From Haladaptatus sp. R4 (lineage in GTDB: Archaea; Halobacteriota; Halobacteria; Halobacteriales; Haladaptataceae): a stretch of 64,000 bases of DNA. The stretch's first letter is position 1. Each line of letters starts with the position of its first letter. The stretch covers positions 186,001 to 250,000 of the forward strand of contig NZ_LWHG01000029.1 of the NCBI RefSeq assembly GCF_001625445.1, given 5' to 3'. The position numbers and the translations under genes were made by a program. The notes beneath the pieces are model-generated. The model ran no database searches and was not told the origin of the DNA. It saw nothing but the letters and a program-made list of their open reading frames with translations. Below, one piece after another: positions 1 to 64,000 of the stretch.

Positions 1-5
1 GTTCA

Positions 6-740
6 TCATCGTGACGTCACGTGATTCCGGAGCGTACCGACCCCTTCGAACTCGACTTCGACCACGTCACCGTCCGAGAGCGCGTCCGGGCCGTACGGCG
101 TTCCCGTCGCGATGACGTCGCCCGGTTCGAGGGTGATGAGTCGAGAGACGTCGGCGACCAACTCGGGAACTGAGAATATCATCATCTCCCGCGTAGTCTC
201 CTGTTTCACCTCGCCGTTGTGTCGGAGTTGCAGCGTCGCATCGTCCGGGACTTCGTCCGGCGTCGCGATGACCGGACCAATCGGGAGCGAACCGTCGAAC
301 GCCTTGCCGCGAACCCAGTTTCGCTCTTCGGCCTGGTCGTCCCGGTTCGAGATGTCGTTCACGCAGGTGAACCCCTCGACGTAGGCCATCGCGTCGTCCG
401 CATCGACGTCCCGGCACTGCGTTCCGATGACGATGCCGAACTCGGCTTCGAACTCCACGAGGTCCTTGCCGGGTGGCAGTTCGATGGCGTCGTCGTGCCC
501 GCTCACGCAGTTCGGTCCCTTGAGGAAGAGTTCGGGTCGCTCGGGTAGGTCCTCGAACCCGGACTCCTCCCTGTGGTCCATGTAACCACCCGCCTGACAG
601 ACGACTTTCGTCGGTTCGCACGGCGGGAGCGTCTCCACGGATTCCACGTCGTAGGTTCGATTGCCCGCTTCGATGGTGCCCTCGACCAGTTCACCGTTTC
701 GGGCGATACCCGTCTCGTCACGAAAACGTATCGTTCGCAT
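6..740 (-). CDS. Fumarylacetoacetate hydrolase (FAH) family protein
   Basis: A 244-residue protein of the FAH superfamily, whose members hydrolyse or decarboxylate acylpyruvates or dehydrate 2-keto-3-deoxy sugar acids at a divalent metal. The metal-binding E-x-E pair is at about E98/E100 in the stretch FEAEFGIVIG, and the family's RGKAFDGSLPIGP and TLEPGDVIATGTP blocks follow. The start at 740 is chosen because the conserved N-terminus MRTIRF begins there; an upstream ATG at 791 would add a proline-rich leader of 17 residues. It lies downstream of an IclR gene in the same direction, and three palindromes (865-881, 908-927, 984-1000) sit in between, so it is probably controlled separately. The substrate cannot be told; a role in 2-keto-3-deoxy acid catabolism is an inference from the neighbouring glycan genes. 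Confidence 0.88.
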   Translation of the reverse strand: MRTIRFRDETGIARNGELVEGTIEAGNRTYDVESVETLPPCEPTKVVCQAGGYMDHREESGFEDLPERPELFLKGPNCVSGHDDAIELPPGKDLVEFEAEFGIVIGTQCRDVDADDAMAYVEGFTCVNDISNRDDQAEERNWVRGKAFDGSLPIGPVIATPDEVPDDATLQLRHNGEVKQETTREMMIFSVPELVADVSRLITLEPGDVIATGTPYGPDALSDGDVVEVEFEGVGTLRNHVTSR

Positions 741-864
741 AGACGAGAGAGGGTTGGGAGGGGGAGGTAACGAATGTTTGGGTTCGACCACCGGACGGCG
801 TGAAATTTGTAACGCCGCCGGGGCGACCCGGTGGCTATCGTGATGATACCGGTGAGCACGAGTC

Positions 865-881
865 GTTTGGAATTACGAAAC
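865..881. promoter_or_regulatory. 17-bp palindrome, GTTTGG type (IclR-like operator)
   Basis: GTTTGGAATTACGAAAC matches the consensus GTTTGGTA-N-TACCAAAC seen at five other places in the window. It lies about 125 bp upstream of the FAH-family gene and downstream of the IclR gene. The adjacent IclR regulator is the natural candidate to bind it, which is inference. Confidence 0.5.
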
Positions 882-907
882 GCTCCCGTTTCCAGCAAAT
901 CCATCCA

Positions 908-927
908 TTACAAAGATATCACTGTAA
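908..927. promoter_or_regulatory. Palindrome TTACA-N10-TGTAA
   Basis: TTACAAAGATATCACTGTAA, a perfect 5-bp inverted repeat with a 10-bp spacer. The same layout, with further matches in the spacer, occurs at 24869, 38838 (one mismatch) and 55902. It lies 168 bp upstream of the FAH-family start. Confidence 0.5.
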
Positions 928-983
928 CGCGCGGGGTCTCGGCGACGATTTCGATCGGTTCGACGTCCCTCCGGTGATCCGGT

Positions 984-1000
984 GTTTGGTATTACGAAAC
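984..1000. promoter_or_regulatory. 17-bp palindrome, GTTTGG type (IclR-like operator)
   Basis: GTTTGGTATTACGAAAC, one of the best matches to the recurrent palindrome. It ends 3 bp before the 3' end of the IclR gene, so it can only serve the FAH-family gene on the minus strand or act in a loop with the copy at 865-881. Confidence 0.5.
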
Positions 1001-1002
1001 AG

Positions 1003-1767
1003 TTATCGAGCTATCGACGTCGAATTGATCTCGATGACGTTCACGGCGTGGTGGATCATTTCCGAGATATCGTCCAGTCGATCACCGGTCATCCGACTCG
1101 TCGGTCCGATGACGCTGACTGCGCCGTACACGCCGCCGTCTCGCGCCCGAACGGGTGCACCGGCACCGACGAGACCGGCGATGGTTTCCTCCCGATTGAA
1201 CGCGATGCCGTCGTCCCGAACGTCTTCGAGTTCCGCGCGCAACTGCTCGCGGGTCGAAATCGTGTGTTCGGTGTGTTTCGTGAACTCCAAATCCCGTATC
1301 AGTTCGTCCCGCCGTTCCCGCGGCATGTACGCGAGTATCGCCTTCCCGACGGCGGTGTGATGGAGGTCGTTTCGATAGCCGACGTACAGTTCGGTCTGGA
1401 CGGCCATGTCGCCACTCGCTTTGTAGAGGCACACCCCTTTTCCCTGTTCTTCGACGGTGAACAGGGCCAACTCGCCGCTTCGCTCGGCCAGTGTATCGAC
1501 CTCGTCGGTGACGAGGTCGTAGATTTCGAACCGATTTCGGACGTGGTGGGACATGTCGAGGAACTGTGGACCGAGTCGATACGCCCCGTCCTCCCGCACC
1601 ACGTAGCCGTTCTGGCGCAGCGTCGAGAGGTGGCTATGAATCGTCCCCTTCGAGACGTCCAAGTCGGTGGCCAGTTCCGTCACGCCCATCCGCCGATGTT
1701 CCTGAAGCGAATCGACGATATCGAGGGCGGTCTGTACCGCTTTGACCGGATTCCTTGCTTCGTTCAT
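1003..1767 (-). CDS. IclR family transcriptional regulator
   Basis: A 254-residue regulator. Residues about 8-70 form the winged helix-turn-helix (MGVTELATDLDVSKGTIHSH as recognition region), and the rest is the IclR effector-binding domain with the usual TAVGKAILAYMP and VSVIGPTSRM segments. IclR proteins bind small acids or sugar derivatives and control catabolic operons. The start at 1767 (MNEARNP) fits the family; an ATG at 1809 is possible. It is divergent from threonine ammonia-lyase across a 141-bp gap that holds two CGACCGAAA direct repeats. The 17-bp palindromes at 865 and 984 just downstream, and identical ones near the heparinase gene at 24.7 kb, make it a candidate regulator of the glycan locus. 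Confidence 0.92.
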   Translation of the reverse strand: MNEARNPVKAVQTALDIVDSLQEHRRMGVTELATDLDVSKGTIHSHLSTLRQNGYVVREDGAYRLGPQFLDMSHHVRNRFEIYDLVTDEVDTLAERSGELALFTVEEQGKGVCLYKASGDMAVQTELYVGYRNDLHHTAVGKAILAYMPRERRDELIRDLEFTKHTEHTISTREQLRAELEDVRDDGIAFNREETIAGLVGAGAPVRARDGGVYGAVSVIGPTSRMTGDRLDDISEMIHHAVNVIEINSTSIAR

Positions 1768-1817
1768 ACTAACTGGTTCGGAATTAGGTTGTGGGACGAT
1801 CGATATCAATGTTTTCT

Positions 1818-1846
1818 CGACCGAAATGATAGTTCAACGACCGAAA
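1818..1846. repeat. Direct repeat CGACCGAAA, 20-bp phase
   Basis: CGACCGAAA occurs at 1818-1826 and again at 1838-1846, exactly 20 bp apart (about two helical turns), inside the divergent promoter between the IclR gene and threonine ammonia-lyase. It may be a binding site for a regulator of one or both genes. There is no direct proof. Confidence 0.3.
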
Positions 1847-1908
1847 CGCCCGTTTCCCTTCCCGGAACAAACTAATAACGAGCGTGAGTGGGCAGCGATA
1901 GAGACCCC

Positions 1909-3126
1909 ATGCAAGCAATCACGTACGATCGAATCGCGGATGCGGCGGAGCACTTCGACGACGACATCGTCCAGCACACGCCGACGGACCTGAGCCGTTC
2001 GATAGGGCGAACGGTCGGCGCGGACGTGCATCTCAAGATGGAGCACCTCCAGCGTACGGGATCGTTCAAGACGCGCGGGGCGTTCAACAAGATGCGGACG
2101 CTCCAGGCGGACACGGACGTCGAGCGCGTCGTCGCCGCGAGCGCCGGAAATCACGCACAGGGCGTCGCGCTGACGGCGACGAACGCCGGGTTCGACGCGA
2201 CCATCGTCATGCCGACGGACGCACCACAGGCGAAGATAGACGCGACCAGAGGGTACGGCGCCGAGGTGATTTTGCACGGGAACGACTTTCAGGCCGCCAT
2301 GACTCACGCCCACGAGTTGGCCGACTCCCCCCGGACGGGGTTCATCCACGCCTACGACGACCCGGCCATCGTCGCGGGACAGGGGACCATCGGCCTCGAA
2401 ATCGTCGAGGACGTGCCCGACGTGGACACCGTCCTCGTCCCCATCGGCGGCGGCGGGTTGATCGCCGGAGTCGGTTGTGCCCTCGCGGAACTAGCCCCCG
2501 ACGTCCGTCTCGTCGGAGTTCAGGCCGCATCCGCCGCGACGGTCCCAACGAGTTTGCAGAAGGGCCGCCCCCAGACGAACGACGACGTTGATACCATCGC
2601 CGACGGTATCGCCACCGGCGGCATCTCCGAGTTGACCCTGGAGTACATCGACGCGTACGTGGACGACGTCGTCACCGTTCCCGACTCGGCCATCGCACGT
2701 GCCATCATGGTACTCCTCGAACGCGCGAAGCAGTTCGTCGAGGGTGCGGGTGCGGCCGCCGTCGCACCCCTCCTCACCGACGCGGTCGACGTCCGTGACG
2801 AAGTCGTCGTGCCGGTGTTGAGCGGGGGGAACCTCGACGCGTCCATGCTCCAAACGGTGTTGAGCCACGAACTCACCCAGCGAGACCGACTGATCGAACT
2901 CCGCATCCGTATCGACGACCGGCCGGGCGTGCTGGAGGAGATTTCGGGCGTCGTCTCGGACCACAACGCGAACATCCGAACCGTCAACCACCACCGCGCA
3001 CACAGCGAACTCGCCGTCGGCGAGGCGTTCGTCACCTACCAAATCGAAACGAGCGGCGTCGAGCACGCCGACAACATCAAGGACGCCATCGAAGCCGTGG
3101 GCTACGAGGTGTCGCAGGTCAACTGA
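1909..3126 (+). CDS. ilvA: Threonine ammonia-lyase (threonine dehydratase)
   Basis: A 405-residue PLP enzyme that deaminates threonine (and often serine) to 2-oxobutyrate (pyruvate). The PLP lysine is K54 in GSFKTRGAF, the asparagine loop is in AASAGNHAQGVA, and the glycine loop that holds the phosphate is VPIGGGGLIAGVG. The last 80 residues are an ACT domain (DRPGVLEEISGVVSDHNANI), typical of the allosteric forms of about 400 residues. The start at 1909 is chosen because MQAITYDRI opens the conserved fold and a TATA-like stretch lies about 30 bp before it. It diverges from the IclR gene. The catabolic and biosynthetic forms cannot be separated by sequence alone; a related hydroxy-amino-acid lyase is possible. 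Confidence 0.88.
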   Translation: MQAITYDRIADAAEHFDDDIVQHTPTDLSRSIGRTVGADVHLKMEHLQRTGSFKTRGAFNKMRTLQADTDVERVVAASAGNHAQGVALTATNAGFDATIVMPTDAPQAKIDATRGYGAEVILHGNDFQAAMTHAHELADSPRTGFIHAYDDPAIVAGQGTIGLEIVEDVPDVDTVLVPIGGGGLIAGVGCALAELAPDVRLVGVQAASAATVPTSLQKGRPQTNDDVDTIADGIATGGISELTLEYIDAYVDDVVTVPDSAIARAIMVLLERAKQFVEGAGAAAVAPLLTDAVDVRDEVVVPVLSGGNLDASMLQTVLSHELTQRDRLIELRIRIDDRPGVLEEISGVVSDHNANIRTVNHHRAHSELAVGEAFVTYQIETSGVEHADNIKDAIEAVGYEVSQVN

Positions 3127-3210
3127 CACCGGCCGACCGAGTCGTCACCTCCTCGTGAACTACGATTCGAGAAGTTTCAGGCTTCACTCGGTGAGTTCGC
3201 ACGAGAACCG

Positions 3211-4421
3211 CTACGAAACGATTTCGCGGAGGTAGTTGAGAACGATACCGACGATCACGAGATAGCCGAGGATGCCGAGCACGTCGACCGTACGCCCGTT
3301 CACGTGTTCTCCCATCACGGTCTCGTCGCGGGCGATGGAGAGGAGAAGGTAGCCGAGCAGGGGGAACGCGGCGATTGCGAGCGCTTGAGCGGTTCGGAGC
3401 AGTTCGACGGGCGACTCTCCGGCGACGGCGACGACGGCCAAACCGATTCCCATCGCGGCCATCGTCCAGAGCTTGACCGACCGGTTTTCCATCGAGGCGT
3501 CGTACCCGAACCCGTCCACCAACAGCGTCGCGCCGATGAGTGCGTTGACCACCAGCGACGAGAGGGCGGCGAAGAAGAACCCGATGAGGAAGAGATAAAA
3601 CGCCCCGTCCCCCGCGACCGGTCGGAGTTGCGTCGCCATCCCCTGCGCCGAGACGGCGGAGTTCGGCGTTCCGTAGATGACGGCGGCGCTCGTGAGGAGG
3701 ATGACCATCACGATGAGGCCGAGTATCGCGATACCGACGATGCTGTCGAACCCCTTCTCGCTCAATTCGTCCACCTCCCAGTCCTTTTCCGCCATCAGAT
3801 GGGTCTGGTAGGCCGCCGCCGCGATGGAGAAGTTCGTCGCGGCGAGACCGAGTCCGAGAAAGACGCTCGACCGGTCCGGAAAGGTCGGAACCAGTCCGCC
3901 CACCGTCCGTCCGAAATCGACGCCGACGAGCGCGAGCGACCCGACGAACGCGACCAACATGATGCCGACGACGACCGTCACGAGCGTCTCGACCTTTTCG
4001 TACAGGTCGGGGAGCCAAAGGAATCCCGCCGCAGCGATCGTAAAGACGGCCGCCCAGAGGCGAGGTTCACCGCCGAAGAGCGCGGCGACGCGAAGCCGAT
4101 TCCGGCGTTGTTACCCGCCTGAAACGCCACAATCGTACAGAATCCGAGCACACCAGCGAGTTGAGAGGTTCGTTTTCCGTACTTCGTTCGAGCCACCTGA
4201 AACAGGGTATCCCCGGTGACGACGCCGATGCGGGCGGCCATCCACGTATACGTGATCATGAAGACGGTGGCGGCGACGGGAATCCACAACAGTCGATAGC
4301 CGTACGTTCCGCCAGCAATCGTACTCAGCGCGATGCTGCCGGGACCGACGACGACCGCCGCCAGAACGAGCGCCGGTCCGAGGGCCTTCAATCGCCGAGA
4401 GAGGGACGCGGTTCCTGTCAT
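3211..4421 (-). pseudogene. Nramp-family divalent metal transporter, frameshifted
   Basis: The 5' part (4421 to about 4090) encodes the first membrane segments with the Nramp TM1 signature VVGPGSIALS. At about 4090 the reading frame is lost, and the rest (to 3211) continues in the next frame from VAALFGGE with nine or so more hydrophobic segments. Adding one base after GGCTTCGC joins the two into one protein of about 403 residues. Nramp proteins take up Mn2+ or Fe2+ with protons. The TM6 region reads AAYQTHLMAE where classic members have a Met-Pro-His motif, so the substrate may differ. Coding is well kept on both sides, so this could be a sequence error and not a dead gene. Confidence 0.78.
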
Positions 4422-4507
4422 GGTCCCTCATCACACCCATCCAACTAATATTTTTGCACGAAGAAAAACGTCGAATCTCTCCCTGTCGTCCCCCGTCGAT
4501 ATCCCGA

Positions 4508-5386
4508 CTATTCGGAACGAGCGTCCGCCCACAACCGCTCGATTTCGACCCGTTCGTGCCGCGCGATGTCCGTCGGACTCATTTCGTCGTTCGACGGGCG
4601 GTGGCACTCCGCCGTGACGTATCCGTCGTACTCTCGCTCGTCGAGCGCCCCGAACAGGGGGGCGTGGTTGACGTCGCCCGTCCCGAGCAGTCGCGGTTCG
4701 AACGCTTCCACGCCGTGGCAGGTCTCCAACTCGAATCGACCGGGTCGCTCCGACTCCGATCCTGTGCACCGACGCTCGTCCTTGACGTGGACGTGTCGCA
4801 GGTCGTCGCCGAGGCGCTCGACGGACTCGCGCCCGTACCCGACGTCGGAGATGTACATGTTCCCGGCGTCGTGGATGACCCCGACGTTCTCGCGGTCGAT
4901 GGCGTCGAGCAGTCGCTCCGCGTCCGCCGCCGATTCGATGATCGTGTTCGAGTGGATTTCCATGAGGAGCGTCACGTCGTAGTCGGCGGCCACGTCCGCC
5001 GCGCGTCGCATCCACTTCGCGCCGGTTCGATACGCATCGTCGTCCGCGTCTCGGGACGGGGGACCGCCGGGACCGTGCCGTACTCGGGGACAGTCCAGGA
5101 TTTCCCCCAGTTCCAGAAATCGAGTCAATCGGTCGAGTGCCGCCTCGCACTCCGCTTCGCTCTTCCCGACGTACTTTCCGGTGTAGGTCGCCAGACACGC
5201 CACTTCGAGGTCGTTGGCGTCGAGGCGGTCCGCGATTTCGCGGGCGCGCTCGTCGCTCGTTTCGACACCGAAGTGTGGCTCTCTACCCATCAACTCGACG
5301 GCGTCGTAGTCGAGGTCCGAGACGACGTCGATGACGTCGTCCAGTCGCCGGTCGCCGAACATCTTCGTGAATACGGCTGTTTTCAT
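4508..5386 (-). CDS. Sugar phosphate isomerase/epimerase family protein (TIM barrel)
   Basis: A 292-residue protein of the AP-endonuclease-2-like TIM-barrel family. The metal ligands expected at the barrel mouth are visible: Glu in LLMEIHSNT, His/Asp in VIHDAGNM, His in HVHVKD and Glu in VTAECHRP. Relatives isomerise or epimerise sugars, and some act as 3-keto-glycoside eliminases together with Gfo/Idh/MocA dehydrogenases. Start 5386 is supported by a GAGGAGTGA ribosome binding site that overlaps the stop of the upstream oxidoreductase, only 5 bp away, so the two are co-translated. The substrate is not known. Confidence 0.85.
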   Translation of the reverse strand: MKTAVFTKMFGDRRLDDVIDVVSDLDYDAVELMGREPHFGVETSDERAREIADRLDANDLEVACLATYTGKYVGKSEAECEAALDRLTRFLELGEILDCPRVRHGPGGPPSRDADDDAYRTGAKWMRRAADVAADYDVTLLMEIHSNTIIESAADAERLLDAIDRENVGVIHDAGNMYISDVGYGRESVERLGDDLRHVHVKDERRCTGSESERPGRFELETCHGVEAFEPRLLGTGDVNHAPLFGALDEREYDGYVTAECHRPSNDEMSPTDIARHERVEIERLWADARSE

Positions 5387-5391
5387 GTCTG

Positions 5392-6459
5392 TCACTCCTC
5401 CGCGGGACGCGGGGTGAGGTCGCCGGATTCGACCATCGATTGGAGCGGGTTGTCCTCTATCTCCAGCGGGAATTCGACGCGCCCGCGCCGCCGAGCGGAC
5501 TCCCAGCAACCGAAGATGATCTCGTTCGCCGTCAGCACGTCTTCGGCGTCGAGGACGGGCGTCGTTCCCTCGTCGAGGCTCGAAACGACGTCCGCTATCG
5601 CACCGAAGATGGGACGAACGTCGTTCTCGCAGTCAACCGCCTCCGGCGTCGTCTCCCCGTCGCGGTGTACGCGCAGGTCGTGCTCGCCGGACGGCCACAG
5701 ATCGAGGACGCCTTCCGTCCCGCGAACGCGGACGAGACTGTCGAAAGCGGCGGTCCCGTCGCCTGTCGAAAGCAGCGCGTGGACCCCGTTCTCGTACTCC
5801 CACATCGCCAGCGCTTGGTTTTCGTTGTGCGACCCGTACCGGACGTTCTCGACGCTGTAGTCGACCTGACAGAGCGCCCACTCCGGCCTTCGCCCGTCGT
5901 TCAGACCGTTACAGACGTCGATCAGGTGGCTTCCGAAGTCGAAGAGGTTCTTCCCGCCGATTTCGACCCGCTCGATGGTCCCGATTTCTCCCTCCGTGAG
6001 ACGGCGTCGGGCTTCGAGATACGTTTCGCTGAACCGTCGCTGATGGTTGAACGTCAGTTGGATGTCGTTGTCGGCACACGCCGACACCATGCGACGACAA
6101 TCGCCGAACGTGTCCGCCATCGGTTTTTCGCAGTGGATGGCGCGGAGCGCGTCGCTCTCGGTACAGTCGACGACGATGTCCGCGTGCGTCGGTACCGGCG
6201 TGCAAACGCTCACGACGTCCGGTTCGACCGCACGGAGCATCTCCATGTAGTCCTCGTAAACGTCGTGATGGTCGATGTCGAACCGGTCGGCGAACGCCTC
6301 CGCGTGATCCCTGACGAGGTCCGCACACGCCACGAGCGAACAGTTTTCGAGCGCCGCGTACGCATCCGCGTGATGGTACGACATCGCCGCACTCGTTCCC
6401 CAATCCGGGGTATCCGGGTCCGGCCCGGTACCGATGAACGCCACCTTCTGCTGAGCCAT
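5392..6459 (-). CDS. Gfo/Idh/MocA family NAD(P)-dependent oxidoreductase
   Basis: A 355-residue protein with an N-terminal Rossmann fold (VAFIGTGPDPDTP, residues 6-18) and the family's E-K-P motif at 111-113 (HCEKPMADT), followed by the alpha/beta C-terminal domain. Family members oxidise or reduce sugar and inositol hydroxyls with NAD(P). It forms a two-gene unit with the isomerase downstream and diverges from another family member at 6574, sharing a 114-bp promoter region. The EKP lysine and the downstream isomerase suggest a sugar dehydrogenase; the glycan context is in line with this. Confidence 0.9.
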   Translation of the reverse strand: MAQQKVAFIGTGPDPDTPDWGTSAAMSYHHADAYAALENCSLVACADLVRDHAEAFADRFDIDHHDVYEDYMEMLRAVEPDVVSVCTPVPTHADIVVDCTESDALRAIHCEKPMADTFGDCRRMVSACADNDIQLTFNHQRRFSETYLEARRRLTEGEIGTIERVEIGGKNLFDFGSHLIDVCNGLNDGRRPEWALCQVDYSVENVRYGSHNENQALAMWEYENGVHALLSTGDGTAAFDSLVRVRGTEGVLDLWPSGEHDLRVHRDGETTPEAVDCENDVRPIFGAIADVVSSLDEGTTPVLDAEDVLTANEIIFGCWESARRRGRVEFPLEIEDNPLQSMVESGDLTPRPAEE

Positions 6460-6573
6460 TAGTATCGGGTTTGTTCTTCGCAGTCGTATTTCAACCTTCG
6501 TATAAAATTTACGATAGTTTACTTTATCGACGGTGAGATTTATGTTGTTTTCACGTGAGATAAGAATACGGAC

Positions 6574-7464
6574 ATGCTAGACATCGGTATTATCGGGCTC
6601 GATACGAGCCACGCAGAGGCGTTTGCGCCGCTTATCGACGAAACAGAGGATATGACCGTCAGCGCCGTGTGGGACGACAATTCGGTCCGGGAACCGTCGT
6701 ACACGGAATCGTTCGCCTCGAAATACGACGCGCGATACGTCCACGAACCGGGAGAGATGGTATCATACGTCGACGCGGCGATGGTTCTCACGGTCGATTG
6801 GGGAACGCACCGCCCGCTCGCGACGCCGTTCCTCGAAGCGGGCGTTCCGACCTTGATCGACAAACCGCTCGCCGGGCGGTACGAAGACATCGAGGCGATA
6901 GCGGCGGCAACCGAGCACGCACCCCTGTTCGGCGGTTCCGCCGTCCCGTTTCATCCCGAAATCACGTCGCTCATGCGGGAAGAGACGGGGCGTTCCCTCT
7001 TCGGTGCGGGCTACAACGACTACTTCTACTATCGGGTTCACATGGTGGATGCGGTCCGGATGCTCGCCGACGCGGACTGGACCGAGGTTCGGGTGGTCGA
7101 TTCGCCGGGGACGAGGACGGAAATCCGGTTTTCGAACGGAACTCACGGGACGATTCGGTTCGACGGCACGCCGACGAACGCGAGTTTCGGGTTGTTGGAC
7201 GTCGGCACCGAAACGCGGGCCGTGCGGATCGAGGGGAACGAAACGTCCTTCGCCGAGATGTACGCGCCGTTCCTCGACGCGTTCGAATCGGTCGCCCGTG
7301 GCGAGCGGGACGACACCCGCCGACTTCTCGATTCTGCCACGTTGCTGTTGGGCATCGAGGCGGCTATCGAGAGCGGTCGAACGGTCACCCCCGACAGCGA
7401 CCTCCTTCGGGAGGTGTATCGGGACGGTGATTCGTTCCTCGCAGAATACGAACCCTACTACTGA
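6574..7464 (+). CDS. Gfo/Idh/MocA family oxidoreductase
   Basis: A 296-residue family member, shorter than the usual 330-390. The Rossmann motif is IGIIGLDTSHAEAF (the GxGxxG is relaxed to GLDTSH), and the D-K-P equivalent of the E-K-P motif is at 96-98. The relaxed nucleotide-binding loop and reduced C-terminal domain are unlike the other two copies here, so cofactor use or reaction may differ. It diverges from the 355-residue paralogue and converges on the 320-residue one, with only 44 bp between stops. Confidence 0.82.
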   Translation: MLDIGIIGLDTSHAEAFAPLIDETEDMTVSAVWDDNSVREPSYTESFASKYDARYVHEPGEMVSYVDAAMVLTVDWGTHRPLATPFLEAGVPTLIDKPLAGRYEDIEAIAAATEHAPLFGGSAVPFHPEITSLMREETGRSLFGAGYNDYFYYRVHMVDAVRMLADADWTEVRVVDSPGTRTEIRFSNGTHGTIRFDGTPTNASFGLLDVGTETRAVRIEGNETSFAEMYAPFLDAFESVARGERDDTRRLLDSATLLLGIEAAIESGRTVTPDSDLLREVYRDGDSFLAEYEPYY

Positions 7465-7508
7465 TTGCGGGTTTCACGGATACGGTCGAGGATACCCGTC
7501 ATTTCCGG

Positions 7509-8471
7509 CTACGAATCCGGCCCGTCGAGAACGACGGGGGCGCCCGTTTCGAGCGATTCGTTCGCCGCGAGCGTCAATTCGAGCGTTTTTACCCCGTCCG
7601 CGTAATCGGTTCGAACGCCGCTCGCATCCCGCCGTTCGACCGCGTTTACGAACGACTCGACTTCCGTTTTGACGGCGCGACCGCACCCTTCGAATCGGAC
7701 TTCCTCACCGTCCACGCTCCCCGTCAGCGTATCCGCGGTGTAATCGAGGGTCAACTCGAAGCCGTCGCCGACCAGCGTTACCTGCGTGCCGACGGGCGTG
7801 ATGCAGTTCGTCGAAACGTGGCTGACGATACCGTTCGCGTGCTCCATACTCGACGTGTTCACGTCCTCGAAATCGATTTCGTCCCGAACGCGCCGGTTAC
7901 CGTACGTCGTTATCGTGCTCACTTCCCCGCCGAAGTGGCGGAGCACGTCGAAGACGTGCGTCGCGAGCTGGACGTTTCCGCCGCCGGACTTTTCCTTTTT
8001 CCGCCCCCACGGGCGGCCCGGAATGCCACCCCAATACCGACCGTCCATCAGCCCTATCGTCCGGTCACCGACGAGTTCGCGTGCGCGTTCCGTGATGTCG
8101 GCGTATCTGAAGAGATATCCCGTCTGGGAGATGACGTCGTTCTCCTCGATGACGGACCGTATCTCGTGGGCTTTCTCCGCAGTCCGTGCCACGGGCTTTT
8201 CCACGAACAGGTCGATGCCCTGCCGCGCGGCGAGGGTGGCCTGATTCGTGTGGGCGAATGACGGAATCGCCAACACCAACGCGTCGAGTTCGTGCTCCGC
8301 GAGCATCGTTTCGTGATCCGTGTAAACCGCCGCGTTTCGGGGGTCCGCCGCTTTCCGAGCGTTCCCTTCGTCGACGTCACAGACCGCGACGAGCGTGCAG
8401 TCGTCGATACCGTCCACGGCGTCGAGGAGGCGCGATGCCATCACTCCGGCACCGGTACAAGCGATTTCCAT
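7509..8471 (-). CDS. Gfo/Idh/MocA family oxidoreductase
   Basis: A 320-residue protein, third family member in 4 kb. Residues 1-20 (MEIACTGAGVMASRLLDAV) form the nucleotide-binding loop, E-K-P is at 91-93, and a conserved RYWGGIPGRPWGRKKEKSGG block marks the substrate face. The start at 8471 is chosen because the Rossmann strand starts at once; a longer start at 8498 adds only nine residues. It diverges from the acetyltransferase gene at 8631. Three paralogues plus a TIM-barrel isomerase point to stepwise oxidation of several monosaccharides or a 3-keto route. Confidence 0.87.
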   Translation of the reverse strand: MEIACTGAGVMASRLLDAVDGIDDCTLVAVCDVDEGNARKAADPRNAAVYTDHETMLAEHELDALVLAIPSFAHTNQATLAARQGIDLFVEKPVARTAEKAHEIRSVIEENDVISQTGYLFRYADITERARELVGDRTIGLMDGRYWGGIPGRPWGRKKEKSGGGNVQLATHVFDVLRHFGGEVSTITTYGNRRVRDEIDFEDVNTSSMEHANGIVSHVSTNCITPVGTQVTLVGDGFELTLDYTADTLTGSVDGEEVRFEGCGRAVKTEVESFVNAVERRDASGVRTDYADGVKTLELTLAANESLETGAPVVLDGPDS

Positions 8472-8630
8472 TGGTATCAGTTCTCGCAGCGGCGTCAATT
8501 AAAATTATCGCCGTACATCGTCGATGTTCGACGGGCGATACGGGAGGACGCGACCCGGACCGTTCGGGGGCCTCCTGAGGATTGTTACCAACACTTTTGT
8601 ACTGAAACCGCCTTTATCGGCGTGAAATCC

Positions 8631-9776
8631 ATGAGTGACAGTGACGGCCCTCGACTCGCCACGGCGGACGAGTTTCCCGAGATGATGGAACTGCTGGATC
8701 GCTACTTCAGTTACGAACGCGACGGGATGGCCGCGCGATTACCATACTGCTACGACCCCTCCCGAATGGAAAATCACGCGATCATCCGGAAGGACGGACG
8801 GATCGTCAGTCACGTGGGTGCGTTCCCGCAAACGTTCGTCATCGGCGGCGAGGAAGTCGAATGCTGGGGATTCGGCGGTGTTGCGACCCACAAGCGGTAC
8901 CGCGGTAACGGCTACATGAGCGAACTGATCGACTTCTGGTTCGACCGGATGGAAGCCCGAAACGTACCGCTGGCCGAGTTGAGCGGGAACAGACAGCGGT
9001 ACAACCACTTCGGGTGGGAGGCGGCGGGGCGGGAGTTCCGGTACGAGATTCACGGTCGCTCGTTCTCCGGGACCGATTCCGACCACGAACGGGTCGTCCC
9101 CTACGACGGAGGCGACGAACGACTCGACCTGCTTCGGACGCTCCACGGGGAAGAGCCGTATCGAGTGAAACGGGACGAGGAACGGAGTCGCACCGTATTC
9201 GGTCAACGGGGACTCGAAACGTTGCTGTACGAACGCGGCGACGAGTCCGCGTACGTGAGTCTCTCCCGCGAGAGTCGCGCCCGAACCATCGCCGAGTTCG
9301 GCGGTTCGGCGCGCGGGATAGAAGTCGTGTTGACACACCTCTTCGAATCGTACGATATCGACACCCTCACCGCGGTCGTTCCCCCGCGACATCCGCTCAA
9401 TACGACGTTTCGCCGTCACAGCAGGACGTGGAGTTTACGGAACCACCGAAACCTCAAGATTCTCGATCCGGCGACGATGCTCGACCGCTTCAGCGATCAG
9501 ATACGGCGTCGTTGGCGGTCCGCCGCGGAAACCGGGGACGGGTCGCTCACGCTTGGGGTCCGGGGAGCGGACGACGCGGTCCGAATATCGTACACCCCGG
9601 AAACCGTCGATGTGGCTTCGACCGACGACGAACCGGAACTGGAACTGGACGAGAACGATTTGGTCGCGCTCCTCTTCGGATTTCACGACCGAAAGCGAGA
9701 ACTCAAGGAACGCCATCCGATTCTGGCGGCGGTGTTGCCCCTCGATTTCTTCGTCTGGAAGACGGAACACGTCTGA
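8631..9776 (+). CDS. GNAT family N-acetyltransferase, Eis-like
   Basis: A 381-residue protein made of an N-terminal GNAT fold and a C-terminal sterol-carrier-like domain, the layout of the Eis (enhanced intracellular survival) family. The acetyl-CoA loop is GGVATHKRYRGNGYMSEL at about residues 82-99. Eis proteins acetylate amines on varied substrates. The start at 8631 (MSDSDGPRLA) is chosen because the frame upstream, although open back to 8292, overlaps the divergent oxidoreductase gene. In this setting an amino-sugar or amino-acid substrate is possible but unproven. Confidence 0.85.
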   Translation: MSDSDGPRLATADEFPEMMELLDRYFSYERDGMAARLPYCYDPSRMENHAIIRKDGRIVSHVGAFPQTFVIGGEEVECWGFGGVATHKRYRGNGYMSELIDFWFDRMEARNVPLAELSGNRQRYNHFGWEAAGREFRYEIHGRSFSGTDSDHERVVPYDGGDERLDLLRTLHGEEPYRVKRDEERSRTVFGQRGLETLLYERGDESAYVSLSRESRARTIAEFGGSARGIEVVLTHLFESYDIDTLTAVVPPRHPLNTTFRRHSRTWSLRNHRNLKILDPATMLDRFSDQIRRRWRSAAETGDGSLTLGVRGADDAVRISYTPETVDVASTDDEPELELDENDLVALLFGFHDRKRELKERHPILAAVLPLDFFVWKTEHV

Positions 9777-10217
9777 CGGAGACGCGTTCGGGGGTGCAGA
9801 CCCGCCTCGAACGCGCGGGATCAGACGCACCCGAACGAACCGCCGAGGGACCGTTCGATTTTCGATGGGCGCGAATAGCGTCAGCAGGGGCACAGGAGAT
9901 CACGACGTCGGTGGGAGGTGGCAACTAGGGTGAACGACGTGAACGATGTATCCTGTATTCCGGCATTTACCGAAGGTCATCTTAAAACTATGGATACTAA
10001 TCCGGGACGCACGCGATTCGACCGGTACCGGATTCGATTCGAACGAATCGACGGTCACTCGTCGCTTCGTCGTCGAATTACCGAGGCGTTCGCGTCCTCG
10101 TCGGCCGTCAACCGACACCGTCTCCGCAGGTTACGTTCCGATAGTATTGAAAATTCTCGATGAACAGACGTTATTTTATATATTTAATTATATATCAAAA
10201 TGTCCCCGCGTAGCAAA
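9777..10217. other. Intergenic region, no gene seen
   Basis: A 440-bp stretch between the acetyltransferase and the ABC substrate-binding gene. Open frames here have no family features. The last 60 bp are very AT-rich and lead into the promoter of the binding protein. Confidence 0.5.
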
Positions 10218-10226
10218 TTATATAAG
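10218..10226 (+). promoter_or_regulatory. TATA box of the peptide-type ABC operon
   Basis: TTATATAAG lies about 30 bp upstream of the ATG at 10252 and is preceded by more AT-rich sequence (10165-10200). The spacing implies a leaderless or very short-leader transcript, common in haloarchaea. Confidence 0.55.
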
Positions 10227-10251
10227 ACATTGTGTGTAACGATTTATTGTA

Positions 10252-12116
10252 ATGGCAAAGACTAGCAAGCGAGACAGCTCCCCGAGCGTCGCCGAAAGCC
10301 TCTCGCGGCGACGGCTGTTGACCGCCAGTTCGGCGGCCGTCGCCACCGGACTGGCCGGCTGTATGGGAGGAAAGAAAAAGAAGAAGCAGGGTTCGCTCAA
10401 GGAGGACACGATCAACACGTGGATCGAACGGTTGCCGACCCGGATGACGTGGAACCCGTGGGCGACGAACTACCCGTGGACGACGAGTTGGCTCGTCTGT
10501 GCGAGGGTCGTTCGGTTCTTCGCCGACGGAAGCGTGAAGACGACGATGCTCGACGATTGGTCGTACGACGCCGACAAACAGGTGACCACCATCAAGTTCC
10601 AGAAGGACTGGTACTGGTGGAACGGGAAGAAAGTGAAGGCGGCCGACAAATACTACTTCGAGGAGTTGGCTCGCCTCATGGACCCGGAAGGGAGCGACCT
10701 GAAGAAGTTGGAGATGCCCGACGACTTCACCCTCAAGCGATACCACAAGGAACCCCAGAACCCGCAACTCCTGAAATACAGCCTCGGCGGCTACCTCGGT
10801 GCGAACGTCCGTGGATACCGCGAAACGTACAAACCGTGGGTCGAGAAGTTCCAGGACGTCTCGAAGCAGTCCGAACGCGAGAGTCTCAAGGAGAAACTCG
10901 GGAAGGAAGTCAAAATACCGACGAAGGACCTCATCGACAAGGGACTCGGGACCGGGGCGTTCAAGCTCACGAAAGCGGACAACCAGAAGATGGTGTTCGA
11001 GAAGTTCGACAAACACCCGTTCGCCGACGAAATCGACATCCCGAAACTGCAACTCAACGTCGCCAAGGAGGAGACGCTCGCCAATCAGATCAAAAACGAC
11101 AAGCTCGACCTCGGGTTCGGCCTGCGTTCGGAATGGATCGACGAAGGGGTCGGACCGGAGTACATCAAGAACGTCAACACGTACCGGGACACGTACATGA
11201 CGAAGATCAACTTCGGGTTGATCGGCAAGGCGGCGAAACACCTACGAAAGCGGCAGGTTCGTCAGGCCGTCGCGTGTGCCATCGATACGAACAAACTCAT
11301 GTCGAACATCGGCGGGAAGAACTACACGCTACCCACCCAGAGCGGACTGCCGCCCGCCGTCGGGAAGAAGTGGGTCGGCGAGGACCAACTGAACGAGTAC
11401 ATCGACTATCCGACGAAAAGCGACACCGACCGCGTGGCGAAACTGATGCGCGACGCCGGATACGAGAAGAAGGGCGGCACGTGGACGGATTCGAGCGGAA
11501 AGAAGGTCACGTTCGAACTGGCCGTCGAGACGCGGTTCGCACCCCACGGAAAGACGTTGAAGGACCAACTGAAGCAGTCCGGATTCAACGTCAACTTCAT
11601 GACCCTCTCGGCGAACAACTTCTCCTCGAAGTATTCGGACACCCCGACGTTCGACATGACTATCGACGAACACGGCGCGCTGACGGCCCATCCCTACTAC
11701 TACTTCCGCAGCGACCATCAGTTCGGCAACGAACTCGGCGAACCCGGCGCGGTCAAACGCTGGCTCCAACAGGGGAAGGGCCGGTCCCAGTTCGACGGAC
11801 GGGAACTGAAGCCGGAGATTCCGAAGAAAGTGGGCGCGGAGGACCTCTCCGGCGCTACCGAGAGGGTCAACCTGTTCGAACTGACCCAGAAGTGGAAGAG
11901 CGCACAGACGAAACAGGAAAACCGCCGCTCGCTCGGAAGTATTCGTGGTACTGGAACTTCCACCTGCCGCAAATCGACCTCTACCAGAGCGCCAGCGGCA
12001 GTTGGGGAGATACGGAGAACTTCACGTTCCAGAACACCGATTCGAATGATTGGAAGTCCTATCGGGCCTGCTACACCAATCTCAAGCGTGGCAACATCAA
12101 AGCGAAGAAGAACTGA
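10252..12116 (+). pseudogene. ABC transporter substrate-binding protein (peptide/oligosaccharide type), frameshifted near 3' end
   Basis: A lipoprotein of the SBP_bac_5 family. It begins with a Tat signal (RRR at 19-21) and a lipobox ending in C37 (GLAGC), followed by a GGKKKKKQ linker. The frame runs about 559 codons to 11928, then shifts; the next frame continues with LARKYSWYWNFHLPQIDLYQ to a stop at 12116, giving about 621 residues if one C is restored. In archaea this family carries peptides and also oligosaccharides. The protein is unusually rich in lysine for a haloarchaeon. The ATPase (12692) and permeases (15320, 16329) downstream complete the transporter. The lost base may be a sequence error. 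Confidence 0.82.
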
Positions 12117-12189
12117 TCGGACGATGCTCGTCCGATCACGACGCGGGTTTTACCAGAAAGAACTAGCTACCGAGGTGGTCGGTGGGTCG

Positions 12190-12432
12190 TCACTGAACGT
12201 ACGAGAGAACGAGATACGCGACCCCGCCAGCCAGTAGCGCCGAGAAGCCCCAGACGCCGAACATTCCCGCGAGAATGCCCTTACCGAGGACGTATTGGAG
12301 TACGAGACCCGTGAAGATACAGGCGACACCGACCGCCATCACGAAGAACAGGAACGACCCTCGAAGCGTTTTGAGCAGCGTTACGACCGACGGCGGGACG
12401 TGCCGAGTAACTGGTTGCGTGGACGACGCCAT
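12190..12432 (-). CDS. Small membrane protein, 80 residues
   Basis: Two strongly hydrophobic segments (about residues 27-45 and 52-75: LFFVMAVGVACIFTGLVLQY, then GMFGVWGFSALLAGGVAYLV) after a short polar N-terminus. No family recognised. The start at 12432 (MASSTQPV) is preferred to 12459. It sits on the opposite strand between the binding protein and ATPase genes of an ABC transporter, with codon use like its neighbours. Function unknown. Confidence 0.6.
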   Translation of the reverse strand: MASSTQPVTRHVPPSVVTLLKTLRGSFLFFVMAVGVACIFTGLVLQYVLGKGILAGMFGVWGFSALLAGGVAYLVLSYVQ

Positions 12433-12691
12433 AGAGTATGCGAACGGTTCACTATCCATCTATATAAATATTGACCGCGCTCCCGCAGAAGGCGTCTCCG
12501 TCCGGTGGAGCGATAGCCCGCTCCCGACGAGAACCGTCTTCCGTCCGGAGCGGCGGTCGATACGGTCCGATAGGGACAAAGATTATTAGCGTTTGTTCGG
12601 ATTAGTTACTCGTGAAGTCGGACGGGGTCGTGCCGGAACCCGAAGCGGCGTGTGCGGACGAAACGACACGGCAACGAACACAAGTGAAACG

Positions 12692-14881
12692 ATGACAGTA
12701 AGTGAATCCGAAATCAGCCGGAAACGATCGACGGATAACGACGTGATCCTGGAGCTTCGTAACGTCGAGGTCACGTTCGATATGGACCGCGGGACGTCGC
12801 GGGTGCTCGACGGGGTCGATATGGAGATTTACCGCGACGAGATCCTCGGCGTCATTGGGGAGAGCGGGAGCGGGAAATCGATGTTCGCCTCGGCGCTCCT
12901 CCACGCAGTCGTCGAACCGGGGCGGACGAGCGGAGAAATCATCTATCACCCGGAGGACGGGGACCCCGTCGACGTTCTCTCGTTGACCGAAAGCGAACTG
13001 GAATCGTTCCGCTGGGAGGAAATCTCGATGGTGTTCCAGGGCGCGATGAGTTCGTTCAATCCGACGATGAAGATCGGCGAGCACTTCGAGGAGACCATCA
13101 AAGCACACAACGCGGATCACGACGAGCGGATGGCGCACGCCAGACGCATCCTCGACGACCTCTATCTCGACTCCGATCGGGTGCTCGATTCGTACCCACA
13201 CGAATTGAGCGGCGGGATGCAACAGCGGGTGCTCATCGCGCTGTCGCTCGTGCTCGAACCGGAGGTGCTCGTCATGGACGAACCCACGGCGGCGCTGGAC
13301 CTGTTGATGCAACGCTCCATCATTCGACTCCTCGCGAAACTACAGGAGCGGTACGATCTGACCATCGTCTTCATCACGCACGACCTGCCGCTCGTCGCCG
13401 GACTCTCGGACCGATTGGCGGTGATGTACGCCTTCGAATTCGTCGAGTACGCCCCGAGCGAGGAACTCCTTCGACACGCGAGCCATCCGTACACGCGAGC
13501 ACTGCTGAAATCCGTCCCGAGCGTCGATGCACCCTTGGAGGAACTACACGCAATCGAGGGCGAAAGCCCGGACCCGGTCAACGTTCCGGAGGGGTGCTCG
13601 TACGCCCCCCGCTGTCCGCTCGCCGACGATCAGTGTACGACGGCGGAACCGGGATACCACACCGTCGATGATCCGGAAGACGGGCATCGAGCGGCGTGTT
13701 TCCACTGGAAGGAGGCCGAGGATGCCGTGTCCTACTCGTTACAACAGGAGGTGGAAACTCAGCCCCAACGAGGGACGACTCGGTTCGGCGGAACGACGTC
13801 CGAGACGATCATCTCGCTGGAGGACGTCAGCGTCACGTTCGACGAGTCGGGACTGTTGGACCGCCTGTTTTCGGACGAAGCGCCGGTCGTCCAAGCCGTC
13901 AACGACGTGTCGCTCGACATCGAGGAAAACGAGGTGGTCGCCCTCGTCGGCGAGAGCGGTTGCGGGAAGACGACGCTCGGCAAGACGAGCATCGGTCTCC
14001 AGCGGCCGACCGAGGGAAGCGTCACCTACCGCGGACAGGACATCTGGGACGCGAAGGAAGGGCGCGGGGACATCGACGTTCCCCACGACGAGATACGGCG
14101 CTCGCTGCAGATCATCCATCAGGACCCCGGTAGTTCGTTGAACCCGACGAGAACGGTTCTGACGAGTCTCGCAGCGCCGCTGAAGAAGTGGAAGCCGGAG
14201 ATGAACGCCAACGAGCGCGAGGCGTACGTCTACAACCTGCTCGAACGGGTCGGGATGAAACCGGCGTCGGACTACGCGATGCGATTCCCCCACCAACTCA
14301 GCGGCGGCGAAAAGCAACGCGTCGCCCTGTTGCGTGCGCTGTTGATGAGTCCGGACCTCATTCTGGCCGACGAGGCGGTGAGCGCCCTCGACGTGTCGCT
14401 GCGCGTCGAGATGATGGACCTCATGCTCGAACTGCAGGACCTCTTCGACACGTCGTTCCTGTTCATCTCCCACGACTTCTCCAACGCGCGATACCTCGCG
14501 GAGAAATCGGGCGGACGCATCGGCATCATGTATCTCGGTGAACTCGTGGAAATCGGACCCGCCGAGGAGGTGCTCCGAAATCCGTCACACCCGTACACCA
14601 AGGTGCTCAAATGGGCGACCCCCGCGATGGACCCCGACGTCGCTGCGGCGGAGAGCCAGGAGGAACCGCCGATTCGAAAGATCGACGTTCCCGACCCGTT
14701 GAATCCGCCGAGCGGGTGCCGGTTTCACACCCGCTGTCCGAAGGCGCGGGAGGCGTGTAAACGCGCCTCGCCGGAACTCCGGCAGTCGGATCACAACTCC
14801 CGTACGGCCTGTTTCAGGGAGGATAAAACGCACGAGTACTGGAACAGCGAACCGCTCGAAGGGGTCGAGGAAGCGGAGTAG
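12692..14881 (+). CDS. Peptide/oligosaccharide ABC transporter ATP-binding protein, DppD-DppF fusion
   Basis: A 729-residue protein with two complete ABC ATPase domains in tandem. Domain 1 (about 15-270) has Walker A GESGSGKSM, signature LSGGMQQR and Walker B VLVMDEPTAALD. Domain 2 (about 375-640) has Walker A GESGCGKTT, signature LSGGEKQR and LILADEAVSALD. Each is followed by the oligopeptide-family C-terminal cysteine motif (GCSYAPRCP and GCRFHTRCP). In most bacteria these are two proteins. The start at 12692 (MTVSESE) is used because the 33 codons before it have no family features. It powers the permease pair at 15320-17417. Confidence 0.93.
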   Translation: MTVSESEISRKRSTDNDVILELRNVEVTFDMDRGTSRVLDGVDMEIYRDEILGVIGESGSGKSMFASALLHAVVEPGRTSGEIIYHPEDGDPVDVLSLTESELESFRWEEISMVFQGAMSSFNPTMKIGEHFEETIKAHNADHDERMAHARRILDDLYLDSDRVLDSYPHELSGGMQQRVLIALSLVLEPEVLVMDEPTAALDLLMQRSIIRLLAKLQERYDLTIVFITHDLPLVAGLSDRLAVMYAFEFVEYAPSEELLRHASHPYTRALLKSVPSVDAPLEELHAIEGESPDPVNVPEGCSYAPRCPLADDQCTTAEPGYHTVDDPEDGHRAACFHWKEAEDAVSYSLQQEVETQPQRGTTRFGGTTSETIISLEDVSVTFDESGLLDRLFSDEAPVVQAVNDVSLDIEENEVVALVGESGCGKTTLGKTSIGLQRPTEGSVTYRGQDIWDAKEGRGDIDVPHDEIRRSLQIIHQDPGSSLNPTRTVLTSLAAPLKKWKPEMNANEREAYVYNLLERVGMKPASDYAMRFPHQLSGGEKQRVALLRALLMSPDLILADEAVSALDVSLRVEMMDLMLELQDLFDTSFLFISHDFSNARYLAEKSGGRIGIMYLGELVEIGPAEEVLRNPSHPYTKVLKWATPAMDPDVAAAESQEEPPIRKIDVPDPLNPPSGCRFHTRCPKAREACKRASPELRQSDHNSRTACFREDKTHEYWNSEPLEGVEEAE

Positions 14882-14957
14882 TCGTCCTCGTCGACCGCAC
14901 TGATTTCCCGTCGTCCCTGACCAACACTTATAGTGTGTGTTGTTGTATTATCGGTGA

Positions 14958-15179
14958 ATGAGCGAACGATTTTCGAAGAGTCTGCTCGACCACATCTGCG
15001 ATTACGAGGACCAACTGAAGACGATTTTCTACCTCAGCGCCGCCGTGTTGGTCCTTTCGGTCCTTTCGCTCTTCGGACTCGAACCGGGAACGGCCACGTA
15101 CGTCGTGACGGTCCTCAATATCGTCGGTCTCTCCACGCTGACGCTCGTCACCGGGTTTTTCGTCGTCAAGTGTGGCTGA
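14958..15179 (+). CDS. Small membrane protein, 73 residues
   Basis: A 73-residue protein with a charged N-terminus (SERFSKSLLDHICDYEDQ) and two predicted membrane segments (LKTIFYLSAAVLVLSVLSLF and VTVLNIVGLSTLTLVTGFFV). A TTATAG element at 14929-14934 sits about 24 bp before the ATG, so it may have its own promoter. It lies between the ATPase and permease genes of the ABC transporter in the same direction. No family recognised; an accessory subunit is one possibility. Confidence 0.6.
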   Translation: MSERFSKSLLDHICDYEDQLKTIFYLSAAVLVLSVLSLFGLEPGTATYVVTVLNIVGLSTLTLVTGFFVVKCG

Positions 15180-15282
15180 TGACGAACGCCACGTTATGGT
15201 CGTTCGACCGTCTCGAATCGCGGTTCGAAATCCGTTCCGGACCGGGATTCGCCGTTCGACTCACGGTCACGTTCAGCATAAG

Positions 15283-15290
15283 TTATAATA
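15283..15290 (+). promoter_or_regulatory. TATA-like element before the ABC permease pair
   Basis: TTATAATA lies 30 bp upstream of the permease start at 15320, so the permease genes can be transcribed apart from the ATPase gene. Confidence 0.45.
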
Positions 15291-15319
15291 GATCTTGAGT
15301 CATACTAACACGCACCGAA

Positions 15320-16342
15320 ATGGGATACTATTTGAGACGGACAGCACAGGCAGTTCTGACTTTAGTCGTCGCGGTAACGCTCGCGTTCGTTCTCTTCAGG
15401 CTCATGCCGGGAGGGCCGATAGAGGCCATGCGGAATCGGATGATACAGCAGGCAGCAGCGAGCGGGGCCGGTATCAACACCGAACGTATCGACGACATGG
15501 TCCAGTTGTACACCGGTATCGAACCGAATCAGCCGATATACATCCAGTACGTAAACTATCTCCGCGACATCATCCTGTATCAGGACTTCGGCGAATCCAT
15601 CCGATACAGTCGTCCTGTGTTCAACATCCTCTTCGAGGCGATGCCGTGGTCGGTGTTCATCAGCGTCTACGGCCTCGCGCTGGGATACACGGCGAACATC
15701 CTGCTCGGTGCCGTGATGGCGTACAAGGAGGGAACGCGCTTCGACCAATCGTCGACGGTCGGGGCCATCCTCCTCAATTCGATTCCGTACTACGTCGGTG
15801 CCATCGTGCTGCTGGCTATCTTCGCCTACAACCTCGAATGGTTTCCGACGGGTGGGCGGTACAACACCGACCTCATCGCGGGGTTCAACGTCGCGTTCAT
15901 GGTGAGCATCCTTCGGCACGCGGCGTTACCGATCCTTTCGAGCTTCATCATCGGGTTCGGCGGTCGGGCGCTCGCGATGCGCGGCAACAGCATCCGCATT
16001 CTCGGCGAGGATTACCTTCGGGTCGCCCGACTTCGGGGGATCAGTTCGACGCGCATCGCGACGCGATACGTCGCGCGGAACGCGATTCTCCCGATGTACA
16101 CGCAACTCATGATCGGCATCTCGGCGGTGTTCAGCAGCAGCGTCATTTTGGAGTACATCTTCACGTATCCAGGGGTCGGGTGGTACACGTACGGTGCGCT
16201 GAAAGCGCGGGACTACCCATTGCTGATGGGATCGTTCATCTTCTTCACGACCGTCACCATCATCGGTATCCTCGTCGCGGACGTCACGTACGGAATCGTC
16301 GACCCACGCGCCAGTACAGGAGACAAAAATGAAGCGTTCTAA
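15320..16342 (+). CDS. ABC transporter permease, DppB type
   Basis: A 340-residue inner-membrane subunit of a peptide-type importer. It has an N-terminal membrane anchor, then about five more hydrophobic segments. The coupling loop that meets the ATPase is seen in EDYLRVARLRGISSTRIATRYVARNAILP. This subfamily is used by archaea for peptides and for oligosaccharides. It overlaps the second permease by 14 bp, so the two are translated together. Confidence 0.93.
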   Translation: MGYYLRRTAQAVLTLVVAVTLAFVLFRLMPGGPIEAMRNRMIQQAAASGAGINTERIDDMVQLYTGIEPNQPIYIQYVNYLRDIILYQDFGESIRYSRPVFNILFEAMPWSVFISVYGLALGYTANILLGAVMAYKEGTRFDQSSTVGAILLNSIPYYVGAIVLLAIFAYNLEWFPTGGRYNTDLIAGFNVAFMVSILRHAALPILSSFIIGFGGRALAMRGNSIRILGEDYLRVARLRGISSTRIATRYVARNAILPMYTQLMIGISAVFSSSVILEYIFTYPGVGWYTYGALKARDYPLLMGSFIFFTTVTIIGILVADVTYGIVDPRASTGDKNEAF

Positions 16343-17417
16343 CGAAGAGACGGCAACCGACGGCGGCCACCCGGGCGACGAGGAACTGTTCGGTATGATG
16401 GACGGCGACATCGGGTCCCAACCGATTTCCCGAAACGACCGCATCCGTCGAGTTCTCGACGCGTACATCTTCGCGCCGGGTCGCGTCGCGTGGCACGATT
16501 GGCGGGCGCGTATCGGGACGACGATAATCCTCGTCTTCCTGTTCGTCGGCACGGTCGGCGTCAAACTCGTCGACAAGCCGATGGCGAACGACGCGCCGAA
16601 CTATCTGCCTCCCATGTCCCACTTCAACCCCGACGAGGGGCCGACCGTCATTCCCGGTCTCCACGTGAGCGCCGCGGATTTCGCCGATCCATTGGGAACC
16701 GGTAAGTTCGGCGAACCCATCGGCAAACAACTCGTTCACGCGACACCGGCGATGATCAAGATGATCTTCGCCGGGGCCATCGTCTCCATCGCCCTCGCGA
16801 CGATCATCGGCGTCACGGCGGGGTACAAGGGCGGGAAGGTCGACGCGGTCCTGATGTTCGTCACGGACATCGTGTTGACCATCCCGGGCTTGCCGCTCAT
16901 CATCGTCATCGCGGCCGTCTATCCGCCGAAGAATCCGTATCTCGTGGGGATACTCCTCGCTATCGACAACTGGCCCGGACTCGCGCGGGCGCTCCGCTCG
17001 CAGGTGCTCACCATCCGCGAGGAGTCCTACGTCGAGGCGTCCCGAACGATGGGTCTCTCCTCCGGTACCATCCTCGGGAAGGACATCGTTCCACAACTCA
17101 TGCCGTACGTCATGATCAACTCGGCGTCGGCGGCACGACGCGTCGTCTTCGAGTCCGTCGCGCTCTACTTCCTCGGCATCCTCCCGTTCACCACGTTCAA
17201 CTGGGGCGTCGTGATGAACCTCGCGTACAAGGAGGGACACGCGCTGGTGAACCTGAATCACTTCTACTGGCTCTTCTGGCCCATGCTCGTCATCATCATC
17301 CTGTCGTTCGGGCTCATCATGTTCACGCAGGGGATGGACCGCGTGTTCAACCCCCGCATCCGCGCCCGACACGCCAAAACCGTCGGCGGCGACTCGGACG
17401 ACTCGCAACTCGACTGA
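16329..17417 (+). CDS. ABC transporter permease, DppC type
   Basis: A 362-residue partner permease. After an acidic, soluble N-terminus of about 55 residues there is the anchor segment, a periplasm-facing loop, and the core with the coupling motif EESYVEASRTMGLSSGTILGK. It begins inside the last codons of the DppB-type gene. It ends the transporter unit and converges on the esterase gene (stop at 17453), leaving a 35-bp gap that holds a TTTTT run near 17436, a possible terminator. Confidence 0.93.
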   Translation: MKRSNEETATDGGHPGDEELFGMMDGDIGSQPISRNDRIRRVLDAYIFAPGRVAWHDWRARIGTTIILVFLFVGTVGVKLVDKPMANDAPNYLPPMSHFNPDEGPTVIPGLHVSAADFADPLGTGKFGEPIGKQLVHATPAMIKMIFAGAIVSIALATIIGVTAGYKGGKVDAVLMFVTDIVLTIPGLPLIIVIAAVYPPKNPYLVGILLAIDNWPGLARALRSQVLTIREESYVEASRTMGLSSGTILGKDIVPQLMPYVMINSASAARRVVFESVALYFLGILPFTTFNWGVVMNLAYKEGHALVNLNHFYWLFWPMLVIIILSFGLIMFTQGMDRVFNPRIRARHAKTVGGDSDDSQLD

Positions 17418-17452
17418 GCGGGAATCCGACACGGATTTTTGGAAGTTCCGAA

Positions 17453-19499
17453 TCAGCGATACCGTGACGGCTCCGCGCCCGTCCAGCGAATCTCCCGGTC
17501 GTGCAACGCCGGGAGGAGTTGGGGGATATCGACTGTCCCGACGACGCCGTGGGCGGTCAACCCGTGGTCGATGGTCGTGTCGGGGGAGGTTGCCATCTCG
17601 TAGAACGACGGCGCGGGATTCACGAGCGAAATTGTCCGGAGAGAGGGGATAGCGACGGCGGTCAGCAACGCGTGAAGCGCCATCGAACCGTGCCCTTCGA
17701 CGGCGACATCGACCCCGTCACCGAGGCGGTCGCGGAGGTACTCACATCCCCGCGTGACGTCGAACACCTGCATCGCCAGGAGCGAGGTTCCCAGCATCGT
17801 CGCGTCGGCGGCCAACTTGTTCTTCGTCCCGTGGTAGTCGTCGTAGTCCCCGCCGTTCATCAGCGGCGTGTTCACGTCACGTGCGCGCACCGCGCCGACG
17901 CCTCGCGGGTCGACGCGAGCACGAGGCCGTGTTCGGCGACGAGGTCGCGGATCTCCGACTGACGGTCTCGACGTCGTCGGTGCCGCGTTCGTACAGGAGG
18001 AGCAGTGGATCGCCGCTCGCTTCGAGGCCGTCGTCCGCCCGAGCGACGATTCCCGTCACGACCACCGTCGGGTCGCGTTCGGTCGGGAAGAACACCTTCT
18101 CCCACGTGATGCCGTCCGCCCGTTCCGTCTCGTAACGGCGAGGGTGGAGGGCCGGTCTCCGGCAGTCGAGGTCGAACCGCTGTCGGACTCGCTCGCGCAT
18201 CTCCCTCGCGTATCGGTCGGCGTCCGAAACCTCGGGACGAGTCGCCGCGTCGGGCGCGTTCGCGGCGATGTACGCGCGATTCAACGCCGTAACCGTCGTC
18301 TCGTCCGGGAATTCAGCCTTGACCTCTCCCGCCGCCGTACAGTGGAGTTCTTCCGAGTCGTTCGGTTCGGGGGAGTCGGTTCGGAAGTCGGGCGTCTCGT
18401 TTCGGAGATGCTCCCTGAACCAGTTGACCGTCGCCTCGCGCAGCGTCGGACCGAAACCGTGCGTATCGTCCGCGACCGCGATGTCGATGGCATCCTCGCG
18501 GTCGTACTGCTCGTACACGGACCGGGCGCGTTCGTAGGACCGCCGCGCGCCTTCGATAGGAAGGAAGTCCGACCGTGCGGCCCCCACGAGTACCGGCTTG
18601 GGTGCGAACGCCGAGAGGAAGTCGTCGTAGCGCGGTCCGCGGTCGATGGCTCGGTGAATGATCTGCTCACCGTCCTGTCCCTGTCCCGTGTCCATGTACG
18701 CTCGCTTCGAGGTGATGAAACAGCACGGGACCGCCGCATCGATGCGGTCCTCGACCAACGCGAGGTAGGCCGTCTGTAGCCCCCCGCCCGAGTTCCCCGT
18801 CACGCCGATCCGATCCGAATCCACGTCGGGTCTGCGTTCGAGGTAGTCGAGCGCGCGAATTCCGTCCCAGACCATGTATCGGGCGACGTTCGCCCCGGCG
18901 AACGTACACTGCTGGTTGAGAAACGTGTGTTCAGTGGTGTTCCGTCGCGGGAGTTCCCCGGTCTCCGGGTCGTAGAACTGGTGGCGTTCCCCCTGTCCGA
19001 GGGGGTCGATGGCGAGCACGACGAACCCGTTGCGAACGAGATCGATGCAGACCTGCTGATAGACGGCCGCTCCCTTTCCGAGGTCGGAGTGGCCACAGAA
19101 AAAGAGGACACCGGGGAACGCTCGATTCCCGTCTTCCCTCTCGCCGCTACTCTCGTCCGTTCTTTCGTCTCTGGCTTCGCGCGGGACGTAGACGTTCGCG
19201 GTCACGTGGAAATCCGGGAGGCTCTCGAAGACGACGTTCTCCACGTCGTAGCCGTCCCGTCTCAGTCTCCCCGTCCGTTCGGCCCGCAACTCACACCGTT
19301 CGTCGGGGAGTCCGCCGATGGCGTCGAGGAAGTACGCGCGTTTCCGGTCGGCGTCCGCCATCGCCGCCTGCCGACCGTCGATTTCCCGCCGCTCGGTTCG
19401 CGCCCGTTCGAACCCTTCTTCGGCGACGGCCCGGAGGTACCGAGGAAGCTGATTCTCGACGTCGTAGAACCCGTCTATGTTTCGTTGAAAGCGCTTCAT
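17453..19499 (-). pseudogene. Two-domain alpha/beta hydrolase, acetyl-xylan-esterase-like, two frameshifts
   Basis: Restored, this is a protein of about 681 residues with tandem alpha/beta-hydrolase domains. Domain 1 has the nucleophile elbow GVTGNSGGG near residue 232, after FFCGHSDLGKG and AIDPLGQGERHQF. Domain 2 has EGHGSMALH. Relatives of this length in glycan loci remove acetyl or other acyl groups from polysaccharides. The frame shifts twice: about 17959 (after DDVETVS, continuing EIRDLVAEHGLVLAST) and about 17904 (continuing GVGAVRARDVNTPLMNG). Each is loss of one base. Both flanks look fully functional, so error is as likely as decay. It is the last of four minus-strand genes starting at the heparinase. 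Confidence 0.8.
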
Positions 19500-19544
19500 C
19501 GATTGTCACAACGGATGATGCGGCTCGGCATAATTCTAGCGGAG

Positions 19545-21444
19545 CTACCGCCCCGATCCCGTCTCCTGTGCCAGTTCCGCGAGTCGCCTGCTCTCCGCTA
19601 CGGACGGACACCGGTCGTACAGTCGAACCTCCTCGACACGTCCCCGGAATCCGCTCCCCATGAGGTACGCGTCCCGCAGGAGCGTCCAGTCCGCCGGTTC
19701 GGTTCCGAATTCGATCGGACCCTCGAACGGTCGCGTATCGACCGTCTCGCCGTCGATGAGCAACCGCATCTCCGCCCCGTCCCACTTCCCTTCGACGAAG
19801 TGCCGGACACCCCCGCCGTCCCACTCCCAGCGCGCGGTCCGCTCGTCTCCGCCGTCCGACAGCGCAAACTCGATACCGCCCTCCGTTTCCCGCGAAAACC
19901 CGAGCCGAATCGCGCCGCCAAGATTTGCGACGACCCCTTCGGTCGCCGGGTCGGACGGGGACACCAACGCCGAGACGGACACCCCATCCTGAAAGACGCG
20001 ATTTCGGAACTGATGCGGGCCGAGCGAAACGCCTCGCGTTCCGTCGCCGACGAGGACCTTCCCTTCGATCCCTACGATTCCACCGTTCTCATCGAACGTC
20101 TCGTCGATCCCGTCGCCCGGAAGGCCGCGAAGGACCGTCCCCGAGGAGCGCATGTTCCGGTACGTTCCGGCGAGCCAGAGGACGGGGACCTCGGCCGCCG
20201 CGTTCGACGGAACGACGGGACGGAGGACGGTTCCGGCGGATCGAGTGGCGACGTCCCGCGCCGCCCACGTTCGCCCGCCGGTGTCCGTCTCCAACCGTTT
20301 CAGTCCGCGGTAGCCGTCCCGGTGGAAACAGGCGTAGACGACGTCCGGGTCCGACGGGTCCATCGCGATACCGGCCGAGTAGTGCAGTTCGACGCCGTCC
20401 TCCTCGATGTACCGCCCCGCAGTGGTGATGTGATGGTCGAGCCAACCGTCACCGTCCCATCGCGCGTAGCGATACTCGTGATCGAGCGTCGAGGGGAACG
20501 TGGCGTAGACGACGGCCGGATTTCCGTCGGCATCGACCCCGCAATCCCACACCCAGGCGTACTCGTTGTCCTCGTTCGCGGAGTCGTACACGACCTCCAA
20601 ATCGGAACGCGTCAACGGCAGTTCCGCCTCGCACGCTATCCGACTGCGTCGGCGCGGTAGAACGCGCGTCGCGGTAAGCACAGTGCAGCACGTGCCACTT
20701 CGGGGCGTCGCCGCCACGCTCGGCGTCCGTGAGGAAGAAGTGAACCGTCCCGTCGTCGCCCTGCGCGTGGACGAAGTACATCGAATAGTGGCCGTCCGGC
20801 GCGGCGACCATCTCGTGCTGGTCCGTCCACGTCGAACCGCCGTCGAGCGACCGCCGATAGTAGACGTTGCCGTCGCCGATGTAACCGTACTCGTCGTCGG
20901 TGGCGTCCGCGGTTACCTCCCGATCCCGATAGAAGAGGTACAGCGTTGATCGGCCGTTCTCCGGTACCAGCACCGGGTTCGGGTACGTGACGACGTGCTG
21001 TGAGATGGTTCGACGCCGACCGAATCCGGACACCGACTCCGGTTCCTCGGATATCGCGTAGAATATCTTCTCCCCGTTGTGACCGGTCCAGAACACGATC
21101 AGATGGCCGTCCTCTCGAACGACGAGCGACGGGTTGGTGTGGTCGTCCGCCGAGAACGACGCGTGGAGCGTCGTCCCTGCCCACCCGTTCGCCCGGTGGT
21201 CGTACGCGCCGACCCGGATGTCCGTCCCGGTCGGCCCGCCGAGATAACCGACGTACGTTCGATCCTCGTCACCGACGTAGCGCACCGCTCGCGGGTTCGT
21301 AAACCAGATCCAGCGGGCGACGAAGCCGACGAGACCGTGGTTCGATTCGGGCGAGTAATCCCGAAGGAAGCCGTCTGGGGACCGCGTTCCGGGCCAGTAG
21401 CCGAGCAATCCGATTCGGAGCGTATCCCCTGCTGGGGGCGTCAT
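19545..21444 (-). pseudogene. BNR/sialidase-like propeller protein with C-terminal LamG-like domain, two frameshifts
   Basis: The start at 21444 (MTPPAGDTLRIGLLGYW) lies 5 bp after the HEAT-repeat gene stop. The N-terminal two thirds is a beta-propeller with Asp-box-like motifs (SLDGGSTWTD, and a weaker one in TDTGGRTWAA), and the last 150 residues are a concanavalin/LamG-like sandwich (GFRGRVEEVRLYDRCPS near the end). Such proteins bind or cleave glycans. Single-base losses at about 20666 and 20640 break the frame; the stretch between reads FYRADAVG and the last frame resumes with IACEAELPLTRSDLEVVYD. No signal peptide is visible, so an intracellular role is likely. Confidence 0.75.
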
Positions 21445-21449
21445 ACGCG

Positions 21450-22626
21450 TTATTCCAGCGCCGAACCCTTTGAACCTTGCTCCCCTTGGCGACGAAGTCG
21501 CCTGACTGCCGTCGCAGCGACGTCCCGCACGTCCGGATCGGGATCGTTCTTCGCCACTTCGCGAAGGTCGGCGGGGGAAACCGCGTTCGCGGTTCGAAGC
21601 GTCCGAACCGCGTTCGCGCGGATGAGCGGGTTCTCGTCGGTGAGGAGCGTCCGGAGGGGTTCGCTCGCTCGTTCCACCGCCTCGGGGTGATACTCCGCGA
21701 GATACGAGAGGAACGCGACGCCCAGTCCGCGAACGTCCGGGTCGGGGTCGCGGAGGAAGAGCGCGAGTTCGTCCGCGTCGCCGACGACGGCGTCCGCGAA
21801 CGCCTCCGGATACTCGTCGGTGAGTTCGGCGAGCGCCGACGCGGCCTTCCACGGAACCGGGTGTTCCGGGTCGCTGACGAGCAGTTCGACCAGTTTTCCC
21901 AACTGCGGACGAACGGCGGGAGTCCGCTCCTCGGCGATGACGGCGAACACCTCGCACGCCGTCGCCCGTACGTCGGCGTTTCGGTCGTCCAGCAACGGCC
22001 CGAAGCGGTCGACCGCCTCCAGCGCCGTTTCCGGTCGCTCCGTCGCCACGTTGCGCAGCGTCCGTGCGGCGGCGAACCTGACAATGTCGTTCTCCGCCCT
22101 CGCGTGGCCGAACTCCCGTCCGGAGGGGTTCGGTTCCCGTCCGGGGATGTGCGGTTCCCGTTCGACGGGTTCCGTTTCAGTTTCCGCTTCGAGCAGGCGA
22201 AGCAACGACGAAAATCCGGGTTCGACATCGGTCGGAAATCGCCGTGAGAGCGCGAGAACGGCGAACATCGCCCCATCACGCCCCAACTCCACCGGCGATT
22301 CGAGCATCGGGAACAACGGTTCGGCCGTCTCCCGGAACGGTTCCGGGTCGTCGTCGGCGAGGTGAGCGACGTTCGTGCCGCTCCCGCGCGGACGTCCTCA
22401 TCCCCGTCGGCGATGGAGTCACGAAGTTCCGAGGCGACCGACGCGGCGACGGTCGACGGGCCGCGACCACGACAGCGTACGCTTCGGCGGCGACCGTCCG
22501 TGCCTCCGGAGTGCCACGAACCATGACTTCGACTAACTCCGCCGCCGAAACCGCGTGAGGGTCGTCCCTCGCGGTTTCGAGGAGCGAATTCGCGCTATTT
22601 CGACCGGGTCGTTTCGAAGATGTCAT
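21450..22626 (-). pseudogene. HEAT-repeat protein, two frameshifts
   Basis: About 390 residues when restored, built of helical repeats such as PLLDDRNADVRATACEVFAVI and RDPDPDVRGLGVAFLSYLAE, with repeated D-P-D-P-D-V-R turns. HEAT proteins are scaffolds or lyase-like armadillo folds, and no catalytic motif is seen. The start is uncertain: 22626 (MTSSKRPGR) is chosen, with 22656 also possible. One-base losses at about 22457 and 22374 break the frame; the middle piece reads STVAASVASELRDSIADGDE. It sits between a heparinase-like and a BNR/LamG gene on the same strand, so it probably shares their operon, an odd partner for glycan enzymes. Confidence 0.72.
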
Positions 22627-22783
22627 TCGATAATCTAACTCAAACATCGTCTCCACTTAACTGTATCCCGCCCGCCGACGGTCGTACGGAGTGTCCAACT
22701 TCGCGATGTCCAGCACCGAACGTTCGGTTGGTCGTAACGACCGCGTCGGTTTCGTGGCTCCACCGATTTCACGACGGTGTCGG

Positions 22784-24619
22784 TCACGAGGTCGGACGGA
22801 GGCGTGTCACGAAGACGGTTTCCTCGCCCGCTTCGAACTCGCATCGCGGAGCGAGACAGTTGCGGGCGGCGTAACTCCGTTTCCAGACGCGTTTGTATTC
22901 GGTCGTCGGGAAGTCGACGTAGCTCTCCTCGTAGACCGGCGGGTACGACGGTTGGACGACCGTCGTCGAGCAGTTCGGGGCCGAAACGTCGACCGCTAGC
23001 TCTCCCGGCGGGTTTCGACTCACGACGTTGCCGAGCGAGCGGAGTTGGTCCGTTCGGAGGCGGTAGGTGCCGTCCGACAGTTCGTCGATGGTCTCGGCGT
23101 GGAACAGCGGTCCGCCGCAGTAGCCGTCCTCGCGCGCTCGGACCCTGTCGATGAGCGTCACCTCCCCGGCGTCGTCGAGCAGCACTTCGCGGGTCACCCG
23201 GACGGGCATCCCGTGGAATCGCTCGAACGTCACCCGACAGTGGGCCGTCTCCCCGCCCGTCCGGAGTTCCTCGATGGAGCCACGACAGTTCCCGTCGCCG
23301 GGGAGTATTCGCTCCGGGTCGTCCTCCGGATACCGGCTCCAGTCGCTCGGTTGAACGTAGAACGCGTTGTGGTACAACAGTTCGCGTTGGAGGTAGCCGT
23401 TCGTGCCGAGGTGGACGGAGGAATCACAGCTGAGCATCTGGATGGCGCTCGCGTCCGCGTGATCGTGGACGAGTTCCGGGCCGACCGAAAGCAGGAGGTA
23501 GGTATGTTCGTCCGAACCCGGTTCGCCCCCGGTGAGCGCGACCTGTCCGTCCACCATTCGACGGTCTGGGAGCAACCGCGTGTCCGCGTCGTTCAGGACG
23601 TAGCCGTAGGGAAGCCGTCGAATGCGACCCGCCGGTTCGGGGCGGCTCCACGAATCGACGGTCGAATCGTGCCACAGCGCCGCGAGACTCAGCCACGCCA
23701 GTTCGTGCAGGTGATTCTTGAAGATGAGTCGGCCGTTGTAAACCGACTCCTCCGCCGGTAGGTCCTCGACCGTGTCGAGGAATCGCTCGAAGACGTGGGT
23801 TCGGAAGTACGAGAAGACGTCCGCCGCGGCGTCCTGAAAGTGACCGTCGGAACGGTCGCGCGCGACCCGCTCGAAGAGGGCGATCCACTTGCACTGATGT
23901 TGGTGATAGCCCGTGTCGCCGTACGGGGTCACGATGCCGCCGGGCGTGATCACCTTCAGGTTTCGTTCCAGCATGTTGACCACGCTGGGGGTTCCGTAGA
24001 ACGCGTCCGTCCGTCCCCTGATGTCCGCCCACGCCGAGAGGAAGGTCTCGGCGAACCCCTCGTAGTTCGACGCCTGTTCGTGGAACTCCCGACGGTCCCA
24101 CCACGCGTCCCACACGGCGTCCGTCCGTTCCCCGTAGTCGTGTTTCGCGCCCTCCTCCGGAAAGAGATGGCACGCGTAATCCGCGTAGAAACAGGCACCG
24201 ATGGCGTGGTTGCTCACTTGGTCCCACGACTCGACTTCCTCGCGGTCGCCGACGTATCGGTCCAGCGAATCCTCGGCTTCCGCGACCCATTCGGCACCGA
24301 ATACCGCGCGTTCCTCCGGCGACAGTTCGTCGGCGAGCAGTTCGTACGCCGTCCCGCAGAGGATGGACGCGAAGTGGTCCCCCTGTCCGAAATCGAGCAG
24401 GTGCTCCGCCGCTCTGTCGCGGTACTCCTCCGTCCCGGTCAGTTCGTAGAGGACGGCGTAGATGAGCGCGAAGTCCTGAACGATTCGGTGACGACCGCCC
24501 CATTCGTCGTCCCGGTACTCGCCGTCCCAGTACTCGGACAGTTCCGGCCGACGGAGCGTGGCCAGTCCCGACTCGATGGTAGCTTGGTACTCCCGTTTGC
24601 TGACGACCATTCGTTCCAT
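22784..24619 (-). CDS. Heparinase II/III family protein (polysaccharide lyase), no signal peptide
   Basis: A 611-residue protein. The N-terminal 330 residues are an alpha-helical toroid and the rest a beta-sandwich, with the family's histidine motif LVHDHADASAIQML at about residue 380 and YLQRELLYHNAF further on. Heparinase II/III-type enzymes split uronic-acid glycosides by beta-elimination. No Sec or Tat signal is seen, so it probably acts on imported oligomers. It heads a minus-strand series with the HEAT, BNR/LamG and esterase genes. Upstream are a GTTTGG-type palindrome (24693) and a TTACA-N10-TGTAA palindrome (24869), so expression is probably substrate-controlled. Confidence 0.82.
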   Translation of the reverse strand: MERMVVSKREYQATIESGLATLRRPELSEYWDGEYRDDEWGGRHRIVQDFALIYAVLYELTGTEEYRDRAAEHLLDFGQGDHFASILCGTAYELLADELSPEERAVFGAEWVAEAEDSLDRYVGDREEVESWDQVSNHAIGACFYADYACHLFPEEGAKHDYGERTDAVWDAWWDRREFHEQASNYEGFAETFLSAWADIRGRTDAFYGTPSVVNMLERNLKVITPGGIVTPYGDTGYHQHQCKWIALFERVARDRSDGHFQDAAADVFSYFRTHVFERFLDTVEDLPAEESVYNGRLIFKNHLHELAWLSLAALWHDSTVDSWSRPEPAGRIRRLPYGYVLNDADTRLLPDRRMVDGQVALTGGEPGSDEHTYLLLSVGPELVHDHADASAIQMLSCDSSVHLGTNGYLQRELLYHNAFYVQPSDWSRYPEDDPERILPGDGNCRGSIEELRTGGETAHCRVTFERFHGMPVRVTREVLLDDAGEVTLIDRVRAREDGYCGGPLFHAETIDELSDGTYRLRTDQLRSLGNVVSRNPPGELAVDVSAPNCSTTVVQPSYPPVYEESYVDFPTTEYKRVWKRSYAARNCLAPRCEFEAGEETVFVTRLRPTS

Positions 24620-24692
24620 CGTTGTCGGTTACCGCTAATAAATCTCGGTGTCCGTTAGCTGTTGAAACAACCGCGCGAGCGATGTCCGAATC

Positions 24693-24709
24693 GTTTAGTA
24701 ATACCAAAC
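24693..24709. promoter_or_regulatory. 17-bp palindrome, GTTTGG type, upstream of heparinase gene
   Basis: GTTTAGTAATACCAAAC begins 74 bp upstream of the heparinase start. It is the same palindrome as those beside the IclR gene at 865 and 984, linking the two regions about 24 kb apart. Confidence 0.55.
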
Positions 24710-24868
24710 GGAGAGATTCGTCGATATCGGGCGACTCGCGGTGTCCGTCGATCCGAAGCATCGGTACATCGAGTGGTTCGAGCGGTTCGAGCCGTGTTGA
24801 AGCCGTTTCCTCCTCCCAAACGGGCGTCGGAAATTTGGGTAAACCGTCCGCGAGTACTGCGAAATCAA

Positions 24869-24888
24869 TTACATCACTATGACTGTAA
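24869..24888. promoter_or_regulatory. Palindrome TTACA-N10-TGTAA
   Basis: TTACATCACTATGACTGTAA, flanked by A and T so the arms extend to ATTACA/TGTAAT. It lies 250 bp upstream of the heparinase start. See also 908, 38838 and 55902. Confidence 0.5.
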
Positions 24889-24945
24889 TCGTGATTGAGC
24901 CAACAGGGATGAAACGACCGTTCGAAGGAGTTCGTCCGTCCGTGC

Positions 24946-24962
24946 GTTTGGAAAGGCCAAAC
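24946..24962. promoter_or_regulatory. Weak GTTTGG-type palindrome
   Basis: GTTTGGAAAGGCCAAAC keeps the outer GTTTGG/CCAAAC arms but not the TA-N-TA centre. It lies just after the sulfatase stop (24976, minus strand). It may be a diverged operator or chance. Confidence 0.25.
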
Positions 24963-24975
24963 GGAAGTTACGTTG

Positions 24976-26370
24976 TCACGTGGTTTTCCCGGAAAAGGAG
25001 CCTCGGTAGGCGTTGAAACCGGCGGGACCGTCGCGGGCGATGACGTGGAGTGGGTCCTCCCTCGAACCGAGGTGTCGGTCCGCCCACGACAACCGCTGTC
25101 GGTCGAGGTCCGAGACGAGTTCCGGACGGTCCGCCGCCCGGTCGTCCTGCTCCCACGGGTCCGCGACCATGTCGTACAGTTGGTAGTCGGGAACGGTGTC
25201 GCCCCACATCCCCGGATGATACGTTCTGATGAGCTTCCACCGTTCGGTTCGAATCGTCCGCTGTGCGGTGTACAGTCCGTGGTCGAAGACGACGTGCGAC
25301 CGCCAATCAGCGTCCGGGTCCCGAAGGAGCGGAACGAGCGACTGCCCCTGCCACCGGGACGGCGGTTCGATACCCGCGAACGCCGCGAGCGTCGGTGCCA
25401 TATCGACGTTGGTCACCAACTGCTCCCTCGCGCCGAGTTCCGCGGTGAACGAGGCGGGCGGTTTGACGAGGAGCGGAACGCGTTGGGTCCCGTCGTGGGT
25501 ACTCCAGTGTTCGCGGTACAACCCGTGTTCCCCGAACTCCTCGCCGTGATCGGCCGTCAGCACGATGAGCGTCTCGTCGTACAACCCTTCCGTTTCGAGA
25601 TGTTCGATGATGCGACCGATGTGTCGGTCCGCGTAGCGGATTTCGGCGCGGTACTGAGCGAGTTCTTCGGCGAGGTCGTCCCTGCTCTCGACCTCCATGT
25701 GTGACGCCGAGCGCCACGCGTCCCACGTTCGGTGCTCGGCTATCTGCTCAGCGGTCGGATGCGGCGGCAGCGGACACCCACGGAACTCCTCTATCTCCGA
25801 TTCCGAACGGTTGTACGGGCCGTGCGGGTCCCAGAACTGCGCGTAGAGGAAGAACTCCTCCGCGTCGAGGTTGACGATGAAGTCGATGGCCTCGTCCGCA
25901 ACCGTCTCCGCACGCGGCGTCTGGAAATACTCACCCTCCGCGTCCGGTTCCTGTGGCTGTCGAAACTCGTGCCACACGTGGTAAAACCACGGCGCGGGGT
26001 GTCTCGGGAACGACGATATCCCTCCCGTGGTGATCCGATTTTGAAAGAACAGTTCCGGCAGGTGCCACCAGTCGTGTTCGTTTTCGGTGCTCTCGGCCCA
26101 ACTCCCCGCCCAGTCGGTCCAGTGCCGCGGATTGTGCACCTGCTGGGAGTGTCTCCCGTGCGTCTCCACGCCGTTGTGGATACCGTATCGGCCGGTCATC
26201 AGCGCGGCACGGGACGGCATACAGGGCGAGTTCGCGACGTAGGCGGCATCGAAGCGAACCGAATCCGCGGCGAGCGCGTCGATGTTCGGCGTCGTCGGCG
26301 CGGACTGGCCGTAGGCACCGACGTGGTCGGCGCGGAGCGAATCGACGTCCAGATACAGGATTCGTACCAT
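24976..26370 (-). CDS. Sulfatase, Cys type
   Basis: A 464-residue alkaline-phosphatase-superfamily sulfatase. The metal ligands D8 and D10 (LYLDVDSLRADH) and the catalytic motif C50-M-P-S-R (NSPCMPSRAALMTGR) are intact. The Cys must become formylglycine for activity in known sulfatases. The second metal site is in VLTADHGEEFGEHG. It would remove sulfate esters from glycans, and has no signal peptide, so intracellular action is likely. It diverges from the second sulfatase across 145 bp; an AAAAGTATAG element about 30 bp upstream may be its TATA box. Confidence 0.9.
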   Translation of the reverse strand: MVRILYLDVDSLRADHVGAYGQSAPTTPNIDALAADSVRFDAAYVANSPCMPSRAALMTGRYGIHNGVETHGRHSQQVHNPRHWTDWAGSWAESTENEHDWWHLPELFFQNRITTGGISSFPRHPAPWFYHVWHEFRQPQEPDAEGEYFQTPRAETVADEAIDFIVNLDAEEFFLYAQFWDPHGPYNRSESEIEEFRGCPLPPHPTAEQIAEHRTWDAWRSASHMEVESRDDLAEELAQYRAEIRYADRHIGRIIEHLETEGLYDETLIVLTADHGEEFGEHGLYREHWSTHDGTQRVPLLVKPPASFTAELGAREQLVTNVDMAPTLAAFAGIEPPSRWQGQSLVPLLRDPDADWRSHVVFDHGLYTAQRTIRTERWKLIRTYHPGMWGDTVPDYQLYDMVADPWEQDDRAADRPELVSDLDRQRLSWADRHLGSREDPLHVIARDGPAGFNAYRGSFSGKTT

Positions 26371-26482
26371 TTCGTTCGACCGTTCGCAGGTCGTGCAACT
26401 ATACTTTTCCCCGATTCAACGGCGGTCCGCGTCGGCCCGTTGCACGCACATCCGAACACAAATAGGGGGAGAGACGGGAGAA

Positions 26483-26490
26483 AATTATAT
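26483..26490 (+). promoter_or_regulatory. TATA box of the second sulfatase gene
   Basis: AATTATAT lies 26 bp before the ATG at 26516, in the divergent promoter between the two sulfatases. Confidence 0.45.
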
Positions 26491-26515
26491 CCCCGCTCCG
26501 TGTGAAACCACCGGC

Positions 26516-27946
26516 ATGCCCGACCGGCCGAACGTTCTGTTCATCATGACGGACCAACACCGAGGCGATGCGCTCGGAATCGATCCGAACTGTCCGCGCG
26601 ACGAGGACGGTTTTCCGCTCGTACACACGCCAAATCTGAACCGGTTCGTCGAACGCGGGGCGCATTTCTCCCGCGCATACACGCCTGCCCCTTCCTCGAT
26701 ACCCGCTCGTCGGTGTCTCTGGACCGGACAAACACCGGCAACGAACGGGTGTACGAACTGGACGACCGCCGAGTGGTCGTTCCCGCACACGCTTCCCGGG
26801 GAACTCTCGAAAGCAGGATACCAGACTCGATTGACGGGAAAGACCCATTCGCTCCCCCCTCGCAATCACTTCGGGTTCGACCACATCGTCCTCCACGCGG
26901 GTCTCAACGGGTTGGACGACGACTACTCGGAATGGCTCGCCGAGCGGAGCGACGGCGACTTCGACGAGATTTCCCACGGGTGCGGGCGGAATTCGTGGGA
27001 TCCCCGCCCGTCCCACCTTCCGGAACACCTCCACCCGACGAACTGGACGACGAACCGCGCGCTCGAATTCTTCGAGAAACGCGACCCGACGCGGCCGTTC
27101 TTCCACGCCGTCTCGTACGTCCGACCGCACCAACCGTTCGACCCTCCACAGACGTACTGGGACCAGTACATCGACCGGGAGATTCCCGCACCCGCCGTGG
27201 GCGACTGGGCGGAGGAAACGTACCGCCAACACGTCCCCGACGTTCCGGCGACCGACGCGTGGTGTGCCGATCTGTCACCGACCACGGTTCACCGGGCGCG
27301 CGCCGGATACTACGCTTCCGTCACCCACATCGACCACCAGATTAACCGACTACTCGGAAAACTACGGACGACCGGGGAGTTGGAGAACACCGTCGTCATC
27401 TTCACCGCCGACCACGGGGAGATGCTGGGCGACCACCTGCTCTGGCGGAAGACGTACGCCTACGAGGGGTCCGCTCGGGTGCCGCTACTCGTTCGGTTTC
27501 CGGATGGGATGGAACCGCCGACGGACGAGCGAATCGATGACCCCGTCGGCCTCGAAGACGTCATGCCGACCGTTCTCGACCTCGCGGGCGCACCGATTCC
27601 GGAGACGGTCGAGGGGCGGAGTCTCCTCCCGCTCATCGAGGGGCGTTCGGAGTGGCGCGAGTGCTATCACGGCGAGCACGGCCCCATATACCACGACGAG
27701 AACGCGATGCAGTACGTGGTCACCGACGAGCACAAATATATCTGGAACTCCGTGACGGGGGAGGAGTTGCTGTTCGACCTGGCGGAGGACCCCGACGAAC
27801 TCTCGGACGAATCGACCAACCCGGCGTACGAAGGAACGCTCTCGTCGCTTCGTGACCGTCTCATCGGCCATCTGGAGGATCATCCGTTAGACTACACCAA
27901 CGGCGAGCGGTTGACCCCACGGGTGATCGACCGGCCGCCCGTGTAA
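26516..27946 (+). CDS. Sulfatase-family hydrolase, Ser at the catalytic position
   Basis: A 476-residue protein of the same superfamily. The first metal site is in LFIMTDQHRGDALG, the second in IFTADHGEMLGDHLLW. The catalytic motif reads S61-I-P-A-R-R (TPAPSSIPARRCLWTGQ), with Ser where the divergent neighbour has Cys. Ser-type sulfatases are known but need a radical-SAM maturase for formylglycine; none is seen in this window. A phosphodiesterase-like or unmodified-Ser enzyme is an alternative. The start at 26516 (MPDRPNVLF) is preferred because the upstream codons overlap the divergent promoter. No signal peptide. Confidence 0.88.
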   Translation: MPDRPNVLFIMTDQHRGDALGIDPNCPRDEDGFPLVHTPNLNRFVERGAHFSRAYTPAPSSIPARRCLWTGQTPATNGCTNWTTAEWSFPHTLPGELSKAGYQTRLTGKTHSLPPRNHFGFDHIVLHAGLNGLDDDYSEWLAERSDGDFDEISHGCGRNSWDPRPSHLPEHLHPTNWTTNRALEFFEKRDPTRPFFHAVSYVRPHQPFDPPQTYWDQYIDREIPAPAVGDWAEETYRQHVPDVPATDAWCADLSPTTVHRARAGYYASVTHIDHQINRLLGKLRTTGELENTVVIFTADHGEMLGDHLLWRKTYAYEGSARVPLLVRFPDGMEPPTDERIDDPVGLEDVMPTVLDLAGAPIPETVEGRSLLPLIEGRSEWRECYHGEHGPIYHDENAMQYVVTDEHKYIWNSVTGEELLFDLAEDPDELSDESTNPAYEGTLSSLRDRLIGHLEDHPLDYTNGERLTPRVIDRPPV

Positions 27947-28036
27947 TTATCGACGAACGGTGTAGCTGTTGACTGAATTCGTGGATTTCGGTGCTGTAAT
28001 CCTCGCTCACAACTATTCACAATCAATATCGTCGAA

Positions 28037-28044
28037 ATATTTAT
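28037..28044 (+). promoter_or_regulatory. TATA box of the exported heparinase gene
   Basis: ATATTTAT about 30 bp before the ATG at 28073; suggests a leaderless transcript. Confidence 0.45.
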
Positions 28045-28066
28045 CATCTATTACGTTAGATAATAA
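28041..28066. promoter_or_regulatory. Inverted repeat overlapping the promoter of the exported heparinase
   Basis: Arms TTATCATCTA (28041-28050) and TAGATAATAA (28057-28066) match at 9 of 10 positions around a 6-bp centre. It overlaps the TATA box and runs to 6 bp before the start codon, a good position for a repressor. The sequence differs from the other palindromes in the window. Confidence 0.4.
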
Positions 28067-28072
28067 CACGCA

Positions 28073-31000
28073 ATGGAGAGAGAACACGATCTCTCGGACG
28101 GCCAGCGGCGCGACTGGTCGGCCGAGAGTATAGCTGACAGCGTATCGACATCCCTCGAACTGGAACGACGGGACTTCCTCAAGGCCGCGAGTGCGAGTGC
28201 CGTGCTCTCCGCGCTCGGGACGGGGGTCGCCGCGTCGAGCACCGACGCGTCCAACGCGAAGACGCGCCCGACCATCTGGACGACCGAAGACCGGCGGAAC
28301 GCGAGGGAGAACATTCAGCAGTACGATTGGGCGAAGTCCCAGCGTGACGATGCCGTTGCGACCGCCGACGAGTTTCTCGACAGGTTCGATACGCTCGACG
28401 ATTTGTGGCACTTCGTCCCGGCACAGACGGTGCCGCGGTCCTCGTTCCTCAGTCCGGACTATCACTGGGACAACCCGTTCTACGATAGCTGGGACCAGTA
28501 CGACGACCCGTGGAAGATAACCGACGGCGAGTACGTGTTCCCGACGAACGACTTCGCGTCGTACCGCCGGAGCGGCCTGGACGACGAGGGGATGTTCGAT
28601 CCGGAACTGGCCGACGATCAGTACCTCGTCAACGAGGAACACCCCGAGATGGGTGAGGGCTGGGGCGTCGACGACGGATACGGGTGGCAGGACACGAACG
28701 ACGACCTCGGCGAGGGAGAGGGCGCGTGGTGGGACTTCGTCGCGTACTACAACCACTGGGGGGTCTGGCGACCCGGCGGCGTCGTCCGCATGATGCGAGC
28801 GTTCACCGACGCGTTCCTCCTCACGGGGGACCAGAAGTACTCGCGTCCCTGTGCGATCCTACTCGACCGCATCGCGGACGTGTACCCGGACATGGACGTC
28901 TCGGCGTACTGCGACCCGCGAGCGGGCGGTCACTACCACAACAACACCGGCGGCCGCCAGACCGGGAAGATAATCGGTTCCCACTGGGAACCCAATCTCA
29001 TCCGCCCCGTGATGCGGGCGTACGACGCCATCTTCCCGGGCATGGAGGGGGACCAACAGTTGGTGGACTTCCTCAAGGGGAAGGTCGAGGAGTATCCGGG
29101 ACTGGAGGCGAAGGACAGCGTCGGGAAAATCCGGAAGAACATCGAGGACGGCCTGCTCAGGGAGATTCTTCCCGCCGCGAAGCAATCCCAACTCGCCCCC
29201 GCCCGTGGACAGTTGCCCGCGGTCACCATCTCGGCGCGGATACTCGACGAACCGAACGGCTACACGCGGGACGCGCTCCACTGGGTGTTCCAACCCGGTC
29301 GAGAGATATTCACGGGCGACGTCTGGTACAAAGAGCCGGAGAAGTGGGCGACGACGGGCGGGAACGTCATGGCGAAACTCGTCGATACGGAGGGACGCGA
29401 CGGCTACTTCGACGAATCGTCCCCGCTGTACAATCCCATCGCGCAAGCGGCGGTGCTCGACATCGGCGACCTCCTGCGTGGCTACGACGGGTTCGACGGG
29501 GCGGACCTCTACGACCACGTCAAATTCCACCGCATCATGCACACGCACATCCCGCTCATCATGCTGGATAAACACACGCCGCTGATCGGGGACGCGCATC
29601 CGAACCGGTTGTACCTGGACGAGAACTCGAAACGAAACGCCTTCGAGGCGTACGGCGAGGACATCTTCGGCCAGACGCTTCACTTCATCAACGGCTTCTC
29701 GACGGAGGGGCTACGCGGCGACATCTTCTCCGAGGACCCCACGCAACTTCGCGAGGACGTCGAAGCGATCATCGCGGCGGACGGGCCACTGGACCTGGGA
29801 AGCACCATTCAACCGTCCTACGGGTTTACGGCGCTGCGCGACGGGAAGAACTACAAGGCCCTGAACGACGGCGGGACGAAGTATCGCTTCCTCTCGCTGG
29901 AGGTCGTCGAGCGTTCGACCGGCGTCTGGCGGCCGTCCGAGGTCGATGCGCTCGCACTCGAATCCAAGGACGCGTTCGGGGAAAACACCCTCCAACTGGA
30001 AGCGAACGAGCCCGGTCAGCACATCACGTTCGCGTTCGAGATAACCGACGCGGGCACGTATCACTTCACCCTTCGCCCGTTCGAATCGTCCGTCTACGGT
30101 ATCTACGACATCGAAATCGACGGCACGGTGGTCGATACCTACGACTTCTACGACGAGACGACCGGTCCGAAGAGTGACTTCATCGCGCTGGACGGTACCG
30201 CCGAACTCTCCGAGGGAACGCACGAAATCACCTTCCGGAACGTCGGCAAGAACGACGACGCGTCGAACTACAAGATGGGTATCATCCAGTTCGAAACCTA
30301 CGACCGCGACGACTGGTACCGGCGAGAGAACGCGGTCGAGAAGGGCAACGCCAAACGCGGTATCTGGACGTACTACGGCCGAACGGGGGATTACGGCAAT
30401 CACACCCACCGCGACACGCTGAACCTCGGCGTGATGGCGTACGAACTCGACCTCGCACCCGACAACGGCTACCCGACCCTCACGGGAAGCTGGCCGCGGC
30501 GGCGCTACTGGCACAAGAACACCATCGCCCACAATACGGTCATGGTGGACGAGCGTCGGCAGGAGGGACAGCGCGTCGCCGTCCCGAAGCACTTCGACGA
30601 CACCGACACGGTTCAGTTGTCGGAGGTGGCCGCGCCGCAGGTGTATCCCCAAACGGACGACTATCGCCGCACCACCGCGATGATCCACGTCGACGACGTG
30701 AACTCCTACGGCGTCGACTTCTTCCACGTCGACGGCGGCGACGACCACCGCTTCAGTTTCCACGGCTGGGTCGGTGACGTGGCCACGGGCGGGTTGGACC
30801 TCGTGGAACAGGACGGCGGCACGTACGCCGGTCCCGACGTTCCGAAACCCGAGAACGTGGCGAATCCCAACTCCCAGTACAACGAGGAGGTTGGCAACGG
30901 GTTCAACTACCTCGACAACGTCGCTCGCGACGACGACCCGTCGACTCACGCCAGCATCGACTGGGATATCGAGGACTACTGGGGAACTCGGGACGACGAC

Positions 31001-32290
31001 GACGCCGACATCCACCTCCGGTTGACGATGCTCGGTGACCACGACGAAATCGCCGTCATGGACGGCCACCCGCCGGATACGGACAACCAACCGGACACCA
31101 TCAAGTACGTCATCGCGCGACGGACCGGAACCGACATCGAGAGCACGTTCACGTCGGTGGTCGAACCGTATATGAGCGATCGATTCATCGAGTCGACGGA
31201 AGCGGTTCCGATAACCACGGATGGCGACGGTGCCGCCGCCCGCGCGGTCAAGGTCGAACTGACGAACGGGCGAACGGACTACGTCGCCTACGGAGGCGAC
31301 TCCGACAGAACGTACGACGTCGGAGACGTGTTCTCGTTCGAGGGATTCTTCGCCGTCTATAGCGAGCGGGACGGGGAACCCGTCCACGCGTACCTCAACG
31401 ACGGACGGTCGCTCACCCCGATGGAAACGGACTCACCGCTCATCGACGCGTCCCACGGCCAGTTCACCGGGACCGTCGAGGACTTCACCCGCGAGATGAC
31501 GATCCAGAACGAACTCGACGTCACCGTCGACGAACACGTCAGCGACATCGACCGGGCGCAAGGCGGTCAGATATACGTCCAAACGGACGGGCTGGTCAAC
31601 GGCGTTTACCCTGTTCACGGGACCTCGAAGTCAGGAGACCGCACGACCGTCGACGTCGGCGAGCGAACGACGATAGAGTCGTTCACGAATCCCGACCAAC
31701 TCGACGACGGAGGGTACGACTACTATCTCTCCGAGGGCGACGAGTTCTACATCCCGCTCGGTAACACGTGGAAACTGCTGTTCGCCAGCATCGACCCCAG
31801 TTCCACGACTGCAACGGTCGGCGAGCGCCTCGAATTCAGCGCCGACGATACGACGGGCAACGACCGCTGGGTCGAGTCACTGGAGTGGGACTTCGGCGAC
31901 GGGACGTCGGCGACGGGGTGGTGGAACGACCATCGGTACGACGACCGCGGCGAATACACCGTCGAACTGACCGCGACGGCCAACGACGGGCGGACGACGA
32001 CCGACGAGGTCACGATTTCCGTCTCGGACCTCGGCGAACCGATCGCACGGATTCGGCCGAGTACGACCGAACCGTCGACCGGTGAAGACGTCGAGTTCTT
32101 CGCCAAGGACACGACGAGTAACGACCGTTGGATCGAGTCGCTGGAGTGGGACTTCGGCGACGGGACGTCGGCGACGGGATGGTGGACGGAACATCAGTAC
32201 GGCGGGACGGGCGAACACACCGTGGTGCTGACCGCCACCGACAACACCGGCCACTCGACGACCGACGAGGTGACTATCACAGTCGGCTGA
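28073..32290 (+). CDS. Exported heparinase II/III-like protein with two PKD domains
   Basis: A 1405-residue exported protein. A Tat signal (RR at 32-33, ERRDFLKAASASAVLSALG) precedes an alpha-helical region (about 70-560). Then come a carbohydrate-binding-like beta domain (about 630-740), the lyase sandwich with NHTHRDTLNLGVMAYELD at about 772-790 and WHKNTIAHNTVMVDE near 820, and two PKD domains at about 1235-1405. It probably binds and cleaves a polyuronic glycan outside the cell, feeding the transporters here. PKD domains give adhesion or substrate contact. The two PKD units are 87 codons apart and nearly identical in DNA (31874 and 32135), a recent duplication. The family fit of the lyase is good but the exact substrate is unknown. 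Confidence 0.85.
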   Translation: MEREHDLSDGQRRDWSAESIADSVSTSLELERRDFLKAASASAVLSALGTGVAASSTDASNAKTRPTIWTTEDRRNARENIQQYDWAKSQRDDAVATADEFLDRFDTLDDLWHFVPAQTVPRSSFLSPDYHWDNPFYDSWDQYDDPWKITDGEYVFPTNDFASYRRSGLDDEGMFDPELADDQYLVNEEHPEMGEGWGVDDGYGWQDTNDDLGEGEGAWWDFVAYYNHWGVWRPGGVVRMMRAFTDAFLLTGDQKYSRPCAILLDRIADVYPDMDVSAYCDPRAGGHYHNNTGGRQTGKIIGSHWEPNLIRPVMRAYDAIFPGMEGDQQLVDFLKGKVEEYPGLEAKDSVGKIRKNIEDGLLREILPAAKQSQLAPARGQLPAVTISARILDEPNGYTRDALHWVFQPGREIFTGDVWYKEPEKWATTGGNVMAKLVDTEGRDGYFDESSPLYNPIAQAAVLDIGDLLRGYDGFDGADLYDHVKFHRIMHTHIPLIMLDKHTPLIGDAHPNRLYLDENSKRNAFEAYGEDIFGQTLHFINGFSTEGLRGDIFSEDPTQLREDVEAIIAADGPLDLGSTIQPSYGFTALRDGKNYKALNDGGTKYRFLSLEVVERSTGVWRPSEVDALALESKDAFGENTLQLEANEPGQHITFAFEITDAGTYHFTLRPFESSVYGIYDIEIDGTVVDTYDFYDETTGPKSDFIALDGTAELSEGTHEITFRNVGKNDDASNYKMGIIQFETYDRDDWYRRENAVEKGNAKRGIWTYYGRTGDYGNHTHRDTLNLGVMAYELDLAPDNGYPTLTGSWPRRRYWHKNTIAHNTVMVDERRQEGQRVAVPKHFDDTDTVQLSEVAAPQVYPQTDDYRRTTAMIHVDDVNSYGVDFFHVDGGDDHRFSFHGWVGDVATGGLDLVEQDGGTYAGPDVPKPENVANPNSQYNEEVGNGFNYLDNVARDDDPSTHASIDWDIEDYWGTRDDDDADIHLRLTMLGDHDEIAVMDGHPPDTDNQPDTIKYVIARRTGTDIESTFTSVVEPYMSDRFIESTEAVPITTDGDGAAARAVKVELTNGRTDYVAYGGDSDRTYDVGDVFSFEGFFAVYSERDGEPVHAYLNDGRSLTPMETDSPLIDASHGQFTGTVEDFTREMTIQNELDVTVDEHVSDIDRAQGGQIYVQTDGLVNGVYPVHGTSKSGDRTTVDVGERTTIESFTNPDQLDDGGYDYYLSEGDEFYIPLGNTWKLLFASIDPSSTTATVGERLEFSADDTTGNDRWVESLEWDFGDGTSATGWWNDHRYDDRGEYTVELTATANDGRTTTDEVTISVSDLGEPIARIRPSTTEPSTGEDVEFFAKDTTSNDRWIESLEWDFGDGTSATGWWTEHQYGGTGEHTVVLTATDNTGHSTTDEVTITVG
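31874..32185 (+). repeat. Internal duplication of PKD-coding DNA
   Basis: About 51 bp starting at 31874 recur at 32135 (261 bp apart, in frame) with two differences. They encode ESLEWDFGDGTSATGWW in both units. The near identity at DNA level points to recent duplication or gene conversion. Confidence 0.75.
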
Positions 32291-32505
32291 GCGATGTGAT
32301 CCGGATTCGGACGGCTTTCCAGTCTTTCGGAGACGACTCCCACCGAGCAAGCGCTGTGAATACCGTTCGGTCCTAGTAAACGGAGCGACGGTGCGGATAC
32401 CGAAGTCGGAGACGGTCGTCTTCGAGTCCCGAATGACGGTCCGGATCACCGAACGGAACCGCGCATGACGCACGGATTCATCTTCCACAGGGACGTGCGG
32501 GCAGT

Positions 32506-32522
32506 GTTTGGTAGTACGAAAC
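32506..32522. promoter_or_regulatory. 17-bp palindrome, GTTTGG type
   Basis: GTTTGGTAGTACGAAAC, an excellent match to the copies at 984 and 24693. It lies in the interval between two convergent genes. Confidence 0.45.
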
Positions 32523-32661
32523 CGTATCGAACGCCGCGAATCCGATGTGGCGGAATCGAACTCTCCACGAAGAGATTCACCCGCCGTAAGCCGCTTCGGA
32601 GGGATACCGAGCTATCGTCGGTAGAATCGCCGGTCGTTTACCTCGGAGTCGGAGCGGTAAC

Positions 32662-32678
32662 GTTTGGTAATACGGAAC
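32662..32678. promoter_or_regulatory. 17-bp palindrome, GTTTGG type
   Basis: GTTTGGTAATACGGAAC, 156 bp from the copy at 32506. The pair resembles the paired sites at 865 and 984 (119 bp apart). Confidence 0.45.
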
Positions 32679-33487
32679 GGAGGCCGACAAACGCGACGGA
32701 GAGCAAGGATACACTTAGCGAACGGGGAGCGATTTATCGAAGCACGTCCTTTGACTCGGTAGTCCCGTAGGTCGGGAATGGTGTTCAACTGAGGATACAT
32801 GTTTTCATCCGCATCGTGAGCGGGAGAGAGACGGCTCTGCGTAACGGGAATTACGGTCGTACGACGCGCTGGGATATTCGTACTGATGGGTCGGCTCCGA
32901 TATCGTCGGAGAGTACTCCCCGGCCTGAATTCAAAATTCTCCCCGTGATACTGTAGGATGGCCGAACATCCTGAAGTGCTCACCGGTCACGAAAAACGGT
33001 CGGTGAATGTATCGTGCGCGACAGACGTACCGGATTCAGCAGTGCAAACGAAAAGAACAAATAAATCGTGGAGATCAGGTTCCATGGAGACGATTCCGTG
33101 AGCCACATGATTCCCAAACGAGATATATGTCACGTTTCCGGCAATGGCGGACGACATCTTCGAACGAGTGGTCATCCCTCGTTACGCTTTTCGCCATCGA
33201 TGAACGGGAGACGGTATGTGATCGTGTATCACAGTCAGAACGCAGGACATCGCCGATCACGTCCGTACGTATCCGAGCGGACGGAACAATCGATGCAGCG
33301 CTCGTCGAGGGAACGGATAGCAGTGGAGGCACGGAGTGAGTCGTTAGTCACCGGCGGGAGAACAGACACCCACGACGACGCGGTGGACGCCGTGTGCGTA
33401 GCCGTACCGACCCGTCGTTGCTGGCCCGTACCAACCTGTCGTTGCTGATCCGTTCGTCGAGCGCAAACGGTGAAACGGGACCAGTCG

Positions 33488-34480
33488 TCACTTGACGATG
33501 TCGATCTTCTCGCGGTCCATGGACATGGCGACGGCCAGGACCACGACGATGCCGAGGATAATCTGCTGGACGAACGACCCGATACCGATGAGGTTCATAC
33601 CGTTTGCCAAAACTCCGATGACGAGCACGCCGATGAGCGTTCGATGCGGACCGCCGACGCCACCCGTCAGAGCAGTACCGCCCATGACGACGCCAGCGAT
33701 GCTCTGCAGCAGGAGTCCCTGACCCATACCGGCGGCGGCCGACGAGATGCGTGCGGTGAGGAGCGCACCGGCGATACCACAGAGGAGGCCGGAGACGACG
33801 AAGACGCCTATCTTGTACCGGTCGACCGGGACGCCGGAGAGTTCGGTCACTTTCTCGCTTTCACCGAGGGCGTAGCAGTAGCGCCCGAACGGCGTGAAGA
33901 AGGCGACGAACACGGTGATGACGTAGAACACCAGTCCCAACACCACGAGGTTGGGTATCCGAGGGACGACGTTTCCGATGGCCAGTTGTTGAACCGCCAG
34001 ATTCCGATACGGTTGGGAACTCCCGTTCGTGAGCAACAGCGCCCCGCCCATGAGAACGGACTGCGTCCCGAGCGTCACCAGGAACGAGGGAATCTTCCCT
34101 TTGGCGAAGACGACACCGTTCACCAATCCGGCGGCTAGCCCCACGAACGGGCCGACGAAGATGCCGACGAAACCGAATTGATTGATCGCCATGGCGGTCA
34201 GGACGCCGGAGAGGCCGAGGTTTGCGGCGACGGAGAGGTCGATGCTCTGCTGGAGAATGGGAAACGTCCCGGCGAGTGCCACCAACAACAGGATGGTGGA
34301 GTTCATCAGAATGCTGTTCACGAGGTTGTTGAACGTCAGGAACACCGGCGAGAGCGCGGTGAACAGGGCCAGCAGGATGACGAGCATCGCCACCGGACCG
34401 GCGTCTCGAATCCAGTCCTGGATCGAGCGCTTCTCGTACAGTTCACCGATGATCGTTCGTTCGGATTGTTCGCTACTCAT
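33488..34480 (-). CDS. Sugar ABC transporter permease, RbsC type
   Basis: A 330-residue protein with about nine hydrophobic segments and the BPD_transp_2 signature (VALAGTFPILQQSIDLSVAANLGLSG). This family imports monosaccharides such as ribose, galactose or autoinducer-type sugars. It overlaps the ATPase gene by 4 bp, and is the last of three genes in the order binding protein, ATPase, permease. Only one permease is present, so a homodimer is expected. Confidence 0.92.
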   Translation of the reverse strand: MSSEQSERTIIGELYEKRSIQDWIRDAGPVAMLVILLALFTALSPVFLTFNNLVNSILMNSTILLLVALAGTFPILQQSIDLSVAANLGLSGVLTAMAINQFGFVGIFVGPFVGLAAGLVNGVVFAKGKIPSFLVTLGTQSVLMGGALLLTNGSSQPYRNLAVQQLAIGNVVPRIPNLVVLGLVFYVITVFVAFFTPFGRYCYALGESEKVTELSGVPVDRYKIGVFVVSGLLCGIAGALLTARISSAAAGMGQGLLLQSIAGVVMGGTALTGGVGGPHRTLIGVLVIGVLANGMNLIGIGSFVQQIILGIVVVLAVAMSMDREKIDIVK

Positions 34481-36072
34481 AGTTGTAACATCTCCTGGAT
34501 GAGGTCTTCTTCCTCGGGTTTCTCTGCTACTGGTGCGGAGACGACGGTCTCCAGGTTACCGTGTCTCATGACTCCGATACGATTCGACATGCCGATCACT
34601 TCCGGTAGTTCGTCGCCGATTAGGACGATAGAAACACCGTTCGCGGCTAGCTGACGAATGACGCGATACACTTCCTCTTTCGCTCCGACGTCGATACCGC
34701 GCGTCACGTTGTCCACGACCAGCACGTCGACGTTACGCTGGAGCCATTTCGCGATGACGACCTTCTGCTGGTTTCCACCGCTGAGCGTGTGAGCGAGCGC
34801 CTCGATTCCCGGCGTCTTGATGGCCAAATTCTCGACGGCATCCTCGGCGATGGATCGCTCCGCCTCGAAGTCGATTATCGGGAGGAACCGCCCGATGACG
34901 GGGAGGTCGCGTCGAAGCTTCCCCGTGTCGATGGAGGGGAGAGAAACGTTCTCACGGAGACTCTGATAGAGGAGGACGCCATCGCTCTTCCGTTCCTTCG
35001 GGATGTATCCGATCCCCGCGTCCACGAACGCGGGAACCGACCCCGACCGAACGGGGTCGCCATCGAACAGAATCGTCCCCGAATCGACGTCCGTGGCACC
35101 CGTAAGTGCCCGCCCGAGAGCCTGTTTTCCGCTGCCCTCGACGCCGACGATACCGAATATCTCCCCTTCTCTGAGGTCCATCGAAACGTCGTAAATACGG
35201 TCCTCGACGGTGAGACCCTCCACGGAGAGAACGGTCGGCGCGTCGGCGTCGATCGACTCCTGTTCGTGGGTTCGGTAGTACTCGTCCGACGTACTTCGGC
35301 CGACCATCGTCTGTTGAAGGAGCGACTCTGTCGCGTCGTCGGCCGACATTTCGTCGACGACGGCACCGTCCTTCAGCACGTAGATTCGGTCGCTGACCTC
35401 CAGTACTTCGTCGAGTTCGTGGGAGACGAAGACGAAGGAAGCGCGGTCGCGCAAGTCGTCGATACGGTCGAAGAGGACGTCACGACCGGACTGTTCGAGG
35501 GCGGCCGTCGGTTCATCGAGGAACAGGATGGGGTGGTCGGCGTCCCGGGCACTGTTGAACGCCCGAGCGATTTCCAACATCTGCCGTTCGTTGAACCGGT
35601 ACGTCCGAACTGGCGACCCGAGGTCGAGGTCGATACCGAGGTCGTCGACGACCGCGTTCGCGCGCTCGCGGAGCGCATTCCGGTTCAGTTTCGGACCGGT
35701 CGTGTAGCGACCGAGGCGTCCGAGAAACAGGTTCTCGTAGCCGGTGAGGTTCGGGACGATGCTCTGTTCCTGCTGGACGATGGAGATGCCGTGTCTGGCC
35801 GCCTCGGTCGGACTCCCGAACGCCACCGTCTCGCCGTCGAGGACGATACGACCCTCGTCGGCCGAGTAGATCCCGGAAAGGACGTTCAGCAGCGTGCTCT
35901 TCCCGGCCCCGTTCTCGCCGACGAGTCCGACGACCTCGTTCTTTCGAATCTCGAACGTGACGTGGTCCAGTGCCGTCGTGTTCTTGAACCGTTTCGTGAG
36001 GTCGTCGACGTGCAGGAGTGGTGTATCGGTGTCCTGTGGAACTGGAGTCCCACTGATTTCTGTTTTGCTCAT
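34477..36072 (-). CDS. Sugar ABC transporter ATP-binding protein, RbsA type (two ABC domains)
   Basis: A 531-residue double ABC ATPase. Domain 1 has Walker A GENGAGKST near residue 52 and Walker B LFLDEPTAALE, with a weakened signature (FNERQMLEIARA). Domain 2 has the degenerate Walker A GVEGSGKQA and a good signature LSGGNQQKVVIAKW, as is usual for RbsA/MglA-type proteins where one site is inactive. It is 15 bp downstream of the binding protein gene and overlaps the permease gene, so one operon is near certain. Confidence 0.93.
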   Translation of the reverse strand: MSKTEISGTPVPQDTDTPLLHVDDLTKRFKNTTALDHVTFEIRKNEVVGLVGENGAGKSTLLNVLSGIYSADEGRIVLDGETVAFGSPTEAARHGISIVQQEQSIVPNLTGYENLFLGRLGRYTTGPKLNRNALRERANAVVDDLGIDLDLGSPVRTYRFNERQMLEIARAFNSARDADHPILFLDEPTAALEQSGRDVLFDRIDDLRDRASFVFVSHELDEVLEVSDRIYVLKDGAVVDEMSADDATESLLQQTMVGRSTSDEYYRTHEQESIDADAPTVLSVEGLTVEDRIYDVSMDLREGEIFGIVGVEGSGKQALGRALTGATDVDSGTILFDGDPVRSGSVPAFVDAGIGYIPKERKSDGVLLYQSLRENVSLPSIDTGKLRRDLPVIGRFLPIIDFEAERSIAEDAVENLAIKTPGIEALAHTLSGGNQQKVVIAKWLQRNVDVLVVDNVTRGIDVGAKEEVYRVIRQLAANGVSIVLIGDELPEVIGMSNRIGVMRHGNLETVVSAPVAEKPEEEDLIQEMLQL

Positions 36073-36087
36073 TGATCAGGTATTGGA

Positions 36088-37404
36088 CTACTGGTATGGG
36101 TCCGTCTCGTGGTGTTTCCGGTACGTCTTTTCGACCTCGTCGAACTTGCCCCCGTCGTCGTAAACGTCGGGGAGCGAATAGCCGTTCGGTTTGTTGGATT
36201 CGGTCCAGTTGAGCTGATCGAGTTCGTCCTTTCGGATGGGAACGAGCCTGTTCTGTGGATCCCAGCTATCCGGATTGTGGTGTCGAGACATCTTCTTCCA
36301 ATCGTACGGCGATTTCTCGTCCGAGTACGCGACATCGAGATAGGGATCGGGTTTCGACCACGAGACGTCGAACTTCGTCTTCGTCTTCCCCTCGTACCGA
36401 CTCGGCTTCTTCGTGACGAGGACGCCGCCGCCCCACATCATCCGCTCGGGTGGTTTTGGCCTCCAGCCGTTGAGCCAGTCGAATCCTTCGACGACCGCGT
36501 AGCCGCCCTGCCAGAACGTTTTGGCGGAAAACGACGCCACCCAATTCGGACCGTCTCCGTCCGGGCTGGTTTGTTTGATGTTCCTGATGGCGTCCGACGG
36601 ACCGTCGTAGCCGACCAGCGGGACGCTCAAGTCGTTGTTTTTGAGGACGGTGAACGCGCCGAGTCCCATCGCGTCGTTCTGACAGTAGACCCCGTCGATC
36701 TTGTCACCGAACTTGGAGACGAACGACGACATGACCTTCCGTCCCGATGGCCGGTCCCATTTTCCGGGGAGCATACCGAGTCGGTTGACGTTTGGATACT
36801 TCTTCATCGCCCGCTCGACCCCGATGTTTCGGTTGCGCCCGGTCGCACCGTGCGGACCGGTGATGTGAACGAAGTTACCCTTCGTTTCCATCGCCTCGAA
36901 GAGGATTTCGGCGGTGAGTTGACCCGTCTTCACAACGGCCGGAATCTGATACTGGATGAAGTTGTCACCGGCGTCGAGCGGCGTGTACCACTTCGCGATG
37001 TTCCAGTAGTCGACGAATCCGGCGTCATTCTGTTTGCACTTGCGCACGACGGTGGGAACACCGGAGGCCTGATACGGCGTTCCACCGATGACGTTGTACT
37101 CCTTGGTGAACGCGGTCGAAAGTTGGGTGAGCATCTGCTGTTGTTGACCCTGATTCTGCTTGTAGTCGGACGTCGGCGCACCGAGGGCTTTTGCCGCCTC
37201 CTGTACACCCGAGGCGAAGGCCTTCCACTGATCGTTTTGGAGGTTCGTCACCATCCCGAACGGTTTGAGCGTTTTCTTCCCGCCGGTACCGTTTTTCGAC
37301 CCGCTTCCGCTCGAATTGCTGCTACAACCCGAAAGACCGACCAACGCTGCACTGCCGAGAGCGCCGGAGGTTTTGACGAACTGTCGCCTGCTATGGTTGG
37401 ACAT
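36088..37404 (-). CDS. Sugar ABC transporter substrate-binding lipoprotein
   Basis: A 438-residue periplasmic-binding-like protein with a Tat signal (RR at 6-7, SRRQFVKTSGALGSAALVG) and a lipobox ending in C27 (GLSGC). The fold is the sugar-binding group with SBP motifs such as VNRLGMLPGKWDRPSG and NDAMGLGAFTVLKNNDLSVP. It heads the three-gene ribose-type transporter. Like the other binding protein in this window it is richer in Lys than typical halophilic proteins. The upstream AT-rich stretch (37405-37450) likely holds its promoter and contains an AACAC/GTGTT inverted repeat. Confidence 0.9.
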   Translation of the reverse strand: MSNHSRRQFVKTSGALGSAALVGLSGCSSNSSGSGSKNGTGGKKTLKPFGMVTNLQNDQWKAFASGVQEAAKALGAPTSDYKQNQGQQQQMLTQLSTAFTKEYNVIGGTPYQASGVPTVVRKCKQNDAGFVDYWNIAKWYTPLDAGDNFIQYQIPAVVKTGQLTAEILFEAMETKGNFVHITGPHGATGRNRNIGVERAMKKYPNVNRLGMLPGKWDRPSGRKVMSSFVSKFGDKIDGVYCQNDAMGLGAFTVLKNNDLSVPLVGYDGPSDAIRNIKQTSPDGDGPNWVASFSAKTFWQGGYAVVEGFDWLNGWRPKPPERMMWGGGVLVTKKPSRYEGKTKTKFDVSWSKPDPYLDVAYSDEKSPYDWKKMSRHHNPDSWDPQNRLVPIRKDELDQLNWTESNKPNGYSLPDVYDDGGKFDEVEKTYRKHHETDPYQ

Positions 37405-38048
37405 AGTTTAACACAATTAACCGTGTTTTCTACCCTTCTTATTTCTATCGGTGCGGTGAATGAAATCTCGTGATAACGAGACACTTTAGAAAGACGTCGT
37501 ACACGGATGGTCCTCCGGTTCCGAACGGGGTATTACCGGCGGGGGAACGGGTGTGTCCATCGGAAAATCGCGTCAGTCCGTCCTTCGATGTCGGGACTTC
37601 GGCCGCGATAGGCGTTTTCACGTCGCCGCATTCTTTCACGGTGTCCGATAACGACGATTTTCCGCACGGCCTTTCAGTAGGGTTACTGTCGGTTCGAGAA
37701 CGAATCGGAAGATGGTCGCGAGTAGTCCGATAATACCATACCGTTGACCGGGACGTATCCCGTATCGTTACCCAACGAGCCGTGTAATCGACGCTCGAAA
37801 ACCGATGCCGTATTGCAAAAATCCTCCCAAACCAGTTCGTCCGATACTGTCGGAGGTCAGCTATCGAACGTCGACGTTGACCGTGTTCGGCGTCCAGAGT
37901 AGCTGTGAAGGAATCACGTCACGGAATCGCTTTCCGAGAAAACGGATTCGAGGCCGCGAAATGCTCACGTCCCCTGGCACGCTCGCCCCTTCGGTGACAA
38001 TCGGAATTCGGAGTTTCCGCGCGAAAAGGACGCTCCGAGCGGGCCCCG
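37405..38048. other. Intergenic region, no gene seen
   Basis: A 644-bp region upstream of the sugar-binding protein gene. AT-rich near 37405-37470 (promoter). An inverted repeat CGGGA-CGTA-TCCCG lies at 37749-37762. No supported gene. Confidence 0.45.
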
Positions 38049-38666
38049 TCACAGGATCCGAAACACTCGGACGGTATCGCGGTTGGTCGGCTCACGGACG
38101 AGTTGGGCGAGACCCAACTCCGAGAACACCCGTTTCCAGTCCCGGAAGTAGAGGGGGAAGTCGTCGTTGACGTAACTCACTTTCTCGTCGCCGCGACCGC
38201 GCTGCGGACTGTTCCCCTCGTTTTCGGCGGTTATCAACAGATCACTCGTGACGCGGATCAGCTCCTCGAACACCCACGTATTCTCGGGGTGGATGTGCTG
38301 TAAGGTCTCGACGGAGTAGACGACGTCGAACTCGTCGTCGGGGAATTCGGGAATCACGTCCTCGATCGCACCCGCGTGGAACGTCCCCGTCGCGGCGAGG
38401 CGTGGATGTCGTTCTGCCATCACGTCGAACGAGTCTTCGTTGATGTCGATGCCGGACAGGTTTTTGAATCCGTTGTCGCGGAGATGGGCGAGGTGACGGC
38501 CGGAGCCACAGCCGACTTCGAGGATGGCGGCGTCCTCGTGTGCGTAGTAATCGAGCACGGTGGCGATCGTCTCGCTCACCTCGTTCGGCCCGATCTTCGC
38601 GTAGTATTCGGGCGAGTAGTCACCCGACCGTTCGGCCCAACCGCGGCGATTGTCGTCCGGTTCCAT
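38049..38666 (-). CDS. Class I SAM-dependent methyltransferase
   Basis: A 205-residue Rossmann-like methyltransferase. Motif I is ILEVGCGSGRHL at 48-59, the acidic residue that holds the ribose is in SGIDINEDSF, and motif II/III is DVVYSVETLQHIHPENTW. The substrate is not evident; small-molecule or cell-surface sugar methylation is possible. It stands alone, with a TTACG-N10-TGTAA palindrome 172 bp upstream and the IclR-type operator cluster beyond it, so it may be controlled from that region. Confidence 0.85.
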   Translation of the reverse strand: MEPDDNRRGWAERSGDYSPEYYAKIGPNEVSETIATVLDYYAHEDAAILEVGCGSGRHLAHLRDNGFKNLSGIDINEDSFDVMAERHPRLAATGTFHAGAIEDVIPEFPDDEFDVVYSVETLQHIHPENTWVFEELIRVTSDLLITAENEGNSPQRGRGDEKVSYVNDDFPLYFRDWKRVFSELGLAQLVREPTNRDTVRVFRIL

Positions 38667-38837
38667 ACGCTTTATTTCGAGGCCGGGAAGTTAAACTTCC
38701 CTCAACGAGTTCGCCAGCGGTCGGCGCTCCTCACACCACCTCCCGTGTCGAACTGGACACCGGCGCGGACGAAACAGACGGGCACGATGCACGTCGACTC
38801 CGTCGAGACTCGGACTGGGTTCGTATTCCCCGTTCCG

Positions 38838-38857
38838 TTACGAGCATAGCACTGTAA
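38838..38857. promoter_or_regulatory. Palindrome TTACG-N10-TGTAA
   Basis: TTACGAGCATAGCACTGTAA; with the flanking bases the arms are CCGTTAC and GTAACGG, a perfect 7-bp match. Same layout and partly the same spacer as at 908, 24869 and 55902. Confidence 0.5.
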
Positions 38858-38898
38858 CGGGGGCGACGACGTCCATCGTCGGCCCTCCGGTAAAGTGA

Positions 38899-38913
38899 TC
38901 CCGAAATACGGGA
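38899..38913. promoter_or_regulatory. IclR-type operator TCCCGAAATACGGGA
   Basis: A 15-bp palindrome, the exact reverse complement of the site at 40052-40066 on the other side of the IclR gene. Likely bound by that regulator. Confidence 0.55.
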
Positions 38914-39041
38914 AAATTTCTCACAGCGCGGGAAGACGGTCAAACCCGCGGGACTGTGAACACCGTGAAATCGTCTTGTCGGGGTGTCAAACCCCGATTC
39001 GTAATCCGTTCCTCCGCGGGCGATTCTTTTCCCGACGGAGG

Positions 39042-39056
39042 TCCCATTATTCGGGA
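39042..39056. promoter_or_regulatory. IclR-type operator TCCCATTATTCGGGA
   Basis: Variant of the 15-bp TCCCG/CGGGA palindrome, about 210 bp upstream of the IclR start. Confidence 0.45.
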
Positions 39057-39214
39057 TTTAGACTCGGACACGTTCGAGTCTCGGGAGAAAAGCCATCGTC
39101 GGACGCGCCGCGCTCGCTACCGGAGATTTTCGTCCGAAATAGGGGCAACGAGAGAGGTGTGATGGGTTCGTTTTCCGCGGGGAAGGTTTTCTCGACGGGG
39201 TGGAAATCGAGAGA

Positions 39215-39229
39215 TCCGAATATTCGGGA
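39215..39229. promoter_or_regulatory. IclR-type operator TCCGAATATTCGGGA
   Basis: Palindrome (TCCGAATATTCGG core) that ends 34 bp before the IclR start and touches the TTTTAT stretch likely to serve as TATA element, a position suited to autorepression. Confidence 0.5.
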
Positions 39230-39252
39230 ATTTTATGCCGAATGGCGACAAT

Positions 39253-39260
39253 AAGGAGGT
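39253..39260 (+). promoter_or_regulatory. Strong ribosome binding site of the IclR gene
   Basis: AAGGAGGT three bases before the ATG at 39264, unusually strong for a haloarchaeon, where many transcripts are leaderless. It fixes the start codon. Confidence 0.6.
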
Positions 39261-39263
39261 ACG

Positions 39264-40025
39264 ATGGGAAGATACACATCGCGGGTCCGGACGACCGAAA
39301 CGTCCCTCGACGTCCTGGACGTCCTCTTCGAACGGGAAGCAGTAACCGTCGAGGAACTCGAAGCGGAACTCGACCTGACGAATAGTACGGTTCACAGACA
39401 CCTTTCGACGCTCCAAGAGAGGGGGTACGTGGTCAGGGACGAGGGGTCCTACCGTCTGGGTTTCAAGTTGCTCACGATGGGTGGACGCCTCCGGCGGGAC
39501 GTGACGGCGTATCCGGTCATCAAGACGAAAGTGGACGACCTCGCAGCGGAGACGAACGAACGCGTCCAGTTCATCGTCCGGGAACAGGACGAACGGATCT
39601 ACCTGTACACGCAGACCGGCGATAGCCTGATACAGACCGGGGCGTACACGGGTCGCCGCGGTCCGATCTATTCGAGCGCCGCCGGGAAAGCGATCATCGC
39701 CAACCTTCCGAAACCTGAGCGCGAGCGACTTATCGACTCCCTCGACCTGCGGCGGACCGGACCGAACACCATCACCGACCGCGACGCCCTCCGTGAAGAC
39801 CTCCGGACGATTCGGGAACGGGGATACTCGCTCAACCTCGAAGAATCGACGAGCGGGGTGCACGCCGTCGGTGCCGCCGTCAGAGGGAAGGACGACGGCA
39901 TCGTCGGGGCGCTGAGCGTTTCGGGCCCGGCGACGAGGCTGAAGGACGAACGGTTGGAACGGGAACTTCCCGACGCCGTCCTCGCCGCGACCAACGAACT
40001 CGAACTGCACATCGCACACACGTGA
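39264..40025 (+). CDS. IclR family transcriptional regulator
   Basis: A 253-residue regulator with the winged HTH at about 10-70 (VTVEELEAELDLTNSTVHRH) and the effector domain after it (SSAAGKAIIANLPKPERERL; AVRGKDDGIVGALSVSGPA). It is related to but clearly different from the IclR protein at 1003-1767. Four 15-bp TCCCG/CGGGA palindromes flank the gene, three upstream and one between it and the next gene, which argues for autoregulation and control of the propeller gene at 40174. The effector is unknown. Confidence 0.92.
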   Translation: MGRYTSRVRTTETSLDVLDVLFEREAVTVEELEAELDLTNSTVHRHLSTLQERGYVVRDEGSYRLGFKLLTMGGRLRRDVTAYPVIKTKVDDLAAETNERVQFIVREQDERIYLYTQTGDSLIQTGAYTGRRGPIYSSAAGKAIIANLPKPERERLIDSLDLRRTGPNTITDRDALREDLRTIRERGYSLNLEESTSGVHAVGAAVRGKDDGIVGALSVSGPATRLKDERLERELPDAVLAATNELELHIAHT

Positions 40026-40051
40026 TGCGGTCCTCGGCCCCGATTTTTCGT

Positions 40052-40066
40052 TCCCGTATTTCGGGA
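40052..40066. promoter_or_regulatory. IclR-type operator TCCCGTATTTCGGGA
   Basis: Exact reverse complement of the palindrome at 38899. It lies about 120 bp upstream of the propeller gene start and 75 bp before its TTTATTA element at 40141. Confidence 0.55.
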
Positions 40067-40173
40067 TCGACGGGGATACCGAACGGGGACGATGCGGGTG
40101 GCCTCGTCGTTTCGCCGCTCCGGGTACCCCTCCCTAGCGATTTATTAGTAAGAACGGAGAATTATTCGGTCGT

Positions 40174-41217
40174 ATGTCGCTGTTAATTGGCACCGACGAG
40201 GGACTGTACCTCGTTCGAGCGCTTCCGTTCGAACGGGACGATGCGGAACTCGTCCTCGACTGCGGAATGGTCACGGGCATCGAAACGTACGAACACACGG
40301 ACGACGTCTTCCTCTCGTCGTCGAGTGGGGCGTACCGGTCGTCGGACGGCGGTGAGACGTGGATGGACCTCGGCGTCCCGGTCGGCAGTCGGTACTGGCA
40401 TGCGGGGGAGAGCGAAGTGTGGTCCGTCCTCTCGACGCCCGACGCGCTGTACGCCGGGACGAACGACCCCTACGTGTACCGCTCCGTCGACGACGGGGAG
40501 ACGTGGATGGAGATGAAGGGATTTCGCGACCTTCCTTCGCGCGGCCACTGGGAGTCTCCGATCGATCCCCACTACGCACGACTCAGGTGCCTGGAATCCG
40601 TCCCCGGACGGCCCGAACAACTCATCGCGGGCGTCGAGGCCGGTGGCATCCACCTCAGCCGCGACGGCGGCCAAACGTGGCACGACCGACGGGACACCAT
40701 CGTCGACGACGTCCACGAAGTCGTTCCGATCACGGAAGACGTCTGGATGGCGGCGACCGGTTATCTCGACCACACCATCGAGAAAATCGGCCTCGGCCAC
40801 GCCGTCGGAACGGGCGGACTCCATCGAACCGTCGACGGCGGGGACTCCTGGACGCGAATCGACGTCGGAAACCCGTTTTCGTACATCCGGAACGTGTTCG
40901 TCCACGACGGGACCCTCTTCTTCGGCGGCGGCGAGGAAGCGCCGCCGGAGTGGGTCCACGACGATCACGGTGCTGCACTCTTCGAGTCGACGAACTTCGG
41001 CCGGACGCTCGACCGGGTGTCGTACCCGACGGAGGAGACGCAAGTCATCGATACGTGGGACGTGTACGATGGCGACGTCATCTGCGGTTCCGGTCTGTTC
41101 GACGTCCCCGACCCGCGAGAAGACATCGAGGGCTGCGTCATGCGGCGTGACGACGACGGGACGTACCACGACGTGGGACGCGTCCCGGCCAATATCGGGA
41201 CCATCGCGACGGTCTGA
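40174..41217 (+). CDS. Asp-box (BNR) beta-propeller protein
   Basis: A 347-residue protein with at least four Asp-box motifs of the S-x-D-x-G-x-T-W type: SSDGGETWMD, SVDDGETWME, SRDGGQTWHD and TVDGGDSWTR. These mark sialidase-like or photosystem-stability-factor-like propellers. No signal peptide is seen, so it is probably cytoplasmic. The catalytic residues of sialidases are not recognisable, so the job may be lactonase-like, binding or structural. A TTTATTA element at 40141 lies about 30 bp upstream. It follows the IclR gene and shares its operator. Confidence 0.8.
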   Translation: MSLLIGTDEGLYLVRALPFERDDAELVLDCGMVTGIETYEHTDDVFLSSSSGAYRSSDGGETWMDLGVPVGSRYWHAGESEVWSVLSTPDALYAGTNDPYVYRSVDDGETWMEMKGFRDLPSRGHWESPIDPHYARLRCLESVPGRPEQLIAGVEAGGIHLSRDGGQTWHDRRDTIVDDVHEVVPITEDVWMAATGYLDHTIEKIGLGHAVGTGGLHRTVDGGDSWTRIDVGNPFSYIRNVFVHDGTLFFGGGEEAPPEWVHDDHGAALFESTNFGRTLDRVSYPTEETQVIDTWDVYDGDVICGSGLFDVPDPREDIEGCVMRRDDDGTYHDVGRVPANIGTIATV

Positions 41218-41378
41218 CCCGAACCATCGACGCGGGGGTCCAAGCGAGACGATTCGTAGGCCGGATCGATCCAGAACCCCCGATAGAGATATATGGTTTC
41301 GAGGTAGTTCTGAACACGAACGATGGTAACAGTGTGTACGACGCTCCGAACCAAACGCGGCAGAACCGTCCCGAATCC

Positions 41379-41768
41379 ATGAGCGACACCTCGTCCTCGA
41401 ACGCGCCGCCGCGGTCCGCTCGACTGCTGTACAGCGGTGTGTTGCTGTACATGGCCGTCGATGGATTCCAACACAACGAAGCGCGGGTCGATCTCGCCCG
41501 GTCGAAAGGCGTCCCGGTCCCCGAAACGCTCGTTCCGATGACGACCGGTATGCTACTGGTGGGGAACCTCTGCCTCCTCGCCTGGCGGTTTCCGAGGGCG
41601 GCGGCTGGTGCCGTGATCCTCTTCTTCGTCGGCACCACGCCGATGATTCACAACTTCTGGGAACTCGAAGGCGAGGAACGGCACGGTAACAAGATCGATT
41701 TCTGCAAGAATCTCGCCCTCATGGGCGGTGCGCTCGTCCTCCTCGACAACGCCGCGAACGACGACTGA
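41379..41768 (+). CDS. DoxX-like membrane protein
   Basis: A 129-residue protein with about four hydrophobic segments (LLYSGVLLYMAVDGFQ, MTTGMLLVGNLCLLAW, AAGAVILFFVGTTPMIHNFW, NLALMGGALVLLD). The layout and the FWELEGEERHGNKIDFCKNLALMGG end fit the DoxX/DoxD group, often linked to respiratory or thiol redox functions. The start at 41379 (MSDTSSS) is preferred to 41334. It precedes the CoA-transferase operon but has a gap with a TetR-type operator between. Confidence 0.75.
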   Translation: MSDTSSSNAPPRSARLLYSGVLLYMAVDGFQHNEARVDLARSKGVPVPETLVPMTTGMLLVGNLCLLAWRFPRAAAGAVILFFVGTTPMIHNFWELEGEERHGNKIDFCKNLALMGGALVLLDNAANDD

Positions 41769-41824
41769 CCGACGAGCACACTACTTTCCGAAGCCTCGTC
41801 CTTCCGAAGCCCCGCCCGATACTT

Positions 41825-41838
41825 TTACCATCTGGTAA
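41825..41838. promoter_or_regulatory. TetR-type operator TTACCATCTGGTAA
   Basis: Perfect 6-bp arms TTACCA/TGGTAA around TC, 69 bp upstream of the CoA-transferase start. It resembles TTTACCG-CA-CGGTAAA at 45361, next to the TetR gene. Confidence 0.5.
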
Positions 41839-41906
41839 TCGATAGTACAGGTACGGCGATAGCGATGTGGTGTGAGCGCTCGCCACTCCGCAACGAGGCA
41901 ATAAGC

Positions 41907-43151
41907 ATGTCAGAAACCACTACGTCATCGGCACAGCAGGGGAAAATCCTGGACGGCATTACCGTCCTCGACCTCTCGACGTTCGTCACGGGCGGGTTCA
42001 GTTCGGCGATGTTGGCGAACCTGGGCGCAGAGGTAGTCAAAATCGAGCAACCCGGCTACGGGGACGCGATTCGCCACTCGGGTCCACCGTTCATCCGCGG
42101 TGAGTCGCCCTACTACTGGACCGTCAACTACGGGAAACGAAGCGTCGAACTCGACCTGAAAAACGAGCAGGCGAAGGAGGCCCTGTACGAGTTGGCCGAG
42201 CACGCCGACGTCTTCGTTCAGAACTATCGACCCGGGACGGCGGAGCGCCTCGGCGTCGACTACGCGACGATCAAGGAACACAACGAGGAGATCATTTACC
42301 TCGCCATCTCGGCGTTCGGACAGACCGGACCGTGGGCGAAGCGGTCGGGATACGACCTGTTGATTCAGGGGATGAGCGGAATCATGAGCGTGACGGGAGA
42401 GGAGGGTCGGCAACCGGTCAAGGTCGGTCTCCCGATAACGGACCTGATTACGGCCATGTGGGCGGCGTTCGGCGCGACATCGGCCCTCTATCGACGCGAA
42501 CTGACCGGCGAAGGGGAGTACATCGACCTCGGCATGCTCGAAGCGACGCTGCCGTGGCTCACGAAGCAGGCCGGACAGGTGTTCGCCGACGAGACGCCGA
42601 CGCGGATGGGGACGAAAGACCCGGTGTTGGCGCCGTATCAGACGTTCGAAACGGCCGACAGCTACCTCAACGTCTGCATCCTGAACGAGAAGCTCTGGCA
42701 CGAGTTGTGTGCGGTCATCGACCGGCCCGACCTGCCCGCCGACGACCGGTTCGAGACGAACGCGGACCGGGTCGCCCATCAGGACGAACTGGAAGCCGAA
42801 ATCGAGGCGACGCTGGGCGAGAAGACGACGGACGAATGGATCGAGATAATCGCCGACGAGGGGGGCGTACCCGCCGGGCCCGTTTACGACGTGGACGAAG
42901 CGCTGACCAATCCGCAGGTGGAAGCGCGCGGAGCGATCACCGAGATCGAGCATCCGGAACTCGGGACGATTCCGGTCATCGAACACCCGCTCACGTTCGA
43001 ACACACCGAAAGCGGATTCGAGATGCCGCCGCCGCTCCTCGGAGAGCACAACCGCGAGGTGTTCTCCGACCTGGGATACACGGAGGACGAAATCGACGAG
43101 TTCGAAAACATGGGCGTGTTCGGAGCGCAAGACGGTGGTACCGACGAATGA
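41907..43151 (+). CDS. Family III (CaiB/BaiF) CoA-transferase
   Basis: A 414-residue CoA-transferase. The N-terminal strand GITVLDLSTFVTGGFSSAMLANLGAEVVKIEQP is the family hallmark, and the catalytic Asp is about residue 179 in PITDLITAMWAA. These enzymes move CoA between acids and so start acid catabolism. The start at 41907 (MSETTTSS) is chosen over 41865. It overlaps the thiolase-like gene by 4 bp (ATGA), so the two plus the DUF35 gene form an operon with an upstream TetR-type operator. The substrate is unknown; formyl-CoA:oxalate, carnitine and aromatic-acid transferases all belong here. Confidence 0.92.
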   Translation: MSETTTSSAQQGKILDGITVLDLSTFVTGGFSSAMLANLGAEVVKIEQPGYGDAIRHSGPPFIRGESPYYWTVNYGKRSVELDLKNEQAKEALYELAEHADVFVQNYRPGTAERLGVDYATIKEHNEEIIYLAISAFGQTGPWAKRSGYDLLIQGMSGIMSVTGEEGRQPVKVGLPITDLITAMWAAFGATSALYRRELTGEGEYIDLGMLEATLPWLTKQAGQVFADETPTRMGTKDPVLAPYQTFETADSYLNVCILNEKLWHELCAVIDRPDLPADDRFETNADRVAHQDELEAEIEATLGEKTTDEWIEIIADEGGVPAGPVYDVDEALTNPQVEARGAITEIEHPELGTIPVIEHPLTFEHTESGFEMPPPLLGEHNREVFSDLGYTEDEIDEFENMGVFGAQDGGTDE

Positions 43152-44287
43152 CCGGCGTGACGATTCCCGGCGTCGGGATGACCAGATTCACGGGGGCATC
43201 GGACCGCTCACTCGTGGAATTGGCGGCGACGGCGGCGAACCGGGCCCTCGATGACGCCGGTTACGGTCCAGACGACATCTCCTCGCTCCACGTCGGGAAC
43301 GCCCTCGGAGATGCCCTCGGGTTACAGGCCGGTCTCGGAAACGCGCTCACGTCGTCGCTCGGGCTTGAGGGCGTCATCGCCGACAGGGTGGAGAACACCA
43401 GTGCGACGGGTGCGAGCGCGTTTCACCGGGGAGTCGAGGCGCTCAAGAGTGGTCACGCCGAAGTCGCGCTGGTCGTGGGTGCCGAGAAGATGTCCGTCGG
43501 CGACACGAGCGGGGTGACGGAAGCCATCAGCCGTCTCACCCACGAGCGCGAGTACGCGCAGGGCCTCACGCTCCCCTCGTTCGGTGGCCTCGCGGCGAGT
43601 ACCTACCTCGCCCGGCACGACGTCCCCCGCGAGGCGCTCGCCGAAGTCGCGGCGAAGAACCACCGGAACGCGGCGGCGAATCCGGTCGCGCAGTTCCAAA
43701 CGGAAATCACCGTCGCGGACGCCCTCGACTCGCCCGTCGTCGCCGACCCGCTCCGCCTCTACGATTGCTGTCCGATGATGGACGGTGCGGCCGCCGTCGT
43801 CCTTGCCCGGGAGACACCCGAGGACGTGTGCGTGACGAGTATCGGAAGCGCAACCGGAACCCACGCCGTCGCCGACCGCCGGGACCCGCTGGAACTCGAG
43901 AGCGTCCGTGTCGCGGGGGAACGGACCTTCGAGCGAGGTGGGGTGACGCCTGACGACATCGACCTCGCGTGTATCCACGACGCGTTCACGATTCTGGAAC
44001 TCCTCGAACTGGAGGAGTTGGGGTTCTACGAGTCGGGCACTGCCTGGAAAGCGACTCTGGACGGAGAGACGCGACTCGACGGGCGACTTCCGGTCAATCC
44101 CGGCGGCGGGTTGAAAGCGCGGGGACATCCGCTCGGCGCGACCGGACTCTCGCAACTCATCGAGTTGGTCTGGCAACTTCGGGGTGACCTCCCCGCCGAA
44201 CGGCAGGTTTCACCGGCTACAACGGGCTTCGCGGTCAACGTCGCGGGGTTCGGCAACAACAGCGTCTGCACGGTACTGGAAACATGA
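43148..44287 (+). CDS. Thiolase-fold protein, SCP-x/Ltp2-like, Cys-to-Ser at the nucleophile
   Basis: A 379-residue thiolase-superfamily enzyme. The position of the acyl-accepting Cys is Ser85 (VENTSATGASAFHRG, codon AGT at 43400). The C-terminal GGGLKARGHPLGATGLSQL block with its His is present. Without the Cys an ordinary ketoacyl-CoA thiolysis is unlikely. Some family members that lost it, such as the steroid side-chain aldolase Ltp2, work as retro-aldolases in complex with a DUF35 protein; here a DUF35 gene overlaps the 3' end by 4 bp. The upstream open frame back to 42332 overlaps the CoA-transferase and is not used. The aldolase reading is inference. Confidence 0.87.
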   Translation: MTGVTIPGVGMTRFTGASDRSLVELAATAANRALDDAGYGPDDISSLHVGNALGDALGLQAGLGNALTSSLGLEGVIADRVENTSATGASAFHRGVEALKSGHAEVALVVGAEKMSVGDTSGVTEAISRLTHEREYAQGLTLPSFGGLAASTYLARHDVPREALAEVAAKNHRNAAANPVAQFQTEITVADALDSPVVADPLRLYDCCPMMDGAAAVVLARETPEDVCVTSIGSATGTHAVADRRDPLELESVRVAGERTFERGGVTPDDIDLACIHDAFTILELLELEELGFYESGTAWKATLDGETRLDGRLPVNPGGGLKARGHPLGATGLSQLIELVWQLRGDLPAERQVSPATTGFAVNVAGFGNNSVCTVLET

Positions 44288-44646
44288 GGGACCGACAGTC
44301 AACGACACGAACGGATCGGATAGCGGTGGACGAAGCCTTCGTTTGCGAACACTGCGGACACCGTTGGTACTACACGCGGAGCAACTGCCCGAACTGTCGT
44401 CGAGACCGGATTGCGACGTACACGCTCGGCGAGGGGACGCTAATCGCGGTGACGAGCGTCGCGACGACGCCGCCCGACGTTCGAAGCCCGAATCCGCTCG
44501 GCTTCGCCCGATTCGGCGAGGTGCAGGTCGTCGGTCAGTTGGCACAGGAGGCCGCCGTGGGTAACCGCGTGGCGTTCGCCGGTGCGTACCGTCTCCGGGA
44601 CGGAGACGAGGAGACGAACCCTCGCCTGACCGTCGTTACGGACTGA
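44284..44646 (+). CDS. DUF35 / OB-fold Zn-ribbon protein, partner of thiolase-like enzyme
   Basis: A 120-residue protein with a rubredoxin-like zinc ribbon (C21-x2-C24 and C35-x2-C38, CEHCGHRW and SNCPNC) followed by an OB fold (about 45-118). DUF35 proteins bind acyl-CoA and pair with thiolase-fold enzymes in archaeal HMG-CoA synthesis and in steroid aldolases. It overlaps the thiolase-like gene (ATGA) and ends 44 bp before the convergent TetR gene. A complex with the preceding protein is likely. Confidence 0.88.
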   Translation: MRDRQSTTRTDRIAVDEAFVCEHCGHRWYYTRSNCPNCRRDRIATYTLGEGTLIAVTSVATTPPDVRSPNPLGFARFGEVQVVGQLAQEAAVGNRVAFAGAYRLRDGDEETNPRLTVVTD

Positions 44647-44690
44647 TTCGACCGCTGATCAGCGGAAAGCGCGCGAGAAAAAGGAGTCGC

Positions 44691-45305
44691 TCACTCCTCG
44701 ACGCGGAGGGAGTCGAGGATGAACTCGTCGATGGCGGCGCGGGCCTCCTCGGGAGCGTCGTCGTGGCCGAGCGAGAGTTTGCGGCCCCGGGCGGCGTGGA
44801 TGACGTCCGTGATGAGTTGGCCCATCCGTTCGGTATCGACGTCGCAGAAGACGCCCTGATCGATTCCCGCTTCGATAACGGTGGTGATGCTCGACCGAAT
44901 GCGGACGTAGTGCTGGTTGAATATTTCGCGGTGGCGTTCGTCGTTCCCCGCGTACGTGAACAGTTCGTGGTAGACCTTCATCCGGTCCCAGTGGCCGAAG
45001 TCGTCGAACGCCGGGCCGAACAGACATTGGTCGATTCTGGCGTCGAGTTCCTCACGCGGGGACGCGTCCGCCTCGACTTCGACGCTTCCCTCGTACTGGT
45101 CGATGATGTACTCCAGAAAGTGGGACATGAGGTCGTACTTCCCGTCGAAGTGGTAGTGGATGACCTGCCGGGTCATCTCCATCTCCTCGCCGATGTCGCG
45201 CATCCGGAGATTCGTGTACCCGTGCTTGCTGAGCGCGCGGAACGTGGCTTCCATGATGGCCTCCCGCGTGTCGGAGGGGACGCGTTCGTTTCCGGGGGTG
45301 CTCAT
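44691..45305 (-). CDS. TetR/AcrR family transcriptional regulator
   Basis: A 204-residue repressor. The HTH is at about 10-55 (TREAIMEATFRALSKHGYTN, then MRDIGEEMEMTRQVIHYHFD), and the C-terminal domain binds a ligand. The start at 45305 (MSTPGNE) is preferred to 45329. The palindrome TTTACCGCACGGTAAA at 45361 lies between this gene and the divergent amidohydrolase, and a related one precedes the CoA-transferase operon. It probably represses this catabolic cluster and itself; the ligand may be an acyl-CoA. Confidence 0.9.
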   Translation of the reverse strand: MSTPGNERVPSDTREAIMEATFRALSKHGYTNLRMRDIGEEMEMTRQVIHYHFDGKYDLMSHFLEYIIDQYEGSVEVEADASPREELDARIDQCLFGPAFDDFGHWDRMKVYHELFTYAGNDERHREIFNQHYVRIRSSITTVIEAGIDQGVFCDVDTERMGQLITDVIHAARGRKLSLGHDDAPEEARAAIDEFILDSLRVEE

Positions 45306-45360
45306 ACGGCGTATTTTTCCCGGGTACATATAGGGGTTTTCCGCGCACCCCGGAAGGTGG

Positions 45361-45376
45361 TTTACCGCACGGTAAA
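45361..45376. promoter_or_regulatory. TetR-type operator TTTACCG-CA-CGGTAAA
   Basis: Perfect 7-bp arms in the 106-bp divergent promoter between tetR and the amidohydrolase gene. Confidence 0.6.
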
Positions 45377-45411
45377 TTATTTAGTGTCATGGTTCATCAG
45401 TTCGAGTGACT

Positions 45412-46767
45412 ATGTCACGAATAGTCATTCGGAGTGGGACAGTGGTCTCACTCGACACAGACATCGGAGATGTAGAAGACGCCGACATCCTCATCGAGGA
45501 TGGCGAAATAGTCGAAATCGGGCACGGACTCTCGACGGAGAACGCCGAGGTCATCGACGCGAGCGACCACATCGTACTGCCCGGATTCGTCGACTCACAC
45601 ATTCACATCGCACAGACCCAAGTCAGGGGTATCGCCGGGGACTGGTCGCTCATGGGTGAATACTTCGAGCACATGCTCGGCAATATCACCGGGCTCTACC
45701 GGCCCGAAGACATGTACCTCGGCGGCCTCTTCGGCGCGCTGGAAAAGCTCCATACGGGAACGACCACGGCCCTGGACTGGTCTTACCCCAACACGCTTGA
45801 ACACGGCGAACGGGCCGTCGACGCGCTCAAGGATGCTGGACTGCGTGCGGTGTACACCTACGGCCCACCGGGTGACGACGCGCCGAAGTGGTGGTACGAG
45901 AGCGACGTCGGCCTCCCCGAGCAGAACATCCGCGAGCTCTACGACGAGAAGATCCGCGACGACAACTTGCTCAGTCTGGCGCTCGGGCTCCGGGGACCCG
46001 ACTTCTGTACCGATGAGGTCTCCCGCAGCGACATGGAACTGGCGCGAGAGTTGGGGGCTCTCGCGACGATCCACATGGGTGCGGCACAGTGGACCTCCTC
46101 GATGTACAACGACGACTACCAGGGCTTCGGCGCCATCCACGACATGCTCGGACCTGACGTCAACATCGCCCACGGTAACCACTTCACGCAGGAGGACATC
46201 CAGCACGCGGTCGACGCGGGGGTCTCCTTCTCCGCGACGCCGGAAGTCGAGATGCAGATGGGCCACGGCATCCCCGTCACCGGGAAAGTGCTCGAAGCGG
46301 GTGGCCGCCCGGCCTGGGGCGTCGACGTCTGTTCGAACATCAGCGGGGACATGGGAACTCAGATGCGCATCGGACTCCAAGTCCAGCGGATGCTCGAAAA
46401 TCAAACCCTCCTCGAAAACGGCGAGGAGGTTTTGGAAGTGGGACTGACGGCCCGCGACACGCTCGAAATGGCGACCATCGAGGGGGCGAGAGCGCTCGGC
46501 ATGGAGGACGAAATCGGGACACTCACCCCCGGTAAACGGGCGATATGGATCATGATCGACACCGACGACTTCGCGACGGCCCCGGCTCATTCGCCGGTCC
46601 AGACCGTCGTCTTCCAGTCCGACCCGTCGCACATCGACACGGTGCTCGTCGACGGGGAACCCGTCAAACGCGATGGAGCGCTCCTGAACCCCGCGGTGGA
46701 CGAGGAGTTCGACCGATTCGTCGACTCGGGATACCGCCTCGTCGAGGAGGCCGGTATCGACCTATGA
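45412..46767 (+). CDS. Amidohydrolase of the ATZ/TRZ (chlorohydrolase, deaminase) family
   Basis: A 451-residue amidohydrolase. The metal site is formed by H63-x-H65 (GFVDSHIHIAQTQ), a His in ATIHMGAAQ, one in IAHGNHFTQED and Asp in WGVDVCSN. Relatives deaminate guanine, adenosine derivatives or s-triazines, or cleave cyclic amides. The start at 45412 is chosen; a GTG two codons earlier would add little. It diverges from tetR under a shared operator and runs in the same direction as the FAH-family gene 46 bp downstream, probably as one transcript. The substrate is unknown. Confidence 0.88.
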   Translation: MSRIVIRSGTVVSLDTDIGDVEDADILIEDGEIVEIGHGLSTENAEVIDASDHIVLPGFVDSHIHIAQTQVRGIAGDWSLMGEYFEHMLGNITGLYRPEDMYLGGLFGALEKLHTGTTTALDWSYPNTLEHGERAVDALKDAGLRAVYTYGPPGDDAPKWWYESDVGLPEQNIRELYDEKIRDDNLLSLALGLRGPDFCTDEVSRSDMELARELGALATIHMGAAQWTSSMYNDDYQGFGAIHDMLGPDVNIAHGNHFTQEDIQHAVDAGVSFSATPEVEMQMGHGIPVTGKVLEAGGRPAWGVDVCSNISGDMGTQMRIGLQVQRMLENQTLLENGEEVLEVGLTARDTLEMATIEGARALGMEDEIGTLTPGKRAIWIMIDTDDFATAPAHSPVQTVVFQSDPSHIDTVLVDGEPVKRDGALLNPAVDEEFDRFVDSGYRLVEEAGIDL

Positions 46768-46813
46768 GGACAGATTCAATACCGCCCCGGCCGACTACAC
46801 GCGATACCGAACG

Positions 46814-47701
46814 ATGCGACTAGGACAATACACTGCCACCAACGACGAAGCACCGTGGACGGGAGCGCGACTCGACGAGCGGACGGTCGTAAACCTCGCG
46901 GAAGCCGGAGCAGCGGCGGGAGTCGACCTTCCCGAAACGAGCACCGACCTCCTCGCCACCTGGGAGTGGGAAGCGAAAGTCGACCTCGCTCTGGAACGTG
47001 CCGCCGCGTCCGGGGAGGGGACGTACGACTTCGACGACCTGACCAGATACGCCCCGGTCACGAACCCGGAGAAGGTCGTCTGCGTGGGTCTGAACTACCG
47101 CGATCACGCGGAGGAGGGGGACAATCCGATCCCAGAGACCCCCGTCCTGTTCTCGAAGTTTCCGACCGCGGTTACCGGCCCGGACGACGAGATTCGCTGG
47201 GACCCCGACCTCACCGAGAAGGTCGACTACGAGGCAGAGTTCGTCGTCGTCATCGGGCGCGAGGCACGGCGTGTGAGTCGAGCGGACGCGCTCGACCACG
47301 TCGCGGGATTCCTCGTCGGCAACGACGTCTCCGCTCGGGACTTACAGCACGGGGACGGACAGTGGGTGCGCGGAAAGAGTCTCGACTCCTTTGCACCCAT
47401 CGGGCCGGAACTCGTGACGACAGACGAAGTATCCGACCCGCACGATTTGGACATCTGGGCGGAAGTCAACGGCGAGCGACTCCAGGATTCCTCGACGTCG
47501 AACCTCATCTTCGGCATCGACGAACTCGTCTCCTTCTGTAGTCAAGCGTTCACGCTCGAACCGGGCGACCTGCTCTTCACCGGAACGCCGCCCGGTGTCG
47601 GCGTGTATCGGGAGCCACCGGTGTTGTTGTCGGACGGCGACGAGGTCACCGTCGGCGTGGAAGAACTCGGCGAACTCACGAACACCTGCGCGTTCGACTG
47701 A
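46814..47701 (+). CDS. Fumarylacetoacetate hydrolase family protein
   Basis: A 295-residue enzyme with an N-terminal cap domain of about 75 residues and the FAH core. Motifs are VGLNYRDHAEE, the metal pair E140/E142 (VDYEAEFVVVIG), and LEPGDLLFTGTPPGVG. The full-length form with RDHAEE is typical of acylpyruvate hydrolases and related C-C hydrolases. It follows the amidohydrolase by 46 bp. In context it probably acts late in the breakdown of a ring or keto-acid compound. It shares only the fold with the shorter FAH protein at the left end of the window. Confidence 0.9.
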   Translation: MRLGQYTATNDEAPWTGARLDERTVVNLAEAGAAAGVDLPETSTDLLATWEWEAKVDLALERAAASGEGTYDFDDLTRYAPVTNPEKVVCVGLNYRDHAEEGDNPIPETPVLFSKFPTAVTGPDDEIRWDPDLTEKVDYEAEFVVVIGREARRVSRADALDHVAGFLVGNDVSARDLQHGDGQWVRGKSLDSFAPIGPELVTTDEVSDPHDLDIWAEVNGERLQDSSTSNLIFGIDELVSFCSQAFTLEPGDLLFTGTPPGVGVYREPPVLLSDGDEVTVGVEELGELTNTCAFD

Positions 47702-47718
47702 CGCGTTTGTGCGGGACG

Positions 47719-47801
47719 TTCGTGCGCTCCCTCGTCATTGTGGGGGACTTTCGTGCGCTCCCTCGTCATTGTTCAAGACGTTCGGCGCTCCCCTGTCATC
47801 G
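47719..47801. repeat. 31-bp tandem repeat, about 2.7 units
   Basis: TTCGTGCGCTCCCTCGTCAT starts at 47719 and again at 47750 (identical over 22 bp, period 31); a third, degenerate unit (TTCGGCGCTCCCCTGTCATC) starts at 47781. It lies between the FAH-family gene and the convergent hydrolase gene, in a spot where a terminator would be expected. Confidence 0.6.
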
Positions 47802-47831
47802 AACGCGGCAAAGAATATCGAATCGGAACCG

Positions 47832-48835
47832 TCAGTCGGAGAAGCCGAACACGTCGCGGGGGTTCTCGAACACCACTTTTCGAATCGACTCCGTGTCGAT
47901 GCCGTACCGGTACAGTTCGAACATCGCTCGTTTTATCGCGTCCGGGTCAGTGCGAAGGACGTTGGCGCAGTCGGTGTCGATCATGATCCGCTCCGGTCCG
48001 TACTCGTCGATGGCGTTCGCGACGTCCGCCGGTCCGACGCCGACGAGCCACGAGTGACCGATGGTGAAACTGAGGTAGCAGTCGGTCTCGCGCATGAGGT
48101 AATCGACGTTGTTCCGGTCGGCGTGAGACGCGACGACTCGCTCCTCGGGCAGTCCGACGGCGCGCGCTCCTCGACGTCCATCTCGACGGCCCGTAACGCC
48201 GGGTTCTCTCCCGTGATGACGGGGTCCTGTCCCAACGAGGTGTTCTTCTCGTACCCCGGGATACCGAATTCCGGGCGATAGGACCGCCCGGACGAACCGG
48301 ACTGGTTCGGCGTGTGAAGGATGATCGGCAGGCCGTGACGGTCGGCGAGTTCCATCTGGGCGCGAACGATGGCGCGCTGTTCGTCCACGTCCCAGGCTTC
48401 GACGTGTTGGGCGGGCGTGACTCCCGTCTCCCCGACGGCGACGACTTCGTCCAACTCGCAGTACCGGTCCATGGCCTCGACGAGTTCGTCCGGGTTCTCT
48501 ATCCGGACCCCGGTGTGGATACCCAGTCCGAGTCGCGCCTCGAAGAAGTGGTTGCGCTCTATCGCCGCCCGACGGTTGATAGCGTCGTCCCAGAGAAACC
48601 GTACGTCCTCGGCACGAACCGGTTTGTAGGGAGTCCAGTGATAGCCGGACGCGACCATGACCATCCCCTCGCATCCCGAGAGCGCGTAGCGTTCCCGGTC
48701 GTCCCAGGAGAGGGTGTGTGCGTGATTGTGCCCGTCGAACCAGGGTAAATTGAGGAGTTCCCGTGGGTACGAGCGGTCGTCTTCGTCCAGATACTCCGCG
48801 TCAGTCGGTCTCTTCGTTGGATTCGTCGAATTCAT
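47832..48835 (-). pseudogene. TatD/PTE-like metal-dependent hydrolase, one frameshift
   Basis: About 334 residues when restored. Metal ligands of the amidohydrolase barrel are visible: H36-x-H38 (FDGHNHAHTL), Glu in AVGETGV, His in PIILHTPN, His in VVASHADRNN and Asp in IMIDTDCANV. The start at 48835 (MNSTNPTKR) is preferred; codons upstream to 48976 have no family features. One base is lost near 48163 after MDVEERA, and the next frame continues AVGLPEERVVASHAD. The rest looks functional, so sequence error is possible. A partial TetR-type site lies upstream at 48920. Confidence 0.8.
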
Positions 48836-49507
48836 GTGTAGGCTCGGAAGCGTCAACTGGCCGCGCTGCGACGCCCAGATTTCACCTAGTACGCCGTTCG
48901 TCCGGTACCCACTTAGCGTTTGACGGTACGGTAAAACGAACCCCGTGACGAGGAGTTCCGACGAACGGTCGGTCACTTATTGTCCACCGGGCCGTGAGTA
49001 CCAAATTGTCGTTCGATTCATCGCCATTAGTGTTGTTTGATTACTACAATATTGATCGGGTAGATTCGGCTATCGACCGGACGTCAAACACGTGTGTTCG
49101 GGTCGCGGGTCGGCTTCGATGACCACGATGTGAGTGAGATGATATAGTGATATTCGTCCATCTATACATAGGATAATCGGCCATTTCGTATGTTGTGAAC
49201 CCAAATTTTTGATTTTCGACAGATATGGAGTTGTGTAAAGACCCACCCGAAGATCGGAAGCGGAAGGAGAACGTGCTGTCTTCATTCGGGTCGAAATCGA
49301 TGGAGAGTGGACGTTGTATTGTGTGATGATTGCGATACTGTAGCAAAATCTTGACCTCCCGTTAGGGGAAGATCAAAGGAAACGGGAACCGACATTAGCT
49401 GGATCGTGGACACGTTATGACCCTTGGTCGCGAGCGTTCGTGGGTCGCCTTCGATCCCGGTTCGCCGAAACAGTTTAACCCGGATTGTTCGAAACACGTC
49501 GTAGACG
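48836..49507. other. Intergenic region, AT-rich in the middle
   Basis: A 672-bp region between divergent genes. The first 100 bp hold the promoter of the TatD-like gene with a TetR-like half site. Positions 49020-49350 are AT-rich, with open frames that match nothing recognisable. Confidence 0.4.
48920..48935. promoter_or_regulatory. Partial TetR-type operator
   Basis: The right arm CGGTAAA is perfect and the left arm matches the 45361 site at 5 of 7 positions. It is about 85 bp upstream of the TatD-like gene on the minus strand. Confidence 0.35.
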
Positions 49508-49633
49508 ATGGGACAGACCACTTCGCTTGCCGAGGAGTCGATGATCGAGGACCGACCCCGTCGCGGCCGGACGGGCGACGATCACGAGATGGTCGGACAC
49601 AGGACGACCGAACGTCCCGTGGGTGACCGGTAG
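49508..49633 (+). CDS. Possible short leader peptide, 41 residues
   Basis: An open frame MGQTTSLAEESMIEDRPRRG... whose TAG stop directly abuts the ATG of the next CoA-transferase gene at 49634. The tight junction suggests translational coupling or a remnant of a larger upstream gene. No family recognised. Confidence 0.3.
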   Translation: MGQTTSLAEESMIEDRPRRGRTGDDHEMVGHRTTERPVGDR

Positions 49634-50860
49634 ATGGTCGGTGAAGCCCGCCATCCGGATACCGATACCGGTCCCCTCGACGGTGTCACGGTTCTCGATG
49701 CGTCTCGCGTCCTCGTCGGTCCGTTCTGCACCATGCAGTTGGGGGACCTCGGCGCGGACGTCATCAAGATAGAACAACCGGGCGTCGGTGATCAGACGCG
49801 CGGGTGGCATCCACCGACGTACGGCGAATCGGACGAGAGCGCGTACTACCTCAGCGTGAACCGTAACAAGCGTTCGATGACGCTCGACCTCGCGAGCGAC
49901 GACGGCCGCGCGCTCTTCCGCGACCTCGCGAGCGAAGCCGACGTCGTCGTCTCGAACTTCCGTGTCGGCACGATGGAGGAGTGGGAACTCGATTACGCGA
50001 CGCTCCGGGAGGACAATCCCGGCCTCGTCTACTGTGCCCTCTCGGGATACGGTGAATGGGGACCGGACAAGGACCGTCCCGCCTACGACCTCATCATGCA
50101 GGCGGAAGGGGGACTGATGAGCATCACCGGCGAAGCCGACGGTGCCCCCGTTCGGGTGGGTGTCGCCATCGCCGACATCGGCGCGGGGATGTACGCCACA
50201 CAGGCCATCCTCGCCGCGCTCCTCGAACGCGAACTCGGCGACGGGACCGGCCAAAAGATCGACGTTTCGCTGCTCGACGGGCAGGTCGCGTGGATGAGTT
50301 ACATGGCCTCCAACTACTTCGCGACGGGGACACCACCGGGTCGGATGGGCAGCAAACATCCGACCCTCGCGCCGTATCAAGCGTTTCCGACGATGGACGG
50401 ATACGTCATCGTCGCGGTTCCCTCGCCGAACCTCTGGCCGAAGTTCTGCGCCGCCATCGACCGCGAGGAACTCGTCGATGACGACCGGTTCGCGACGAAC
50501 GCGGACCGCGTCGAGAACCGCGATGCGCTCGATACGGCGCTCGAACCGGCCTTCGAGGCTGCCACGACCGAAGAGATTCTCTCCCTGATGGACGAGTACG
50601 GCGTTCCGGCGAGCGACGTCAAGGACATGGAGGACGTCTTCGAGAACCCGCAGGTCGCCGCACGGGACATGCAGTGGTCGGTCTCCCACCCGACCGCAGG
50701 CGAGGTCGAGATGGCGGGAAGCCCGATGCACCTCTCGAAGACACCGGCGGGGGTCCGTACGCACCCACCGCTCCTCGGCGAACACACGGAAGAAATCCTC
50801 TCCGAGTACGGATATACGGAAGCGGATATCGAGCGACTGTCCGATGAGGGTGTTCTCTGA
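49634..50860 (+). CDS. Family III (CaiB/BaiF) CoA-transferase
   Basis: A 408-residue CoA-transferase, second in the region. The N-terminus DGVTVLDASRVLVGPFCTMQLGDLGADVIKIEQP fits the family, and the catalytic Asp is at about residue 181 (VAIADIGAGMYATQ). Motifs such as GEWGPDKDRPAYDLIMQAEGG resemble succinyl-CoA-dependent transferases for branched or aromatic acids, but the substrate cannot be named. It is only similar to, not a copy of, the protein at 41907. It may form a transporter-CoA-transferase pair that has since been lost, since the next gene is a truncated permease. Confidence 0.92.
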   Translation: MVGEARHPDTDTGPLDGVTVLDASRVLVGPFCTMQLGDLGADVIKIEQPGVGDQTRGWHPPTYGESDESAYYLSVNRNKRSMTLDLASDDGRALFRDLASEADVVVSNFRVGTMEEWELDYATLREDNPGLVYCALSGYGEWGPDKDRPAYDLIMQAEGGLMSITGEADGAPVRVGVAIADIGAGMYATQAILAALLERELGDGTGQKIDVSLLDGQVAWMSYMASNYFATGTPPGRMGSKHPTLAPYQAFPTMDGYVIVAVPSPNLWPKFCAAIDREELVDDDRFATNADRVENRDALDTALEPAFEAATTEEILSLMDEYGVPASDVKDMEDVFENPQVAARDMQWSVSHPTAGEVEMAGSPMHLSKTPAGVRTHPPLLGEHTEEILSEYGYTEADIERLSDEGVL

Positions 50861-50867
50861 CCGGCCG

Positions 50868-50972
50868 TCACATTTCGTCGGGTAAGATGAAGATACCGCT
50901 CCCGACCATCGCACCGATGCCGGTAGCTGTCGTCGATACCAGACCGAGGTCGCGTTCGCGGTCCTTGGGCAT
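50868..50972 (-). pseudogene. Truncated N-terminus of an APC-family amino acid permease
   Basis: Thirty-four codons, MPKDRERDLGLVSTTATGIG then AMVGSGIFILPDEM and a stop. This is the start of the first membrane segment of haloarchaeal APC permeases (AMVGSGIFILP), cut off before any further segment. The rest of the gene is not nearby, so it is a remnant. The point of truncation is at the 3' end of the CoA-transferase gene, suggesting a deletion joined here. Confidence 0.7.
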
Positions 50973-51155
50973 CGACTCCTTCAACACGTTTTGCGGTCCC
51001 TGGACGCCGACTCCTCCCATCGACATGGCCGGGCGCTGTACCGTTACCGTCCCACCGAGACGGGACCAACGGGCCACTCGACATCGAGTCGAAGGCGGTT
51101 ACTCTCACCGAAGACCATCAAAACAAATGCGGCGTCGTTTCGCACGACATCGTCG

Positions 51156-51884
51156 CTACATCGTCGTCGTGGTCGCCGTCATCTCGCTTGGAGCGTCAAC
51201 CGTCGGCAGAAGATCGAAGGCCTGTGCCTTGTCGCTCGTCTGCAGGAGCCCGACGGCGAACGCCGAAACCACCGTACCGCTTTCGAGGGTCACGTCGAAC
51301 GTGGCGGCGGCCTCGTTCGTACCTGCGGGTCGGATCTCGATGGTGTACGACCCCGCGGGTACCTCGACGTAATCGCTGGCGTTGCCGAACTCCAATCCTT
51401 TGACGAGGACGTCGCCGTCCGCTGCGATATCGACCGCCGGTGCGTCGGGCGAGAGGTGAACCGCCCGCAAGCGCGCCTGGTCTCCGGACGGCACTTGGTT
51501 CTCGTCGACGAACACGAACGCCTGCGGACTGTCGAGTGTTCCCCCGGCAGCGATCGTGTAATCGGTGTTCGCATCGAGGGCGACCTGCTCGTCGATGACC
51601 GCACTCCCCCGCCCTTGCCCCGCTGGCGCGACCTGTACGGTGTGTTTCCCCGCGTCGAGTTCGAGATAGTCGCTCACGTCTTTGAACGCGACGTTCTCAA
51701 GGACTCGATTTCCGTCGACGTAAACGTCCACTTCCGGGGCGTCCGGAATCGCGTGGATGACCCGAACGCGACTCGTGTTCCCGCTTTGACTGCTAGTCAT
51801 CTCCTGGGCGCTCGAAATCCCCCCGAGAATGGGGATGCTGCTCACGCCGATGATTTTGAGTACCTGACGTCTGGTTTGCTTCAT
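51156..51884 (-). CDS. DUF4397 domain protein, exported
   Basis: A 242-residue protein with a Tat signal (RR at 5-6, TRRQVLKIIGVSSIPILGG). It has two DUF4397-like units: about 40-130 (VRVIHAIPDAPEVDVYVDG) and 135-215 (LRAVHLSPDAPAVDIAADG). The domain is a beta-sandwich found on archaeal and bacterial surface proteins; its role is not known. No lipobox or anchor is clear. It is monocistronic, with an AT-rich stretch upstream. Confidence 0.85.
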   Translation of the reverse strand: MKQTRRQVLKIIGVSSIPILGGISSAQEMTSSQSGNTSRVRVIHAIPDAPEVDVYVDGNRVLENVAFKDVSDYLELDAGKHTVQVAPAGQGRGSAVIDEQVALDANTDYTIAAGGTLDSPQAFVFVDENQVPSGDQARLRAVHLSPDAPAVDIAADGDVLVKGLEFGNASDYVEVPAGSYTIEIRPAGTNEAAATFDVTLESGTVVSAFAVGLLQTSDKAQAFDLLPTVDAPSEMTATTTTM

Positions 51885-52128
51885 TTTGGTTCCCCCAACC
51901 GATACTCGACTTGTTATCTAAAAATGATATTCCCGGACCAGTTTGGTCGGGGCATCGTCGTACGAACATCTATCCGGCACTCGGACGGGATCGTCCAAGT
52001 GGTTACATTTAAACATATCACTCCGGGAGATTTCATCAAATTTATCGATGAAAGCAATTTACTGCGAAGTCGATCCATCGTCGTCCCTTTTGGAGTCCCT
52101 ACGCCGTAGAACGCCGGTCGAGGACGGT

Positions 52129-53301
52129 TTACAGTCTTACCACGAGACCGTTGCCATCCCGTTCGTACGTCGTGTCGAACTGATCCGAGCGGTCACGCAT
52201 CGTCTTCCGGAGCCAAGCCGCCTGGTTCTCGGTCGGGGGGGAGACGCCGTCGTCGATATGGAACGGAACGAGCCGGATTTTCTCGAAACTCCCGCCGTCG
52301 AGCGTGAGTTCGAACAGATAGCTGTCGTGATTTCCCAGGTCGTCCTTGATGCCGAAGTCATCGACGAGGTCGCCGGTATCGTGGAGGATAACGCCGTCGC
52401 CGTACCGCTCGACGGCTTGGACGACGTGCGCGCTGTGGCCGTGAACGAGGTCCGCACCCTGATCGACGAGCCAGTGGCCGAACGCGACGAGTCGGTCGCT
52501 GGGTCTCTCGATCCAGTTCTCCCCCCAATGGAGCGAGACGACGAGGAGGTCCGGATTCCCGGATTTGGCGCGTTCGATGGCGTCCCCGACGAGTCGTCTG
52601 GTCCGCCGGTTCCGGGGGTCGGTCTCGGCCCACGCGATTCCCGGTCGGTCGCTGGCGGCGGCGTACACCTCGTACTCGTCCGAGAACGAAACGACGGCGA
52701 CGTCGATGTCCCCCACGGAAAACGTGGCCGGTTCCCACGCGGCCGACGGGGTTGCGCCGGTGCCCGCGTTCTCGATACCGCCGTCGTCGAGCGCGTCTAT
52801 CGTGTCGGTCAGGGCCACTGCGCCGAAATCCATCGCGTGATTGTTCGCCAGGTTCGTGAACCGAACGTTTCCTGCGTCGAGCGCAGGGACTGCCCAGTCG
52901 GGATTTCCCCGGAAGTAGTACACACGGTCGGGAAACCGTTCACCGCGCTTCGAGAGAGAGCATTCGAGGTTACAGAAGACGCCGTCGAGGGCGTCGAGTC
53001 GTGGCTGAAAGTCCCCCCAGATCGTCGCGGGATCGACACCCGCATCGCCGTAGATACGGTTGAGACTGCGTCCGACCATCGCGTCCCCGGCGAATCCGAT
53101 GGTCGTTTCGTGCGTTCCGCGACCGTCGGTCGGACGGGCCCGGGACGAATCGGTAGCGTCGGTCGTCTCCTGGCCGGTGGCCCGGGTGTCACTAGACGGA
53201 CTGCTCCCACCACCAGTGGTCGAACCGGCACGGTTCCCGAGACACCCTCCAACGACCACGGTTCCGATGGTCGAGAGGTATGCCCGCCTAGTATCAGTCA
53301 T
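52129..53301 (-). CDS. CapA family (PGA_cap) lipoprotein
   Basis: A 390-residue protein of the poly-gamma-glutamate capsule CapA family, a metallophosphatase-like fold. A Tat-type start (RR at 5-6) and a lipobox ending in C20 (VVVGGC) anchor it outside the cell. Motifs are IGFAGDAMVGRSLN, FTNLANNHAMDFG, VSLHWGENWIE and LVHGHSAHVVQ, the ligands of the dimetal site. Family members act in capsule polymer export or cleavage; no other cap genes are seen, so its job here is open. Confidence 0.88.
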   Translation of the reverse strand: MTDTRRAYLSTIGTVVVGGCLGNRAGSTTGGGSSPSSDTRATGQETTDATDSSRARPTDGRGTHETTIGFAGDAMVGRSLNRIYGDAGVDPATIWGDFQPRLDALDGVFCNLECSLSKRGERFPDRVYYFRGNPDWAVPALDAGNVRFTNLANNHAMDFGAVALTDTIDALDDGGIENAGTGATPSAAWEPATFSVGDIDVAVVSFSDEYEVYAAASDRPGIAWAETDPRNRRTRRLVGDAIERAKSGNPDLLVVSLHWGENWIERPSDRLVAFGHWLVDQGADLVHGHSAHVVQAVERYGDGVILHDTGDLVDDFGIKDDLGNHDSYLFELTLDGGSFEKIRLVPFHIDDGVSPPTENQAAWLRKTMRDRSDQFDTTYERDGNGLVVRL

Positions 53302-53785
53302 CGATAGTGGATCGTATCAGCAGGACAGTGATAAACTTCGTGGGAGCGGACCGCCGTTCCCACGGTCACCGACGACACGAACGGGTCGGGCGGGACGACC
53401 GACCGATGATTAACTTCAAATTTTTCAACAGATATTTCTACGCATTATAACGTGAAAGCGAAGAAAGATGTACGAATGTCCCACGGAGTCAATCCCTGGT
53501 ACCTCCTCCCTCGGCCAGTTCGTGGTTACGAACGGACCTCGTCACCCCTCATTCCTGACCGAGGAACCATCGGTCAGGGATTCGGAATTTCATTTCGTGA
53601 TAGACGTTTCATCCTTGTATCCGCCACCGAAAAACGTATGTCTTATCGTCGTATGTTCATAACTGAACAAAATTAAGATGATATGACGTTTAGAGCGTGT
53701 AGATATATAATATAGATGAAGTTTGCGGTGAATGTACAGCCGATTGTCGGTTCAAAGAGAGATAGAACGCAGTAAACGACCAACT
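53302..53785. other. Intergenic region, AT-rich at right
   Basis: A 484-bp region; open frames here carry no family features. The right part (53670-53730) is strongly AT-rich and is probably the promoter of the small gene at 53786. Confidence 0.4.
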
Positions 53786-53950
53786 ATGGCAAGATATCCA
53801 AAATCCGTTCGTGCAGCAGCGATCAAATGTATTTCGTGTAACGCACCCGTCGTCGAAACTGTCGAAGGCTCGTATGCCTGTGTCGGCTATGGCGATTCAC
53901 CGGTAACTGTCGCAGCGACGGACGCGAAGGCTCGAATTGCGGACGACTGA
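53786..53950 (+). CDS. Small protein with CxxC, 54 residues
   Basis: MARYPKSVRAAAIKCISCNA and on: a 54-residue protein with a CISC pair and a third Cys (YACVGYG), possibly a partial zinc knuckle. The AT-rich stretch before it and normal coding composition support a real gene. Function unknown. Confidence 0.5.
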   Translation: MARYPKSVRAAAIKCISCNAPVVETVEGSYACVGYGDSPVTVAATDAKARIADD

Positions 53951-54057
53951 TGGCGACTGTCACGAGCTATCGACGACGGTACTAGCTACGACCCAGACAC
54001 GTGACGTTGCGGGGCAGGCGCGAAGGACGAGGTCCGAACACGAGCGACTGCGACCAC

Positions 54058-54597
54058 TTAGCTCCCAACTGCTCCGTTTCGAATCACGCCGCCAACCGCG
54101 AAGAGCACCATGCCGACGATGATAGTGGCGGTTCCGGCGGTCAGAAGTCGAAGACCGACGATGGTCGGCGTGAAGAACACGAGACCGTAGGGAACCCGCC
54201 CAACGCTGATGAGGCCGTACCCGAGGAGCATCGTCAACACTGCCGGGGTCTCCGCGCCGCTCTCCTGGATGCGCTTGATGACCGGGTACGTCGCGTACGG
54301 ACCGCCGGGAATGAGACCGGCGATGAGTCCGGCGGCGGCGACCTCGCCGAAGCCCGCCGATTCTCCGAGCAATTCGCTCAGTCGATCCTCGGGCAGCAAC
54401 GTCCCGATGGCACTCGAAAGGAAGAGGGCAGCGACGATGAGCGTCGCGAGGTGGACGACGGTCGTCGCACCGTGTTGAACACCCGTCCACGCATCCGCCG
54501 GGCGTCGAACCACGAGGTACGCGTAGACGGCGAGCGTCCCGAGGATGACGACGCGCTGTCCCCACGATTCGCCGATCAGGAGGTCGAGACGGCTCAT
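54058..54597 (-). CDS. Membrane protein, permease-like, 179 residues
   Basis: About four to five hydrophobic segments with a conserved turn LIPGGPYATYPVIKRIQESG near the middle, then LGYGLISVGRVPYGLVFFTP. The layout resembles half of a YraQ/UPF0718-type permease. The start at 54597 overlaps the stop of the upstream paralogue (ATGA), so the two probably form a heterodimer. The substrate is unknown. Confidence 0.7.
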   Translation of the reverse strand: MSRLDLLIGESWGQRVVILGTLAVYAYLVVRRPADAWTGVQHGATTVVHLATLIVAALFLSSAIGTLLPEDRLSELLGESAGFGEVAAAGLIAGLIPGGPYATYPVIKRIQESGAETPAVLTMLLGYGLISVGRVPYGLVFFTPTIVGLRLLTAGTATIIVGMVLFAVGGVIRNGAVGS

Positions 54598-55110
54598 ATA
54601 CCAAGCACCCCCGCGGCGACGAGTCCGAAGAGTACCGTCACCACGACGCCCACGGCGACCCGGGCGGCGACGATTCTCGTTTCGAAGAAGACGAGGCCGT
54701 ACGACACCCGACCCAACCCGATCGCACCGTAGCCGACGAGCATCGCCAGCACCGACGCGGTTCGTGCACCGTTGTCGGACGACGCTGCTGATGATGGGAT
54801 AGACCGCGTACGGGCCACCGGGAAGAACCCCACCGAGCACACCGGCGAGCAACACGCCGGTCGTCCCCGCCGACCCACCGACGAGTCCGCTGATGGCGCT
54901 CGCGGGGACGAGCGTCTCGATCGCACTGGCGAGCAACAGCGCCGCGAGGACGAGGGTTGCCAGTCCGACTAGCATCCGAGCGCCGCTCTCGAAACTCTCG
55001 CGGGCGGCGTCGGGACGGCGAACCGAGAGATACACGTAGAGGACGATCGTGCCCAGGATGACGATTCGCTGTCCGGGGCCGGAACCGATCAGGATATCGA
55101 CGATCGACAT
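54594..55110 (-). pseudogene. Membrane protein, permease-like paralogue, frameshifted
   Basis: Paralogue of the next gene: LLAGVLGGVLPGGPYAVYPI matches its GGPYATYPVI turn. At about 54780 one extra base (or loss of two) breaks the frame; the next frame continues SDNGARTASVLAMLVGYGAI, which aligns with ESGAETPAVLTMLLGYGLIS of the partner. It is the only frameshift in the window that reads as an insertion. Restored length is about 171 residues. Divergent from nothing obvious; AT-rich promoter upstream at 55111-55140. Confidence 0.68.
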
Positions 55111-55432
55111 GTGAAAACCAAGTCAGTGTATACATTATACCTGTCCATCTAGCGTACCGCGCGCCAAAACGAGGTCCGAGATCGAGTGCGAATCATCGGC
55201 CGCCGCGGCGGTCGACGATGCTGACGCCGCACCGAACGTCACGGACTGGGACGAGTTCGCGGCGGCGGACGAAGCGTTCGATTAGATGGCAAGCACGGTC
55301 GTCAGTGGACGACCTCGCGTCGAACCCGATCATTCGTATCGACTCGATGTGAGACGGGTGAGAAACCTCGACTTCCGGATCCAACGAGTTGGAGAGTTCG
55401 ACGCCAGAAAGATAAATGATATATCGCTATAC

Positions 55433-55585
55433 TCAATGCGTATCGGTCGTGGTGACGGTCCCTATCACTGCAATGGTGTACGTGTTGAAATCACCACTGT
55501 CGGTACCGAAGTCGCCGAGGCGGCCGGTCACACCCGATACCCCGGTCAACGTAGCGATACCACTCGCCGTGATGAGTTGCGCCAT
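55433..55585 (-). CDS. Possible small or truncated protein, 50 residues
   Basis: MAQLITASGIATLTGVSGVT and on to TVTTTDTH. The same frame is open further upstream with a hydrophobic stretch (CIVLLAVTVLM), so the true start may lie earlier with a non-ATG codon, or this may be the tail of a truncated membrane protein. It looks more protein-like than the other frames here, but evidence is thin. Confidence 0.28.
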   Translation of the reverse strand: MAQLITASGIATLTGVSGVTGRLGDFGTDSGDFNTYTIAVIGTVTTTDTH

Positions 55586-55901
55586 AAGTACCGTCACAGC
55601 CAGAAGAACGATGCACCACCCCCTTCCTACCGAGTGAAATCGTGGGTTCCACAGCGGTCATCGACCCCGCCGCTGGTACGCGATTCCCTCTCGACGTCCG
55701 TGAGTACATTCGTCCGGTTCATCGCTGCTTCCGTCGAATTTGCCATCGATGGGACGTTTGTCAGGCGAAAATCCGACCGAGATAGAAAACGGTCGCGTAC
55801 GGGGATGACTGAATCGAGCGTGGTCCGAAAATCGGCGGGTGGAACTCCAAACGATGGAGATGGCAACCCATTGACTACGGCCAATAAGGAAGAGACAACA
55901 A

Positions 55902-55921
55902 TTACAGGGTTATCGCTGTAA
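55902..55921. promoter_or_regulatory. Palindrome TTACA-N10-TGTAA
   Basis: TTACAGGGTTATCGCTGTAA. A partial echo (GTTATCGAAGGTAACACC against GTTATCGCTGTAACACC) follows near 55948. No clear gene is next to it, apart from the possible small frame at 55433-55585. Confidence 0.4.
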
Positions 55922-56555
55922 CACCAATTGCCGGTAAACACCATCCGTTATCGAAGGTAACACCCATTTATATTGTGTATTCTATGCAATATTACGTGGG
56001 GAGAGAGGTCATCAGCGTTGAAATTGTCACTCTATAAAACAGAATTCCGACACCCTACTAATGTCAATTGGTATAATATAGATGTGTTTCACGAATCTAG
56101 TTCCCCTCGGTCCGATAGATATCCGTATAGTAGAGCGTCTATCGAATATAGACTGATAACCCGAGAACGCCGAGGAGATGGGGAAACGGTTCTGCAACGA
56201 GATGTTTGAATCGGTTCTGCCCATGTATAACAATGGATGGGAATCCGTATCGGTCAAATAATATTGTATTCTATATGAATTTCCAATGGTTGGTACCTCC
56301 CCGAAATCGCGAAGTCACATGAGTAACAGGAACGGACGAAGACCAGACGGATCTGTTTCCCCACGAACGAAAGAAGGACAAACGAGGTGTGCCGAGGTCA
56401 GTTCGGACGTGAACCGCGGTGTTCCCGCGACCGTTTTACAGTCAATTCATCGGAAAACAGGGTTCTCTGTTCGTACCGAACAGTTCCGAGGAGGGCTGTC
56501 GCCGTGGAATTAGAGCGTTCGAAAAAGGAAGTCGAACACGCTGGTTCTGCTGGAA

Positions 56556-57533
56556 TCAGCGGATTTCGACGTTGTGCCATCGGCCCGTTTCGTGGCGTCC
56601 GACGGTAGTTGCGGCCTCGCGGACGCGACTCACGCGTTCGTCCGTCGGCGGGTGGCTCGCGAACGCTCGTTCGAGTGGCGTCTGCTCCGTCCGCCTGTTG
56701 CGGTCCGGGAACACCCACGAAAACAACCCCCAACCGGGCTCGCTCGCACGTTGGAGCTTTTCGAGTGCACGGGCAAACGCCAGCGGGTCGTCGAGTACCG
56801 CCACGGCCCGCCGGTCGGCGGCGTACTCCCGCCGTCGGGAGTACGCTTGGAGCGTCAGCGTCGGAGCGGCGAACAGCCCCATCACGATTCCAGCCAGTCC
56901 ACGTCGTAGGCTGCTACCGACGCTGGATGGACCTCGCACCGGCCGACCCATGATCAGCGACAGCCCCCAGCAACTCACGGAGACGAGCACCACGAACGGG
57001 AGGACTACAACGAGAGCGAGGCTCGCCATCGTCCGTAGGAGACTCATGGCCAGCGTTTGGAGGAGGCTATCGTGACCCTCTAGATGGGCGAGTTCGTGAG
57101 CGAGGACGCCTTCGAGTTCCGCGGGCGTCAGTAACCGGACGAGCGAGTGGTCGATCACGAGCGTCCGCCGTCCGAGGGCGAACGCGTTCGGGTGGCCGAG
57201 TCGGGCAATGTAGACGTCCGGTCGGTCGATACGCATCCGCCGAACCAATCTGTCGATGCTCGCGTCGATTCCCGGAGGGCGGGCCGCGGCGAGCGGAACC
57301 GCGTCGAGACGCGGAAGGAGACGCTTGGCGCTCGTTCGATAGTTCACGTAGCTGAAAACGAGCACTCCCACGCCCGTAGCGAGAAGCAGGAACGGGAGAT
57401 CGGTACTGGTGAGGAGGGCACCGACGAGTCGGGTCCCGAAGAGGAGGCCGACGCCAGCGAGAGCGAGCAGCCACGCTCCAACCAGAATCGCAAGCCCGCG
57501 CGGCCGACGGAATGTTGCTGACATAACTTTCAT
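56556..57533 (-). CDS. htpX: M48 family metalloprotease, HtpX-like
   Basis: A 325-residue membrane protease. Two N-terminal membrane segments (about 14-32 and 40-58) precede the zinc motif HELAH in LAHELAHLEGHD at about 145-156; two more segments follow, and the third ligand is Glu in YSRRREYAADRRA. HtpX enzymes degrade damaged membrane proteins under stress. The start is 57533 or 57524, both just before MSATFRR; the earlier open frame to 57704 overlaps the permease gene. It follows that permease by 73 bp on the same strand. Confidence 0.85.
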   Translation of the reverse strand: MKVMSATFRRPRGLAILVGAWLLALAGVGLLFGTRLVGALLTSTDLPFLLLATGVGVLVFSYVNYRTSAKRLLPRLDAVPLAAARPPGIDASIDRLVRRMRIDRPDVYIARLGHPNAFALGRRTLVIDHSLVRLLTPAELEGVLAHELAHLEGHDSLLQTLAMSLLRTMASLALVVVLPFVVLVSVSCWGLSLIMGRPVRGPSSVGSSLRRGLAGIVMGLFAAPTLTLQAYSRRREYAADRRAVAVLDDPLAFARALEKLQRASEPGWGLFSWVFPDRNRRTEQTPLERAFASHPPTDERVSRVREAATTVGRHETGRWHNVEIR

Positions 57534-57606
57534 AGGGATCGTATACAGAAAACGGTTACCGAAGATCGAAGACGGTCGTCGAAACCCGTCTTCGAGGCGG
57601 AGCGTT

Positions 57607-59022
57607 TCAGTTCTCGAACGACTCGAACGCGTCTTTCGCGTCTTCCATCGTGACGTCCTCCGAAGAGCCACTCGAAAAGTGGTAGAAAAGCACTCCAAGT
57701 ACACACCACGCGAAGACGATCAGCCACTCGAACGGCCAGGCGAGAGCGGACGGGGCACCGGGCAGATACAGGCCGACGAAGAACGCGGTTAGCACGAGGC
57801 CGAGAACGCCGATAGCGTACCCGCCGGGAAGTTTGAACGGACGCTCCAATTTCGGTTCGCGGTATCGCAGCACGAGGAACGAGATAACGACGAAGAACCA
57901 CGCAAGAACGATGCCGAAACTGCCCGCATCGACGATCCAGACGAGCATCTGCTCACCGAACAGCGGTGCGAGCACCGAGATACCTCCGATGAGAGCGATG
58001 GCGGCCGATGGCGTGCCGTGCTGTGGGTGAAGGGTCGCAAGCCGACTCGGTAACATGTCGGCTTCGGCGAGCGCGTACATGGCGCGACTGCCGCCGATGA
58101 TGAACGAGTTCCAACTCGTGAGTATCCCGGCAATCCCCGCGAGCGCCATTATTCGACCGATAACCGTACTGTTGAACAGCGAGGTCAGCGCGGCGGCCGC
58201 GGGCAACGAACTGTCCACGAGCGTGGAACCGGAAAGCGATTGCCCGGAGGCCCAGATGACCGCGATGTAAAACACCGCGGCCATCACGACCGAGAGGACG
58301 ATCAGACGGCCGAGGGACCGATATGAAACGTCGGCTTCACCGGCGGCTTGCGGAATCACGTCGAATCCAACGAACATGAACGGCGTCATGACGACGACCG
58401 TGAACAGCCCCGACCATCCCGCATCGGTGAACGACGGCGTCGCAGTCGAGTGTCCGTTGAAAATCGCACCGATAACGAGGGTGACCCCTGCGAGGCCGAT
58501 GATGAGCGTGAGGATGGTTTGGAACTGCGCCGCGGGACGGACGCCACGGTAGTTGAGCATCGTCATCACGACAGCGCCGATTCCGCCCGTCAGAACCCAC
58601 GTCGCGTAGACGGGTTCCCCGGCGATCGTCCACAGGTGGAGAACGTTGAAGCCCGGGACGAGATAGGCGAGCGCGGACGGCAGCGCGACCGCTTCGAAGA
58701 TGACGACGCTGACGTACCCGAGGATGATCGCCCACGTACAGACGAACGACCCGGCAGGCCCGAGCGCTCGTAAACTGTAGACGTGTTCGCCACCGACGAA
58801 GGGCATCGCCGACGCCAATTCGCCGTAGATCAGGCCGACGGTCGTCACCATTACGCTCCCGATGGCGAACGCGAGAATCGCCCCGGTCGTTCCCCCCTCG
58901 TCGATCCAGTATCCCGTCTGAATGATCCACCCCCAACCGATCATCGCACCGAACGCGAGGACGAAGATATCGACTTTCGACAGGACACGTGTTAACTCAT
59001 CACCAGTGTGATCTGCTCCCAT
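57607..59022 (-). CDS. APC-family amino acid/amine permease
   Basis: A 471-residue permease with about 12 membrane segments. The first is LAFGAMIGWGWIIQTGYW, with the GAMIGWGW signature of the APC superfamily, and a conserved FVGFDVIPQAAGE lies mid-protein. Members take up amino acids or amines by ion symport. A short acidic C-terminus ends the protein. It diverges from oxalate decarboxylase with 393 bp between. Confidence 0.9.
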   Translation of the reverse strand: MGADHTGDELTRVLSKVDIFVLAFGAMIGWGWIIQTGYWIDEGGTTGAILAFAIGSVMVTTVGLIYGELASAMPFVGGEHVYSLRALGPAGSFVCTWAIILGYVSVVIFEAVALPSALAYLVPGFNVLHLWTIAGEPVYATWVLTGGIGAVVMTMLNYRGVRPAAQFQTILTLIIGLAGVTLVIGAIFNGHSTATPSFTDAGWSGLFTVVVMTPFMFVGFDVIPQAAGEADVSYRSLGRLIVLSVVMAAVFYIAVIWASGQSLSGSTLVDSSLPAAAALTSLFNSTVIGRIMALAGIAGILTSWNSFIIGGSRAMYALAEADMLPSRLATLHPQHGTPSAAIALIGGISVLAPLFGEQMLVWIVDAGSFGIVLAWFFVVISFLVLRYREPKLERPFKLPGGYAIGVLGLVLTAFFVGLYLPGAPSALAWPFEWLIVFAWCVLGVLFYHFSSGSSEDVTMEDAKDAFESFEN

Positions 59023-59415
59023 GGTAGCTTTGGTTCCACCGCGTAGGTAAATAATTTATCCAGCATCGAATACACATTACGGACGTGCTATTTTCGAATC
59101 GCACGAACGACGTCGGCACAAATCGTGCGATTCGGTCGCCAAACGACGACGTCCGAACGTGGTTTCGAGAGGGTTCCCCGCAACTCGGATGGGGGGACGT
59201 GGGGACATCGGCTACCCGGCAAGAACGGTACAGCGGCACGTTCAAGTCGCTATCCGGCGTATAGTGGATGGGCGTGATAGTCGGTCAGGTGGGGGAGATA
59301 CGATCGAATCGGACATCGGTCGATTTCGTCGTGGGCACCGTTTTCTTGGTCGCACGTCTTCGGCCGGTCTCCCGCGTACGTACGTCGAGACGCCCGATAC
59401 AACGGAGACCGAAAC
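59023..59415. other. Divergent promoter region of permease and oxalate decarboxylase
   Basis: AT-rich near 59040-59090, next to the permease start. The rest is of normal composition. No clear palindrome of the families described elsewhere. Confidence 0.4.
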
Positions 59416-60579
59416 ATGCCAGACGAGACCAAGAGAGCCACCGACGGAGAACCGCAACCGATTCAAGCCGACCGAGGTGCCTCCATCCTCGGTCCACGGA
59501 ACGTCCCGCTTGAGCGGGAAAATCCGGACCTGTTGGCCTCGCCCGACACCGATGCCGGGACGATTCCCAACCTCAAGTTCCCGTTCGCGGAGGCGCGAAA
59601 CCGACTGACGACGGGTGGCTGGGCGCGCGAAGTGACCAAGCGCGAACTGCCGGTCGCGACCGACCTCGCCGGGGTAAATATGCGTCTCAAACCGGGCGGG
59701 ATTCGCGAACTCCACTGGCACACGGAGGCCGAGTGGGCGTACATGCTCGCCGGTCGTGCGCGGGTCACTGCCGTCGATGCGGACGGCCACAACTTCATCG
59801 ACGACGTCGGCGAAGGTGACCTGTGGAACTTTCCGGCGGGCATCCCGCACTCGATTCAGGGATTGGAGGAGGGCTGTGAGTTCCTGTTAGTGTTCGACGA
59901 CGGGGATTTCTCGGAGAACGAGACGTTCCTCATCACGGATTGGTTCGAACACACGCCGCGTGACGTGCTCGCCAAGAACTTCGGCGTCCCCGAGGAAGCC
60001 TTCGACGACTTGCCGCACGACATCGACCACACGCGGTACGTCTTCGACGGGGAAGTCCCCCCGCCGTTGGACGAGGACGCGGTCGATTCACCGGAGGGGA
60101 CGGTTCCGGAGAGCTACACGTACCGCTTGCTAGACCAAGAACCGAAGGAGGTGGAAGGGGGGCAGGTTCGCATCGTGGACTCGTCCGATTTCCCCGCAGC
60201 GACCACCATCGCGGCGGCGCTCGTCGAAATCGAACCGGGAGCGATGCGTGAACTGCACTGGCACCCCAACGCCGACGAGTGGCAGTACTACATCGGTGGG
60301 AAGGGGCGGATGACCGTCTTCGCGTCGAGCGGGATGGCACGGACCTTCGATTACCAAGCAGGGGACGTCGGCTACGTCCCCTTCGCGATGGGCCACTACG
60401 TCGAGAACACCGGAGACGAAACGTTGCGGTTCCTCGAAATGTTCCGCAGCGACCACTTCGCCGACGTGTCGCTCAATCAGTGGATGGCCCTGACGCCTCC
60501 CGAGTTGGTGCAGGCGCACTTGAACATCGACGAGGAGACGATAGCCGCGCTGCGGAAGGACAAACCCGTCATCGTCTGA
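59416..60579 (+). CDS. oxdC: Oxalate decarboxylase, bicupin
   Basis: A 387-residue bicupin, the same length as bacterial OxdC. The two Mn sites are H100-x-H102 and E106 ([10 protein letters not shown]) and H281-x-H283 and E288 ([11 protein letters not shown]). The lid loop that decides decarboxylase against oxidase reads S166-E-N-E-T170; the catalytic Glu (E167) is present, so decarboxylation of oxalate to formate and CO2 is expected. Blocks such as [12 protein letters not shown] and [10 protein letters not shown] match the family closely. No signal peptide. Two family III CoA-transferases in the window, a family that includes formyl-CoA:oxalate transferase, may be related in function. Confidence 0.92.
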
Positions 60580-60735
60580 CCGGACTGGGCATCGTCCGAC
60601 CGCACCGGGAATCGTCAGACCGCACTGGGTCCTCTCTCGTATGGGGACCCCCGGAGAACGGTTCTCGAACATATTTTACTCCGCTCCAATCCGAAGGATA
60701 AGTGTATACCACGTTTCGACCATGGACGAATCGCG

Positions 60736-62322
60736 ATGAACGATGACACACGACACGGGAGGAGCACACGACACGACGACACGGAAGACCGGTCGGCGAC
60801 CCGGAGTACACGACGCGGGTTCTTGGGAGCAGTGGGACTCGGAAGCGCCGCACTCCGTCCCACATCACGCCGTGAGGGACGTGGTTGGGATCCCAACCAC
60901 GGGGGCAAAAAACCGTGGGCACCGCGCGACCACGATCACAGCGGGCAAAACGGATCGACGAGCCATCTCGGACGGGCGTCGCCAGTGGGATCGATCACGG
61001 TGGACGAACTCACCGCAACACAACGTTCGAACACCGTGGTCGTGTCGGCGCTTCCCTCCGTCTCCGGGAGCGGTACCCCCGACGACCCGTACGTTTCCCC
61101 CTCGGGGACCGGTGGAATGCGGGAAGCCTTCGAACGCTTGAACGAAATCGAGGGCGGCGTCATCTACTACCCGAGCGGGTATTACGGGACGGGAACGACC
61201 GCGTGGGAGATCGACCTCGCCCAATACGACGATCTACGGAACAACTGGGCGATCCACGGCGACGGCTTGGAATCCTCGCGGATCAGGTGCGGTTCCGACG
61301 ACGGAAACGGAATCCGAATCCACGATTCGACAGGAACGGCCATGTTCTACGTCGAAATCGTCGGCGTCCGATTCGAGGGGGATTGTGCCGGATTTTCCTT
61401 CGTCTGGGGGTCCGACGATTTGGGTGACGCGTACAACAGTTGCTGGTCGCGGTTCTCGACGTCCAACAGCAACCCGGACGGGACGGGGGCGTGTCAGTTG
61501 AACTTCGTCCTGAACACCTACCATTACGGCGTCCACAACGCGGCAGGGGGCGTCGGAGTTGAACTACGCCGCGTCCAATTCTCCGGCATCGAAGGAAGCG
61601 TCAGTTCCGGCGAGAACGCCGGTGACACCGCGTTGCGGATTCGGGAGTACTCGTTCGCGAATCACTTCCGCTACTTGGACGTCGAAGCGACGTACGACGG
61701 GATCCACATCGCGGACTCGCGGGCGATATACAACGTCTTCCAGAACGCCTACTTCGCCAACGTTCGCGGGACGGCGGTGATTCAGGACATCGACGAGGAC
61801 GGCCCCCGATTTCCCGCCTCGGCCGAACAGGGGACGTACTTCCACAACCCGTTCATCGCGGGAGCCGTCGAGAACATCGTCGAACACGGCGGCGGAACCC
61901 TGTACGTGGACGGATCGACGAGGAAGTGGCCCGCCGCCACACAGCAGACCTTCGAAGGGGAGCGATACAGGGGGAGTTACCGCGACGCGTCGTACTTCGA
62001 ATTCGAACCACGCTCCGCCGCCCCCGAACACCGACTCGGCCGCGTCGCGCTCGCCGACGGCCGCTCGTGGGACCCCGATTCCGATGGACAACCGGAACTC
62101 GTCGTCTCGAACGGGACGGAATGGATCGAACTGACGACCGCTCGCCGACGACGCCGTAGAAGCGGCGCTCGTTTTCACGCCTCCGAATCCACCGACCGCG
62201 TCGTTTCCGAGATGGGTTCTGGCTCGGAATCGATGTGGAAGGCTTCCTCGCCGAGTCCTGCGGACTTGAGCGTGGTTCCGTCGTCCGCGAAGAGGTGGAG
62301 GTCGGTTTCCTCGAAGACGTAG
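60736..62322 (+). CDS. Exported right-handed beta-helix protein (pectate-lyase-like)
   Basis: A 528-residue open frame. A Tat signal (RR at 26-27, STRRGFLGAVGLGSAAL) is followed by a parallel beta-helix of the pectate-lyase/tail-spike type (GGVIYYPSGYYGTGTTAW, WAIHGDGLESSRIRCGSDDG). Such proteins bind or split polysaccharides. The last 50 codons overlap the convergent MalK-type gene by 148 bp and turn basic and unstructured after WIELTTARRRRRR. A one-base loss near 62150 would end the protein at 62159 with no overlap. The N-terminal 480 residues are well supported. Confidence 0.78.
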   Translation: MNDDTRHGRSTRHDDTEDRSATRSTRRGFLGAVGLGSAALRPTSRREGRGWDPNHGGKKPWAPRDHDHSGQNGSTSHLGRASPVGSITVDELTATQRSNTVVVSALPSVSGSGTPDDPYVSPSGTGGMREAFERLNEIEGGVIYYPSGYYGTGTTAWEIDLAQYDDLRNNWAIHGDGLESSRIRCGSDDGNGIRIHDSTGTAMFYVEIVGVRFEGDCAGFSFVWGSDDLGDAYNSCWSRFSTSNSNPDGTGACQLNFVLNTYHYGVHNAAGGVGVELRRVQFSGIEGSVSSGENAGDTALRIREYSFANHFRYLDVEATYDGIHIADSRAIYNVFQNAYFANVRGTAVIQDIDEDGPRFPASAEQGTYFHNPFIAGAVENIVEHGGGTLYVDGSTRKWPAATQQTFEGERYRGSYRDASYFEFEPRSAAPEHRLGRVALADGRSWDPDSDGQPELVVSNGTEWIELTTARRRRRRSGARFHASESTDRVVSEMGSGSESMWKASSPSPADLSVVPSSAKRWRSVSSKT

Positions 62323-63386
62323 GAGATGGACTCACCCTCCGTGGCTTCCACGTCGTCATCGACGCGGGCGGTCCACGAGTCGGAGGCGACGAGGAGGTGG
62401 AGGAAATCGTCGCTCCCCATCGGTTCGACGACGTCGAGCATCGCGGTCTGACGACAGTCGTTCGCCGTCCCGTCGTCCGTCACCGAGATGTCCTCCGGTC
62501 GGACGCCCATCGTCAGTCGCTGGCCCACCGTCAACTCACATTGCCGGACCGTCGTCTCGTCGATCGGATAGGCGAACGGAGCGTCGGCGTCGTCGGCCGT
62601 CAAAACGTACCGGCCGTCCGTCTCGTCCAGTTCGACTTCGAGGAAGTTCATCGACGGTTCGCCGAGGAAGCCTGCGACGAACCGGTTCACGGGATGGTGA
62701 TAGACGTACTCCGGCGTGCCGATCTGTTGAAGCTCTCCGTTGTTCAACACGGCGATACGGTCGGACATCGTCATCGCTTCCGTCTGGTCGTGGGTGACGT
62801 AGATCGTCGTCACACCGAGTTTCCGGTGAAGCCGCTGGATCTCGGTCCGCATCTGTGCCCGAAGCTTCGCGTCGAGGTTCGACAACGGTTCGTCCATCAG
62901 GAACACCTCCGGATCGCGGACGATGGCGCGACCGAGTGCGATCCGTTGTTTCTGCCCTCCCGAGACCTGTGCCGGTTTTTTGTCGAGGATGTCCTCGATG
63001 TCCATGATGGATGCCGCATCGTCGACGCGTTTCGACCGTTCGTCGTCCGACAGGTCGGTCGTCATCTTCAACCCGAAACTCATGTTTTCAGCGGCGGTCA
63101 TGTGCGGATAGAGCGCGAAGTCCTGGAACACCATCGCCATATCCCGTTGCTGTGGCGAGTCGTCCGTGATATCCGTTTCGTCGAGACGTATCGCACCGGT
63201 CGTCGGTGTTTCGAGACCCGCGATGCAGCGGAGCGTCGTCGATTTCCCGCACCCGCTCGGTCCGAGAAGGACGAGGAACTCCCCCTCTTCGACGGTGATA
63301 TCCAACGTATCGACCGCGACGACTTCGCCTGTACTGTCCGCCGTAGTGAACGACTTGACCAATCGATCGATCCGAAGCGTACCCAT
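62175..63386 (-). CDS. Sugar ABC transporter ATP-binding protein, MalK/UgpC/MsmX type
   Basis: A 403-residue ABC ATPase. Walker A is LGPSGCGKST, the signature SGGQKQRIALGRAI and Walker B VFLMDEPLSNLDAKLR; the C-terminal 120 residues are the TOBE/regulatory domain (MGVRPEDISV). MalK-type ATPases power sugar, polyol or glycerol phosphate importers. The start at 63386 (MGTLRIDRL) is chosen over 63452. It lies 109 bp downstream of a partial gene on the same strand; the permeases and binding protein are probably outside the window. Confidence 0.92.
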   Translation of the reverse strand: MGTLRIDRLVKSFTTADSTGEVVAVDTLDITVEEGEFLVLLGPSGCGKSTTLRCIAGLETPTTGAIRLDETDITDDSPQQRDMAMVFQDFALYPHMTAAENMSFGLKMTTDLSDDERSKRVDDAASIMDIEDILDKKPAQVSGGQKQRIALGRAIVRDPEVFLMDEPLSNLDAKLRAQMRTEIQRLHRKLGVTTIYVTHDQTEAMTMSDRIAVLNNGELQQIGTPEYVYHHPVNRFVAGFLGEPSMNFLEVELDETDGRYVLTADDADAPFAYPIDETTVRQCELTVGQRLTMGVRPEDISVTDDGTANDCRQTAMLDVVEPMGSDDFLHLLVASDSWTARVDDDVEATEGESISYVFEETDLHLFADDGTTLKSAGLGEEAFHIDSEPEPISETTRSVDSEA

Positions 63387-63495
63387 ACTAATTCTGTAGT
63401 CTGTGAAGGGATACCAAAACGATTGGCCTCGAAGTGGCCCGGAGACGAACATTTTCGAAAATATTCAAACGACGACCGGGAACGGTCGATTCCGC

Positions 63496-64000
63496 CTAGC
63501 GCCTGCTCGCCGGACCGTATTCCCGGTCGAAGTAATCGAGTTCGTCGAACATCTCGGTCGCGGTGTCCCACTGATCGGCGGTTAACCGGCCGATGTTCGC
63601 CCCGTCCGAGAAGAGCGAAACGCCGTGTGCGCCGCCGTGGAGCGCGAGTTGAATCGCGCTGACCAGTTCGTCCTCCTCCAACCGATTGAACGGTCGTTCC
63701 CCCCGTCCGGTTCGAATGGAGGGTGTGATCGGGCAGTTCGTCTCCTCCCGAAACGAGCGGACGACTTCACGGATCCACACCGGATGCATGTCGAGGTCGA
63801 TGTGTGCCGTCCGTGGAGTGAGCATGTCGGCATACCGCGCGACGTCGCGTTGATCGACGCCGAGAATCCTTCGACTGTCGTCGATGGCCGTTTCGAGGTC
63901 CGAGAACGCTTCCAGTTCGATGTTGACGAGGAAATCGGATCGGTCGCGGAACGGATCGCTCAGTTTCCGGAGGAGCGAGGCGGTCTGCTTACACCGTCGG
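63496..64000 (-). CDS. Partial gene cut by the window edge (TIM-barrel-like)
   Basis: At least 167 codons, open to the last base, so the start is outside. The protein ends GVSLFSDGANIGRLTADQWD and on to YGPASRR. The sequence has strand-like blocks DFLVNIELEAF, AHIDLDMHPVW and HGGAHGVSLFSDG in the order expected of a TIM-barrel C-terminal half, as in some glycoside hydrolases. No sure family. It precedes the MalK-type gene on the same strand. Confidence 0.7.
   Translation of the reverse strand, partial: RRCKQTASLLRKLSDPFRDRSDFLVNIELEAFSDLETAIDDSRRILGVDQRDVARYADMLTPRTAHIDLDMHPVWIREVVRSFREETNCPITPSIRTGRGERPFNRLEEDELVSAIQLALHGGAHGVSLFSDGANIGRLTADQWDTATEMFDELDYFDREYGPASRR

Follow-up and report, generated by a model that had tools for sequence, protein, structure and literature searches.

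Salt-loving archaea appear to possess a conserved gene set for cutting, importing and oxidising a charged, sulfated sugar polymer, represented here by a locus in a 64,000-nucleotide stretch of Haladaptatus sp. R4 (the window). This is rather likely to be a catabolic locus of the polysaccharide-utilisation type, with a sulfated, uronate-containing and probably glycosaminoglycan-like glycan as its candidate substrate. Domain searches recovered, each in its place, the families named in a preliminary description of the same DNA, the second heparinase-like protein excepted, and its outline of lyase export, uptake, intracellular processing and paired Gfo/Idh/MocA and TIM-barrel genes holds; its boundaries, second importer, pairing of Cys and Ser sulfatases and claim of completeness, however, had to be revised. 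The span had been given as 4508-37404: its left end lies ~4.5 kb further left, its right end is the lyase HEP1 at 32290, and several genes had gone unlisted (GNAT at ~8.6-9.8 kb, HEAT, FAA hydrolase, IclR and an Nramp fragment). The features are:

6..791, minus strand: FAA-hydrolase family protein, diketo-acid hydrolase-like, beyond the span first described (PF01557, 5e-63)
1003..1809, minus strand: IclR-type regulator that may control the locus, judged by position only (PF01614/PF09339)
3211..3981, minus strand: Nramp metal transporter, N-terminal part absent or out of frame (PF01566 from profile position 121)
4508..5386, minus strand: TIM-barrel sugar isomerase/epimerase-like protein, with the ATG close to 5386 taken as its start (PF01261, AP_endonuc_2, 1e-41)
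5392..6459, minus strand: Gfo/Idh/MocA oxidoreductase 1 (PF01408, 3e-17; relatives 40-61%)
6574..7464, plus strand: Gfo/Idh/MocA oxidoreductase 2 (PF01408, 2e-11; relatives 48-51%)
7509..8471, minus strand: Gfo/Idh/MocA oxidoreductase 3, start near 8471 (PF01408, 2e-18; relatives 57-62%)
8628..9776, plus strand: GNAT family N-acetyltransferase, start approximate (PF13527, 1e-22)
10252..12110, plus strand: oligopeptide-type solute-binding protein, its frame changing at around 11.9 kb (PF00496, SBP_bac_5, 8e-26)
12593..14881, plus strand: fused OppD-OppF ATPase, intact (two ABC_tran and two oligo_HPY domains; relatives 65-73%)
15320..16342, plus strand: ABC permease 1 (PF00528; relatives 63-87%)
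16329..17417, plus strand: ABC permease 2 (PF00528; relatives 55-81%)
17453..19499, minus strand: two-domain alpha/beta-hydrolase, esterase-like, split (PF00326/PF01738)
19545..21460, minus strand: BNR_4 and LamG protein (BNR-LamG), split (PF15892 and PF13385)
21450..22316, minus strand: HEAT-repeat protein that probably begins further upstream (PF13646)
22784..24619, minus strand: HEP2, predicted cytoplasmic (alpha/alpha)-toroid protein (fold resemblance; no family match)
24976..26370, minus strand: SULF1, sulfatase-like, motif C-M-P-S-R (PF00884, 2.5e-42)
26513..27946, plus strand: SULF2, S1 sulfatase, motif S-I-P-A-R (PF00884, 1e-48)
28073..32290, plus strand: HEP1, Tat-exported heparinase II/III-type lyase (PF07940, 5e-9)
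33488..37404, minus strand: ribose-type ABC importer of permease, double ATPase and binding protein (PF02653, PF00005, PF13407)

Comparison of the window's genes with 14 related loci revealed recurrence, in varying subsets, of the exported heparinase-type lyase, the oligopeptide-type ABC importer, three Gfo/Idh/MocA proteins, the TIM-barrel isomerase and GNAT, together with the two-domain esterase, BNR-LamG, HEAT, sulfatase-like and FAA-hydrolase genes. These loci, frequently located on megaplasmids, span seven other genera (Natronococcus, Natrononativus, Natrinema, Natrialba, Halovivax, Saliphagus and Halomontanus) as well as other Haladaptatus. Relatives of the TIM-barrel protein (47-57%) occur in many loci, of GNAT (40-61%) in most of those compared, of the HEAT-repeat protein (33-40%) in six and of Nramp (63-65%) in those of Natronococcus, Natrialba and Haladaptatus. 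The nearest locus is that of H. litoreus (HEP1 78%, HEP2 75%, SULF2 78%). Chance clustering is dismissed, because the same set is found in many genera and because six relatives carry their sole genomic GH20 copy within the locus. Right-flank genes (methyltransferase, IclR, BNR and CoA-transferase) were ruled out as members, none recurring in the compared loci.

Extracellular cleavage by a lyase, as originally proposed, is borne out by HEP1. Besides its Tat signal it has two PKD domains and, as an insertion, a xanthan-binding-like module; its Hepar_II_III_C domain scores 36.5 bits against a curated cut-off of 24; and, across archaeal and bacterial relatives including Bacillota, H777, H820 and N821 are kept in 77/77 sequences and H779 and D781 in 75/77. 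HEP1, whose gene is intact, matches the PL17 AlgL17 and a xanthan-binding module; most matches in the survey were to PKD domains only and were set aside. The SBP_bac_5 protein, fused OppDF and two permeases likewise agree with the proposal of uptake through a peptide-type ABC system. Two importers had been counted and both are present, but the ribose-type one occurs in none of the compared related loci, was rejected as a member on that ground and probably lies outside the conserved locus.

The second of two claimed heparinase II/III-like proteins fares differently: HEP1 is exported with Hepar_II_III_C and two PKD domains, whereas HEP2 has no Pfam, NCBIfam, PDB or profile-profile match that would place it in the family, and shows no similarity to HEP1 in profile comparison or to a 633-aa heparinase of Haladaptatus YSMS36. 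A low-confidence AlphaFold model from two sequences (pLDDT 48.6) predicts an (alpha/alpha)6 toroid, whose toroid part reaches Z 15.0 to a PL35 chondroitinase and scores about as high against GH76, GH88 and epimerases; the model also resembles PL17 lyases. HEP2 carries an H-x-H-A-D...H-N motif similar to that of HEP1 and, on its modelled fold, is a probable lyase or dehydratase. The gene is intact, and a single orthologue was found (H. litoreus, 75%); besides its own genome, no relatives were detected in 292 Halobacteria genomes, viral contigs or plasmids. A PL21-like heparinase II adjoins the H. litoreus locus and has no match in the window's genome.

Paired Gfo/Idh/MocA and TIM-barrel genes are present in the window and in related loci, as had been noted, and in a genome with no PF07470 match (GH88/GH105-type) they fit an oxidative/eliminative route. 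Since GH88 is absent, unsaturated ends are probably opened by these two families. The Gfo proteins fall far under NCBIfam equivalog cut-offs. The FAA hydrolase has copies 71-76% identical in 9/14 compared loci and matches the NCBIfam 2,4-didehydro-3-deoxy-L-rhamnonate hydrolase at 1e-41, below cut-off. The archaeal version had been called complete, a term that does not suit a locus in which no unsaturated-uronyl hydrolase was recognised.

The description of both Cys and Ser sulfatases is accurate for the motifs: SULF2 is Ser-type and SULF1 has a Cys motif, but SULF1 lacks GKxH and the later Lys, and for SULF2 there is no recognised anSME. Both genes are intact. SULF1 is, to judge from its sequence, a divergent Cys-motif sulfatase-like protein without the two canonical lysines, GKxH and the later catalytic Lys both being replaced in 5/5 aligned sequences. 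SULF2 retains the sulfatase domain, GKxH motif and later Lys, and exceeds the NCBIfam arylsulfatase cut-off; its best PDB match is 7oz8 and its best solved relative BT1918, a GlcNAc 3-O-sulfatase (S1_46). Its active-site position is Ser in all orthologues seen, and no anSME (the Ser-type maturase) exceeded the cut-off in its own genome or eight relatives. The window's genome does encode FGE, which is known to act on Cys; in H. litoreus neither FGE nor an anSME was detected.

From these components we infer a substrate, an order of steps and a set of activities. After export through Tat, HEP1 would stay attached to the glycan through its binding module and PKD domains and cut the polymer via beta-elimination, and the oligosaccharides would be imported by the oligopeptide-type ABC system. 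Inside the cell, sulfatases, esterase, HEP2 and BNR-LamG would strip and shorten them, the putative functions of the last two being taken from fold or family only, before their ends were opened, probably by Gfo/Idh/MocA oxidation and TIM-barrel elimination/hydration. The sugar acids would yield 2-keto-3-deoxy (and diketo) acids, from which the FAA hydrolase would release pyruvate and a short acid.

Relatives' loci carry GH20, GH3, a D-aminoacylase and a DgaE-like ammonia-lyase, and their polymer, judged by this gene content, probably contains N-acetylhexosamine; in several, D-aminoacylase, FAA hydrolase and DgaE-like ammonia-lyase are adjacent. The window's own locus is without GH20, D-aminoacylase or an adjacent DgaE-like gene (GH20 has no match in the genome, and the DgaE-like gene is on another contig), so the hexosamine assignment is borrowed from relatives. 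Within the preferred reading, the glycan might come from the S-layer or wall of other (dead) haloarchaea, a tentative suggestion that we consider somewhat unlikely. Sulfated, uronate/amino-sugar-rich surface glycans occur in Halobacterium and Halococcus; the gene neighbourhood is common to haloarchaea and is not that of the Bacillota HEP1 relatives; relatives add PIG-L and gamma-glutamyltransferase to GH20 and GH3; and in earlier tests neither alginate nor pectin supported growth of haloarchaea that carry polysaccharide lyases. Against this, some haloarchaea use vertebrate glycosaminoglycans, and algal glycans may enter salterns. Extending the suggestion to a widespread, often plasmid-borne recycling of haloarchaea's own sulfated amino-sugar/uronate glycans, with Gfo/TIM-barrel oxidation-elimination instead of GH88 and a Ser-type sulfatase left unmodified or activated by an unrecognised route, is doubtful. 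That the substrate is a sulfated uronate polysaccharide of algae, ulvan for instance, is quite improbable: BNR-LamG would then be an ulvan-type lyase and HEP2 an oligosaccharide dehydratase, in keeping with the BNR_4 family protein (a family we take to be linked to PL24/25), the sulfatases and the heparinase-type fold, and with known ulvan pathways, in which lyases of the PL24/PL25 type work alongside an oligosaccharide dehydratase. Yet the GH88/GH105-type match is missing from the genome, BNR-LamG shows no signal peptide and no PDB sequence match, and relatives' hexosamine-type enzymes do not fit.

The two-domain esterase and BNR/LamG protein are both present as described, each broken by frame changes: the esterase by the loss of one base near 17913 and another near 17968, BNR-LamG by a 1-base shift near 20666. 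Their H. litoreus orthologues are single ORFs of 667 aa (with an AXE1 domain match) and 621 aa. A two-sequence AlphaFold model of BNR-LamG has a mean pLDDT of 36.8. Frameshifts of this kind, if real, would inactivate several genes. That the locus is decaying here, the esterase and BNR-LamG inactivated along with the binding protein, Nramp and a fourth Gfo, is very unlikely: reading does continue out of frame relative to intact relatives, as tblastn found for the binding protein, but HEP1, OppDF, HEP2 and both sulfatases, the largest genes, are unbroken. Comparison with H. litoreus, where made, traces the shifts to the loss of single bases, and other parts of the genome show similar breaks (contig C3 has an OppDF gene split into several fragments, C33 a broken sulfatase), so that several of the frameshifts are probably assembly errors.

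Acidic polysaccharide use by haloarchaea was first shown in 2026, via PL8 loci (PMC13260240), and lyase genes without known use had previously been noted in these organisms (PMC9726719). To these the locus described here adds a candidate system that is conserved and whose genes can be tested in cultured species, and it suggests a glycan route that dispenses with GH88. Sulfatase genes in genomes where neither known maturation enzyme was found make haloarchaeal sulfatase activation directly testable. Some steps, among them removal of unsaturated ends and activation of one sulfatase, do not fit known bacterial or archaeal schemes.

The preliminary description could name no comparable archaeal system, a statement now outdated, though the published enzyme set is different. 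Like the plasmid-borne glycosaminoglycan loci of Natronoarchaeum/Haloarcula H-hyl strains published in 2026 (PMC13260240), the present locus couples a Tat-exported lyase with an ABC importer and a sulfatase, here probably for acidic polysaccharides too; unlike them (PL8, GH88 and GH154), it has a heparinase II/III-type lyase and Gfo/TIM-barrel/FAA-hydrolase genes in a genome without GH88, and the published way of removing unsaturated uronates therefore does not apply. With the Bacteroides heparin/heparan sulfate locus and its orphan sulfatase BT1918 (S1_46) it shares heparinase-type lyases and exo-acting S1 sulfatases, but there is no GH88, the Ser-type sulfatase is without a recognised maturase, and the SusC/SusD pair of Bacteroidetes polysaccharide utilisation loci is missing (no such domains among the scanned genes of the locus), import being by an ABC system. 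Related loci resemble the OngB-OngC oxidised-GlcNAc pathway (PMC9537276, PMC12017989) in the closeness of a D-aminoacylase-type gene to one for a PLP ammonia-lyase, alongside GH20, a part missing from the window's locus; their ammonia-lyase is of DgaE/SelA type, unlike OngC (fold-type III), and FAA hydrolase occupies the place expected for a KDG kinase. For levoglucosan, oxidation, elimination, hydration and reduction by Gfo and TIM-barrel enzymes are established (LgdA-B1-B2-C, PMC7676230); although the locus Gfo proteins miss the equivalog models and substrate and orthology are candidate only, the same combination of Gfo/Idh/MocA dehydrogenases with a putative TIM-barrel eliminase/hydratase recurs here.

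The 4.9 Mb haloarchaeal draft genome that carries the window (C29:186001-250000) holds a real, conserved locus, which is reasonably likely to be catabolic and to act on a sulfated glycan that contains uronates; the glycan is probably glycosaminoglycan-like. The set found from 4.5 to 32.3 kb opens with a gene for a TIM-barrel isomerase-like protein, followed by three Gfo/Idh/MocA oxidoreductase (Gfo) genes and a GNAT gene. Next come an oligopeptide-type importer (binding protein, the fused ATPase OppDF and two permeases) and then, in order, genes for a two-domain, esterase-like hydrolase, a BNR_4-LamG protein, a HEAT protein and the following four proteins:

22784..24619 (-), HEP2, predicted cytoplasmic toroid protein
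24976..26370 (-), SULF1, sulfatase-like protein
26513..27946 (+), SULF2, S1 sulfatase
28073..32290 (+), HEP1, exported heparinase II/III-type protein

Several genes are broken, by one-base shifts where checked: those for the binding protein, the esterase (twice), the BNR-LamG protein, an Nramp protein and a fourth Gfo. As genes elsewhere in the same genome show similar breaks, these are probably assembly errors.

The N-terminus of HEP1 reads as a twin-arginine signal (MERRDFLK; TAT_signal_seq match, E 0.0035). The protein also has Hepar_II_III_C and two PKD domains, and part of it resembles a xanthan-binding module. Full-length relatives occur in about ten of the 292 Halobacteria genomes searched, and around the six closest of these the neighbouring genes are largely the same as in the window's locus. 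A search of a genome collection placed the Haladaptatus litoreus protein at 78% identity over its whole length, other relatives being found in Natrinema zhouii, Natronococcus pandeyae, Halovivax, Natrialba and Saliphagus; homologues in Halogranum, Haloferax massiliensis and Halocatena are more distant, and the locus is not present there. Paenibacillus and other Bacillota have many homologues with different neighbours, and in the HEP1 tree all archaeal sequences fall on one side of a branch with support of 91. Lyases of this type have multiplied in Paenibacillus genomes, where P. contaminans and P. oceani encode many of them and no neighbourhood is common to the genes; most Natrialbaceae loci hold HEP1 in duplicate or triplicate.

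Within flanks of set length, which truncate some of the stretches, HEP1 is the sole gene found in every compared locus, and the remaining gene sets overlap. Several related loci lie on megaplasmids. A related locus is found on plasmids of Haladaptatus sp. YSMS36 and DYSN1; it includes three genes of the heparinase type, two for GNAT proteins, and genes for Nramp, mannonate dehydratase and PIG-L. Next to the H. litoreus locus (17359-19443 of the compared stretch) lies an additional gene for a heparinase II, PL21-like and HepB-like, a counterpart of which was looked for in the window's genome and not found. The Natronococcus and Natrononativus loci contain gamma-glutamyltransferase genes; poly-gamma-glutamine is a component of Natronococcus walls.

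These comparisons also move the limits of the locus, which the preliminary description had set at 4508-37404. On the left it extends further, as genes beyond that limit are part of the conserved set:

6-791, FAA hydrolase, 71-76% identical to the copies in related loci
C29:181501-186115 (contig coordinates, left of the window), luciferase-like oxidoreductase (72-74% identical to copies in other loci), fourth Gfo (mostly 51-54%), enolase-superfamily protein and second TIM-barrel gene

On the right, the ribose-type importer that follows HEP1 at 33.5-37.4 kb, formerly counted as a member, recurs in none of the compared loci and is better left out; nor does any tested gene to its right recur there. 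Between the FAA hydrolase and IclR genes and the locus lies a threonine-dehydratase-type PLP enzyme with an ACT domain (window 1888-3126), absent from related loci.

The two sulfatases differ in their motifs. SULF2 keeps the GKxH motif and a later lysine, and its motif in Haladaptatus, Halovivax, Saliphagus and Halomontanus is S-I-P-A-R; the nearest relative of solved structure is BT1918, a sulfatase for 3-O-sulfo-GlcNAc, as a closest match and not an assignment of specificity. SULF1 has C-x-P-S-R in all loci seen and remains putative as an active enzyme, because the GKxH motif and later lysine are missing. As for maturation enzymes, a single FGE is encoded in the window's genome, on another contig, and its active site has the usual cysteines. 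Searches with one model per enzyme, in genomes some of which are drafts, so that absence is not proof, gave no anSME above the cut-off, either in the window's genome or in eight relatives; six of these relatives, H. litoreus included, also yielded no FGE. A Cys sulfatase left unmodified can retain weak activity. The window's genome has a second cluster of sulfatase genes (C33:72001-112000), in which a further oligopeptide-type importer and an FGE are encoded; a second FGE-like gene there appears broken, as does one of the sulfatase genes.

HEP2 has no sequence matches in Pfam, NCBIfam or the PDB. Its low-confidence predicted structure is an (alpha/alpha) toroid, the structural neighbours of which include PL35 and PL17 lyases, the unsaturated glucuronyl hydrolase family GH88, GH76 and epimerases. 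On this model a dehydratase or a hydrolase is possible, and a cytoplasmic oligosaccharide lyase would be the likeliest reading.

In the Natrialbaceae loci, D-aminoacylase, FAA hydrolase and DgaE-like ammonia-lyase genes adjoin, and GH20, GH3 and PIG-L are also there. Marine bacteria deacetylate oxidised GlcNAc with a D-aminoacylase-type enzyme (PMC9537276, PMC12017989), and for these loci we infer an oxidative route for N-acetylhexosamine. The single GH20 gene of the genome sits in the locus in all six relatives searched; none was found in the window's genome. There the DgaE-like gene (67% identical to the locus copies) is on another contig, at C3:52001-72000, and the enolase-superfamily protein may replace it in the locus. 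An oligopeptide-type importer, with its OppDF spread over several frames, accompanies that DgaE-like gene.

Among known systems, levoglucosan breakdown proceeds by oxidation-elimination-hydration-reduction chemistry (PMC7676230), which the Gfo and TIM-barrel genes of the locus would fit by analogy. GH88 is absent from the window's genome and was found in one of seven other genomes searched, away from the locus; the published haloarchaeal glycosaminoglycan route (PMC13260240) is therefore not applicable as such. Judged by its genes, the locus differs in make-up from the haloarchaeal glycosaminoglycan loci already published (PMC13260240).
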